From: Amphirosellinia nigrospora
Lineage: Eukaryota > Ascomycota > Sordariomycetes > Xylariales > Xylariaceae
Length of the DNA: 64,000 bases
Direction of reading: 5' to 3'
Assembly: GCA_004123355.1 (NCBI GenBank)
Contig: SCHM01000002.1
Location: forward strand, 9,459,569-9,523,568
The notes under the pieces were generated by a model that had not been told where the DNA came from, did not search any database, and saw nothing but the letters and a program-made list of their open reading frames with translations. Below, one piece after another: positions 1 to 64,000 of the stretch (its first letter is position 1; every line of letters starts with the position of its first letter). Both the position numbers and the translations under genes were made by a program.

Positions 1-1803
1 CGAAGGTAAAATTCCACCACGAGACCTGCTCGTATGTTTCGAGAATGCTTAGCACGAGTACGAGTACTGATATGATAGTGAAAGCTGGGTTCTCCCTTGA
101 TCCGCTGATGTTCGCACGTTTCAAATTATAGTAAGCCGGTCGAGCTCTGCCGATAGTATGTGAATTTCATATCATTAACCTTTCCTGACACGCCTTTTGT
201 GAAAGGTCGAAAAGTCTAATTTGCGACCTATCGCCGACGATAAAAAGTGATAAATACAGTAATATATTTCTCTTAGGGATACCAACTGTCAGCGGCGAGC
301 GATTTAGCTGATCTATGCCTTACATAGGCCATCAGATTTGCGATATACGCGCTCTCATTCGGGTAAATCCTTTCTATGGTTTATGAGGACGTATGCGAAT
401 GGCACACCGGTTACTCCTAGATCCTCGTCTTAGACCAGTAATTCGGCGTCTCTCTCCTCGCGCCGGCTGACCCATTCTGTTAGCTTAATGCCGATTTGTG
501 GATCTTCGGCGTGCGGCCGCCGCACGCATCCCTAATGTCGAAAACGAACATACAACTCTGTACTTACGCATGCAGGATCGCTGTTTTGCCTTGCTCTTTC
601 GCAACTGTCAGGATAGAGCTACCGCCTCTTAAAATCCGCAAGTAGTGCTTCTAGAATGCGTGGAATTCGTTCGCCATATAAGACGGATGTCACGGCCCCA
701 TGAAAACATAAATGCTTTTACTATTATATTGTTATGCACTATTTCATTGATTCATCATGCGAATACTTTGCCTCCCTGAGGGATTTTGGCCATGAACTGG
801 TACTTCTCGATGTCAATGAATCATACCAATGGCTTGGCCTATAACACAATTCGCGAACCTGGTATTACAACACGGCTGTACTTCCAATGGCTGCTTCTCA
901 TGCCTCAATGACAAATAGCAATCGAATCCTCGGTCTTTGGGGGCGTGACCAACCTTGGAACCGACCAGAACAAGTTCTGCAATCTCACCGGTCAAAGCGT
1001 GCAATGCAGTCGGTCATAACATACTGGTATATAACTCCGCATGTAGTTTGTGTTGCAAGGACGCCGCAAGAGACCATTCATGACGGACATGTCCTGGACC
1101 CGCATAGAGGCTACCGAGTCACGATCTGGGATCACATGGGGGCTTCTTCTAGAAAATATGATGAATCATAAGTTGAGAACCGCAAGTTGCGGGATTAGCC
1201 ATCACGTTGAACCCACCCCGCATCGACTTCGCAAGGAGGCATCACATCCTCGACGGAGCCGAATAGTCGGAGGACCCCTCTCGAGAGGACCCGTCCCTCG
1301 TATGAACATGCACGATAACCCGCTGTCGCTTGGATCCTCTGTACGTCAACAGGAGGTATGGCGGTGACGAGCAACGTGCTACCAATCCATAACACCACGA
1401 TCGTATGATTTTCTCGGGCATTACAATCACCATCACGGCTTTTGGTGTTGAGCTATGAGCTGAGATGGACAGTCATGCTTGCTAAGCTATTGGAAACAGA
1501 AAAGATCGTCGCGTAAAATCCCATATGACCACTCTATCATCTCCGTATATGAGGTAGGCTTTGGTAAAAGAAGCTGTTGGAATTTCCGGGCATGGTCGTT
1601 CCTCGACCAATCTCTACCAGCACCATACTTCAGAGATATCAGGTACGTAATTTCGAGATGTGGGATGAAGAACGTGGCCAGAGTAGCGCCATAAATCATA
1701 TCAATGCACGCGACTAACCAAAGTCTACTAGACATGTGGACTAACCCCGAACGCCGGCTGAATGCAAGTAATATCGCTTGAGATGCCCAAGGCTACCCGT
1801 ATC
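1..1803. other. No gene recognised, left edge
   Basis: I see no coding region that I can support here. Short open frames at about 0.9-1.4 kb overlap each other on both strands, resemble no family I know and lack paired splice signals. The stretch lies downstream of the isovaleryl-CoA dehydrogenase stop codon, so its right end should hold that gene's 3' UTR. In Aspergillus the leucine-catabolic cluster also contains the alpha subunit of methylcrotonyl-CoA carboxylase; no trace of it is visible here. Confidence 0.5.
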
Positions 1804-3175
1804 CTATGCTCCCAAGTGTGCAAACTCCTTGTTAAATGCTCGCCCGATAACCATGCGGCGGATTTCTGAAGTCCCTGCGCCTATCTCGTACAACTTGGCA
1901 CATTCGGGGTGTCAGTTCTCGGCTATGTTGCAACACATAAAATTTGGTTGCAAGGGAAAACTCACTCTCTCAGTATCCTAGAGGCGGGCATCTCCTCGAC
2001 GTAACCCATACCACCAAGGAGCTGAATGCAGTCGAGGGCGCACTCGGTCGCCCGCTCGGCGGCGTACAAGATCGCGCCTGCGCAGTCCTGAGTCCGGATG
2101 GTGCCCTCCTCATCGACGTCTTGGCCGTTGCGTATGTATACGCCCGCGCAGCCTGTAGCTTGGTGTACATGTCTGCCAGCTTGCCCTGGACTAATTGATT
2201 ATGCGCAATGGGGCTTCCGAACTGCTTTCGCTGGTGAGTGAAGGGTAGCGCGACGTCCAAAGAGGCCTGCATCAGACCCAAGGGTCCCGCGCTGAGGACG
2301 AGACGCTCGAGGTCCAGCCCCTCCATTAGTACGCGCACACCACCGTCAATAGTACCGAGGACCTGTTCGTCGGGTACAAAGACGGACTCGAAGACGAGCT
2401 CGCCAGTGTTACTGCCGCGCATACCCATTTTGTCGAGCTTGCGTGCGCAGCTGAAGCCTTCAGTCTTCGTGTCAACGATAAAGGCGGTGATGCCCTTGGA
2501 CCCGCATCAGGCCGTGTCTTAGCGTAAACAACAACAACGTCGGCATCAGGGCCGTTGGTAATCCACATCTTGGTGCCGTTGAGCACGTAGCCACCATCGA
2601 CCTTCTTTGCGCTCGTGCGCATGCTGACAACGTCGCTCCCGGACCCGGACTCAGACATGGCGAGTGCGCCGATCTTTGTGCCCGCGATTAAGCCAGGAGG
2701 AACTTTTCCTTCTGAGCGGGCGAGCCGTTGAGCTGTAGCTGATTGACGCATAACTGAGAATGGCAGCATAGCTCAGCGCGATGCTACCGCTGGCTCGCGA
2801 CAGCTCCTCCATGACGACGCAATGCGCCTGGTATCCCATGGCCAGCCCGCCGACGTCCTCGTCGCCGTCATGCCTAGGAACCCAGCGTCACCTAGCTTCG
2901 GCCACATCTCGTTTGGAAAGCATTGCTCTTGTCCGTATGTGATGCAACCTCCTCGGTGATCTCGCGGCGGACGAATTCCTGTACGCGCTCGCGCAGCTCG
3001 CGAGGTCAGCAGTCGAAGGGGCTTCGAAGCCTTGCGGGCTTCTTTGAGGCGTACGCTCGTCTCTGCTGGATAACTGCGGGCGCGAATGTGGAGGGGCAAT
3101 TAGTGCTGCCCGGGTAGATGATGCTGCTGCGGGACGCAAACGGCCCAGCGCTCTAACCGCCTTAAAACTCGACAT
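1804..3175 (-). CDS. ivdA: Isovaleryl-CoA dehydrogenase, mitochondrial (several one-base frameshifts)
   Basis: This flavoprotein oxidises isovaleryl-CoA to 3-methylcrotonyl-CoA in mitochondrial leucine breakdown and passes electrons to ETF. Family blocks are unmistakable once frames are joined: [74 protein letters not shown], and [20 protein letters not shown] with the Glu that acts as catalytic base in the human enzyme. The C-terminus reads [20 protein letters not shown]. The start at 3175 gives an Arg/Ala-rich mitochondrial presequence. An intron of about 70 nt lies near 1894-1965 (donor GTGAGT, branch CTGAC), but its 3' splice site is not clean. The frame is broken about eight times, near 2118, 2500, 2697, 2761, 2863, 2915, 3002 and 3035; in most cases one base is missing from a run (for example TT to T, CCC to CC). 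I take these as sequencing errors. It diverges from the carboxylase beta-subunit gene. Confidence 0.93.
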
Positions 3176-3490
3176 TTTTAAAATTCAATTGGGAACTTGG
3201 TATGTACGAGAGGTTAAGGGCAAGTGAAGAGCAGAAGCAAAGAAAAAGCAATGGCAATGGGACTGGGAGATCTGACGTTGGCAGGTGCCTCGGTCGGGAG
3301 CTTGTGCTGTTAGAGACGGCTTCCATCGGCTACAAACGGGCCGCGCAGGCGATCGCCCACCATTCCCTTGAGGAATGCACGATCTAGAGCTTTACCTCTA
3401 CCTAAAGCCCTCGCCTTCCCCAAATTCCCATGTGCTTCTTGCTCTATGTAATCCATTTCTTAAACAAGAGTGGCTTTATATACAACGCCA
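3176..3490. promoter_or_regulatory. Shared promoter of the divergent ivdA-mccB pair
   Basis: About 315 bases separate the two start codons, so both leucine-catabolic genes must be driven from this interval. It holds AT-rich stretches near 3177-3190 and a CT-rich part at about 3380-3460 in front of the carboxylase start, as is usual for fungal leaders. The divergent layout allows joint induction by leucine or isovalerate, which is known for these genes in Aspergillus. I cannot point to a defined operator by eye. Confidence 0.6.
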
Positions 3491-5395
3491 ATGTCGCTAT
3501 CAAGATCCTCGCGTGACCTCCTGGGTCTCCCCCGCCAATTGAGCAGACAATGCTCTAGACAGACTGCCGTCCCCCGCCGAGTGCCTTCGCGTCCCTCGGC
3601 AGCGCCTGCTCGAACCGTTGCCTCGTATACGGCGCCGCACCAGGCGAACGCCATCTCCGTGTTACAGACAAATGTAGACCCGAGCTCGGATGAGTTCCGC
3701 GAGAACGAGCGGCTTATGGCGAGGCCATGGCCCGGCTGGATAAGCTGACACGAGCCGCTCAGCAGGGTGGTTCAGCCAAAGCCAGGGAGAAGCACATAGC
3801 GCGAAAGAAGATGCTCCCACGCGATCGCGTCACGGCACTGATAGATCCTGGCACCACCTTCATGGAGCTATCACCCCTCGCCGGCCATGAGCTGTACCCC
3901 GAGGCTGACGTTCCAGCCGGCCATCATCACCGGTGTCGGTGTGGTTGAGGGCGTGACCTGCGTCATCGTCGCCAACGACAGCACAGTCAAGGGCGGCACA
4001 TATTATCCTATCACGGTCAAGAAGCATTTGAGGGCGCAGGAGGTGGCCAAAGAGAACAATCTCCCGTAGTTCACTCCTCCGGCCGGGCTAGGCGCCCTTG
4101 CGTAGGGCTCGCACTAACCGCGCATCGCCTGTAGATGCATATACTTGGTAGATTCCGGAGGCGCCAACCTCCCACACCAATCCGACGTCTTCCCCGACCG
4201 CGAACACTTCGGCCGCATCTTTTACAACCAGGCGAGGATGAGCTCGCAGGGTATCCCTCAAGTCTCGGTGGTCATGGGTCTATGTACCGCGGGCGGCGCC
4301 TATGTGCCGGCTATGAGCGATGAGAATATCATCGTGGAAAAACAGGGCCATATCTTCTTGGCAGGTCCCCCGCTAGTTAAGGCAGCCACGGGAGAAGAGG
4401 TATCCGCTGAAGCGCTGGGTGGCGGTACGTTGCACACTTCCGTGTCTGGTGTCTCGGACTATCTCGCCGTCGACGATGCACACGCCCTCGTCCTCGCACG
4501 GCGGTGCATCAGCAACCTAAACTGGCCCCAAAAGACGACACCGCCTGCTGAGACGTATGCCCCCCCTTTACCCTGAGTCTGAGCTTCTCGGCATAGCTTC
4601 GACAAATCTGCGGAAGCCCCTGGCAATTCATGAGGTTATTGCGCGCATTGTTGACGGCTCCCACTTCGCCGAATTCAAACGGGACTTCGGTACCACTCTC
4701 GTAACAGGTTTTGCCCAAATCTACGGGCATAAGGTGGCATAGTGGCGAACAATGGAATTCTATTCGGTTCATCTGCACAAAAAGGAGCTCACTTTATTGA
4801 GCTCTGTGCGCAGCGCGGTATACCCCTGGTCTTCTTGCAGAACATCAGCGGCTTTATGGTTGGTGCTCAGGCTGAGCGTGAAGGCATTGCCAAACACGGT
4901 GCTAAGCTCGTCACGGCCGTCGCATGCGCCGATGTGCCAAAATTTACGGTCGGTAGGCGGTTCGTATGGCGCCGGCAACTACGGTATGTGCGGGCGAGCA
5001 TACTCGCCCCGCTTCCTGTGGATGTGGCCCAATGCACGCATCGGTGTCATGGGCAGCGAGCAGCTTGCCAATGTCATGCAGACTGTAGGTCAGAAGGCCG
5101 ACCCTGAACTCCGCAATCGGATCGATCGTGAGAGTGATGTTGTCTTTTCTTCTGCGAGGTTATGGTAAGTTGACACCGTGTCATGGTAATTCCCTACGGT
5201 TCCCCTATGATTACGTGCTTGCCAGCAGGTATTCCCAGTTCTTTGTTGTCTCTGGCTAATGCTGTGCGTCTAGGATGATGGTGTAATTCCACCCGAGCAC
5301 ACACGGCGGTATCTTGGTCTGGGACTTCGTGCCGCAATGGGCGGCAAGAACGAGATTAAACCCGGTAGCACTAAGTTCGCGTCTTTAGAATGTAA
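3491..5395 (+). CDS. mccB: 3-methylcrotonyl-CoA carboxylase beta subunit, mitochondrial (frameshifts)
   Basis: This is the carboxyltransferase subunit that, with the biotin-carrying alpha subunit, turns 3-methylcrotonyl-CoA into 3-methylglutaconyl-CoA, the step after isovaleryl-CoA dehydrogenase. Blocks seen: [94 protein letters not shown], and [20 protein letters not shown]. The ATG at 3491 opens a Ser/Arg-rich mitochondrial presequence. Intron 1 is 4066-4134 (perfect ACTAAC branch). Intron 2 is about 5165-5273. The frame shifts near 3720, 3920, 4563 (a C-run), 4736, 4949, 5274 and 5388. After the last correction the protein ends KFGVFRM, as in the family, at the TAA of 5393-5395. Most shifts fit a lost base in a run; those at 3920, 4563 and 4949 could also be one extra base. 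The alpha-subunit gene is not in this window. Confidence 0.93.
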
Positions 5396-5965
5396 AGCTT
5401 GTTTAGGACTGTCAATCTCATAGCATGGTTGGTGTATAGCGGATTGGGTGCTAGGCGTCTATAGTGTAGTCATTCATTCAAAATAGGAGAACCAAAAAAC
5501 ACGAACATATAAGCCAAGGCACAAGGCAGCGAACTTTCATGACGCATGGCCGGGCGTGATGCTTCCTGTCTGTTTCGCCGTCGCCTAGGCTCGCCTCTGT
5601 ACGCATGAAGCTTGGCTAAATCTTGCCTCTGATCACAATTTACACCGAAACTAGACGCTTACCCCCAACGTATAACCTAGGACAAGAAAACGGCATGCTG
5701 GTCTTCTCTTGCGAGCGTACTCGGACATGAGAGCCATCGCTAAGACGCCCTTTGAGCATTCGCCGACGCAGACGACGTTAAAGCCCGTGCTAAAGCCCGT
5801 GCCATGACCGACGGCGACAGATGATTCGCTCGCTTTTTCTTCTTCTTCATCTTCGCCTCACTCTCCCAACAAACAAACAAACCAACCATCTCTTCGCCTT
5901 GGGTCGCGAACGCAAGGCAACGGTATGCCTCTTTTTTGACTGACACATGCGAGTAATCTTAATAC

Positions 5966-5993
5966 TGTGTGTGTGTGTGTGTGAGAGAGAGAG
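5966..5993. repeat. TG/GA microsatellite
   Basis: About nine TG units run directly into five GA units. This is a simple compound microsatellite in the spacer after the carboxylase gene. Confidence 0.9.
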
Positions 5994-6190
5994 GTCTGGA
6001 TGGCGGAACCTCCCGGCCGGGCCGGCTGGCCTGTTTGCTTGCTTGCATGAGGAAAGCCACGTTCATATGTTGGTCGTCGGGTCTCGTGAGCCCTTTATGT
6101 TGTCGCATTTGCCACTTGGCGGACGGCGAGAGGTGCGGTGCGGTGCGGTGGCTTATGCCGGCCGAGCCGTCGTTTGCCTTGATGAGGCAA

Positions 6191-6228
6191 GATGAGATGA
6201 GATGAGACGAGTCGAGACGAGACGAGAA
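6191..6228. repeat. GATGA/GACGA pentamer array
   Basis: A short imperfect tandem array of GATGA units that drifts to GACGA and GTCGA. It lies in a spacer with no gene and has no known role. Confidence 0.85.
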
Positions 6229-7150
6229 CGCCGATGCTAACCACTTGGGTGAGAATATTGGATAGTGGGTGAAGGTATCAGTGAAGGAAGGAGATGGGAG
6301 GAATGTCCGTTAGGGTTGGGGATGTTTGTTCTTCAAGGTAGGTAGGATCGGCCATGTTGTGCGCCCATGATTGGATTATTGGATTATCTAAGTTGGCTTT
6401 TTTTTTTTATGTATCATTGTCCCCTTTTTTTTTTGACCGAGGTAATATCTATTCTCGGGATTAGAAGGTCGATTGCCGATATCTTGTATATCGACGGTAC
6501 GGGACCGTGGACCTAAGTAGGTAGGCAGGCAGGCATCATGGTTGCCTTATTCAATTGCTCTGCCCTGAGCTGAAAGGACATGTGAAATGAGATAATTATA
6601 CATGTTATCTTCGGTCATCAGAAAATCTAATAGCCTCTGCAAGAGGCATTGAGGATGGGGCTTGGATGACATCAAGTTTTGCAGGGTTGTTTCTCCTGCT
6701 TTCGACTATGGGTAGAAATAGCCTAAGTTGTCAGCTCATCTTCCTGATTACTTAAACAAGCCGATCTACATCGAATCTCTCTATAGCTATCGTGAGAAAG
6801 AAAAAAAAAGAGGAACTGTGTATATGGAAATGTATAGACGCTAGTTAGTAATCATCTATATCAAACCCCATACAAACAAAATGGTCCCCTATCTCAGCCT
6901 GAGTATGGTTGCCGAGACCCCTCCCACCTGACATGATATTTCTCAACCAAGCTTGACAGAATCCAGGGGCACATATGCAGGTCATCACATGCGCCGGCCA
7001 GTTCTTTCGAATGCCCGCATTACGCGTGGGAAGTTTTCTTGTCTTTGTAGTAAGTAAGTATTGAGGTACGAACCGAGTACCAAGCAAGTACCTTACTTTC
7101 GCAAGCACACACTTTCTCGGTATGCAGCGGCTGAATGAGGCATCCGGAAC

Positions 7151-7701
7151 AAAAAAAAAAAAAAAACGGCGGCTTGGTCACATGAGCGATCGCAAAGCTG
7201 CGGCCGATCCCGTTTCTCCAAAAAATAAAATCAAAAAATCAACCCCCACAAAGAAACTGACTTGCTGAACCGTGGGGTTGATAACCATGGCCCCCTGTTG
7301 GGCGCAGCAAGAACCTAGAGCCAGCTTGGCAGGAGTCGCAGTAACAAGCCATCGATATCATGAATTTTAGGTGCCCGGTTCACCAATTACGTGGAGGCAT
7401 CTTATAAACGTGCTCTGTATCCCACGCTCTGCGGATTCTATTACTCATCCGTCTTTCTTTTTTTTTTTTTTTTTTTGGTTTTTTTTGCCAGAATTGAATA
7501 GAATTAAAATCGATTCTGTGCCGTCTCAATTGTGCATGTACCTGCGCCGTAACTATCTAGGTTAGGTGATGATCGTCGAATATCGGAGCTTTTTTTTTTT
7601 GGTCGATAAGCTCAAAGAAACGTTGGTTAGGTATGACGTATATCTTATTACTGTAGTCTTCAAGATCTACTGTACCCCTAGTAGCTTTTTTTTTTTTTTT
7701 T
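7151..7701. repeat. Cluster of long A and T homopolymers
   Basis: An A16 run (7151-7166) is followed by T19 (7458-7476), T11 (7590-7600) and T16 (7686-7701), with further T-runs near 6400-6430. Such runs are common in fungal spacers. Their true lengths are uncertain given the homopolymer errors inferred elsewhere in this window. Confidence 0.85.
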
Positions 7702-10005
7702 GGTGATCTCAGCCGCAAGGGTTCGACGAGGGGGCGTTTGATTAAATGATTACCTAAAAACGGGCAAAGTAGCGAAGGGTTTATAGTGTATCGCTCCTTA
7801 TTTTATTTTGGGGGAGGGGCAAGAGAGCGAGGGGGGGTGGGGTGAACGAAAAAAAAATATGACCTGTCACGTCACGCACGTTCCCATGTTCCCACGATGC
7901 ATTCAAAAAAGTAACTACACTACACTTATGTGTCAGTTATCTGCCATGCAGTTAGCTGCAGCAGTAACTGATTACTTATCCCATCCGTTCTATTCCGGGA
8001 CGAATTGTCTCGCTCGCGCGCGCACGTACGCCACCAACCTAGCAGACCGCATGTTCAAAGAGAGACAAGGCGTATAAGTCAGTTGAAAGCGGCTAGCTCC
8101 AACGCGCGGATAGGGCGCGGCGGTAGAACAGACGGATGTCTCGCAGGACCACCAACGTCATAGCTCACATCCTCTCTCTGTCTCTCTCTCCTTGCCGTGC
8201 GGGATGATAGAAATAAGCTCGAGAAATGTGACCCTGCACTGTGAGTTTGATATAATCAAGTTCCCCACGTTTCTCCCGACCTAGGCCAAAAGATAGGCCC
8301 GGGACAGTTCCGTGGGCCGTCTATTCCCACTCTTGTCGCTTAGGAAACTCGCAGCCCAAGACGGTGAGCAGGACGAGACTGAGTACATATAGACAAGCGG
8401 TGAATAAGTCATGTCCTGGAGGTCGAAATGGGGATGCATGCGCAGCATGTACCATATGCAGGTACCAATGTCCGCTCTCCTAAACATCGTCCACTATGAC
8501 TAATGTTAATATGGAGTAAAAATAAATTATCGAAGGAACTATCGGAGAAGTATAAGGCAATTTTGATTAAAACTATCACCGACTAACAGAAAAAGAGTTG
8601 GTTTGGCAAAGCTCCGACCTGGCTATCACTACTTTGAATGCGCGTTTTCTAGGCCGGAGTTGGTGGAGATGATATGTTATAGAAACTCGGTAGTTGAGGT
8701 AAGGCTGCTACCGGGATTTTTACCAATGACGTGGGGGAGGAAGCTAGTTGTTCGGCCTGACCGAATCTTCAAAGCTTGGTCGCGTCTAATTTACAAGAAC
8801 TCGGCCCGTTCTGCTCGGCAACGAGCATGTAATCGGATTTCCCTCCCTCATATTCCTGCTAGAGAAGGAAAGACAATCTTTACTTGCGCTTGACAGATTC
8901 TAGTAAAACGCTTGGCCTCAGATGAGGCTAGTACATGGTTAGACATTGAGCTCTATTTTAAAGCCGTGTAATTATGAATAGATCGCAGATTTGACCGCCA
9001 AATTCCTGCAGACTGCAGATGAAATAGCGTTGAAGGGAAGAGAGGCCAAAATCGCCGAGCTAGCTGTTTGTACTGTCTCACCTACCAACACTGACATACG
9101 TGGTGTATAAAAGGATAAGACAACGTTATCCATCAACCCCATCTAAATTACCTAAACATCGATGCTAGCCCTTTTGCGCTTTAGCTGCGCGATAAACCTC
9201 TCTTATAATGGACCTGTGGATGGCTCAGGCAACCCAAATCCGGGTAACGGTGAGCTTGGGCAACTAATAGGCTCTAGAGCAAATAGTTTTGATTATATCC
9301 AGCACTTCTCATTGTGGTGAACAAAAAATCGGGTTGCCATTAGTTGTTTCTTGGCTCTGCTGTTTCCGGATTTGCCCGACTCGAACCTGAGTAGGGACAC
9401 CCCAGACTAGCAGGGGTGTTGAGACTGGGAGAACCAGCTTCACTTAGACATCAACCAACAGTTGAACCTTAGTAATACCCAGAAATCGGTCTTGTTTCTG
9501 GAAAGGGTCTTGATAGAGTCATGGGTATATCTGTATATTCCTGCAGCCAGCTCACTCCCTCGGCTGCTTCGATAGAGATGGAGGTTAATTAGCGATCCTG
9601 GTCCAATCAAGCGTGCGAGACTAATTTACATGGACACGAACCAGGCCAATTGTGCATTTCTTTGTGTTTTTGACTCGCCTCCAGTACCTCCCATGTGAGA
9701 TCGGAGTATGATTACCCTGTTAAACCCATCTAAACGCCAATGCTACATGCAAGCCATTGACTGGCAAATACAATAACCATTTTAGAACCTCTTGAAGCCG
9801 CTGTAGTTAGAAAAGATGCTGCCTATCCGTGAATTCAGACCTCGAAAAAGTACACTTTTTTCTACATTTGCCTTCTTTCGTGGACCTGTATCAATGTGAC
9901 GCCGCTAAAAAATTTTCTTGCGCCTGGTGCAAATCGAGTTAATTAAAATTGACGCTGCCGGTATTGTGTCCCTTATCGTTGTTATATATTCTCCAGTCAT
10001 GGCGA

Positions 10006-10575
10006 TCAGCGTCTGGGCTTTTTCTCTGCCTGTCGGTCAAGAAGTATTGTCAACTGACTTTTAGAACGGCCTAGAGGGATTGTAGCGGTGTTACTAGGTT
10101 GAGTGGGAGTCATTTGTCGACCAATTCCAGAACTTTGCGATGCTTCGGGGGTCTCGTTACTACTAATCTCCCCAGATTGCATCATTGAGGAACCTTGTGA
10201 CGAAGTGTTCTCCGCGAATTTAGAAATTGTGCCCTGGCCGATTACTGAGGTATCAACCTTGGCCATAGTAAGGCTAGAAGGCGTGACAAAAGTCTGGCTT
10301 GTCTCTCGTGAAATGGTGCGCATCGAGCTAATATCAGAGGCGGACCTGGTCATGGATGGTGAGGATTCAGATTGTGGTTGTTTCTTTATGTCCTTCTTTT
10401 GAAGAGCGGTGGGTGAAGATGCTTTCGAGCGGTTTTCAGTAGTGCTACCAGCTTTCCCCGATCGACCTAGATTTTTCCCCTTAGCTTTGACGTTGTCTTG
10501 TTCAGCTGGAAGACCTTCGTTCTGGAGCTGACTGTTGCGCACAGTTGTTTGCTTCGATGTTGTTGTTGCTGCTGC

Positions 10576-10637
<62 letters not shown>

Positions 10638-11650
10638 TTCCAACGCGCGGCTGTGTCATCGGGCGTTTCCCAGCAGCCTTCGCACTCAACCCGTATTCCC
10701 ATCGCCCCTTTTTGCAATGATTTGTTGCTGTTCTGGTTGCTCCAGTATTGTTGGCACTGAGCTTTGTGAACCATCATACTTCGACCCAAGCGATGACTCT
10801 CCATCTTTGGATATAGTCTCAGAAGCCCCAGCAGACGATTGCGAGCTAGATCTTCGAGGCATTCCAGGCCTTCGTTTGGACGATGTTGATGCCACGAATG
10901 TTGGTGTCTTTTTTTTGGGTTTATGAGAGCTTCCTTTTCTCCTTTCTTCATTAGTAATTAAACCTCCGGAACCCCCCGGCACTCTGGAACTAGCACCGGA
11001 CGCAGAAGCCGTCGTAGGGGTTGCGGTTCCGCCCCGCTTGGAATTATCCTCATCAATCCCAGATCCTGGTGGCGATACAAATCGAGCCGTTGGTCGTGGT
11101 CCCGACGCCGAAGGTCCTCTAGGCTCTTCAGAATGGGATGCGGGGCTTTGGTAGATACCGTAGGCTTGCTTTTTGGCTTTGTCGCAGGTGTTGAAGAGGC
11201 ACCTTGGACACCCTCCGATTTGGAAGCTGAAGATTTAGGGGAAGGCTACGATTATCTTATTAGCGAGCCTTTACTACGAGTCTGGATCGAACTTACGGGC
11301 TCATATCGATTTTGCGGGCCCCGTAGTTTGACAAAGGATGTTTCCTCGGAAATATCTTTGAACAGGCGAGCGATGACTCTGCCGGAGAGGTAACGACGAT
11401 CACCGCCGAGTACTCGCGTCCAGAAGTTCTCTAGTCGCCTTGCGGTAGGATCATATAACTCCCGAGAAGTCGTAGAGAAAACTGTACTGCGAATTAGACA
11501 GCGCAATTAAGAGGATGAGAAGGATAGTCTACCGTGACAAGCCCTTAGAATTCGCTCGACCGGTACGACATCGTACTTGGCTATCTCCTCGTACACACTG
11601 TTTCGATTCAGCACAATCCCCTTGGGCAAAATTGTCTGCTCCTGTGCCAT
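10006..11650 (-). CDS. Conserved fungal protein of unknown function with trinucleotide-repeat linker
   Basis: I do not recognise a function. The protein has a conserved N-terminal block, ELYDPTARRLENFWTRVLGG followed by DRRYLSGRVIARLFKDIS, then a basic, Ser/Pro-rich disordered tail with an ILKKPRGPSASGPRPTARF-like stretch, which I associate with a fungal-only family. The ATG at 11650 opens exon 1 (to 11533). Intron 1 is 11482-11532 and intron 2 is 11227-11296 (donor GTAAGT), though a one-base phase mismatch at intron 2 needs one more base in exon 2. Two further one-base losses are needed: near 11128 (AA to A) and at the T5/A5 run 10709-10713. The final 227 codons are open and end EKKPRR at 10006. 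Inside them the array at 10558-10639 is read as Thr/Ala repeats, but the neighbouring frame reads polyglutamine. Low complexity and charge suggest a nuclear protein; that is inference. Confidence 0.72.
10558..10639. repeat. TGTTGTTGCTGC-type trinucleotide array inside a coding region
   Basis: About 27 trinucleotides (GTT/GCT on the plus strand, AAC/AGC or CAA/CAG on the coding strand) form a nearly pure array. Depending on frame it encodes Thr/Ala, Asn/Ser or Gln repeats. It sits in the last long exon of the minus-strand gene at 10006-11650. Confidence 0.9.
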
Positions 11651-12624
11651 CGTGTACGATGCTCGTGGCGACCGCGTTCGATAGCCTCAGAAACCTCTTT
11701 CCGTTCTATTCTCCAATATCTCCCGTTATTCACGATTACCTGTAGTCTGATCGACGTATGTTTCTGATTCATAGCTCGAGGGTGGAGGGCGTGAGAAATA
11801 TAGATTTCAATAATGATTAGTGAAATATAAGGTCGCCAAAAGGAAGAGCATTCCACATTAAATGCACATGTATGCGGCTATTGTTCAACGACAACCCAAG
11901 TTAAATAAGACCTAGGTGTCGAAAAGCGACCCTAGAGAATTAGCAGCAGGCCTAAGTGCTCAACCAAGACACAGGGTCTTCAAGATATCAAGGCTGACAA
12001 GCTTGTCCAACGGGCTGCTGATCGATATGGTCATGCAAGCGGCGAGCGCTGGGGGGGAGAGAGCTCTAGCAAGTCACGGTAGACTTATAAGTGGAGGAGA
12101 GCTTAAAGGCCGATTATAAAGTGTCAAGATGCGCAGGCGTCCGCGTGGTGAATAAATCGTCTGGCGAGACTATAGGGGCCTGAGGAAGAGTGTTCGGGCT
12201 CAAGTTGATTCAAACCCAAAATATGGACAAACCAACAACCGTGCGTAGGTGGGTGGTTTGATAAGTAGAAGGGGGGATGGCTATGGTGCTCGGCAAATCC
12301 CATGCATTAGTATTAAATAAAGGCAGTAGACAGTCGATATATGACGACATGAAGGACAAACAGACGGTGACGGCCAGGTGAATAGTACCTCGACGCCTTC
12401 AGATGGGATCAGAGGTAGGTAAGGAGGTTATGTATAATATAGTATGAATGGTTATATGACGTGTGTAAGCGCAACGTAGGCACTCCCGAAGGAGCACGCG
12501 TGATTCTAGAGTCCAAGCTTGAAAGGGGAATACGAAGAGGGTGCTCAGGGCGAAAGAAAGGGAATTACATTGGGAGAGAGGAGTTCCAAGTTGGCACAAG
12601 GTATAAAGGGTTTAGGTCGTGTGT

Positions 12625-12730
12625 ATAGGTAGAGGCAGAGGTAGAGGTAGAGGCCGAGAGGTATTGGTATTGGCATTGGTTAGTAGGTAGGTCTAGGTAG
12701 GTAGGTAGCAGCAAGGTGGTAGGCAGGTAC
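12625..12730. repeat. AGGTAGAGGT / AGGTAGGT purine-rich array
   Basis: Imperfect tandem units AGGTAGAGGCAG, TATTGGTATTGGCATTGG and TAGGTAGGTAGG follow each other over about 100 bases. Related AGGTAGGT or ACCTACCT blocks recur at about 13.0, 13.3, 28.9, 33.9, 45.2 and 55.0 kb. Confidence 0.7.
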
Positions 12731-12847
12731 TAAGTACACTAAGTACAGCTCAGCACACACCACAACACCAGGGATGTGTGAGGCGAGGCATGGAGGTACG
12801 CACGCAAGCCGCAGGTCCGTCAGTCACGACCCAGCAAGGCCAAGTCT

Positions 12848-12873
12848 ATTCTGTCATTCTGTCATTCTGTCAT
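12848..12873. repeat. ATTCTGTC x3 tandem repeat
   Basis: Three near-perfect copies of an eight-base unit in a spacer. No function is apparent. Confidence 0.85.
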
Positions 12874-14718
12874 GGTCTCACGGGTCCTGGGTCCTATCTT
12901 CAGAACTAAAAAATTTCCATGCAGTGGGCACTACCGAGTGGACTACAGTAACCTTACCTCTTCCTACCTAGGTAGCTCCCTCTAGGTAGCTGCGAGCTGC
13001 GAGGCATAACCGTACGGTACAGAGCAGACCCTGAGCAGACCTCGCCAGGCCCTTCTTGCTGCCCGTGGAGACAGCCAGGTGGGACATGCGCCAGAATGGG
13101 ACGGATACCTACCTCCTCCTAGGGCACGCCTACCAGGTAGTGTAGGAAGTAGGTACCTCTTACGGCACCGCTCTATCGGTTGTGGTTGTGCCTGTCGACA
13201 GCATGCAGACTAAACCCACTAAACACATCTTGTTTTTAGTATAGATTCTAGGGTATTGTTACCTAGCACAGGCCCGGCTAGGGGGCAAGGTCACTCCCCA
13301 TCAGGCCCATTGCCAGGGCCTCGCCTACCTACCTTAAGTTAAGTACCTGAGGTAGTGGATGCAGTGACGGGGACATCACCCACCCGCGCCGTGACCCGTA
13401 CCTGTCAGACACTCCTTAGGCACAGACGCTAAGAAGCAACTCTTACCTAAGGCACCTAATTATACTAATTATACCATCCTCCTAGCTCTGATCCATCATC
13501 ATGATGTCTTTATTTTCTTACCCCCCTACCCCAGGTCTCACTCTTATTTAGCATCCTATATAATTCCACGTTAACGGCCATTCTCTAGCCATGTCTGCCC
13601 AAGAAGGATTCACCGCCGCTGTCGTCGTATATCCGTAGAAACCGCTATACCCGTGATTCAGGTGGCTGCATCTCTTCCCACCGCTCGAGTTTATTTTCTC
13701 CTCCTCGCCGTCCCATCCATCGACCGCCTCATTTGCCTTTCAGCTGGGCCCATGTTTCTCTCACTGCAGACCCAACCAACTTTGTTGTGCCGGCGCCGCC
13801 TAACCGGCCTCGGTGCCCAGCATACTGACTGCCAGTAATACCTGAGATCTATCTAGAGAAAGCAGCAGCAGTTTCACATCTCGGCGTGCGTCTCGGCACC
13901 AAACGCAGTCTACGCTCCATGTCCCATGGACGACAGTTGGGCATGTTTCGGACCGGGCGAGATAACGCAATATTTGTCGTGATCACCGTCCACCCACCTA
14001 CCTCGCCAAAGCCTCAGGGTTGGTCTTCTTATCATCTACCTGCCTAGCAAGGCACACAGCGCCGTCGGCAGTCAGTCCGCTATCTGGTTCGGCCGTCAGC
14101 TGCCCACGTGTGACGTCCCCTGGTCTAGGCATCTCTGCCGCTTTGGAAAACGGCCGACTTCAGAAGACCGGTGTGCAGGCATCCCGCTACGCCGAATCGT
14201 TGTCTATTCCCCACGTTTTTCAGCGGGCCTCTGCTGGGGTCAAACGTTCTAGAATTGTTCGTGCCGTTTGGAGCCATTCCCCCTCTTCTGGGATCCTCTC
14301 CCAGCCGCCGGATCGAGAGACAAGCAATGATGCGGCTATATTGTTTCACTTTTGCGGAAGATTGACGCAGTCACATGGCCCATCTTTCCCCGTGTGCGAA
14401 GCTATCTAACATCACTTGATCCTAGCGTTGCACGATGCCTCGGTCATAGCCCGGCCGCTCATTTCCTACCTAGGCTTTGTGAATAGTATACACAACGCTT
14501 TGACTTTGCTCGTTATTCCTGGGTGCCGCACTTCCAGGTCCTTCTCGGTTAGATCCCCAGTGTGTCAGAACAATAATGTTTGTGCGATAGTTCACATACA
14601 AGCACAGGTTCTGCTTCGGTTCTATCCCCCTCCACGGTGCCATTCAACTAAACCACTAGCTCTCGCGGAATTTTAGAGCGCACTCGCCATCATAACCTCA
14701 GCTAACCATAGATAAGTG

Positions 14719-14740
14719 TATATATATATATATATATATA
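14719..14740. repeat. (TA)11 microsatellite
   Basis: A pure run of eleven TA units, in a spacer without a recognised gene. Confidence 0.92.
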
Positions 14741-15619
14741 GAGATGTGACGTACGATACCTCCCGACAATCCCCTGCGTTATCAACCCGGTTATTGTAAG
14801 TCCAGGATCACCACTTTGACTTTTCACATAAGCCTCCTATCCACCTACCAGTAATGCCACGTTACGTCAATTCACCTGCGTCTTTCTTTTATTCGCATCT
14901 GATTTTGATCTGCCTGTTCCTTGCGGGGCACTGAGGTCGTGTGACCTCTTAATCGGGGTACTTCAAATTTGGACGCGACCGTCACCCATTCACTCTACAG
15001 TAAACAGATATGATACAACCAATTCACGTATCAAGGGAGCTCCGAGGTTACGGAGGATGATGTTGTAAGATAATAGCATCGTACAATCAATTGTATTCAA
15101 CCTTTTAGTGCAAAACTCGTTTGCGTATTAATCGAGGCGCCCAAAATTCACTAGGTTCACGATGCATTCATCACCAACCGTAACTTCTTTAGCTTCCCAC
15201 AGCATTCCTGCCAACAAGTCCGCAATGCACTCAATATTGAAGCGCTCCGAAGAAGTCTCCATGGAATTATTATGAGTATGAGAGGGGATGTTATTGTTAT
15301 CCACACATGGCAGTCGGTATGGCACCGCACAAGAGAAGCCAGACAAATATCAGCTCAATCTCAGGATGGTATTTCTATACACCAATTACCGACGTTGTGG
15401 CTTTACAAATGAGAATCTGTGACTGTCTACCTCATACAAGTTTCGCACATCTCAGTTCTGTTCGGGAGACACAAGCCAAACATATTTCATCATATCTCTT
15501 ACTCTTCAGAGTTATAGGTCATTGGTTTCACAAAATATCAGACGCATTTCATTCTTGCGAAATGCCGGGTAATACCGGGTTCTTTTCGTAGGTCAAGAGT
15601 TCGCTTTCCCCCCTTTTCG

Positions 15620-15757
15620 TCAAGTAGTGCTTGCAGGAACACCATGTTCTGCGCAGCGCTGCAGGTGAATCCAGTACGCATCTACGGCACCTGGGATTAA
15701 CCTGTCCCTGAGAGCCACCAAATTGATCAAGAGTTCCTGTTTGTCCTTTTCCGTCAT
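15620..15757 (-). CDS. Small unrecognised ORF, 45 aa
   Basis: This frame starts MTEKDKQELLINLVALRDRL and continues PGAVDAYWIHLQRCAEHG before a TGA. It is too short to stand out by length, but its composition (charged start, hydrophobic periodicity, no low complexity) is more protein-like than the surrounding frames. A second protein-like frame on the same strand (ATG near 15261, METSSERFNIECIADLLAG..., stop near 15128) lies 0.35 kb downstream. The two could be parts of one gene or of a relic. I do not recognise either and see no clear splice sites joining them. Confidence 0.25.
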   Translation of the reverse strand: MTEKDKQELLINLVALRDRLIPGAVDAYWIHLQRCAEHGVPASTT

Positions 15758-18700
15758 GATCCCTTGCCGCTTTCGGATCTACCCTGCGGCCCGACCCCTT
15801 TTCTGATGTACCTATTACGTGCTGTGGAGGATTCCAGAAGAAGCATCAATGCGGCTACTGATGTCAGTGGCGTATATAAGCTCTTACATTTGTGTCCATT
15901 TATTTTGAGGCGTGAATAGCCTTGCGACAGTGTCGGCGGCCGGCAAGGCTGACCGACCCTTGCCGGGACATCGGATGCGACACTAAAGCGGTTCGTAAGC
16001 TGGCTCTGCAGTAGGGTTACAATACTAAGCAAGACGGCGACATATCCCTCATCTTCCAGTCCTTAAGCAGCCGACCTCCTAGCAAGTCCACGCGATCCAC
16101 TATAGCACGTTCCATCGTCTCACTAGACAATCAGGAGCGCAACCCCAAAGTCGTCAGCAATGACTACGAATACTGTCACCCCACCGAGCTCGGCGTTAGT
16201 TATACCGCTTACGATTGGTTACTTGGTTAAAAGGATGTCAGACCGTTCAGCCATCGTTTGGGTTTCTGGCTTATTTACTACCCTTTCTTTTTCGCTTATA
16301 TCGCGCGTAAGCATGTGTCTTTACCGGTTGAAGGACTTGCAGGTTCACCATCCATGCAACTCGCGGCCAGGTAGAGTTGGACACAGATGACTCGGGTAGT
16401 CGCGAGTTTGGTGCTTTCACGCCTGCGTCACGAATTTAACATCACAAGGTCAGAATATAGCCTTCTGATTCAATCTCGTACAAAAAAAACGAACAATTCC
16501 CGCCGTAACTTTCCCTGTTAGAGGTGTACAGTCATAGAAACTCTGCGTGTTAGGTAAGTCGCAGCAACGCAAGGTTCTGGAGAAATTTCCCCAGACCCTG
16601 TGCTCAACATACCAACTAGCCTTGAGATAGTATATGGAGTCCGTCTTTGATAGTATGCCTTACGCCGCTAAGAGAATGACTAGTGTTTTTATCCCATAAT
16701 GTTTAGGCAGACGCTCCTTGCTTCGCCATAGTACAGTTGAACGACAACAATAATAACAGGGGGGGTATTTTCACTATCTAGATCACCAGATTGAGCGGTT
16801 TAGTTCACCAACCATTACCAACCAATCAGCATCACCGTACCGATGGATGCTCGGCGCCGTTCTACCCTAGTTATGGTCAGACGATGTAACAACGGCTCAG
16901 TTCATTCCAACAGGATAAGGGGCCAATGGTGACACGGAAAGAAACCAATCATGGAATATAGAAGAAACATCTAGCTGTTGTTTTTTTGTGAAAGCGATAT
17001 GGTATACCCTACATACCTCTTCAGAGGCGCGGTGAGAACGAAGGAAGCTTACACCGCAGATCGCTGCACCGTGTCTTATTATATAGACTCGATCCGCTCG
17101 TTTCTATTCCACCAGCTTAGTCGACGAGGGAGATCCAAGTCACTCAGCAAAAATAAGATTAAGGTGTGACATCGTTTAATCCCGATGAAATAAACATCCA
17201 TGCCTATCTGGTGGTTCTATATTTGCTAAACTAATTGAACAAATTGTTAATGCCAAAAACTTCTATTACAACTCATAAATTCAACGATACAAACACTTTG
17301 TGGCAAGCTTAGCTTATGAGTTCCCAATTTTTCATCAAGCCATGCCTTCCTGTATTGTACAACTTTCAGTATGAAGAAGCTCCGTATATTATAATTCGAA
17401 CCCTTCATAAAGCTCTCGGATCTTTGGCTCGTATCAATATATAAATATGTGTTATTATAGGAGCCGAGTCACCACCTTCCCGTCTTCTGGGTGAGGGACC
17501 AAACCAAGCATCTTCTGGGTCCAATAGCACCACCAATACACGTTGTCCGATATACTTAGGTAGCAATTGACTATCCACCAGAATGTTGGGGTAACCAATC
17601 TTAGTTTGGCATTCGATCGTAGTCGTCACTTTAGCTAATAATAGGTGGGCCAGAATTTAGAGATGGGCCGCAATGTCTGGTACAGTTTCGCCCTGGACCC
17701 TGCATCACCTGACGAAGCGTGGTGAATGTCACGAAGAATATTATGTCGAGGGCGATTCTCGGGTTTACCATGTGTGCGTTCATAATTAGCTAGATTAGGC
17801 GAGTGACCTGAGCAAGATCCACCATGAGGACCCTTGATGTCACCTCGATGGAGAGGGGTTTTTATTTTATTTTAGATATTTTGCTTCTGACTTTTTCTCT
17901 GTTCCCCCGCAATATGACTCGCCAATCCCCTATCAGCTGACTCCATTCTTCCGAATTCCTAGGGATTCAGATTTGATTGGTGGGAGGATTTGGATATATA
18001 ATTCGTTTGATTATATCTCGCTTACTTAGCTCCTTACCGGAATATCCTGAAGTCCTAACTGGACACTTTGTCCAAAAATACCCAAGACTCTCAATTTGTA
18101 TTAGTTTCTTATCCTATATCGTGTTCGCGGTACGTCCCGTTGCGTACAGCGGTTGCGTTGACGATACCGGCTCCCATGACATCAGATCCTCATCTGAGGA
18201 CCGAGAAATTTTCTAGCTACATCAGAGTAAGTCGAATAACATCTACTAGTCAGGGTACATTGTGAAACAAAATAGAAGTCCAGCCCTTTCTTAGCGGTGA
18301 AACGCCGGGATAAGCAAAGATAGGCGATAATTCTGAGGTTGCAAGCGTGGTGTATGGTGCGTGCGTAAGATCCTATTTAACCGCTCTATGTTAACAAGTT
18401 TCGGACGCGCGTTTCTCGCCTGTAAGTGAGTCGAACACACTATCTCGGGGTGCTCGTAATTGTTACGTGGAGAATTGTAGTTGGATAAGGGGAGAGCACT
18501 AGCTGGTAGGGTATGTAACATAGAAACATTCATATCTCCACATCCACTCCCCAACGACTACACAGCGGACGGCTGGGGCATGACAGGTGCTATGTATGTA
18601 CTTGGTCTAAACGATCCATACGGGAGCCGGAGCTTCATTCTTGGTAACGTGCGGAAATACCCCGCTCCGTCACGACGTACAAGTAAGGAAGTGTAGAGAG

Positions 18701-19497
18701 AGCTGGAATGAATGTACTGCCTAACATACTATGTATATGCAAAACATAAGTCGGTAAGTTAAGCAATGACTACATGAATTTAGCAGCCACAGTCATGTTT
18801 GAATTGATAGGGCTAGATCCCCAGACCAATGAAAATGGCAGAGCAGGGATCCCTCCCGCATCCGGTCTTGTCTCCCCCGGTTCCGAAGTGAGCTACGACT
18901 TCCGGATGGCAGTCGAACTAGACTGGGTTACGGGCTGGCTGACACAGGGGACCCGGCGGCCAGGGCCCTCAACCCGGGGCGTATGTCGTCAAGATGGGGA
19001 ACTATATGTATGTACCTCAAGATAATGATCAGGAGGCTGCTTAGTAAGTCAAGCCCACCCCGGAAGCGTGTACGGACACCGGGTTTCGAATTGAAATCTA
19101 TCCAGCATAAGCGAAGTACTAAGTTGATTAAGCGAGGCATCGACATACGGACGCGTGGGTTCAGGACTAGTCCGAAAGACGTGCTAGAGAGGTGCAAGGT
19201 CGTGTCAAAGCGCACATGGTTGATCATCCGATACATTCCTCCATGCCCGTGATAACGATGGAGGGGGACGACCGGGGTAAGCAATGTGGGTTGGAAGTGG
19301 AATGCGCAGGGGCGCTGAGGTTATATGTGAGTAATTTTGTGGAATTGAAATTGTGATGCGAGATAAAACTAACCGGAGCAAGGGCTTATCGGATCAAGCA
19401 GTTGGTAGAATGTTTTGAGGTCGCCCTCTCGAAGCAGGAATCAGCCAAGGTATTGATCATAGCGTGATACTGGGCTATGAATCATTGGCATAGATAG

Positions 19498-20963
19498 TTA
19501 GAATGAGATGCCAGCCCCTTCGCATACTGTGCCATTATTGAACCACTGGGCCGTGGGGATGACTTCGCTCGCAACCCATCTTGCTGTTGTGGCGTGCGTT
19601 GAACCAAACCCGAATGGCCTATGAGTTCTGTCTTTTCTCTCAGTTTCATTGAGGCTCAAATCTTTCAGGCCTTGGTCTGCTTCGTCAACATCTTTCGCTG
19701 GACCGGGGCGTGTTTCGTCCTCCCATCTCTCACTCGCTCGACTCCAATAGGTCGTTCTCCCTCCGCCAATACTTGAAATACCACTAGCTGGTCTTGCAGA
19801 TACTCATCGATGGCTGCGGTATGGACTGCGGTCTTTCAAGCACTGGAGTCAGTAATTTCCGCTTATGGTTAAAATTGTACAACTTTATGACGCGCACCAG
19901 GAGTAGCAAGAGAAGGATATACCTGCGCTGTTTGTGGCTCAGGCATACCGAAATGGGGGATGAAGGGCTCCAGTAACTAACCTGCTCCCACAAGCGTTTT
20001 GTGACCGTCTTGGCTATCTCTTTGGCGATGGTTGTTACCTGCTTCTTCTTCCAACTCCGGTCGTAGAGGAAGTCCCGCCCCCATCGTAACCCAGACACCG
20101 AATGGGCGACTGCAAGTACGTACATTCGCGCATCGTGGCCACTATCCTCGTTAACGACGAAATTAATCTCAGCCTCTGGGAACTCGGCACCGAGGTATTC
20201 AACCATTGCGTTTTCCATTGGCTCACGCATAGCATACGGGACCAGGATGCTAACATCAATCCGCTTCATCTTGAGATCATCCGACTGGCTTTTACCATTC
20301 CAAGGTTTCAACAGTTTCAAGGTCTGACCGAGAGATATCGGCTGGAATCTGAGCCAAATGGTGCCATGAAATAACGGTCCGGTAGTCCAAGCTCGCTTCC
20401 TCAGCTGTCGCTCTACCACAATGCCGAATCTTTCCTCCAAGGTGGGTAATAAGACCTGGTCGAGATATTCATAAGATGGCGAGAAGGAGGCGTTTGTGCT
20501 TCCGTGGATCTCGAGCTCAATGGGGTCGCCACTCTCGTTACCAGAAAACAGAAGGTAGGGGAAAACGGCCTGAAGGATGAGTAGGGTGCTGGCGCCGCGG
20601 CTTTCTGGTGTGATGACGATCTTCCGGTCTTTCACTGCTGTCGGAGGCGCCGTAGGCCTGAACTCCAGCGTGCGACCTCCCACCACAAGCCCGCTCACCT
20701 CGGCCTGAGTAGCTTTGGCAAGCCATTCTATTGCCGATACGTGTTGCGATTTCAAGCCTGTGACGCTCACGTTCAGCCGCGTTTTCTCATCCGTTCGATT
20801 GTGTATATTTCTCACCTCCGCCTCGATCTCGATTGCCTCTCACATTGGTAATCCGCACTGGAGAAGACGTGACAGCAGCAAGTGCACAGGCGAGTCTCAC
20901 AAGCTGACCTCCACCCTCGCCAGTACAACCATCTAATATCAGCAACGGCTTGCGGGGCTTCAT
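19498..20963 (-). CDS. RNA 3'-terminal phosphate cyclase (RtcA type)
   Basis: This enzyme uses ATP to convert an RNA 3'-phosphate to a 2',3'-cyclic phosphate, in RNA repair and processing. Exon 1 (20963-20816) begins MKPRKPLLILDGCTGEGGGQ, the family's start with its Gly-rich loop. A 58-nt intron follows (20758-20815, donor GTGAGA, branch CTGAAC), and splicing restores VRGNRDRGGGLKSQHVSAIE. Exon 2 runs to about 19978. A second intron of about 165 nt leads to exon 3 (from about 19813) with DEYLQDQLVVFQ. One base is missing in the GGG/CCC run at 19759-19761. After it, the frame reads RPFGFGSTHATTARWVASE and ends at 19498. The His in STHATTA aligns with the nucleotidyl-acceptor His of human RTCA, which favours a catalytic cyclase over the inactive paralogue Rcl1 (inference). 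The exact junction of intron 2 is uncertain. Confidence 0.9.
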
Positions 20964-22209
20964 GATTCAAGTTTCGATCTCACGTCGATATCTAGGAAGA
21001 GGCCTGGATAAGTTCCTATGATAACGATTTAGTCTCGATTATATATGAGATGAGTTTCCTGTCGTGAATAAGTCAGTCAATCACGGACTATGTTGAACTC
21101 GGAGCGATGAGTCACGCGGCCAGCTCTTATGAGTGACCAAACAAAACATGCTTTAACCGGGGTCTGCTATAGGCGATAATTACATAGGAAATCAGCTCTC
21201 ATTATCACCACCATTTCAAAGTTATTCGATCGAAGTATCTGATTCTTACTGGTATCGACCATGGAACAAACACTGGACGATTAAATTGGGAATTAGTCGA
21301 CAATCACTGTAGTGTGAAGGTCAAGACCCTTAAAACTGCGCTATACTCCTGGGTCCACGGGTATGCCGTCTTCACTAGCTCCACTGAATAGCTTCACACC
21401 TTAGTGCACGATACGCTAAAGGATCCGGAGACATTCAATGCCCGTAGGTAGTGCTTACAGGTAATGTCTAGTTGTAAAGGTAAGGTTTTTGGTCCTGTAT
21501 GATTCCAGTCACGATTGTTGAATCTGAAAGATGACCTCACATAAGAAATAAATAGCACGCCTAACATCATATGTTGTTCATTAAGAAAATACAACTCATA
21601 AGCGGTAGATAGCCGCCCGAGAGAAACATGATGAGCGGGAGAGTTTTGAGGATATAGGGACACGCCGAAGAGATAAACCAAAGAGAGTGGCTCACTTAGC
21701 AAAGACTGTTTGTTAGGTGACCGGTGGACATGAATCTCAAGCATACTACTCATGCTGTTGCTCACATTTAATCCCACTAATGAGATAATAAATGTGATGA
21801 GATGTAGATTAGGCTTAGAAGGCGCTGGGATTTGGCGTTTATCGAAATCTCAAGAAACTCCCATAGAAAATGGCTGAAAAGGCATTTAAGTTGAAGCCCC
21901 TACGACCCTTGGTTTGTCTTCACCCCCTTGAGCACAGCACATTCATGGATAGTTTGAGCACAGTTATCTTCTCGACATGACAAATTTCTTTCCTTTAGCA
22001 CATATCACTGGTACCGTAAAATATATTAGCCTCACCACTCATATTCTATTAGCAAGTATCATGTCATCCGGAGCATTCATTAATCTAGAAAAAAAAATAG
22101 ATTATAAGTAATTGGGATATTTAGTGTCAAACTACGGGAACCGACAGTGCTTCTGCTGATTTCGAGAACATCTGTAGGCAATATTGCGTCGGTTTCCGTC
22201 ATGCGAAGA

Positions 22210-22243
22210 CACCCCTACCAGCATGGTGGTCGGAAGGGGTGTT
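22210..22243. repeat. Imperfect inverted repeat, possible hairpin
   Basis: Eight-base arms ACACCCCT and AGGGGTGT enclose a second short inverted pair (ACCA...TGGT). The whole could fold as a stem of two helices. There is no recognised gene nearby to which it could belong. Confidence 0.45.
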
Positions 22244-24368
22244 AAGGCATGGCTGGCTGCACATCATACACAGTCCAAAGGCTTCGGGCTAGGTGGGCAC
22301 GTGGGATACAAGCTAACCTTTAGAAACTAATCACCGTTCTAGTGTTCTGCTACAATGTGCCGATTAGTTGCGTCTCTTCGTCGATGCAAACGGCCATCCA
22401 CTGGGGGTACGTAGCGCTCAAGGGTGATAAACACGTGAGCTCACTTTCTGCTTTTAGCATGGGCTTATATATAAGGAAGCGATTTATATTGTGTTTAGCC
22501 GACGGTATACGTAGTATCTGACAACTTGCTCACCACTGTCCCATGAACAATGTCGTCCGTTCCGACGTGTTAGTCTCGGGTAGATGGGCACATGGGGGTT
22601 TCTCGCGGTGCATTTTATTAAAAGGAGAACAATGGGGTATACTATATTAAATTCCGGAAAGATATGTTCTGAGGGTGCCCAGACATTTTTAATCTCAGAC
22701 ATCACCGCGACACCAATATGAGTTCGTACCTACACAATACCCCCTTGATAATTATTAAGATGAATAATGGTGATCCAACGTGATTAACAGAGTCTTCATT
22801 AGTGTAGACCCCAGCTAGCTGAGCATGACCCGATGTAAAATTTAAAAAACGGGCAAGTTGACGACGACTTCGTGTTGTGTCAGGATCACATGATGAATAG
22901 GTGGCACCGTACACGAACTGCACGTAAATCTCATTGAACTGCATAAAGTACTTATCCTTACCTGACAGGGGAAAGGCAAAGCAATGGCCTCCTCCGAGGA
23001 TTGTACTGCCGGCACTATTAATAATGAAGTGGGAGGGCACGGACTTTATTCGCAAGCATATCCATGGCACTGTGCCAAATACCAAGGATTAGGACATGGG
23101 TATAGTATGAACAACCTAACCATTAACATGGCATCCACGCGACACGGAACAGGGTTAATGCTAGAACAGATCCAACGGTCTGTGTTAGCCCTGTTTATAG
23201 AGTCTAGTGCATTTCTGATGGCTAGTTTCAGGCAACTTACACTATCTAGAAACTAGTTGGTAAGAAGCATCAGCCGCTGCCTGGTAAGGCCACCGGTGAT
23301 CTTCTTCTCGCCTTCTTCCAGATGGGGTTTCGATTGGGCAGGATCACCTCGCAAGGGCAAGTAGCCGGCTGTGCAGAGTCTTTGCATTGCATTCGTCTTA
23401 TAACAATGTAGGTACATAGGCGAGGGATGTTGCGTTGTAATGCACGCTTCCGACAGCTCGCATCGACAAATCGCATCAAAGATATCAGCCCGGCCCATCA
23501 CAGCCCCCCTCGGTGTGAGAATTGCCAAATATTGAGGGGGCCAACAATAGCGGTGACACTGTACAGTATTCACTTTGGCTTGACCCGCCTTCCCACACCA
23601 TAAGTATACCGGTGTATCCTGATTACAATCCACCGAGTGTAAGCAAGCATACATAGTAGAAGACGGAGGACACGTCCGCTAGTGTACACCGAGAGGAGTC
23701 GACGTTGAACGCCTGGATACATCGTGCTTTGTCGGTGTTAGCAATCGGTGAAGACCCCTTGAAATCTAGCCAACAATGAAGGTTAGCGTGGCGAGTCATT
23801 TGGAGACCGTGCACATGTCGGAGACGGTTCCGATGGGCTGGGCGGCCCCGGACAAAACACCCCGTATCAAAAGAATATGTCATAAAATCCCTGGGCAATG
23901 TCTTGGACCCTTCCGTACCGGACATATATGACAGGCGGTCGGCATGTGGTTCGCGAGCTACAATCCTACCTTCAAACATCATTCCCCATATCACCTTGTC
24001 TCTCATGCCAACCTCCATACCCTGCCCAAGAAACCCTACGCAGCTTCGTTCGGACTCGACCATGGCGCTCCTACTTTGAAACCAAGGCGATACCAAGGCG
24101 ATAGCTCACACGAGGGCCCAGTCCTCGGTTTCACCTCGTCATATGGTATTTCCGAGACCGGCAGGCAGGTGCCGTACGACGCTTCACGCCTCTCTCTCTC
24201 TCCATCGATCCTGATAGCTCAAGGTCCGCTTCGGGTTGGGTTGTTTCACCGAGGATCCGGCAGGCAAATCTTGACCGGAACACCAGCTCGCTAGCCTAGG
24301 GTTAACCAAACATGTACACTGATTTTACGGCCGGTTGAAAAAAAAAATTGAAAGGTTACCTCCCTCTT

Positions 24369-24388
24369 TCACCGGCCTGGGCCGGTGA
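24369..24388. repeat. Perfect 9-bp inverted repeat, 2-nt loop
   Basis: TCACCGGCC and GGCCGGTGA flank a TG loop. Such GC-rich palindromes may form a tight hairpin or be a binding site for a dimeric protein. No neighbouring gene is recognised, so no role is assigned. Confidence 0.6.
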
Positions 24389-26776
24389 GTAACGGAAACT
24401 CGTAGGTTGTACTCTGATCCGTTCCGTGTATTCGAGCAAATTGTCTCGGAATCTGTTTTTTCCTTTGAGACAAGTCGTCCATTGCCTTTATTTCATCTTC
24501 GCGGCACCTGCATCTTGTACGGGTGTTCCCGCTGGTAGGGGCGCACAGCGTTGGCCAACAAGGGTTGTATCTGGCTATACTGTCGCATCAGCCGGGTGCT
24601 CGCATAACAAGATATTTAAATAGCAGTTTAGGGTAACATGATTTTCGGTCTTTATGATATCCAGTGAACGAAGCAATTCATTCAACCAGGATTCTTCTAC
24701 GTTAGTGGAGGGTAGGTAAGCACTTACACAGGTCGCAAGCTTCCCCTCAGTCGTACGAACGTTGGGGTGATGCTCAAAAGCACGGCCGGCAGTCTCCTGA
24801 ATACGTTTAATTCGGGCCTTTGGTACATGGATAGCCAACCGTTTCATTCTACTTCACTGCGGCAATACGCATCAGTCAACATAGCTAGAATCCTATGGTT
24901 GAAAAGCGATTTTGATGCTTATTAGCTTTCCCAGTAGTTTGTCGCTAGTCTTAGTCCAGCATTGTAATATTTTGGGGCAACCAATGAACCAATGATCGGT
25001 AGCATTACTGCTTTGTATCAATTCTGTGGAGAGTCACACTGAGCTAACTACTTAAGTATCACTGTGCGGCCCAGTCATTTCTAAGGCGAGCAGGCGAGCA
25101 TGTGAGAGCGTACCATGCGAGTACACAGGGTCTCATAAATATCCATTTGTAGAAGATCAGATGCAAGCAATGTTGTTCCTGGTTAGATTGTCCTGTGGTT
25201 GAATATAGACTGTATAACACATCATTCCGAGAAGGCTCTGGGGGCCTTGTTTGGAATCCAAGGGCAAGCCCAATTAGCCTAACAATTTCGTGCCTTATTT
25301 GTCTATTAATTCCTGCTAACGCGGCAACCGAGCCTACCCAAGGATTCCACGCCTCTAATCCCACAGCTTGGGCCTCAGCTCTAATGACTGATCAGATCAG
25401 GCATACATACTTATGTGGAGTGGATATATAGATAGATTTCATGCAGGCCCTGCGAGATAAGTACGCATGGGTTCCTTGCTCTGGGTATAAACGTGCGGGA
25501 CGAAACCGGCGAGGCACAGAAGTATTTTTTACAAAGACCAGTAAAATGAGGGCGACAGCTTCATTTACATGAGCATTAGGCTAAAGCGTTTGTTGACCTT
25601 GTTAATCCAGCCCTAGGGGTCGAATTAAAGCCTAGACGTGTGTACGTGTGTATGTGTGGGAATTTCGCCGTACCAAGGTAAGGGATAAACGTAGTACCGA
25701 GGTCCATGGTGTTATGGTCCATCTGAGCCAAACAAGGGAGGAAGCGTGTATATCATGGGGCTAGATTGGTCAACAAGACGTTCCTTCGAACGAATTGTCT
25801 AGCACAGATCTGCAGTTCTATGTATGATGAAAACATCCTCGGGGGCTACGGGACAATTTTAAATGCCTAGGCAAGGGAGTCCGGACGCCTTGGGTACCAA
25901 ACCGTGCATGTATAGTAAGGCTAAGTTACCAAGAAGTATCCGCATAGGAAACAAATACAAGACTTTTGACGCAGGGCTCATGGCTAGCTGCATATGAACT
26001 TATAAACAAGGTCCTCGTGGTCATGATTGAGGGAGGATTGAGGTTATCAGAGATAATATAATAATGCATTTTTATTGGAGGTTGATGTTGTTGTGTTTCT
26101 CTACTATTACAGCCTTGACTTATCAATGTTTATTACCTGACTCTGTTCAAAAAGATAGGCTTCTGACCATCGAAAACCCATTGGATTGGGTGATCTAATT
26201 AGATCCCTGTAGGCAACCAATATTACGAAGACACTGAGCCTTGTATCATCATTAAATAATAGGAAGATGAAACCGGGGTGATATCAGTGCTCAGCTGACG
26301 AATGAATATGTCGTGATTCACTTTGGGTGCCATTGCTATGGTAGTGACGAATGAACGGGCATTCAAAACAGAGGCGCGTCCTTCTCATTTGGTATTGCCT
26401 CATTTCCCCCGGCCGAGTATGACGGACGTAGCTTTGAGGCTGTTGGGATGAGTACCTTTGATGTACAAGGCTACTACCGAAAGCTATCATGACACTTTAT
26501 GATAACAAACATGCTCAACTTATAAAAGTATTGAAGAACATTTGCGCAACAACAAGTACTCGAGGCTCCTGGATGGTGAGAATAGGGGCGTCCTAGAAAA
26601 AAGTGAAGCGGTCTCCCCATTTCAATGGGGTTTAAGTTTGGACAGCACCATGTATGTGTAAGTTGCTCTCGAGATAGCGGCAGTAGAGATATTTCACTTT
26701 GCGTTTCATTGGGTCACGAGGTGCTACCGTAAACAAGGATCGAGATTCAGCATATGAAAAGGAGATTGAGCAGATC

Positions 26777-26804
26777 TATTTATTTATTTATTTATTTATT
26801 TATA
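26777..26804. repeat. (TATT)7 microsatellite
   Basis: About seven four-base units in a spacer with no recognised gene. Confidence 0.9.
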
Positions 26805-29198
26805 GCCTTGTTCAAAGAACGAAAGGGAAATAAAAGAGGCGTTTCTCTTACTACTCAACCACATCACGAGCTGAATATACACGAGTGCAGAAAATGTTGA
26901 TAGAGCTCTAGCATTGGCCCGCACTCCGCCTATCACTAATGTTCTGCCCTGGTTATATTGTCTCACTTTCAGGTGCCATCTCACCGCCCATTTCATGACC
27001 GGCATTGTCGTAGGAGGTATTAAGGCAACCACGACGTCGAGACAGCTGATTCGAGGAGGCACGAACGTGGCAGGCGGCTTGACAGCATGATAGCTGATGA
27101 ATCGCAATTTTTAGGCAAGGGTTTGAGTCTCGTGCCTTGACATCGTGACCATCTTTGAGTCGGTGATTGGATGATCATCCCACATTCATCGAATGAACTA
27201 AGTCTCGTTGAAAGCGCTCGGTATATGAGATGGAGAATTATCTCCGTGGGGGAGTATCTGATGACTAGAAAGGTAAGTTGTGTGTCGGTCGTGGCGACAA
27301 GAGATAGTGCCTTGTCACTGACGAGGCGGTGAATCTTCAATGTCAGGGAGTAGTAGTCATCCAATATACATGGATATCCTATCCTATCGCCTATTAACGA
27401 GCCAGTCATGACTCGCGTACATAGGAAGCCTTGACCCATACCAAAATTCCTCAGCTTACTTGTGTAGGACATTGTTACTAAGATGCTGTTGCCTGTTGCT
27501 CAAGGGGTAAGGCGTGCCACCGTCTGCTGATGCTGAGAGCAAATTTTTCTTGTGAGACGGTGAAGCTAGCTTTGATTTGCGCTGCAAGAAGAACCGCTCA
27601 ACAAGAAGCGAGCCCGAGGTGTGCTCAACATCGACATGGCATTGGGTGCTTGCCGATTGCAAGTGAAATGTGGTGTGGTGGAATAAGTCGTTGTTTTCGT
27701 CGAGACTGGCTTGCCACCAAATGCATCTTGGCCTAGGCCGTGGCGAGTAAGTTCCTGGAATAGGGGCGGTATTCTGTGTCTATCAAGAAGCTGAACTTGC
27801 TGAGGCCTCACTGTGCCGAGTTCTCGGAAATGTTAGCATCCTTGAATGTAATTATTGACTCTCTCTGTCTTTCCTCCCTATTATAAGAATGTGGCGAAGC
27901 GGCGACTGAAGTCCATTAAAAGATCATCCGGCATGGCCGTAGGTGCGTGGCTGTGCTGCCAAATCGCCTCTTATTGGTTCTCCTACATTTGCCTGCGTCG
28001 CGGATCTAACGACGGAGACGTCCGACGCGGGCCGACCGTACGTGATTGGTAACGTGATCGTAAAATTAATTTTCCGAGATGGCCTCTTCGACGCGCAAAT
28101 ATCAAGCTTCTAGTTCAGAATGGTCGCCTATGGCGATAGATCGATCGTGGTACGATATCTGGTCATCGTGGCAAGTGGCTTTCGATGGCGTTGATCTATT
28201 AGATCTAGCAGAAATTGCCTCACAGCCGACCTGCCTGGACTCCTAAGATTAAGAGAGGCATATTCGTTTTGAGAAATGTCAGTCACCCCATCATACGCGA
28301 AGTCAGCTCACATATAGTTAGTTACATAGAGACTGGCCCATGATAATGACAAGGAAAACCTGGAACTTTCGGCGCTTCTAATTTATTAACAAGTAAGCTT
28401 CGGGCGGGTAGTGGGAGTGCGGGATTTCACCGAATTCATGGTGCACAAAGATGTCAGATAGTGAAGCTTATTGTCACGAGGCGTGTAATTTCCAGACGAA
28501 GGAACCGGAGACCTGAAGATATAGTAACAAGCAATGCCGAAGGGCAACCGTCACATTATAAATCATCACCTTCGCTGGGTAGGTATATCATATAGGACTT
28601 GGGAGTGGGCGACGTAAAGTGGGATGGCAAGCGCGGAGCGACGGGAACAGGGCCCGAACATTGATCGATACAGTAATATTTAGATTACATATAAGCAGTA
28701 GGCAAGTGGAGGGTCGTGATACACAGACGTCCCTACTGAGAGTGGTCTAGGTGTGATCGCCCACACGATGTAGAAAATGCTCGTCGCCGCTGTCGCCGCT
28801 TGTGGTATAGATGTATGAGGCTATGCCCATGTGCACAAATGCCCCCCACAATCACCAATCAAACGAGGCTTGGTTGGCCCCCAAATACTTACCTACCTTA
28901 AACTAAGTAGATAACCTGGGTAGCCGTCATTTCTATCTAAGAGTTCTTGCCGATGCCTTAGGTAGGTTATCAGAAAGGCATATTTAAACCCACGGTAGTC
29001 CAGCCTTGCTTGTTTATCAACAGCAAATTCCACTACATGATGCGAAACTACTAGGAATATGCTCATTCGGTGAGCCCTTACGCGCACCAGCCGCCTTCTT
29101 TTCCCCTTCGCTGGCTAAAGTGCACAAGAACTGATGTGAGCTATCTGATCACTACTGCCTAGGACTATTGTATGACTATCCGCCGCCCCATCAATGAT

Positions 29199-29492
29199 CT
29201 ATGTTCTTTTGAGATTGTTAACCAGGACCTGGTGATATTGTGCCCTTTGCTGTCGGGTTGTCATGCGTTGCTCCGGAACCGCCACTCCATAAGTAGGGAT
29301 TTTGGGTATTGTGACGTGGTCCTTGGTGCCTGCGGGTTTGAGAGGCTCGAATTGTACGGGAACTTGATATGCGACATCGTAACAAACAGGGATAGGTCGT
29401 TGTCGTAGGTTCGTTGTGCTCGAGACGGCGGGTTGGTCGGTGATACTGTCGATGCGTAAGGGAGTTTTCGGTCTCAATCGCCATCCATTCAA
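29199..29492 (-). CDS. Unrecognised ORF, 97 aa, doubtful
   Basis: The frame opens MNGWRLRPKTPLRIDSITDQ and contains KPAGTKDHVTIPKIPTYGVA near its middle. It is basic and Pro-rich. Composition is somewhat protein-like, but an 88-codon frame overlaps it on the same strand and a 78-codon frame on the other. Frames of this length are expected by chance in 64 kb. I recognise no domain, signal peptide or membrane segment. Confidence 0.2.
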   Translation of the reverse strand: MNGWRLRPKTPLRIDSITDQPAVSSTTNLRQRPIPVCYDVAYQVPVQFEPLKPAGTKDHVTIPKIPTYGVAVPEQRMTTRQQRAQYHQVLVNNLKRT

Positions 29493-29720
29493 TATCTATC
29501 GAGCATCATTTTACTTGGTTGTCGACAGTCATGTCAATGCTAGGGATATTTGATGAAATGGGGGAGCACAGAGGGAATTGGAGTGGACGGATAGTGCAGA
29601 TTAAGGCAGTTCGCAACCCATTTTGCGGCTCTTGGTTGCCTTAAAAAAATACCTATAGACCCACACCCCTCCACCAAGACCCTAACCTTGCAGGTGGGGG
29701 GGAAATTTGTCTATGTACTA

Positions 29721-29747
29721 ACGAGGTACCTACTTTAGGTACCTCGT
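29721..29747. repeat. Perfect 11-bp inverted repeat with 5-nt loop
   Basis: ACGAGGTACCT and AGGTACCTCGT flank the loop ACTTT, giving a perfect hairpin. It lies about 0.6 kb upstream of the zinc-finger/EST1-domain gene, in sequence without a recognised gene. It belongs to the AGGTA/TACCT-rich family of palindromes seen through the spacers. Confidence 0.75.
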
Positions 29748-30368
29748 TTCATTCACTGAAGTCGGGACTGAAGCATGCCTGTGGTGGTTGCCTTGGTTCG
29801 CGACTCGTTCATACTATCTATAATGATGCCCTTCTTCCACTTCAACTGCAGACCGATTTCTATCACTCCAAACAAGTGATCATCTTTCGTCACTTTATTA
29901 CACAATTTGAAGCTTTTCAGGCTGCTCTGATGTAGCAAGTGTACACGTCCGAGATCATTAACGACCGACTCATTCATCTGGGGTATGTCTGTCGCTGTAG
30001 CCGATTTATTTATCTGAAATATCCCATACTAACTCACAACTTTTTAGAAGATCGTCGCGGGAAGCTTGACGCCCTTAGAAGCAGAAATTCCCTTTTTTAA
30101 CTGGTCGCTAGTGTGTCTCGGCCGAAACGTTGAAGGGATTATTATATCCTTGCCACCAAAAAACTTTAATACGTTTAACTCGAGGGAAAACATCGCTGCC
30201 TAAGTAGTTTGCCCTCAGACATATATGTTGCCGGCCATCCCATTGTCATCCACCTTCGCATTTTGAAGGTTAATTTCTGCTCTCCTCGCAGGCTACATTG
30301 CAACATTGCAGCTTTGCGCGCACAGGCCACTTGCGCACCACTTATTGTTTTATTTTTTTCAAAGGAAA

Positions 30369-32704
30369 ATGCCGGACCCCAAAGAGTCAACTATTGCAGC
30401 GTCCTTTATCAGCCATTTACGCCAATCATCACGTGTTTCCTGCATCGTACCAGGCTGTGATGAGCAACTCGTTGCTATTGATGATCGGATACGGGATCAT
30501 TTAAAGACAAAGCATCGCGATTATATAGTAGGAAAAGATATCACTGCACTGATACGTGATGTCAAAAGAGGCCGGTATGTACTCCATCTAAAACGTCAGT
30601 ATGGGATCTGACATTCTTAGCTCCACTCAGATGCCTGCGTCCACAAGAGACCCTGGAGGGGGTGTCCCTGGTGCACTAGGTGCTGGGGATGCAGGTGGCT
30701 CGGGTATGAATAAGAGACGTAAATCCCCTGCGAGCTCTCCAATAAAACAATCTAGAGCTCGGTCAACTAGTCCTCCAAGGAGATCTCGAGCCCGTCCTCA
30801 GCCATCTCAAGATCCTGACTTCGTCGGAAGGGGTCCGCAGCAGGGCAAACTTTGGGACCCAGATGATGACTCTTCGCCGTCGGGTTATAAGGCAAAACAA
30901 TCCTCTTCCAAGCAACCCAAGAGCCAGACAGCACCTAGAAGAAGTGAACCGCCGGAAGAAGATAGTGAGACACTGCAAATTATCAAGCAACCTGAGACAC
31001 GCCCTATTAGTCAGGAACAACTTGTAGCCGAAGTTAAAGGCATTTATGCTGGACTTATGATGGTGGAATCGAAATGCATAGAAGTCGACAATGCTCAATC
31101 TTCTCAGAACGACACCAAGCTCAATAATGAGCAGTGGCAAGCATTAATAGCGCTGCATCGCACCCTATTACATGAGCATCACGACTTCTTTTTGGCATCT
31201 CAACACCCTTCAGCCAGTCAGGCGTTAAGACGACTAGCTTCTAAGTATGCTATGCCAGCTAGAATGTGGAGGCATGGCATCCATAGTTTTCTAGAACTAT
31301 TACGACATCGTCTGCCAGGGTCTTTGGAGCATATGCTAACCTTCATCTACCTGGCATACGCTATGATGGCTTTACTATATGAGACTGTGCCAGCTTTCGA
31401 AGACACATGGATTGAATGTCTCGGAGATCTGGGAAGATATAGGTAATGTCTAAGCGTTCATCTATTTTCTCTTCTAACATTTACCGAACAGAATGGCGAT
31501 TGAAGACGAGGATATCAGAGATAGAGAAGTATGGACCTCAGTTTCTCGTCACTGGTATTCGAAAGCCTCTGATAAAGCACCAACGACGGGGCGCCTTTAC
31601 CATCACCTTGCTATTCTAGCAAGACCTAATGCGCTGCAGCAACTATACTTTTATTCAAAGTCTCTTTGCGTCCCGATACCGTTCAGTTCGGCGAAAGAGT
31701 CTATCATGACGCTATTTGAACCGATTCTTAGTGGTCATATGCATGGTCGCATGAATGAAAATGATGTTGCATTCGTCAAGACACATGGTATCTTGTTCAG
31801 CCATAGGCAGTGGAGCTTCGAACCAGTTGCGGACGAGTTCCTCGGATCATTGAGTAACCATATCGGTTTGAGTAAGAAGCGCTGGATGGAGGCGGGGTAC
31901 TACATCGCTATTGCGAATTGCTGTGCCCTTCTGTCGTATGGGAGGGAAGAGAACGGAATTATGAAGGCAATTCATAACCAAGTTGATGAAAAACAGGAGC
32001 CAAGCATAGGTTTGGGGGCTAACACTTTTAGACCGTCAAAGGACTTTGAAGATGCTCTCTACCTCGCCATGGGGACTCATGAGGTGGTTTTCCGTCGGTG
32101 GTACGATGTCAACGTGTTCCCTTATACACACGTTGTCATGGTTTTCATGTTCTATCTTACACGGGTTCCCGGCGCTTTGCAACAACTCGAGCATCGGTTT
32201 CCATGGAAACTTCTATCGTTGATGCTCAACCAGCTCCTAAATACGTGCGCAGTCTATGATCGGATCCGTAGCGAGGATTTCCCCAGAGAAAGCAATGGTC
32301 CGCCACGTCCTGTGCCGGAAGACTTTGCCTTGAAAGGACTTCTCTTCGTTGACCAACACTATCCTTCAGATTGGTTTTCCAATGACAAGATCGACGACGA
32401 CGAAAAATATTTCGAACTGGCGTCGATGGCAGATGTTAGAAAGGAAAGGATACTCTGGCTCGGCTACAGGATCGCTCAATCTGGGAGAGGGCTAACATAT
32501 GACCACGGTGTGAACCGGTTTGGAGTGATGCCCGAGTATGAGAAAGAGATCGAGGAAATTTCAAGGGATGCCGACATGATGAATATTTCCGACGATGTGG
32601 AATCGCAAACAACGCCGGTCCCGGCGCCCTTTCAAGGAGGTGTCGGAGATGCAATGGATATTGATGAGACTCCAACAACTACACCAGTTATCAAGATGCT
32701 ATGA
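30369..32704 (+). CDS. Zinc-finger protein with EST1/SMG7-type DNA/RNA-binding domain
   Basis: This three-exon gene is intact: 30369-30574, 30621-31442 and 31492-32704, giving 746 residues. Intron 1 is 30575-30620 (46 nt, GTATGT...CTGAC...TTAG) and intron 2 is 31443-31491 (49 nt). Residues 25-49 form a C2H2-like finger (Cys25, Cys30, His44, His49 in CIVPGCDEQL...RDHLKTKH). Residues of about 70-190 are basic, Ser/Pro-rich and disordered. From about residue 250 the protein matches the fungal EST1-type alpha-helical domain: MRHGIHSFLELLRHRLPG-like helices, then REVWTSVSRHWYSKASDK and GRLYHHLAILARPNALQQLY. In that family, members act in telomere replication or nonsense-mediated decay; which applies here is unknown. 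The C-terminus is acidic and ends PVIKML. Its last codons and stop lie within a 60-bp inverted repeat. It is the one long gene here needing no frameshift correction. Confidence 0.85.
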
Positions 32705-32822
32705 TCAGAGAAAGTCGAGCAATATGTTCTGGCAATCTTGATCCCCGCGAGATTTGGAACCTCGAGCTTTCCCTGATCATAACATCTTGATAACTGGTGT
32801 AATTGTTGCGGTCTCATCAATA
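32659..32822. repeat. Long imperfect inverted repeat across the 3' end of the EST1-like gene
   Basis: The arm at 32659-32719 and the reverse complement of 32761-32822 agree over about 60 positions with five mismatches and one gap. They are separated by about 41 bases. The left arm covers the last 15 codons and the stop of the upstream gene; the right arm lies in its 3' UTR. A transcript would form a hairpin of about 60 bp. Several differences are C/T or A/G transitions, so the arms have diverged a little since the inverted duplication. Confidence 0.9.
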
Positions 32823-33351
32823 CCTAACGCATACATACTCGACATCTTACTATGCTATGGAAGTGAACTGGGCTTCGACACTATTCAGCCATGGTGTTAT
32901 GTTCCTAACCTGGTACGAACATATTTATTCTTCTCTCCACCAAATGCCCATATTTCGTCACCATAGCCAAGGAAGAAAGTTGGGGGCCCAGCCATCACGG
33001 CAAAACCTTACTCATTAAGTTGAGCTGACTAAGGGACAGTGTAAGAAAAGTCTACACTTGGCCGCGCACAGGTTTAAATGATGAGGCAGCTCGGAGTCTC
33101 CTTCGCCTTATCCGCTTGTCCGCTCAGCCGCGGGTACAGCCGGGAACCAGAAAAGCTGTTGCCTAGCGTAGGCATATTCTCTCCAACCTACCGAGCCAGA
33201 TCTATGTCATGCTATCCAATGCGAGTTTTGGGGGAATCACGGATCCAGCGAATGGCCGGAACTTGAAACGACTCAGCCACATTGGTTAACGAAAATCATA
33301 CGTATACTACAACCATCATCGACACCGTCACCATCAACGTCAACGTCAACT

Positions 33352-33540
33352 ATGGTACAAGTTTGCGACGAGCGCATGGGACTTAAAGGATACATAAAAT
33401 TCTACTGGACATTGTCACAAGGCAACCAAGGTGTGTATCAGATTTCCGAGATTATCAGCAGCATGGGGCGAAATCACGTCAGATGGCAGTGGAGATGGAA
33501 GGAAATTAATGGAACATGTGTCATTCGGTTTTCACTTTAA
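33352..33540 (+). CDS. Small unrecognised ORF, 62 aa
   Basis: The frame MVQVCDERMGLKGYIKFYWT ... ends in VIRFSL and a TAA. It follows a CA/ACGTCAAC-rich leader-like stretch, which is a reasonable context for a fungal start codon. It has Trp-rich stretches but no signal peptide or known motif. Chance origin is quite possible. Confidence 0.25.
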   Translation: MVQVCDERMGLKGYIKFYWTLSQGNQGVYQISEIISSMGRNHVRWQWRWKEINGTCVIRFSL

Positions 33541-34194
33541 ACTAAATACCTACAAAAAAACTGCGAATTTCTTAATAAATTAGAATAAAAACTGCTTTTT
33601 TTCTTCCTTACGCATCGTCTCGCCGATGTCAGTGGCGCAAAGCTGAACTACAGGAAAACACGACCGGTCTTCCGCAGGATTGCACCCTTTTAGAAGCACT
33701 TGGTCTTACATCTAATGCAGAAGGAAGATACCGGCCGTTCCCACCATTCCTGCACCCGGCCCTTTTTTGGCATAATCAAAAAAAGAACGTCGATGAATGC
33801 TTACACTACGACTCGAAACTAGGTATCGCCATGCCATATCAATAAGGCTTTCCGTCATGCAGGTTATCGATAACAGGATTTCCTCAGCACACCACTCTAC
33901 CTACCTAGGTAGTTCAAGGATCGTTCAACATCTCGACATCTAGATAAGTCGCAAAACCTGCCCAATAGGTAGGTAGCAGCCCCCACCTGCCCTTTGAAAT
34001 CGGCAGGCTAGTAAATGCGAAGTGGTGTATGCTGTATGCGCTGTATTTGCAGCTATAGGTACCTAGTGTTGTGCTTACCACCCTCACCGAGACTAGAGGT
34101 TGCATACATTAAAACACAAATATCGGCCAAATATATATAAACTAAGACAGACGTAATGGACGCCCTTCGCAGTCGTAGCCACAGTAACATGGCC

Positions 34195-34196
<2 letters not shown>

Positions 34197-34242
<46 letters not shown>
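34197..34242. repeat. (CA)23 microsatellite
   Basis: A pure run of 23 CA units, the longest dinucleotide repeat in the window. Confidence 0.95.
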
Positions 34243-34245
<3 letters not shown>

Positions 34246-34399
34246 CTCAGAGTAGCGTCATGAGGGGGTCATTCTACTTACCATCTACTATAAGCGATGC
34301 GAGCGGCAGGTTTTATCTGCCCTTAGGCTGGGGACAACTGACGAGAAGGTCATTCGACCCCTCCATCCCCCTCCATCCCCATCGTCGCCACCACGACGC

Positions 34400-34564
34400 A
34401 TGGCGCCCGCGAATGACTACTTGATTAGACCGGCTGCAGAGAATGAACGGGATAGATTCCGGCACGTTTCGTTTGCGAACATGCAAAGCACAGCGCGGCG
34501 CGCACCAACGGAAGCCGAGGGCGCGAATTATCGGTCTACGAGAGACGAGGTTCCGTTGGCCTAA
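34400..34564 (+). CDS. Small unrecognised ORF, 54 aa
   Basis: The ATG follows a CT/CC-rich leader with the context CGACGCATGG, which is good for a fungal start. The peptide begins MAPANDYLIRPAAENERDRF and ends EVPLA. It is rich in Arg, Glu and Ala, like a real coding exon, and higher in GC than its surroundings. The YLIRPA start is loosely like the first strand of GNAT acetyltransferases, but nothing downstream supports that family. It could be a small gene, a first exon, or chance. Confidence 0.3.
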   Translation: MAPANDYLIRPAAENERDRFRHVSFANMQSTARRAPTEAEGANYRSTRDEVPLA

Positions 34565-35801
34565 TTGGGTCCGGATAACTCCATTGCTGGCTGGCCCTGC
34601 TGCTGTGACTTACTGTGCTGGCCGTACATAGTACATGATATGATGGATGCAGAGCCCAGAGCTTGCTGTAAATTCCGGCGCCATGTTTAGCGCCGACCGG
34701 CGATAACTCAAAAGGGAGGCTACCCGGCGAAGATGCATATCGCTGCTGCAGGCTCTGGTTCTTTTGTTTCCTCAAGCGCGCCATTCAGATGCAACTGAAT
34801 TGGAGATGACCCCAAAAGCTAATGTCTTATTGGGTTTTTTTTTTTTTGCTTTTTGCATGTTTGCCCAGGTGGCTGGTGGCTGCATTGGCCTGGATAATAT
34901 TGACCTCGTGCATCTACTCTTTCTCGCAAAGGTTCCCGAAGATCGAAAATCGTATTCAGAGCTGAAATTGCCCTGGGGGGACGAGAACCCATGGCGGGTG
35001 GGTGCGCGGGCAGCGTAAAATTAATTTTAAAAAAAGGCCAAAACAGATCAGTAAGCACGGCCGAACTGTTCACTGCCGAGCAGTTCGTCTCATATGTAGA
35101 TGATGACACTGCACTGCCTAAAGCAAATTGTTTCGGGATCTTGCTGCCTTAGGCGATCGGTCAATCAATTGGCGCGGGTTCGCTTGTTTTGAATGCGGGG
35201 TACTAATTGTCGTATAGTAGCACCCGCGGGGGTAATTAATGCCCGTAGACGCAGTGCGACGGGGGTTCGTTCTGCTAGGTATCTGTATCTCGATGTGTTA
35301 GGCGATATATCGATTGTCCCCAAGGCAATTGTCTCAGTTATTGCTTTTCAAACGGGAATCCTGTTTGATCGATCCGAAAACAGGCACAAATAGGTGCGCA
35401 AGAGAACCTTGTGTGCATGATTTCATTGTCGCGCTGGGCGCCTCGTTTGTTGCCTTCTTCTCAAGAGGAAAGTAGGCGACTCAATCCCTGAGATAATGTC
35501 ATGTCGGCTGAGGCTACCCCCCGTGGTACCTATAATACGAGTAGGATACTATTACTTAGTGACGTCCTTGAGGATCAATCAGACTTTTCGGTAAGTCGCC
35601 TTACTCCTTATTGTTGCTTGCTAGGTAGGCAGGCAACAGCCCTCAACGGTAAGGGCTTATGTGGCTTGCGATTATCCGAAAGATGATATTGCGTGATTGA
35701 AGAATAGCCTTTAGGAATCGTTAGCATCTGAGACACCCTGTAGGACAAGCAGTAGTGTAGTGGTAGACCTTGGAGGATTGGAGAGAAAAAGTTAATGTCA
35801 G

Positions 35802-35819
35802 CACACACACACACACACA
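35802..35819. repeat. (CA)9 microsatellite
   Basis: Nine CA units in the gene-poor tract. Confidence 0.9.
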
Positions 35820-38800
35820 ACCGTAATCAGATCGATCCTATCAGCAGGAGGAGAGTTACTTGGAGGAGGCTATGGGATTCTGAGTCCCGATGTTGACTTT
35901 GAAAATATCTCTGCGGCACAGTGTTACTCTGCGTCGCAGCAATTGAATCTTTTCGTATAAGCTGTGTTCTGCAGGTCTCAGGAGACGTTGCCATGAAGCT
36001 GGGCGGTGAGCGTTGAAAGTAGCTTGAAGTACCCAAGGGTGGTTCGGAGATTATCAGAAGCCTCGAGGTTCTAGATAGGGGGGATTCGAGCGCCGTCCGT
36101 TGTGAGAAATGAGCCCCTTGATGCAAATTTTCCTCGTGTAGGTCAGGTTGCCTTTCGCCCAACATCGTTGCAGGGAGACTGTTGTGCGACGGCCTGTAGA
36201 TCTCGGTAAGAAGTCGGTGAACGTAAGAGCCAAAAAGTCCTTCTTTTAGATATACCAAGCCAATTTATCTCTCTCCAGACTCTCTGTTAGGGGTCATCGC
36301 CCGGTCAGAGTAGCGGTGATGATGCGCACACCGTAGGAGTTCGGATGCGAAAGTCGACGGCACCCGCGTGCTCGTCGTTGCGCGCACTCCTCCGTGAGAA
36401 TTGGTGTAAGGCGACACGAAGTAATACATCGGAGCAAGAGAATATTGAGAGTTAGAATCACGTCGAGTGTTCTTTTGCGTTTGTAAATAGGCCGTCCGGT
36501 AGGATGTAGACCAGGGTGGTAAGATGCTAGGGGTTGAGCCTACTGAATGGATTGAAGTCAGCACCATAGCCCGCAGACACAAAATCATCACAGAAATAAC
36601 CTCTCCTTATTCCAGACCGCTCCTTTCATAAGCTATGCATATCTGAAATATGAATACCTCTCTGTAATCGCTGGCATCGGCTTACGTATGGTGCTTCCAT
36701 ACCCCTATTGCCCAAGATAGACCAAAAGGTATACTGGGCGATGAATGAAGTTCTAAGTGGCGTTGATTCTATAGGCGGTAAGCCGCGGGTCGACTTTATT
36801 AATCGTGTTTCAGTATTTGTGATACTTTTCCAGCGTGATTTAATTTCGAGCAATATGCCGGCGAACGTGGTTTATCTGTGACTGAGAGCCCTCATGTTCC
36901 CGAGAGCCAATTTGAATAAGTATAGATACGACATCATGTCGCCAACAATATTCAAATAGTCAGAATATTAATATCGGAAAGCTAAGAGCGACGTCCAACG
37001 TTGGTATTGGAGTCATCGATACTGCCGTGTTCTGTGAGATAGCAGAGGAATAATGCTTACCACTTTAACCAGATATAAGTAATGGAGGCAGCCCATGTTG
37101 TCGTTAGGCGGCGATACATAGTATCGATGCCTAATAGGGTGACACAAGGTACAAGGCAGACATTCTTCCTCGCCTCCATAATATTATAAACTTAGAGTAG
37201 TGAAATAGTGATCGTATACTGACTAACGGAAGTAAAGATTCGACCCTCAAGACTAGAGACAGAAGGTCACCCAGCATTTACGTCAAGGCGTTCGACTGTA
37301 GTAAGCACATACTTCATACAAATGCTTTTCATTCCTGGCCCACGGTAGCTAGATGTGTACTAGGGGCTTGGGCCAGGTTTTGTTCTGGCTTCAGGGGTAC
37401 CACAACACCAACACGTGTGCAGCATACTTACCCAACCAATGCACTCTTAGCGTACTCAGAGGCGGTGAAGGCAAGTTGCCTTGATTGATATACTATGACG
37501 GGCCCCCTCTAACTGTTAAATAGCCTGCAATTAAATCATGATGCACAAACTCGACCATTCATCCGATCTTCAACCCACAGGCGGTAGGCCACACGCCTCG
37601 TTCACTCCACAAAATCCGATAGGCCGAGCTCCTCCGAGTACGAGTGCCCGGTAGAGGTATGAAATCCGACACCGTGATGATAGATACCTGGATCATTCTC
37701 GCGCCGTGGTCTTGTCGAGGCGCCCCTTGTGTGATACCTACGTTTCGCTGTGTGTAGAGGGGTGATGTAATATTCAAGAGCTCAAAGAAACAGCATATGC
37801 GATTAAAAATGAAATGTATATTACCTTAGTAAGGTAGCAGACAGTGTTTGTTTATTTAACACCAAATGAAACTGTTGTTTTCTTCGTATACTAGTGGTTG
37901 TTGATATGGTTAAGGGGTCCACACAGGGGGACAGGACATCACAAGGTCAGTAGTGGAAACAGAGGTGTCCAGTAAGAAGCCTAGCCAACTTCCAACAACT
38001 AAACATAAAACAAGCTAACTCACTAACTGCGGCTTTGCATCCCAGTCCTCCATTGGAAGAAGATACGCCATGTATAGGGTCTTACCTCCGGTAGTACTGG
38101 GTTACGGGTGATAGACACTCAGTGAGTTTCAAGCCGGTATAGTTTTATCGGCTACCTACCACCCTATACAACCACGAAAAAATAGATTTGTGTGTAATTA
38201 TAACAATTGGGGTATCTTTTGACGTATCTTTAATGATATACACTGAGGTGGTTGGGAAGCTGCCGGTATTTGAAGTTCAAAAAGAGGTAGTCGAAACCCA
38301 GTGAACGCAACGCATATCTGGTGGGCGAATATGCCAGCGTAATGACAACGTCGTATATAATATACACAATAAAATCCTTGTAGAAATTTGTTTATTCCGA
38401 GCTTGATATGGTACAATTTATGTTGAGACATGACGCCGAGATGACGGATGCTGTCTTCGCGTCGGTTCATGAACCCGACCCGGGGTTTGGCCGCTTTCAT
38501 ATATCGGTGCCCAGGGGCTTGCGCAGTTCTCGGCGACCCGGGACCGGGAATCGATTATACGTACTATCTATTTCACATATGCCTCTCTTTTCCATGCGGC
38601 TCAATCTAGGTGACAACGCACAGACCATCTCAGAGGCGCCACTAAAGTTTAGCGCTACGGTACCCCATGCGTCAAATAGCACCAACCCCAGCCGGTCCGT
38701 AAGCGGCAACAGCGGCATCCCTTGTAGCGCTTCGATAGCGGTGGATAGTGGGTAGATAGGTTCAAGATGATTGGCCCATCGTTGGATTAAGTTGGACAAC

Positions 38801-38963
38801 AACCATATGCAAGGGGATCGCATCTTCTACTATGAACTGCATTCACCCGAGAATGGCGCATAGTGCAGTGCAAGAAACGGCATCGTGCAGGAGTATGCGA
38901 GGTGTTAACCGTATCGGGCCCCTCTTGCGACATGTCTAGCTTGTCAACAAGAAAAGAACAAGG

Positions 38964-38984
38964 ATAGTATAGTATAGTATAGTA
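38964..38984. repeat. (ATAGT)4 repeat
   Basis: Four tandem copies of a five-base unit in the gene-poor tract. Confidence 0.85.
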
Positions 38985-39664
38985 AAGGCGATTCTGCGGA
39001 TCAGATACCGTTCTACTTCTCATGAGCTGTATGGTATGGTATTACTACAATAATCTGAGCTGACTATTCCCGGCTGTTGGTGCTGTGACGTCTTTTGTCT
39101 CTCTAAGGTGGGTAAGTTTAGGTAAATATTGTGGTGTAGACAGGCCAGGCGGCGATCATCCGCTTCTCCTCGCTAATATGTAATATGCTGTGTTGGTGCC
39201 AACAACACATACATACCCCATGCAACCAACAGGGGACGACTGAACTTACTTCCCATTTCCTTCAAGCGGTGTCACCTCGCCTATTTCAAAGGCTATGCTC
39301 TATCCGGTAACTATGTAGAAGCATATCAAACGCCGGGGGATATATCATCGAGATTATTATCAGCAGACCTTAGTCCAATGTGGGAAGAATTAGCTTGCTC
39401 CTCCCGAGTTGAGCCTCAGCGTCACATTATTTAAGATGAGGTGGTTGCATTGGGATGAGGTGAGAACCCCTAGAAGGTCGAGCCCAGCTTCGTGTGGCTG
39501 CAGGCTTCTGTATGTTGGTTGGCACAACACAGGGGCCAGTACTGAATCGGGAGAGCTTGCAGCAAGCAGCGGCATTTCGTTGAGCATTGTTAGCCTTCTA
39601 AAGACGCACTGCCTTAAAGGAACTCAGATGTGCCTAGATCGATCCTTACACACTTTTGTCTATT

Positions 39665-39690
39665 TCTTTGTTTGTTTGCTTGTTTGTTTT
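39665..39690. repeat. TTTG/CTTG tetranucleotide array
   Basis: About six copies of TTTG or CTTG in tandem, in a spacer without a recognised gene. Confidence 0.8.
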
Positions 39691-40648
39691 TAGTTTCAAC
39701 TGCGTAGGTACTGGGTGGAAACAAAGATATGCGGGAGAGCGGCGGGTTGTTTGGTTGTTTGATATCTCCCAAGTGGACACCAGAGGACCAACAAAGATAC
39801 ATAAGAGATACTTCATCAGGTACTAACAGGTACACGTACTCACTTCACCCCGGGTCCCTGTCACACACCTAGTCTATGACTTACTATTCGTTACCACGCT
39901 CTCGGACTGGAGGCTCGCGAACTACTCCGGCACGACGTGTTGGTCCTCACCACTAGATTGTCTGGGCAAACGAGGCAACCCATGTTAACTAGGTCTACCC
40001 CCATCACGGTCCTACCGGGTGAGCTTTAGGATTGGCGATCTTAGGTATTTCTTGCATGGCCCTTAGGAAAATTTCAGCTCTTCAACTAACCCCTTGAATC
40101 ATCGTGAACCTAACAGCCCTATCGATAGCACCTTGTCTGCTCCACGTGCTTATGCAACTCAGCATTGTGGATACTGTATCAGGCATGTCTGGATAAGATG
40201 GATTTGGAAACCTATTATGTGATGTTACCGCTTCTGGACGCGATGCCCCCCCAGAAATAGATTACCCTTTTCGCTCACCATGAACTTGCCTAGACAAGGC
40301 GTACACCCAGTTGAACCACCGGAGGCCTCACATTACTAAGATAGTATCGCTCTCTCGGAGATCCTACCCTCTATTAGGGTTAGTGAAAATATTGGTTTGG
40401 CCCCCAAATGATTAACTGTGTGACGATACCGAGGTGTGCAGAGTTTTCATTCTTTACAACTGTATTATATTGGATAAGGTAATGATTCCGCTTACCGTCA
40501 CTTCGCCTTGCCACCAATCAAGTCGTAGTAGGTAAGACGTATACGTGGGCCCTGTCAAGCAAGTAGCCGGCTGCCCCTATTCGGATGCTGCCTGATGGTT
40601 ACGCGAAGTCTGTCATAGAAAACCTCCCAGAGAACGCCTGAGGTCGTT

Positions 40649-41497
40649 TTGTTCCGGAAACTCATCACAAGACAGCCTGGTTTCTTTACGGCGTTATCAC
40701 TTCTTTACTATGTCGACATTACACCCCTTTTGCGGCCGAACCCCGAGACAAACGGCCTTTTTCCGATACAGAACACGGAGTGGAGGCTCCGCTGTAGACT
40801 CCTCCTGCCTATTGTGAACCACCCTGACAAGAAAGTTCGTAGGAGTTTATGACGACGCGTAACATGCTCCCAAACTTCACCGTTGCCGACTCGACAATAC
40901 TATCCTGCCTCCGATATTCAGACGACAAGGATCTAATCATTGATTTGATGCGCATCGACGAGCAGGAAATCTAGGTCGATTTCACACGACGCGCCCCGAT
41001 ACTTGGGAAAGAAATTTTGATGCCCCGTTGAAGCCTAACTAAGGCCTAGCATACACCCCGTATCGAACGCCTCATGCGGTCACGGCAGTCCCACTCTCGA
41101 TCACTGGCCCAGCGAAGGCGGACCGATAGCCTGTTAGGAGTTCCTCGAATGGTTGTTTCAGACACCTGTAATAAAGACAGCGGCGCATGCGAAGCCCGGC
41201 TCCGGAAACCCCGATCGCGTCGAGACCGTTCGAGTACACATCCCTCGAATACAGTAATGACGACTACCCGTATGGAACTACAAGAACGGCTGTCAACACT
41301 CGAATATTGTGGTTAGATTCGAACACACTCGCTCGGCTGGACGCGTTGGCGCGATCATTTACAACAATAGGACTATCGTAATTGCTTGTTCCCGCAGACT
41401 TCCTCTTGGCACCATGGTGAGCTTAGACGGGACAACTACGTTCTACAACAGTAAGAGCTACAAGATGGCACTTCCCTGTGGTATTGTACAAGATTAG
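40649..41497 (+). pseudogene. Coding-like patch, frame changes, unrecognised
   Basis: Several plus-strand frames in close order read like pieces of one protein: VNHPDKKVRRS at about 40.82 kb, then in the next frame MLPNFTVADSTILSCLRYSD and KDLIIDLMRIDEQEI to 40973, then PFEYTSLEYSNDDYPYGTTR near 41.24 kb, and IIYNNRTIVIACSRRLPLGT to a TAG at 41497. The stretch looks GC-richer than its flanks. It could be a broken gene, a gene disrupted by the one-base errors seen elsewhere, or chance. I recognise no family, so the boundaries are only those of the readable pieces. Confidence 0.28.
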
Positions 41498-44400
41498 AGA
41501 TCAGGGCACCAGGTATACCACGTTCTAGATCCATAGATCATGAAACTTCCATCATTTCGATGGATTGGACTTGTCTAGGTGACTACTGAAAGCATGGAAA
41601 TACCCCGTTGGAATCATGGTGTAACGATGCCATTAGATAAAGAGCTATCGTATCGATACATAGAATAGCCTTAGTTCGCTTACGGAGATGTATCAAAATG
41701 CTTTGCGTAGCAACGAGTATTCGAGGCATACCTTAGAGTTCGTGCTAGCCATGAGCGACGTTTGAACAGACGATCCCGAGAACTAGGTACTGGCCCTGCT
41801 GTTCTATTATCAGTATAGCAGTAAACAATCATCAAGAGCCCAGCGTGACCGATAGTTAAGCCCCTCTTACCGAATTCAATCTCAATTTGTACGTTTATCT
41901 CGATATATAATATTAACAAATGGTGACAACCTTACGCGTTTGATGATTCGTTATTTATCGGCATCTGTATGGCATTTCTTGTATTTTATAGGTGGGGGCG
42001 GAGGAGTGTTGTGTCTTCAAACTTCCCTAGTGGATTATTTCTGCCTGCTCAGCTCATCATCAAGAGATTTTGGCTACAGTGGGTAGAGGTCTTATAGCAA
42101 GCGAGACGGTAATCACAGCTCAATATACAGATAAATTGGCCGTCGCACCTCTCTAAGATTTGGGAGATCTTGGCACTGATCCGTATGTACAAGAACTGCT
42201 ATTATGATCACTCTACATAGTAGCTAATTTAGCTACTAAGACTTTATACCAATGGCTGCTGGTGTAGGGCCTCAAAATACAGCCGTGGGCATATCCAAAT
42301 GATTTCTTTTTGCCTATCCTCGACATAAAGATGTTAATAAAGAAACTTCCATTCTAGCCTCTACAAGTTGGCTCTGAAGATCTTTGTGCAACAAATGTCA
42401 TACACCTACTCAAGTATATGGTCTTCACACTCCAGTCTGTGAATTTCCTGTGACCTCCCAAAACGGCCATAAGAAAGTAAGGCTGTTCAAGTAGGGTTAA
42501 GTTAATAAGCCGTAGACTTTTCACCCAGATCGAAAAGGGACTAAGCATATTAAGACTCTACCGACCCCATGGCGAGTTATTATTGATGTGAGTATTCTTC
42601 CAGGCCATTTGTCACAAATTCTAGTTACAGATGATGGTGACCTGCCCTAGTTTTCTTGTGTTATGTAGATGTCAGCAGGTAGTTTTAGTCTTATTGTCCT
42701 AAAAGATTTAGGGTCGCCTTCTATGTGCCCATACTTTTCCACATGCCCGCAGCTGTTTTCGGTACAATAATCGACGGAGCCTTTTTTTGTCAGCAGCTCA
42801 GTGTCTTAGGCCCTATTCTAGTGAAGTTGTTATAGTAAATAGGTGGGTTTTTAGCCGTAAGTATGCACAGAATTACGCTGCGACTCAGTCCGATCGATTG
42901 AACGGATGTCAAAGAAACTGAGTAGAACTATAGCATGCCATACCATTACCCCCTTATTAGAAATGCCCAAGAGTAGTTGGCTCGATGTAAACATGATAAG
43001 ACTGTATGCCAGTTGAGAAATTCCTGTAGCATATAGCTACTACTTTTGTAGTATTTAATGACAGATACAATGGAATATGGCTATGTCTGGTATGTAAGTA
43101 TGTTGGATTTGAATCGTTTTTCAGTGAATGTATTAAGTATACTGAAATAGAACCGGAGGATCTAGTAGCGAAGGCTACTCGAAAACAACCAAATGAACGA
43201 ATGTATGAAGGGAAATACATGGACCAATTCATAACTTAACAGATAAGAAGTACGTAAGTGCGTGCCTAAGTGCTAAAGATAAAAAAATAAACGCGATATA
43301 TATATGAAAAATAAGCAGATCAGACAGCCTTTGAATCTCTGATCCCTGTAATCCTAACGCAATAGGTTCATAGAAGCTCGCCTCGAGATTAGTTTCGCCG
43401 AGCAGCTGATTCGTTTATTTTAGTGCCTCCAAGGGGGGACATTGTAACCGATGTTGCATAGGTAACATGTTTTAAGGTCTCAACCGTAACCAAACAAGTC
43501 ACTGCAGGCGTTAATACGCCCACCTTGAAAAAATTCTAATTGTAGTAGCGTTACAGTAGGTCAATAATAGCTGCATGCAAGCAAGTCTTTCGACTTGACA
43601 ACGTTCTATCTTTTAGCAGGGTGATGGTATAGTGTTGTACTTTTGTTCCGTGACAGGCTATAGTGCTGCCGTAAGGTCATGAGACCATCTGCTTCTATAC
43701 AGCTGAGTGAGGAATAATCTGACACATTTAGCTTATGGCGGTGAGAGTTTATGCATGATCTTGGAGGGTAGAAAGCACTGGGACCAAAAAATAAACCTAA
43801 GGTTAGTCCCAGATAGGTATCTTGTTTCATTGTAAAGCCAGCCACGATTCGGCGCCTATAGTTACTTCCAGGCTTACGATTATAATCATAACACAACGAC
43901 ACTTTCGAAATATTCTAAAAGTTTAGGACACATGCTACCTTTATTTTTGTCTATATCAATCTTTTTAGACCAGCGAGCCATATCAGCTGATTGGGAGACT
44001 AAAAACCAACTACTCTATGCGTAAGTAGCGCCTCTGAGTATATATAGGTGTTCTGTGACCTCCTTAACTCTACGGGCGCTCTAATAATTAGTTAATTAAT
44101 CCAATAACCCTCAAATCACCGCCTAACTGACTGTATCCGGGCGCCTATCCGGTCACTTGGTCTCAAACTACCGTAAATAGAACATTTATGTCACCCCTAC
44201 GATCCCAATCATGGGATGTTTCTCGGCCTAGCCCATAACAATCAGCCGACGTTCTTTTTACCGAAATTTTACGTTGGCTTACATCTTCCACGTAATGATA
44301 CAGTATAATAGCCGAATTAAAGCCTAACGGTACAGATTAAAAGTCAAAGGGTTGGAAATCATTGGAAGTCATTAAGTTATATCCTTCGTGTTACGTTTCT

Positions 44401-47400
44401 ATTTCTCAACAATTTATTTAATTGGCTTAATAATAAAATGAGGCTCATCTCCTCTTGGCTATTGATTCCATAAACCCAAGCGGCCCTTTTATGGAATTTG
44501 TGAGTAATAAGGCCGGGGTCACATGAGCTATCTAGCCTATGATAGGGATAGAAGAGCTACTACGTGGCTAGGACTGTGAGAGTTGTCTTCGACGATTTAT
44601 GTAAGATAGTAGTGGCCGGTAGCGACAGTGGCGAAGAAAAAATGCTTGCTGTAAGTTATCTGGGTTTCACATTGGACGCTTATATAGTGGAGATAGAAAA
44701 TGTGATATTTAATTGATGCAAGATTCGTATATGGAGACAGGAGATATTCGCAATAGCCGATAGACACGTCATACAATATTCTCGAGACTTTCACCATTAA
44801 CATTGTAAGTATTTTCCCAATCTAAAGCGATCAATATATGTTCCGAATGGCGTACTAAACTAGTCGTGGAATATTCCGTTCTACGGTGGGGAAGAACAAG
44901 GAGGGCAAATTTGCATTACATTCAAGATGGAGCATGCTGCAAGGACAGGGTGCCTAGCCTTACATCATACAGATGCCAACGAAGTATAGATGCTCTGCGG
45001 CTGTGCTTATACTTAATGACATGGCCGATGCAATGTCAGCTTGGAGGTTACACAACAGGGATGAGAATGGGACGATCTTAGAGCATCGTTAGCACGACCA
45101 AGAATAGCCATCTCGGCATTTATTGTTTTGAGGCTCTTCAAGGTCGACAGTACTACACTTCAAATTATACTATTGACACGTACAGGTCCCCCCATCGATA
45201 CTAGCCAACTCACAACGTTTCCCAACTTCCCACCTAGGTAGGTAGTATGACCTTGCATACGAGCGAGCACCCAACTAATTCATCAATCCACTTAATGGCT
45301 TTAATCGACATGGTTGTGGTGGTATCGGCAACTGACGAGAACTGGGATTTTTTAGCGGGATGCCTGTCATTATATTAGAGGACTTGAATAGTGTGATGAG
45401 TAATCGATCAAAGTATAACTCTACAACTTGTGTTCACTGACCTTTTGTCTTGTCGTCTCTATAGTAGGAGAACAAGAGTATTAGAGAATTTACCAGGTAG
45501 AAGAAAGGTGTAACAACTGCCCGCATGGTGTCTAATGTCACGTTGTAATCTGCACCTTAATATCAGCGGTTAAACAAATTCGCGTATTGTTGACAGCGAT
45601 CTCCCGGCTTTCTCGCCAAGTGGTTTGGGGATATTAGTTATTGCATGAGAATATCATGCAAGCTGCACAATATCCGAGGTGACATTATCTATAGATCTAG
45701 CTTCAGAAAGTTTAGTATCATCTTGCGAATGCCGCGGATCCATCCGCAACACAACACAAGATGTGAACGTTCCAATGAGCATCAGCCACAACCCGCATAC
45801 CATTAAGTCGCTGGTGCTATACCTCTTCTTCCATCAACCGGGTTCTTGCGATAGTAGATTCCGCTTTTTAGCGGGCTTGCTGTGCATGGTGGCGTCGCTT
45901 AAACGGGTACATGGCTGGGTGATCACATAGCTATACTATGCGATAGACGCCCTCGCAATAAATAAAAGAGGCAAGTGATTGGATTGACTTAGTTGCTACG
46001 AACCGTGGACGATATAAGAAGCTAAGGAAATCTCGATTGCATACTTCTGCATTTTTACATCAAGTCCCCCTGCAAAACCGACCCTAGCTGCATCGTATAT
46101 GTTGCATTCGTGGCGCCGCCAGATGTTCGCTACACGCGCCAATTACGCCTTGCATTGCAATGAGGCCCTAGTTCTGCAGCCGTTATCAGTTTTTATCACC
46201 TGTGACCAATTCGCACGCAGTAAGCTCTATGCCAACACAGCTTGCTATGGAAGCTTGATGTAGAAATCTTTGCGAATCTAATGCATACCTAGATCGCTAG
46301 CCCAAAGGTCACGAGATCAGCGTACCATCCAGCCTTGAATGTGGTCGGGCAATTCGGGGAGGATTCTCAAGATCAACCGCGGCGAGATCATCGCGAGCTT
46401 CTAATGACAACTTGTAATCACACGGGACGAAGCGGAGGGACTAGCTCCTTGTGAATGATGCATACGTACTTACTTAGGTAGGCAATATATCAATCCTATA
46501 TCATGATATCTCGAATATTTTAGCGTGCCATCTGCATACGCCATCGAGGATACTGAGATGCTATTATTCCGACTAGCTAAAAGCTAAACCTTCACTGAAT
46601 GAAAGAGTTTGTAGCTAGAGCCTCTACGCAGAATCCAAACAAATGTATACGTTAGTAACACCCATGCGGAATTAGTTCTGCTTCCTTGGCTTTGTCTCCT
46701 TTTTTTATTTCTTTCTCCATTCACGGTTAACCCCGCGAAAAGGATCGACAACTCGGATTGAAAGGCTGGTCCCCCAGCAAAACATATCGCAGATTATCAT
46801 GACACCAGCAGATGGGTTTGCATAAGGCGCTGGGCCACTAATCTTGTCACACGTCTCTCCAACCCCTATAAGAGTACGTCCCAGGCTGCAGATAATGCAA
46901 CGCCATAGCTTGAGCAGTTTCTTTTGCTTCCGCTTTGAGATACATGCAGGCCAAATTAGTGATGCGGCGCTCGCCAGACTATCCCTCGCCCAGTAAAGAA
47001 CCAGTAGTTATCCTGTTCCTCTCTACTGTTAAGAGATCGAGGTTGCAGCGAACCGAGCCGATGTCGAGCTACTCCAGATCGGACTGTCGTAGTTGCGAGA
47101 GTTGCATTGCAGACGTATGATAGAATCTAACTTGACAGCTATACTATTAGCTTATGTACTATCTATAGTAGTGGATTATTCAGAGGGCTGCTTTAAACTA
47201 TTCTTATTCAACTACTTGTTAAACTTTTCCTCTCACAATTCAAAATAATCTTCTGCGAGATTCTCGATTTAGTTTATTTTATTTGTAACATTCTGGCTTT
47301 GCTCACTATCCCAGTACTCAAACACTTGCAGTTATCATATGTCCTTTTATATTCTTATTTCTCGACATCCCCGTAAATATACGTGGGAAGTCTGACTGAG

Positions 47401-47588
47401 TAGGTCGCCCATATAGCCTCACTGGCGCGTCTGCTTATCTATCCTGGACGCCCCATCTCGTTCAGCGATAATTACCAGTTCGACTAGAAAACATCGAAAC
47501 CATCAGATAGGATCCAAGCTCCAACACATAGTACAGGATCTCCTTTCCTGTGTTAATTAACATATCGTAGGCAACAGAGGCAGCCCCC

Positions 47589-47926
47589 TCAGAACACCCT
47601 AAAATGGTACCATCGTCGATTATCCCATGCACAAGCCAGGGTGCCTTTCGACACCGCCCTGAACATATCGCCCGGAAGGTCGCCTAGTTCCAGCCTGACA
47701 CTACCATCCGGTTGCTCTAGGGACAGAACATGGTTCGCAACCAGGCACCACTCAGTGGACCCTCCAACATCCATTCAAGCCGGTTTCCCCTTACATACTC
47801 GGTGCTAAGCCTCCAAAATATAGTGTAAGGTTGCCTCTCTATACCTTTCAGCCTAGGCGACGAGAGTAGAGAGGGCATGCGCAAATAGGAGGTCTTGCCT
47901 GTGTTCCCGACACACCGTCCCCACAC
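47589..47926 (-). pseudogene. Coding-like patch, one frame change, unrecognised
   Basis: Two overlapping minus-strand frames join around 47.76 kb. The first reads PYTIFWRLSTEYVRGNRLEW and the second STEWCLVANHVLSLEQPDGS followed by VRLELGDLPGDMFRAVSKG and a stop. The joined stretch of about 110 residues has normal protein composition. It could be the end of a fungal gene with a lost base, or a relic. I do not recognise the family. It lies just upstream of, and antisense to, the gene at 48251. Confidence 0.3.
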
Positions 47927-48250
47927 CTAGGACTTCCAAGGAGTGTTTTATAGAAGGATGGGTTCAATGTGTTGTTGGATGGTAGGCCGCGAGCAATCCT
48001 TGGTCCGAAAACGAGTCACCCCGGGCGTTTATCGACGCTGCACTAAGGAGTATAAACGTAACGTTTTGTTAGGTTCTGTCCCTGTTTCCAAAAATAAAAA
48101 TTGGCGGAAGCCCCCTTTTTCGACCCCCACATGCTCTCTATTGCAAATTGTCTGGCGCAACAAACTCGACGACGATAGCAGAAGCAACAGGAACAGCGAC
48201 GCTTCCTTTGCCAACCATCTCTCCCGCGAACCTGAACTTTGTTTTCGAGG

Positions 48251-49187
48251 ATGTCTCATCATAACTCGCACCGTTCGTCTCGCTTGCCACGCGTCAATAT
48301 ACAGGAGTCGCGTCGTCCTTGCAGGCCTCGCAATAATATTCGTGAATATCCAGTTACCGCCGATGATCAACAGTTGTTCGACCGAAGCACTTCCAGTGGC
48401 CAACCTCCATTTTCGTGGAGTGCCGCAGCCACACTGAGTCCCGATACCTCAGTCTCTAGCTCCCACTCTTACTCCCGCCAGGCGGCGTGGGCCGAGTCGG
48501 CGGAGCAAGGCACAAGCGGCGCGGACGGAACCTTCAATGGTAACCATTACTCTGGCTTTTCGTAGGTGCAACCTCCGCTCCTCCCGTTACGATAGTAGTG
48601 TGTTTTTGTTGGACTGACAAAGCCTTCGCCTGGACAGAGCCTTTAGAGACCCGGTACAGGAGGGATCGTCGACAACCTATCAGACCACCTCACGGGTACA
48701 GACCGAGACCTCATCGCCACGTGAAGTCTCCCCAACGGGTGAAGTTTTGGCAGTCCCTCCTGATACTAACTATAGTCCGACTGAGATGGCTCCTCAATCT
48801 GGATACCAGGCCAGCCAGGCCTGGTTTGATACCGAGCATCAAGGCTGGGCGGATCCCGAGCATCAAGGTTGGGCGGTAGATGCAAACATTGATCCGAACC
48901 CAATATATCGACGTTTCTCTATGGAGGCGCGCCAGGGCTCATGCGGGTACGTTATCTGCTGAGCATAGAAACTCAGGATCAACTAACATTGGTGAAGTGA
49001 GCTCCTAGGCGATGCCACGACGAATTTCTCAGGTAGCATGGAAGAGCATGACATTGGTGACGCAAGCGGCGACATGACCCCTATTGATTTGGAACATGTC
49101 GTCTATGGGTGCGTGGGCGGCGAAGAAGAGCCATGGTCTCCTGAGTTTCCTCACCAAGAGCCAAGATATCAGTATCCACCATATTGA
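48251..49187 (+). CDS. Unrecognised low-complexity protein, about 250 aa, with introns
   Basis: The ATG at 48251 opens MSHHNSHRSSRLPRVNIQES, followed by a Ser/Gln-rich region to about 48538. A first intron probably begins at 48539 (GTAACC), but the acceptor and phase do not resolve, perhaps because of a lost base. The middle exon (about 48640-48946) is Gln/Ser/Thr-rich and holds a tandem repeat (two EHQGWA units). The second intron, 48947-48997, is clear: donor GTACGT, branch ACTAAC, acceptor AAG. The last exon reads GELLGDATTNFSGSMEEHDI and ends QYPPY at 49187. It is acidic and probably disordered throughout. There are no membrane segments, signal peptide or known domain. The convincing last intron is the main reason to call a gene. 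Confidence 0.55.
48834..48876. repeat. 24-base tandem duplication in a coding exon
   Basis: GAGCATCAAGGCTGGGCGGATCC-like and GAGCATCAAGGTTGGGCGGTAG-like copies sit side by side and encode two EHQGWA units in the unrecognised gene at 48251. The first unit is preceded by a threonine codon and the second by a proline codon. Confidence 0.85.
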
Positions 49188-51177
49188 CAGTCCTATGAAT
49201 AGGGGGCCATGGTGAGGATCATGTGAAGGGGAAAATATGTTGGACTATTCGGCTCTGAATCACCATTGAATAGGTGCTCTTTTCTTCCTTCTTGATATTA
49301 TACCGTCTTTTTTTCTTCCTTTTGAGAAATGGTTGTTAGTGGTTGAGCCAACGACAACAATGGGAGTTTATGTTCTGCTGGGAAGAACTTGAAAAGGGGA
49401 TATGCAAAACAGATTGTCAATATTAGCTCATGATACCATGTATATTTTGGTACAGAAAATTTACTTGAAGATTAGAGAAAGTGCGTGATGGAATCCGTGA
49501 TGATCGATAGAGGCAGTGGTGTAGTATATGATCTCTGGCAAGTCACCCAACTACCCCTTGGTCTTCCGATCCTACCCCTGACAATAGGATCATTGTGGTG
49601 TGATATTGTAATAGCATCGGCTTCTCTCTAAAACTTGAGACTAATGGCCCCTGCATGTCTTGTAGGCCATTGCTTGGGTGTGATGGTGACTATATAGGAC
49701 CCTCAAAACGCCTTCTGCTAGGTTTCATAGCTGAAGATCATGCTACTTTAACACGAGGTCGGAAACAACCCAGCCACTGACTTTCCAAAAGCCAATATCT
49801 ATATTTAACTTCATCAAATTCTTTTTTCTACTGAGAGGCGACATGAAGCCACTTGCAGCGCATGGTGTTCATAGTATGTGTTCAAATCGGTCCAGTGGCG
49901 ACGCGATCATTGGCCATGCTTGATGTAACCATTATAGGGTATCCCTTATCAGCATAGCCACATCCAATAACCTACCTATCTGAACGTTTAATTGACTGGG
50001 CAGTCTTAGACATTTTTCGGGGCTTCCAATTTGCTGGTGACGCCTTTCTGGATGGCATCAGCCCCTATGAGACGACAGCTGATGACGACGAACTACCCAC
50101 CTGCGGACAATCCGACACGAGAGAGTATTAGGAATCTTATTTTCCGAATCAGGGTCCGCTGAGCCGAGGATGAGTCAATCTAGGCTTCTAAATAAACGAC
50201 ATAGCTGGAAGCTAGTGGCGTAGGAGATTACAGAAGATGGTGATAGTTGCGTGTTAAGATGTCGTCGAGTGGGGCAACTCCGAGATGGCGTAGAAGCGTA
50301 GGGAAACGCAGTTTTTTCTAACGCAGGCCTCCCACGGGATATCGTAGACCGCCAATCGGAAGATGTGAATATTTTGGATGTGGCGGCCCTTCCGCTTTCC
50401 GCGGATAGTTAGGTATCTAAAGGTTGAATAAGTAAGTACAGGTTTTTCGGACCCCCTCGCCTAAACAGGTTTCAGCAGTAGAGTTCGGCGATGTATTAAA
50501 AGTCCTCTTTGACATGTGTCTGGTAACTTGTCCCCATGAGCCACCATATATTTATAAAGTCTAACGACATGTCGTATGCACGATTGATAACTAGGTAACT
50601 AAACCTAGCAAATATGCAGCCGCAAGCTTGGGATCTACTTGACACAGTGGAAGGGAAGATGCACGATTCCTTGTAAAGGTAATACACTGACGGCTTCTGG
50701 AAGTAGCTGAAACAGAGCTGAGGATGCAAGCTGAACGAGTAGTAGGGTGCCGTGGGTCCTCCTATTCCGTAAAAATAAGAGTTGTCACAATCTGTTAGTT
50801 GCATGTTCACAGCTGTTCAGCGAATCCTTCAATAATATTTAGGTGACTGTTTGACAAGTTCTAATGTATAGTATTTAAATAGTTGGACCTCATAGAGATG
50901 GCCCAGCTAACTCCTATAGAATCTCAGGGTAACATGGCCGGGATCTATTGATGTTGTACCTAAGTATAGATATGTGGGGAACTACTATAAAATCTGGCAG
51001 GGGTGCAGACGCGATAAGATAAGATTCTAATACCAATCTTCAGGCTCCAGGCTCCAGGCGGACCTCAAACATATTACAATATACCTCCTAAATAACATGT
51101 CAATGAATGGCCCCAGGAGCCTGGAACGAATCTTATAATTTTTGGCATTCATAGGAATTATCATATCAGACATCGTT
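49188..51177. other. 2.0 kb spacer, nothing recognised
   Basis: I see no supported gene. The left part should be the 3' UTR of the preceding gene (a CTTTTTTCTTCC-type tract lies at 49300). The right part should be the promoter of the Gemin2 gene. Open frames are short and on both strands. Confidence 0.5.
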
Positions 51178-52990
51178 ATGGCCTCAAAGCGAACGGCAGA
51201 GGACGGAGCCGATTTGAAACCCCCTAAAAACAAACGTAATAAGACAGGTCGAACAGACCCGACGTCGGGTCAACGCGGCGCGTTTGGAGATTTGGGAAGT
51301 GGAACAACTGCGCCTGGAGACAGCGATCTAGATTGCGAAGATGACTCGGAAGCTCTGGCATATCTGAGATCTGTCAGGTAAGATATCTATCTCCGTTCTC
51401 CAAGTCAATATTCCAGTTTCGACCCCCGAAGCTAAACATACTTCCTCAGTACCGACGGATGAAGGCCATCTTTTAGCTGATATGGTGGGTACAGAACTCA
51501 GGCATCTACGATACCGCATGTGCTCGCCGCGAAGAAAGCAGGACCTCCCCTCCCTCCCCAAGCCTCCGAGGGAAACAGCGAAGATGGCAAGGGACAGCAT
51601 GCCGACCGAACTATATACGACGACGGTGTTGGCGATTTTCGTGGATACTACCAAGATGGCGCATATGTAGCATGTCCCGACGAGGAAGAAGGCGAGTTCT
51701 ATGAAGAAGATTACGAGGGGAACGAACAGGACGAGGCTGCATCGGAGAACAGCGACGACCCTGAGGCCTCGGAATCGGCCCGAGATCGGCCGCGTAATAG
51801 CAGCGCCGATGAGATCCGAGATGCTTACTTCACCTCGATCACCGGCCGGTACACCGAGCTTCGTAAACTACTCCAGGCCTACCCACCAGATAGCACCGTC
51901 GCCGCTCTGCCCGCAACGCATCCAACCGAGGTAGGCGAATGGAAGCGTGGGTCGATACCTTTCAGAAGTGGGAAGGCCGTCTTAGAGGGACGGACCCTCT
52001 CCCTGCACAGGTTGCTACCATGCACAAGGACAGTGTATTCCGCCTATTGCGCGTCCTCCTCGCATGTAAATTTCTTAGGAAGAAGACGGAACTACGGGAA
52101 CGTACTAGTCGCTGGCTCTGGGCGCTGCTCGCGCGGCTACCCGACAAAGGCGAGCTCGACTATATGGAGGTGGGATGGATTCGCGAGCTAGGGAAGAGAG
52201 CCGTACTTCTCATGGTATCACTAGCAGAACTTGAAGTGCTTAAGGAGCATTACGATGTCGCTGGCAGTAGCCCGGGACCAAGATGAATACGAAATCAGCG
52301 CTGATGTCGACGACTACTTCGAGGATAATCTAAGCCCAGATGGTCATATCGATGCCGTCGATGCGCCCACTCCGGAGGCCACGGAGGAGCGGACCGGAGA
52401 TATTACGAAACCCAGAACGTTGGCTACAAGCAATCACGCCCACCACTCTCCTCGCAGCTCCGCTAACGCAAACTATGAAACCAACAACTCTACTCGGCAT
52501 ATACCATGCACCGACGAGGCCTCGGACGTAGAGATGCAGCTGGACTCCGATATGGAAGACGGGGAAGTAGCAGACGAACTCCCTTCACCGCCACGTTCAG
52601 ATCCCATAGCTGACATCGAGACGGCGAAGGCGCGACTCTTGGCCCGGCTCAACGGTGACATGATTGATAACAGCCAAATTGAAGAGGATGACGCCTCCGC
52701 CCCGATAACGCCTGCCACCCCGCCTGCAACTGCCGCCGAGTCGGCTAAAGCTGAGAAAGGAGCGGCATGTACAGCAGCTACAAACGGAGCTGAACGAATG
52801 CAGGAAGTGGAAGGATATGAAATGGCCGAAAGTGAAGGAGACCCAGACCGTGAACGCTATCAGGAGCTGGATCGCACCCAGGTCAACGAACGTGCTACGC
52901 TCAACATGATTCTGACCGTAGCTGGCGAGTTCTACGGCAGCGGGATCTCCTCGAGTTTCGGAATCCTTCGGCGGCCTCCAGTTTGAGTAA
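51178..52990 (+). CDS. Gemin2/SIP1-family protein (frameshifts)
   Basis: Gemin2 binds SMN and helps load Sm proteins on snRNAs. Exon 1 (51178-51377) starts MASKRTAEDGADLKPPKNKR, basic and nuclear-like, and ends DSEALAYLRSVR. One intron of 117 nt (51378-51494) leads to ASTIPHVLAAKKAGPPLPP. Acidic stretches follow, then EIRDAYFTSITGRYTELRKL and the core TSRWLWALLARLPDKGELDY. The C-terminal helix ATLNMILTVAGEFY followed by QRDLLEF parallels LNLLICLVSRYFDQRDLAD of human Gemin2. One-base shifts are needed near 51948, 52265, 52937 (GGCCAG read as GGCAG) and 52966 (CCTTT read as CCTT). Correcting them ends the protein FGGLQFE at 52990; without the last corrections the frame ends at 52986. The region between the core and the last helix, rich in Asp/Glu/Ser, is longer than in animals, as in other filamentous fungi (inference). 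Confidence 0.78.
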
Positions 52991-53608
52991 GCGAGCAGTA
53001 GGTGTGCGTTTTGTCCCCTTTCAAGTACCGATACACCCTGAAAACCAGACGGAAATAAAGCCACATAGATCCGTCTGGGTGAGTACTATATGTGAGACTT
53101 TCTGTTGATAGCGCCTTGTTTGGTTTGTACAATGGCTTTCGTCTTGTCGTCGTCCGACACTTGGCGTAAGACAGATGAGGTAGAGATTTTTTAATAAATG
53201 GCGGTAGTACATACCAATCAGTCTTGATGTGGCAGGTCAGCAAAACGATATCCATAATATAAATGATTTGTGACCTGTTGTTGTATTACTACTCTGTGTA
53301 TACTTTCTTAGGTCAATTTCCGCAGACTTAGACAGCTGGTCGGCCGCCTCCCCTCTAGAAAACATTATAACCTCGACACCCGCTCAGGGATGTCGAGGGC
53401 CAGATAGAACGCCGCCCATGCCATGCAATTCGCCGAGAAATCACCATGCCGGGGGGGAGCCCGGCCCTACCAGCTTCCTCGGTACTTATACAAACTCCCT
53501 ATATCCGCATATTCAACATACTGGGTATCCCAAACATTCATCGCCCTTCGCTATCCTCGTAGCACGTATTATATGAGTCTTGCAAACGCCTCGTATGGAA
53601 TGGGTAAA
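52991..53608. other. Convergent 3' spacer
   Basis: The Gemin2 gene on the plus strand and the ribonucleotide-reductase-inhibitor gene on the minus strand end towards each other across these 0.6 kb. The stretch should hold both 3' UTRs. A GC-rich block at 53430-53480 is of unknown significance. No gene is seen. Confidence 0.55.
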
Positions 53609-54539
53609 TTAGGCATCATCCATGTCTACTTCCCACGTTTCTTGGTCTAAGAATTCGGCCTCCTCGAAATCGCTGTCGACCACCATCAAGTTTTCCTGTC
53701 CGCTACGAGGCATTGGCATGGGTGTGCCCGAGAACTTAGCTCGCAGCCTGCCCTTGCGCGGCACTGCCATGGCCCGGCCGTTGTTGTTTCGTAGATTGAG
53801 ATTGACGTCGTGGTTATGTCGCCATAGATTGAGTTGTCTAGGTATTTCGTCCTCGTCGTCCTCGACGAAGAAACGCTTCCGTGTGCCGGCCGGGGAGACA
53901 CCCGACGATCGTGACATGTCCGAGGCATTCGAATTGACGGAGTCTTGACTATTTGTCAACCCCGGCATCTCATCTATGCCTACGCCGCTGGCGCCGAAAT
54001 GAGGCTGATTGAAAGCGTTCGTGTGCAGACGAAATGTAGAAGGTATGGGCGGTTGTCCCCCGGCTGTGTATCTAAGCCACCGACTTTGTGAATGCCGCAG
54101 AAGGGGAGCAGCTCCCGCGGCGAGGAAAAGGCGTTTGCCCGTGATCGCTGGCCTTCGCCCATGATGGTTGCGGTATGACCCGTGTCACTCTCGTCCCACA
54201 ATGCGAAGGCGTTGTAATTCCTGTCTTGTATCCTTCAGGCACGGATTTACGTATGCGCATGCCCACCGAGAGTAAGTTTGCTTGTACCGATGTAGGAAGA
54301 TGTGATATGTTATCGGTGCGCTGTGTTGATGTTAAGGATAATAATGATGATGGTGATTGACTGATGTAGGTGCCGTTGGGAGAGGCGCTCGTTGTGGCGG
54401 AGGTGAAGAAGGAGGTAATCTGTCGTTGCGCAGGGTCGCTGGCTGCGCCGGCAAACTGTCGCTTCGTGCGAGGGCCGACATTGGTACTACAAGATGGATA
54501 TAAGTCGTCGAGGATGTGTTTCGGGGAGATTATAGTCAT
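53609..54539 (-). CDS. Ribonucleotide reductase inhibitor / Spd1-Dif1-like protein (frameshifts)
   Basis: Proteins of this fungal family (Spd1 in fission yeast, Dif1/Sml1/Hug1 in budding yeast) restrain ribonucleotide reductase or control where its small subunit resides. The assigned motifs are PRTKRQFAGAASDPAQRQIT followed by SFF, then LLSVGMRIRKSVPEGYKTG, and SPRELLPFCGIHKVGGLDTQ. The tail is acidic with RKRFFVEDDEDEIPRQL and ends WEVDMDDA at 53609. The start is uncertain. The ATG at 54539 (MTIISPKHILDDLYP) is used here, but one at 54641 or an upstream exon is possible. Two one-base losses are needed: at the GG/CC near 54220 and in the G5 run at 54057-54061, where six are expected. Corrected length is about 310 residues. 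Family assignment rests on remembered motif similarity, so it is probable, not certain. Confidence 0.65.
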
Positions 54540-56086
54540 GCGACTACCACCAAGCAATCGATGGTCGGCTACCCCAAATGTAACAGGGCTGTGTTGGATA
54601 TCCTTGGCGGGGGGGTGACGCAGATGGCTGCGGTTGAGCAAGTCTGGCGGGGAACGGCGCCAATCAATGCTACACTAGATGAATAAAACACACTGCCCCT
54701 GTAACGTACCACCAAGCATGCGATTCGATGTCCGAATGCAGGAGAACACTATCCCAGTCTGGAGGGTTGAGCCAATTGAGAACGAATGACGAAATGAGGG
54801 TGAAGTACGAAGGGGACAGAAGTGTTAGATGTCCATGCTCAATGGAGGCTAGAGACTGGGGACTGGTGAGACGAGAAAGTGGGGCGAGAAACCGAAATGG
54901 TTAAATTGGTTTTCCTCAGCAACGCGTCGCCTAGCGTGTTTTTACGCGTTGGATGTTAAAGCCGAGGCACCAGCGAGGCCATGACCTGTGGGCACCCTAA
55001 CCTACCTAGGATTAGTTAGAATGCTTATTTATCCAAATTATGCATAACTCGAGTGAAAGAGACCCACCTCAATGTTCCAGGAAGAGATTCTTATAATGGC
55101 CACTACATGTGCTCGGTTGAACATTTCAATTGAACATCCAGTTTACGTTGTTAGGTACCTAGGAGGTAGGTATATACAAAACCTTATAGTAGTTGAGGCA
55201 TACCTTAGGTATCTACTATAAACAGTATTAGACAACGATGCATTTGCATTAACTACAACACTGAACAATATGGGAGGTCGGATTTTAACACTGCGCATAT
55301 CCAATAGACGGAGGTAATAACTCGTCTATGTACATGTATCTCTATTGATGTTGAAGCATCCATGCTGATTTCTACTATCTACCGGCTCGGGCGGTTCTCT
55401 TGACAACAAGTAGACTTACGCTGGTGTACAGGCTGTCCTGGTTGCATACACCAATACAACATCGAGAGGTAGATAAGGCACAGGCAAACCATCCAGAACG
55501 AATGCTTACATATTTTGATACACACTTTGACAAAACAACGACACACACAAGACTGATATCGATCATGCTTACACAACACGGCACGAGAGGTTTGTCAGAA
55601 TATCCGTGGAACTCCGTGAATTTGCCTACAGTAGTGCAACTAACACAAGGACTACTGCACCTGGGTATAGCAATCCTCAATCGACGTTCCACGTCCTCAC
55701 ATCCCAGAGATCTGCCTACAATAGGCAACCTCCGAAGAATGCTCATATGGAAAGCCATTTCCAGCTATCCACCCATGCGGCGCTACCACCAGCTCGATGT
55801 AGATGGTCTCATGTTACACAAAAGAGAAGACCAGTTGCAGAAAAAAGACGATGCAAGATATCAGGACCCCAAACGCCCCTTTTATATTGGAGTACTTTTG
55901 GTATCCGTCGTCTATCTGCAATGACGTAGATGTGGATCGTCAGAAGTCGAGAAGTGCGTGTATTCGGAAGGTTGATGCCCAATTTTCTATGCGCCCATGC
56001 CACCGAGAGAAGCTTTGCAGATATCCGAACTGTACCATCAAGTCGTGACCAATGCCTAATAACGAAAATAGAACAACATGATGCCT
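54540..56086. other. 1.5 kb spacer, nothing recognised
   Basis: This should contain the promoter of the minus-strand inhibitor gene on the left and the 3' UTR of eS27 on the right. A 174-codon plus-strand frame (55400-55924) is the longest here. It overlaps similar-length frames in two other frames and on the other strand and matches no family, so I do not call it. Confidence 0.45.
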
Positions 56087-56656
56087 CTACTTTCTGCGGA
56101 AAGAGCAACCTTCGGTTAATCTGGCCTTACCACCGGTAGGTTGGCATAGGACGGTGGTGCAACCTTGGCAGATGACGACGGTCTGGGCATGCGAGAACAC
56201 GGTGGTGATGGTAAAGCAACCCGGGCACTTGACATCCATGAAGAAAGACCGAGGGGCGGGCACAAGGGTCTGGTCATTGTGTGAGCTTATGAGTAGGATT
56301 GAACGGTGACATCTCGAGGCATACCTTCAGCTTGTGCTTCTTGGCCTCAGCAGCCGGGGTAGGTTGAGAAGATCAACGGCGAGAACCTAGACAAGAAAAC
56401 CGTCAGCACCTCAGTCTCTTACTTGAGAACCGAAAAAATTTCATCGACCCGCAACTTCTATCCCACTCGGACATCGAAATAGCATCGAGGCAAGATCGCG
56501 GTAGTCATGATTGCCGGGAAATATCATGGTCGAGGCCTTGAGCGTTGTCGGAGAGATCGGTCGCGATGTGTTGAACAATTGTTGTGATTGATTGTCGTGT
56601 CTCATCTCACCGAGTCGTCCGAGTCCGGGAGAAAAGGAATCGCTTTCACTTACCAT
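56087..56656 (-). CDS. RPS27: 40S ribosomal protein S27 (eS27)
   Basis: This small-subunit ribosomal protein carries a C4 zinc ribbon. The first exon is only the start codon: ATG at 56656-56654, followed directly by GTAAGT. Intron 1 is 267 nt (56387-56653). Exon 2 (56386-56325) encodes VLAVDLLN and, after one missing [14 protein letters not shown]. Intron 2 is 55 nt (56270-56324). Exon 3 (56269-56087) encodes [20 protein letters not shown], then [20 protein letters not shown] and ends SFRRK. The zinc ligands are the pairs CPGC and C-x-x-C in VICQGC plus VLCQ, as in the family. The lost base is in the CC/GG at 56362-56363, where CCC is expected. Since eS27 is essential, this is strong evidence of a sequencing error. 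It diverges from the Plp2 gene. Confidence 0.96.
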
Positions 56657-57275
56657 CTTGTCTGATTGTCAGGAAAATTATCTTGATCGTTCGATTGGCA
56701 AGCGTTGTGTTGGCTGGCAAAAATCTGGGTTGGATTGAGTGCAGATTTTGTGCTTGCAATAGATGGTTGGCAATGAGGGGGCTCGGTCTGTGTGCGAAGA
56801 AAGTTCCTCTTAGAAAGCAGCTTGCTAGCGAGGATTTTGGTTGGCGGATGTTGCCTACGGGATCCACTGAGGCAAGAACACTACAGACCCTTTGGTGTGA
56901 ACCAAATAGGCTTAGCGACAAGAGGGCTAGGGCTTCTCCATCCACTTTTCGTGGGCAGAGCCGGGAAAGACAGTCATGCCAGCTGTCCTCCAATGCTGCC
57001 AGCTGGACAGCGGGGCTTAGGAATCCGGGTAGCTGGTTAAGCCCGGCCCACCAGGAGAGGGGTGTCTACGTCTTAGGTAATGAGGCAGGTACCTACAGGC
57101 AAGGGATGTATTCACGTACGCAAGCATTGCGACGCACCCTACATGAAGGCAGCAACATTATTTCTTTCGAGGTTGATAAAAGCTATCGCGACTCTCTCTA
57201 CAGACTCCTCTATTCCTCCTCCCTGCCCACCCATAAATCAAGATTGCTCTTATAAATATTTAACCTCGACCAAAC
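56657..57275. promoter_or_regulatory. Divergent promoter between eS27 and Plp2 genes
   Basis: The two start codons face away from each other across 619 bases. The interval has CT-rich leader sequence before the Plp2 start (57190-57240, CTCTCTCTAC and TCCTCCTCCC tracts) and TTGTC/TGGCAA blocks on the eS27 side. A frame reading through this region is judged non-coding because it overlaps the Plp2 start in a different frame. Confidence 0.6.
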
Positions 57276-58102
57276 ATGGCTGCTCAACAGACCAAAGAAT
57301 CGCTGTTCCTATCGATGACCCCAACGCCGACACGGAATGGTGCGATATTAAGCCCCTAATTAAATGTGTCAGTGTTAACATCCAACTCGTAGGAATGACA
57401 TCCTCCGGAAGCATGGCGTCATTCCGAGAAGCCACCTTCCCCTACCCCCATGATCGAGGAAGCGATACTTGAGGGTCGTCGAATAGCGCACGAGAATAGA
57501 TTAGAGGGGAAAGAGCTTGACGAGCTCGATGCGTTAGAAGATGACGAGGACGAGACATTCCTGGAGCAGTATCGGCAGAAACGTATGCAGGAGCTGAACA
57601 ATCTCACTAAAAAGTCAATACACGGCTCTGTGTACCCGATATCAAAGCCCGACTATGCCCGGGAGGTTACAGAAGCCTCAAACAATGGCCCCGTGTTTGT
57701 CAATCTCACATCCGCGTTGGGAACTAACATTGAGTCGAGAGTGCTCTCGGAACTCTGGCGCCAGGCAGCGAAGGAATATGGCGACGTCAAGTTTTGTGAA
57801 ATCAGAGCAGACAAGGCGATCGAGAATTACCCTGACCGCAACTGCCCCACTATTCTTGTGTATAAAATGGCGACATCGTCAAACAGATTGTTACTCTCAT
57901 GACGATCGGCGGTGTGCGGACAAGTATGTTGCAGATCGACGACGTTCTTGTTGAGGTTGCCGTTGAAGCAAAGGATTTGAGAGTGATTAAAAGGAGGAGA
58001 GATGCAGAAGATGCTAAAGAGTATAAGACGACGGGCAGAGGCGTTAGGAACGGAAATATCAAGCATGCTACGGCAGATGACGATGACGATGATTGGGATT
58101 AA
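57276..58102 (+). CDS. PLP2: Phosducin-like protein Plp2 (frameshifts)
   Basis: Plp2 is an essential cofactor of the CCT chaperonin in folding actin and tubulin. The protein begins MAAQQTK and continues RIAVPIDDPNADTEWCDI, the family's N-terminus. An intron of about 50 nt lies in 57355-57412 with unresolved ends. Then come PPSPTPMIEEAILEGRRIAH, a charged helix of about 40 residues, and the thioredoxin-like domain GPVFVNLTSALGTNIESRVL ... VKFCEIRADKAIENYPDRNC. The C-terminus ends in a run of Asp and WD at 58102. One base is missing at each of three sites: the A3 run at 57294, the GG near 57425 (PEKPPSP region) and the A4 run at 57864-57867, where AAAAA restores YKNGDIVKQIVTL. Length after correction is about 265 residues, normal for the family. 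It has the eS27 gene upstream in divergent orientation. Confidence 0.92.
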
Positions 58103-58508
58103 TGTTTTGAATGGACTGAGACAGCCGGATACCAGACACAACCGGACCTTCGCCGTTCCGTTCCGTTCCGTTCCGTCCGTCCCGTCCCACGGGCCTAGTG
58201 TGAATCGTCAACACGACTCTGTGATTGCACGAGGCGTTGGTATTTATCACAGGAGGTACCAAACATTTAGAATTATCATTTGATCCCATACCCCAGGCTA
58301 CTCTGACGTTCACGATGCAGGCTAGGTCAGGAAAGTGGGGGTGCAAGTGCCTATGCTAGCGCGACGTCAGTGTGGGGATTCGCTTAGATAGCTTTCCGTC
58401 TACACGCGTCCTTCTGCTCCGGACTCGACCACGCGTGATTGAACCCAATCACGTCTGTTCTCCCCTCTCTTGAATGGCATTGTTGGTTCGCCAACACCAA
58501 TACAAGCC
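58103..58508. other. Tandem spacer between Plp2 and LRR genes
   Basis: Both neighbours are on the plus strand. The left part holds the Plp2 3' UTR with a GTTCC repeat at 58155; the right part, with CT-rich sequence near 58390-58490, should be the promoter of the leucine-rich-repeat gene. No gene is seen. Confidence 0.55.
58155..58188. repeat. GTTCC/GTCCC pentamer array
   Basis: About six tandem five-base units (GTTCC drifting to GTCCC) in the 3' flank of the Plp2 gene. Confidence 0.85.
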
Positions 58509-60401
58509 ATGGCCGAAGAGCCTACTCTCCCCAGCCTTCCAAGGTCTCATGGGACGCTCATACACAGACGTTCACTAACACGCGAAAACGTGGCGCCCCT
58601 GCACAACCTCTGTTCTCCAATTCCAGCGACCCCGCCATGTTTTCAAGCGATGATGATCCGTCCATCGACAACTATCTCAATGGACCTCACCGTAAGAAGC
58701 GTTATGTCGGCTCTTGGTTCCAGCAGATGCCGACATCGTCCGATTCGACATTCAGTGAAGCCGTAGGACCACAGCCAAAAAAAAGACATTTGAGCGCCAA
58801 TGGGATTCTGGTGTATGGATGGGGAGTGATGGATCGGTAGAGCTGGACGAGGATTTTGTCGTGGGAATGGAGCCGTCACCAGAGTCAAAGCTTCTTCAGT
58901 TACAAAACCCGCGGCCTGGCCCATCAACGGCTCCCGAGGAGCTGATCGTCCGCACCAGGATTGATGCGGCCATTGAAGAGGGCAACCCAGAGATCGACTT
59001 AACGTGCGTCAACGCCCAATCGCGGCTGCAGTTGGATTACCATATCTATTCAATGAAACACATCACAGATAAAAAACGGAAATTCAGATCCCTTGGTGTG
59101 GCTACAATTCCAAATGAGCACATCTCTCGTCTTGCCGAACTCGCTTTAATCCCTTCAGTTGATAAGGACGTGCCTTTCCAGCAAACCAATCCTGAAATTG
59201 GCCTTTACTTATCTAACAATAGACTTACACGTGCACCTGGTGCTTTATTCAGTATTGAACACCTAACATATCTCAGCCTACGAAACAACCAAATCTCAGA
59301 ACTGCCTCCCAGCATTGGCAACCTGCGAAACCTGCGGGAACTCAATCTTTCCCTCAATCGTCTTCGATATCTCCCGGGAGAGCTACTCACTCTTCTCCAG
59401 TATCCGTCAGTTTTATCATCATTACACATCCACCCCAACCCATTTTATCGGCCAGACACTAGTGGTATCATCAATGATGCAGAACTTGGAGACAATTTCA
59501 TTCCATCTAGCTACCTACTTCCATTTGAAGGGGAGAATGTAGCACATGTTTCACTAGATAACCGTACCACCGAAGCAATTCGTCAACAGAAAATGAATGT
59601 TGGGGCTTCCTTCGCATGGCAAGTTGTTCTTGTTGCACGATCGTTAGTGCAGTATAGTGATAGCCGGGGTTCCATCCTTTCTAAGTTTCACTTGCCCTGT
59701 GAAACAACTGTAGTTGATGTTCAACCAGGAGAGCCCGGGGAAAATCAACACATCGCTCTTCAAACTGAGAGCGTCTCTGTGCTCTCTGAGCCCCATCTTA
59801 CAGGCCGAACATCTGTTGTCTCTTCCAAGCCAAGCCGCGTGTTATCGCTTTTTGAATTAGCATTGAAGTCCGCATCCCGCGCTGCACGGACAGTAAGTCG
59901 TCTTTGGTGTCAATTTCTTCTCTATTTGGTCGCATTCAAAGTGCACGCTCTCCCTTCAAGGAAGAATAATGCCTGAGCCTTCCCATGCTTCTATAATCGT
60001 CACAAATTCACGTTTGAAGAGGCGATAACTAACTCCGAGTATTGCAGTGGGACCTGGCTTCCTACCTTCCACCACAAGCGCCTACAAGTTTGCAGCAAAG
60101 TATTGATCGAATCCAGGCGCAAAGCACTTTAAATGGCAACTTAGGCACCCTACCGTGTTCTATATGCGGGCGAAAAATCATAACACCATTGACGCAATGG
60201 ATCGAGTGGTGGGATATTACGAAACTACCACTTAGGGAAGGTATATCAATGCCGGAACCCTTGAGCATGGATCCGAATGAGAATGCCATACCATTCTTAA
60301 AACGCGGCTGTTCTTGGAATTGTGTTCCAGGCCCTATGAAAGTTGGACAATGCGCGCCTGGCACCATACAGCTACGTTCATCAAGTGGTCAAACTAGTTG
60401 A
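58509..60401 (+). CDS. Leucine-rich-repeat protein with C-terminal Cys-rich segment (two frameshifts)
   Basis: The ATG at 58509 opens MAEEPTLPSLPKVSWDAHTQ once one C is restored at 58539. Then come NGPHRKKRYVGSWFQQ, PKKRHLSANG and, after a missing G at 58802-58804, DSGVWMGSDGSVELDEDF. The LRR core has NPEIGLYLSNNRLTRAPGAL, LTYLSLRNNQISELPPSIGN and LRELNLSLNRLRYLPGELL, three typical 23-residue repeats, followed by HPNPFYRP. A 155-nt intron (59893-60047, donor GTAAGT, branch ACTAAC) leads to a last exon with LPCSICGRKIITPLTQWIEW and FLKRGCSWNCVPGPMKVGQC. Its cysteines could bind zinc (inference). LRR arcs usually bind proteins; the partner is unknown. The layout (basic N-terminal motif, GVWMGSDGS, LRRs, Cys-rich tail) matches a fungal-specific family I recall without a defined role. 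Confidence 0.85.
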
Positions 60402-61631
60402 GGACAAGGATGATGATTAGTACCCTGTTATACTGAAAGTTTAGTAACCAACCATTGCTACGACTGTACACTATTCATAAGATGTTAAATGAGCATCGAT
60501 GCACAATTGGAACATACTTCGTTACTGTTTACCCGGGGTAGTCAAAACCTTAGGGCAATGAACATGATAATACTTATATCCTTTCGCTCAACAACATTCC
60601 AGCTGTCCCAAGTCTCCAAAGTTCCCTTCTCGGTGGCCATTGCTACCGTCAGCATGAATGCCACTCGAGCTAGAATTTTCTAGCAAACAGGGTACCCCCT
60701 CTGGTTCATTCAATATACATTAGAGGCTAGTTCTCTGCGCACATTTTCTGATCAGTTGTAGTCACCGACGCTCTCGCACCTGGCCAAATACCGAATTACC
60801 TTAATAAGCGCCATAGTTGAACCACAAAGCCGGCTGGGTACAAATCGAAGTGTACTATATTGCCGGTAATTCCGGAAAGTCCTTTATCACGAGGACGGAA
60901 TTCCCGGCTACCTTGAGCACACCATCCACTTGTTGCCACTTTCAAAGTTCGATGGCGCCCAAAAACGTCTTATAATTCTGGCTTATGCACGGACTAACAT
61001 TGTGCAAGGAGAAAGTGTCCAATGTGATCAGGAATCTATGTCAGGTAAGGCTGGGCCCAGATGAGACATTTGCATGAAGGGTCATATGGACCTTTCGAAT
61101 TGTCGTCTACACCCGAAATATCATACCCCACATTCCGATGCTTCCGAAAACACCAAAGACATATTTGCTTCTTACATTACAGTTCACCTACAGCACTGGC
61201 GCTACTACCATGTCTAAGTAGGTACACTGCACTGGGTATTTCGATCCCACCGCCATTAATCAGATGTTTATTCGAGTGGGCCCTATTGGGCGTCTTTGAA
61301 ACCGACGTTCCCGTCGTTATTGGCCGAAATCTAAACAACGATGGCCGTGGAGTTCATAATAAAAGCTAAAGGTATGCCTCCGTGGGATGTAGGTTAACCT
61401 TTCCCGGAATTCCTATACATTGATTATGCGTATTTCTTAGTAGTGTCTGCCTCCAGTAAGCTTTGACATTCCAACGTCTTGTGCTTTCAATCTCTTCCCC
61501 ATCATAGCCTTATTTCTCAATCACCAGAACTCTGGCCACACGCCACCCTACTCAAATTTTGGGTCGAGATTGCTATCTTGAGTTTTGGTCTGTGGAATCA
61601 AAATAGGCATCGAGGGCCTACAACACATATT
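60402..61631. other. 1.2 kb spacer, nothing recognised
   Basis: This lies between two plus-strand genes. Short frames near 60.49 and 61.06 kb have no recognisable motif. The CT-rich stretch at 61.47-61.52 kb may be part of the leader of the next gene. Confidence 0.5.
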
Positions 61632-61994
61632 ATGTCTTCAACTACCAACCAATCTCCTTACAAGTCGACGCCAACGTCAACACAATTCGATACGTTTATT
61701 CGTTGGGCACGTTTAAGGAAGTATCGCATAGAGGTTACGTATGGCGTCTACGTTTTCACACCAATGGAGAAGTTGGTGTTCTGGACTCTATTCTGTTTCT
61801 TCTCCGTCGTCATCTCCACGGCCATGATACTCTACACGCATCGCAGCCTGGTGTTCCTCCTGCGCACCGCCACATCCTACGTCGACGGCCGTCAGTTCAG
61901 CGGGAGCCTGGCATCACACCTGCTAACTGCCAAGCGTGCAGCTACCGGGTTAGAACTGATGAACGGCACAGCAAAGAACTCGCAGGTCGCGTGA
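61632..61994 (+). CDS. Small subunit of serine palmitoyltransferase (ssSPT-like)
   Basis: Small SPT subunits bind the two catalytic subunits in the ER membrane and raise the rate of the first step of sphingolipid synthesis. From the ATG at 61632 the protein has a polar, Thr/Ser-rich N-terminus of about 20 residues and then FIRWARLRKYRIEVTYGVYV followed by FTPMEKLVFWTLF. This is the family pattern of an aromatic, basic W-x-R-x-K/R-Y-x-x-E-V-T stretch, then (L/T)-P-x-E-K-x-x-F. One membrane segment covers about residues 47-67. The last 35 residues are not conserved and may include an intron (GTCAGT near 61891, branch CTAAC, AAG near 61934). The frame as read ends at 61994 after 120 codons. A frame extending upstream to 61479 is rejected as start because the family begins near the aromatic motif. 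Confidence 0.72.
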   Translation: MSSTTNQSPYKSTPTSTQFDTFIRWARLRKYRIEVTYGVYVFTPMEKLVFWTLFCFFSVVISTAMILYTHRSLVFLLRTATSYVDGRQFSGSLASHLLTAKRAATGLELMNGTAKNSQVA

Positions 61995-63121
61995 GATACT
62001 ACAGAGTTTGTTCTGTGTTCTCCTCTCCTTTACAAATATGTATGCAAGGCAACAGCACATGAAGTTTGGTACCAAGTTTTCTATTAGCCGGGGACCGTGG
62101 TTGGATCGAAATGCACCATACCCACCGTCTAAGTACTTATCCACCAGAAGAGGGATTCCCGGGACCCTGGGTTACGAACAATGCGCAAGCTGATCGCGTG
62201 CTATTCCCTTGAAATATTTATCAGTGGGTCAATATTGAAAAATGACGACCACCGACTTGATGAATGGACGGTCAAGTAAAAAAACGAAATCGAAAAAAAA
62301 GGAAGCAAAAAGTGAGAGACGAGATGTTCCGTCAAGCCAAGCTTTTGGCCCCAAGAGCTGTCAACCCAATCCATGCATGACGGGAAAGGCTAAGCATTTG
62401 GCGTCGCGGGAATGGGGGGAACCCGCTGACCCTATTCTCGGTACCCCCTGCTATTTATGAGACCCACCTAACAACACCTGATTCTTATTATTGTATAAGT
62501 CGGCTGCGTTCCAATTTGGAGCCCTCTTATAGACCGATGAACCGGACTCGCGAGGGGGTTGGAAGTGGGTGAGGATGAAGTGTAAATGATAACCAAATCC
62601 TCGAGTGCGACGCTGCCATATCTAGAAAGACTCCGGGTTGACATATGTCAATGGACTGTGCCGTGGTCGATTCCCAAGATAACTCACCGGGCATCGGATG
62701 GTCGGACGGTCGCAATATGAGACAAATCTTCGGTACTAGGTGTGACTACGTTTGGTCGCTACATTTTCGAATTGCCGTGAGTACAAGGCAGTCAGTTAGT
62801 CCATTGCGATGAGTATCAGAGTTTGTTTTTAGTATTAGTTGATACCCTAAATAGGGAGTTATTCGATTTAGCCTCGACATTTTCAAATCCTTATCTCAAC
62901 ATTTAGATATTGAATTCAGACTGGATAGCACACAGTCACGTTGTCAAGTCATCTAACTATTGTGTTCGATATGTGATATAGTTCAAAATTGCCTTAGGCT
63001 GCTAAACTTGCTATTCAATCGCCTTGCCATTGAATACCTAGGTAACCAAACAATCAATATCAGATCGCCCTTATCATATAGGGCGTATTTGATGACCACA
63101 GAGCCAACTCGCTTATGTAAA
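61995..63121. other. 1.1 kb spacer, nothing recognised
   Basis: The ssSPT gene (plus) and the acyl-CoA synthetase gene (minus) converge here, so both 3' UTRs lie in it. A 72-codon Lys-rich frame at 62242 begins MTTTDLMNGRSSKKTKSKKK. It looks low-complexity and I do not call it. Confidence 0.5.
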
Positions 63122-64000
63122 TCATTTAGATGGCAATGAAATCAGCTCCTTGGCAAGTGACCTCAGCTTATACTTCTGGACCTTCCCGCTCGCGGTCTTG
63201 GGGTATTCGTCGATCCAAAAGACGTATTTGGGCGCGAGGTGGCCGGAGAGGTTCGTCTTCACCCAGTCCTGGACGTCCTGCTTCCCCAGCGTTTCTTCTC
63301 CTCCTCCCCCCTCCTTTGCCGCCCCTTCGTCGGAACGATGGCGGCGGCGGCGGCGGCGGCGGCGGCCTTGCCATCTTCCACAACCCCGTCCCCGCCCGTC
63401 GTCCGCACGCTCTTGTGCGGCACGACGAAAGCCGCGACGGCCTCGCCGTAGCGCTCGTCTGGCACGCCGACCACGCTGACGTCCTGCACGCCACTGAGCT
63501 GGAATAGACAGTTCTCGACCTCGAGGGGGTGATGTTCTCGCCGCCGCGGATGACTGCGAGATGAGTCAGTGATTTCGCCTTGGCGGATATTTCTCATAAG
63601 TTCTTCGGAGGTGTGGGAGAGAGGAGCGCTGAAGAAATGGCTCAGGCGAAAGCTCACGCAAGAGCCCGGGATTCATGAAATAGGATAGAAGAAGAAGAAG
63701 AAGAAGAAGGTGATGACGAGGGCTACTACTCACTGAGGTCCTTGATGCGGCCCGTGATCTCCACGTATCCGTCTTCGTCCATACGTGCCTCGTCACCGCT
63801 ATACATCCAGACCTTCCCGCCGTCACCCGGGTCCGCGATGCGGTCCTCGGCCGTGCGCGCCGGGTCTCCGTAATACCCCTGCATGACGAGGTATCCGCTC
63901 GCGGCGAGCTCGCCTCTCTCGCCGCGCGCAGGACCTCGTTGCGATCCGTCGGCGACACGATCTTGACGGCCGTGTGCGGCATGACGCGGCCGACGGAGCG
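63122..64000 (-). CDS. AMP-forming acyl-CoA synthetase, C-terminal part (partial, frameshifts)
   Basis: This enzyme activates a carboxylic acid through an acyl-AMP to a CoA thioester. Only the 3' part is inside the window; the N-terminal half is beyond 64000. Visible blocks are PHTAVKIVSPTDRN, ASGYLVMQGYYGDPARTAED, WMYSGDEARMDEDGYVEITG followed by RIKDL (motif A7/A8 region), and IRGGEN-HPLEVENCLFQLSG followed by VPDERYGEAVAAFVVP. The C-terminus has YVFWIDEYPKTASGKVQKYK, with the catalytic Lys of the PKTASGK motif, and ends SLPSK at 63122. An intron of about 180 nt (63554-63733) contains a GAA microsatellite. A poly-Ala and Glu/Gly-rich stretch of about 40-60 residues (63290-63400) interrupts the C-terminal domain. 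Frames shift near 63290-63320, 63531 and about 63905. Substrate cannot be told; the best likeness is to ACSF2-type medium-chain enzymes. Confidence 0.88.
63339..63366. repeat. (GGC)9 repeat encoding a poly-Ala tract
   Basis: Nine GGC units on the plus strand read as GCC, alanine, on the coding minus strand of the acyl-CoA synthetase gene. Confidence 0.9.
63687..63710. repeat. (GAA)8 microsatellite in an intron
   Basis: Eight GAA units (TTC on the coding strand) lie within the inferred intron of the acyl-CoA synthetase gene; the pyrimidine-rich form is on the transcribed strand's RNA. Confidence 0.85.

Follow-up and report, generated by a model that had tools for sequence, protein, structure and literature searches.

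Many conserved genes in this stretch of DNA from Amphirosellinia nigrospora have broken reading frames. These breaks are truly present in the letters of the assembly, and their source is almost certainly the under-polished consensus of a chromosome-scale ascomycete assembly, the genes themselves most likely being intact. The window, i.e., the whole stretch of 64,000 nucleotides that was analyzed, corresponds to C4:9459569-9523568 of a 48.1 Mb, 11-contig assembly, and gave no matches in either an Rfam scan or a tRNA scan (bacterial setting). An initial annotation, made from the letters of the window, had interpreted the breaks as errors in the consensus. Direct observations strengthen this interpretation: the shifts show a bias toward losses and an excess in homopolymers, with no true in-frame stop in the aligned codons; identity to distant homologues is high between shifts; no second copy was found for affected genes; the same fault is seen in CCT, HSP70, and tubulin genes, the broken clusters being spread over six contigs; and rDNA copies show one-base differences in run length. 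From these observations we infer both that long reads are the cause and that the sequence is intact in the living strain. Three points in the initial annotation need correction: the frame change in the RNA cyclase gene is an intron, the share of homopolymers is only moderate, and the fault extends throughout the genome, although the window is denser in shifts. Residual consensus errors, mainly one-base losses falling in homopolymers more often than by chance, would break reading frames throughout the genome.

Frameshifts in the genes of the window

The following genes of the window were considered.

1807..3175 (ends by eye), minus strand: ivdA, isovaleryl-CoA dehydrogenase; frameshift-aware alignment to 4kto_A, aligned part 1839-2996
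3491..5397 (ends by eye), plus strand: mccB, methylcrotonyl-CoA carboxylase beta chain; alignment to 3u9r_B, aligned part 3653-5340
19787..20963, minus strand: RNA 3'-terminal phosphate cyclase-like gene; alignment to 4o89_A, Pfam PF01137 on both pieces
51178..52986 (ends by eye), plus strand: Gemin2/SIP1 gene; SIP1 Pfam match in one frame, frames by eye
56090..56386, minus strand: ribosomal protein eS27, aligned part; alignment to Neurospora crassa eS27, 7r81_c2
57276..58102, plus strand: Plp2, phosducin-like; alignment to 7ylu_P, aligned part 57453-58010
63125..64000 (gene runs past the window), minus strand: acyl-CoA synthetase C-terminus; AMP-binding_C profile pieces, three frames by eye

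We wrote an aligner for DNA versus protein, in which introns (44-350 bases, running from GT or GC to AG) and frameshifts can both be opened at a cost, and used stretches of solved homologues as references. In five window genes, it placed 14 shifts in 1,268 aligned codons (six in ivdA, six in mccB, one in eS27, one in Plp2, and none in the RNA cyclase gene). Two CCT genes on C1, outside the window, contain four shifts in 1,015 codons (CCT7, 3/499; CCT6, 1/516), and the total for all seven aligned genes is 18 shifts in 2,283 codons, or ~2.6 per kilobase with the aligner. These shifts are above chance since none appeared in eight control runs, for which two intact homologous proteins were each back-translated at random four times, giving intron-free sequences. 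When shifts were forbidden, the score dropped in all six shifted genes, for example, from 1482 to 1088 in mccB and from 1001 to 707 in ivdA. Across all seven genes, the 2,283 aligned codons contain only one apparent in-frame stop, which is in ivdA and sits right at an intron donor. This stop is the last codon before the intron, and an alternative donor is possible a few bases earlier; one reference residue is skipped just after the same intron, and the junction is not fully settled. The nonsense decay between shifts that is expected of pseudogenes was not found in the 2,283 aligned codons.

Four of the genes named in the initial annotation are confirmed by alignment to be shifted. In ivdA, for which about eight shifts had been claimed, there are many, although slightly fewer than that in the aligned part, where we found six one-base losses in 357 codons. 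The six or seven claimed in mccB are borne out by six in 495 codons (three one-base losses, one two-base loss, and two one-base gains), alongside two introns. Both genes are otherwise well conserved, with 223/357 (ivdA) and 315/495 (mccB) aligned codons identical to the bacterial enzymes. No second ivdA orthologue was found in the genome, the next best match showing 33-35% identity to a 178-aa piece of ivdA; a second mccB orthologue was not found either, the genome search having turned up three carboxyltransferase loci, mccB included.

The single shift announced in eS27 was recovered as a one-base loss in 80 aligned codons, together with a 55-base intron, while a first exon further upstream was located by eye only. 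Although 77 of these 80 codons are identical to Neurospora crassa, the frame is shifted, and no second eS27 match was found in the genome. Of the three shifts claimed in Plp2, one is confirmed by alignment, as a one-base loss in the 185 codons covered by the yeast reference, and the other two are N-terminal frame changes seen by eye only in the open frames. No other phosducin Pfam match was found in the genome, but the sole match is weak (30.8 bits) and the absence is therefore weak too. The Gemin2 gene, credited with four shifts, is by eye spread over more than one frame, but its SIP1 Pfam match is confined to one; a SIP1 match elsewhere in the genome was not found. Thus, in none of eS27, Plp2, Gemin2, mccB, and ivdA did we find the function covered by another intact copy, as would be expected of pseudogenes.

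The RNA cyclase gene, in contrast, had been wrongly assigned a frameshift. It shows no shift across the 151 codons aligned, a 67-base GT-AG intron accounts for its frame change, and outside this intron it is one open frame. At least two shifts had been claimed in the acyl-CoA synthetase gene. By eye, the gene occupies three frames, and the AMP-binding_C profile is split over two of them, positions 1-38 in one and 42-76 in another; however, since ~120 bases lie between the two halves, an intron or insert is possible at this split. As for the gene at 10-11.6 kb, the one piece scanned gave no Pfam match. A triplet-repeat tract at 10544-10642 lies within open frames and accounts for all 34 of the further genome matches that were listed for the query.

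Direction and run context of the shifts

The 18 shifts consist of 14 one-base losses, two two-base losses, and two one-base gains. Losses therefore dominate (16/18, binomial p 0.0013), bearing in mind that an alignment does not readily distinguish a two-base loss from a one-base gain. We judged run context by simulating 1,500 random losses in these genes. Runs of at least two bases contain 10 of the 14 one-base losses (44% in the simulation), runs of at least three contain 6/14 (18%), and runs of at least four contain 4/14 (5%), the mean run length at one-base losses exceeding the simulation with a p of 0.0018. Counting against the consensus-error reading, the best-scoring placement of 4 of the 14 falls in no run. 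Errors in run length thus explain much of the pattern, though not all of it, and the description of the shifts as mostly homopolymer losses was half right, since losses they are, with runs favored but not exclusive.

Individual sites quoted in the initial annotation fared unevenly. The one at 56362 is consistent with a one-base loss that the aligner places at 56365. At 57864, a one-base loss was placed at that very position, but the best fit lengthens no run, a run of five coming within two score points. Near 54 kb, where a change had been put at 54057, two open frames (54072-54674 and 53609-54184) overlap, and a single frame change would consequently fall between 54072 and 54184. Long runs survive in the window (T19 and A16), which also counts against the consensus-error reading, as they would be missing if the platform shortened runs every time. 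Such runs are thus not simply collapsed in this assembly, which discourages a confident guess of the platform. In the stretch at 6400-7700, which has no called genes, A or T runs reach 19 bases.

Watson and Warr (2019) reportedly described residual indel errors in long-read-only assemblies. In nanopore-only assemblies of the fungus Drechmeria coniospora, passages of one report describe gene-breaking homopolymer errors, judged on 305 conserved genes, with over-long runs the commoner error (PMC7500977). The breaks seen here resemble those described in these passages, in that conserved fungal genes on chromosome-sized contigs are disrupted by one-base indels, often located in homopolymers; unlike what is described there, losses dominate. 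A passage of a second report names short indels at homopolymers as the predominant long-read error (PMC12007338).

Breaks elsewhere in the genome and in the rDNA array

Profile matches to CCT, carboxyltransferase, HSP70, and tubulin were grouped into 28 gene clusters, a break being a frame change between neighboring pieces separated by no more than 24 bases. Frame changes are present in 5/10 CCT, 3/3 carboxyltransferase (one of which is mccB), 5/10 HSP70, and 1/5 tubulin clusters. Outside the window, i.e., without mccB, 13 of 27 clusters are broken, with 16 changes in 9,796 profile positions (~0.5 per kilobase), and the broken clusters lie on C1, C4, C5, C6, C7, and C8. The fault is thus present genome-wide rather than restricted to a single locus or type of gene. 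By this method, 14 of the 27 outside clusters have no break, and nine of the 27 are single-piece matches, where no change can show. For 15 of the 16 outside breaks, no extra bases are left for an intron; the remaining one, in an HSP70 at C4:3.14 Mb, leaves 38 and is doubtful. The piece method is less sensitive than the aligner, finding two changes versus three in CCT7 and three versus six in mccB. With the aligner, the window is ~3x denser in shifts than the two CCT genes elsewhere (14/1,268 versus 4/1,015 codons, one-sided p 0.045). A carboxyltransferase at C1:10.296 Mb was considered as ACC1, but its best PDB matches are acyl- and propionyl-CoA carboxylase chains; this locus was therefore not used as an essential gene, although it is still in the cluster counts.

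Ribosomal DNA offers a test without proteins. C10, whose first bases already lie within an rDNA array of five or more units, carries five 18S copies in one array, one of them matched over 2,534/2,940 bases. At L053:437-3376, the 18S gene contains inserts, one of which is a group I intron by Rfam (1888-2290). The copies were compared without masked letters, the 18S stretch including inserts corresponding to alignment columns 1502-4444. Within this stretch, the five copies differ in five columns, all of which are one-base indels, with no substitutions. Four of these columns fall in G or C homopolymers five or six bases long, while the fifth, which counts against the consensus-error reading, is a gain of A in copy L058 outside any run. 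One run reads G5 in L055 and L058 but G6 in L056, L057, L059, and the Rfam consensus, so that run length in an untranslated conserved sequence differs both among copies and from the consensus of the family. Although the group I intron match nominally overlaps the G5/G6 site, this site is taken as exon because the alignment to the 18S model continues through it, up to 2215. Since concerted evolution keeps an rDNA array uniform, consensus error is the best explanation for copies that differ in run length where that length is conserved. Outside the 18S stretch there are more run-length indels, and in L055 a four-base indel as well as, in a repeat, a cluster of apparent substitutions, which may be real variation or misalignment. 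An 18S-region fragment, 95% identical, is found away from the array on another contig (C1:1494053-1494379).

The starts of four other contigs (C2, C3, C7, and C8; L048-L051) have an unusual composition, their first 4-6 kb being only ~8-18% G+C, although masked letters make the 9% of L048 an underestimate. This is far below the 41-59% measured in 2 kb steps along the window, and these starts are perhaps heavily RIP-mutated or AT-rich subtelomeric/centromeric DNA. Those of C2 and C3 were considered as a mitochondrial high-coverage control and rejected, as they are extremely AT-rich with nothing mitochondrial in ORF lists, Rfam, or tRNA scans.

Weighing the explanations

Could the broken genes be real pseudogenes in a decaying region, at least in the case of ivdA and mccB? 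Like pseudogenes, they have broken frames, and the two genes are denser in shifts than the other five aligned genes, with 12 in 852 codons versus 6 in 1,431 (p 0.014). This uneven density counts against the consensus-error reading, and leucine catabolism can be dispensable, which would permit decay; low local read depth would, however, also explain the denser shifts. Unlike pseudogenes, the affected genes show no true stops in aligned codons, including the 852 codons that bear 12 shifts, and remain strongly conserved between shifts, as seen in the identity of ivdA and mccB to bacterial enzymes. Neutral decay, moreover, yields many more substitutions than indels. The genes affected are conserved single-copy genes for which no intact second copy was found, and CCT genes, eS27, tubulin, and HSP70 show the same fault. 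Decay is thus very improbable, even for ivdA and mccB.

Still less credible are two explanations in which the assembled letters are correct. If the DNA truly carried the shifts and the cell bypassed them, through programmed frameshifting or nucleotide-inserting RNA editing, one would expect what is seen in the proteins, i.e., conserved genes shifted mostly in one direction and without stops. However, a like disagreement in run length occurs among the 18S rRNA array copies, where translation plays no part, and such bypass has a negligible probability; equally improbable is its boldest form, in which the organism carries the shifts in much of its nuclear gene set and restores the frames on the ribosome or in RNA. 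Unrecognized introns are the true explanation for the RNA cyclase gene and a possible one for part of the acyl-CoA synthetase gene. As a general account they are exceedingly unlikely, because the aligner was free to open introns of 44-350 bases, yet all six shifted genes still scored lower once shifts were forbidden, and because the breaks outside the window, with the exception of the HSP70 at C4:3.14 Mb, have no spare bases.

Errors in the consensus, which we favor over these explanations, occur at a rate high enough to disrupt many genes. Wrong results would follow if this assembly were used for calling genes, counting pseudogenes, tabulating presence and absence, or testing for selection. 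The outcome is therefore a warning about data quality and not biology.
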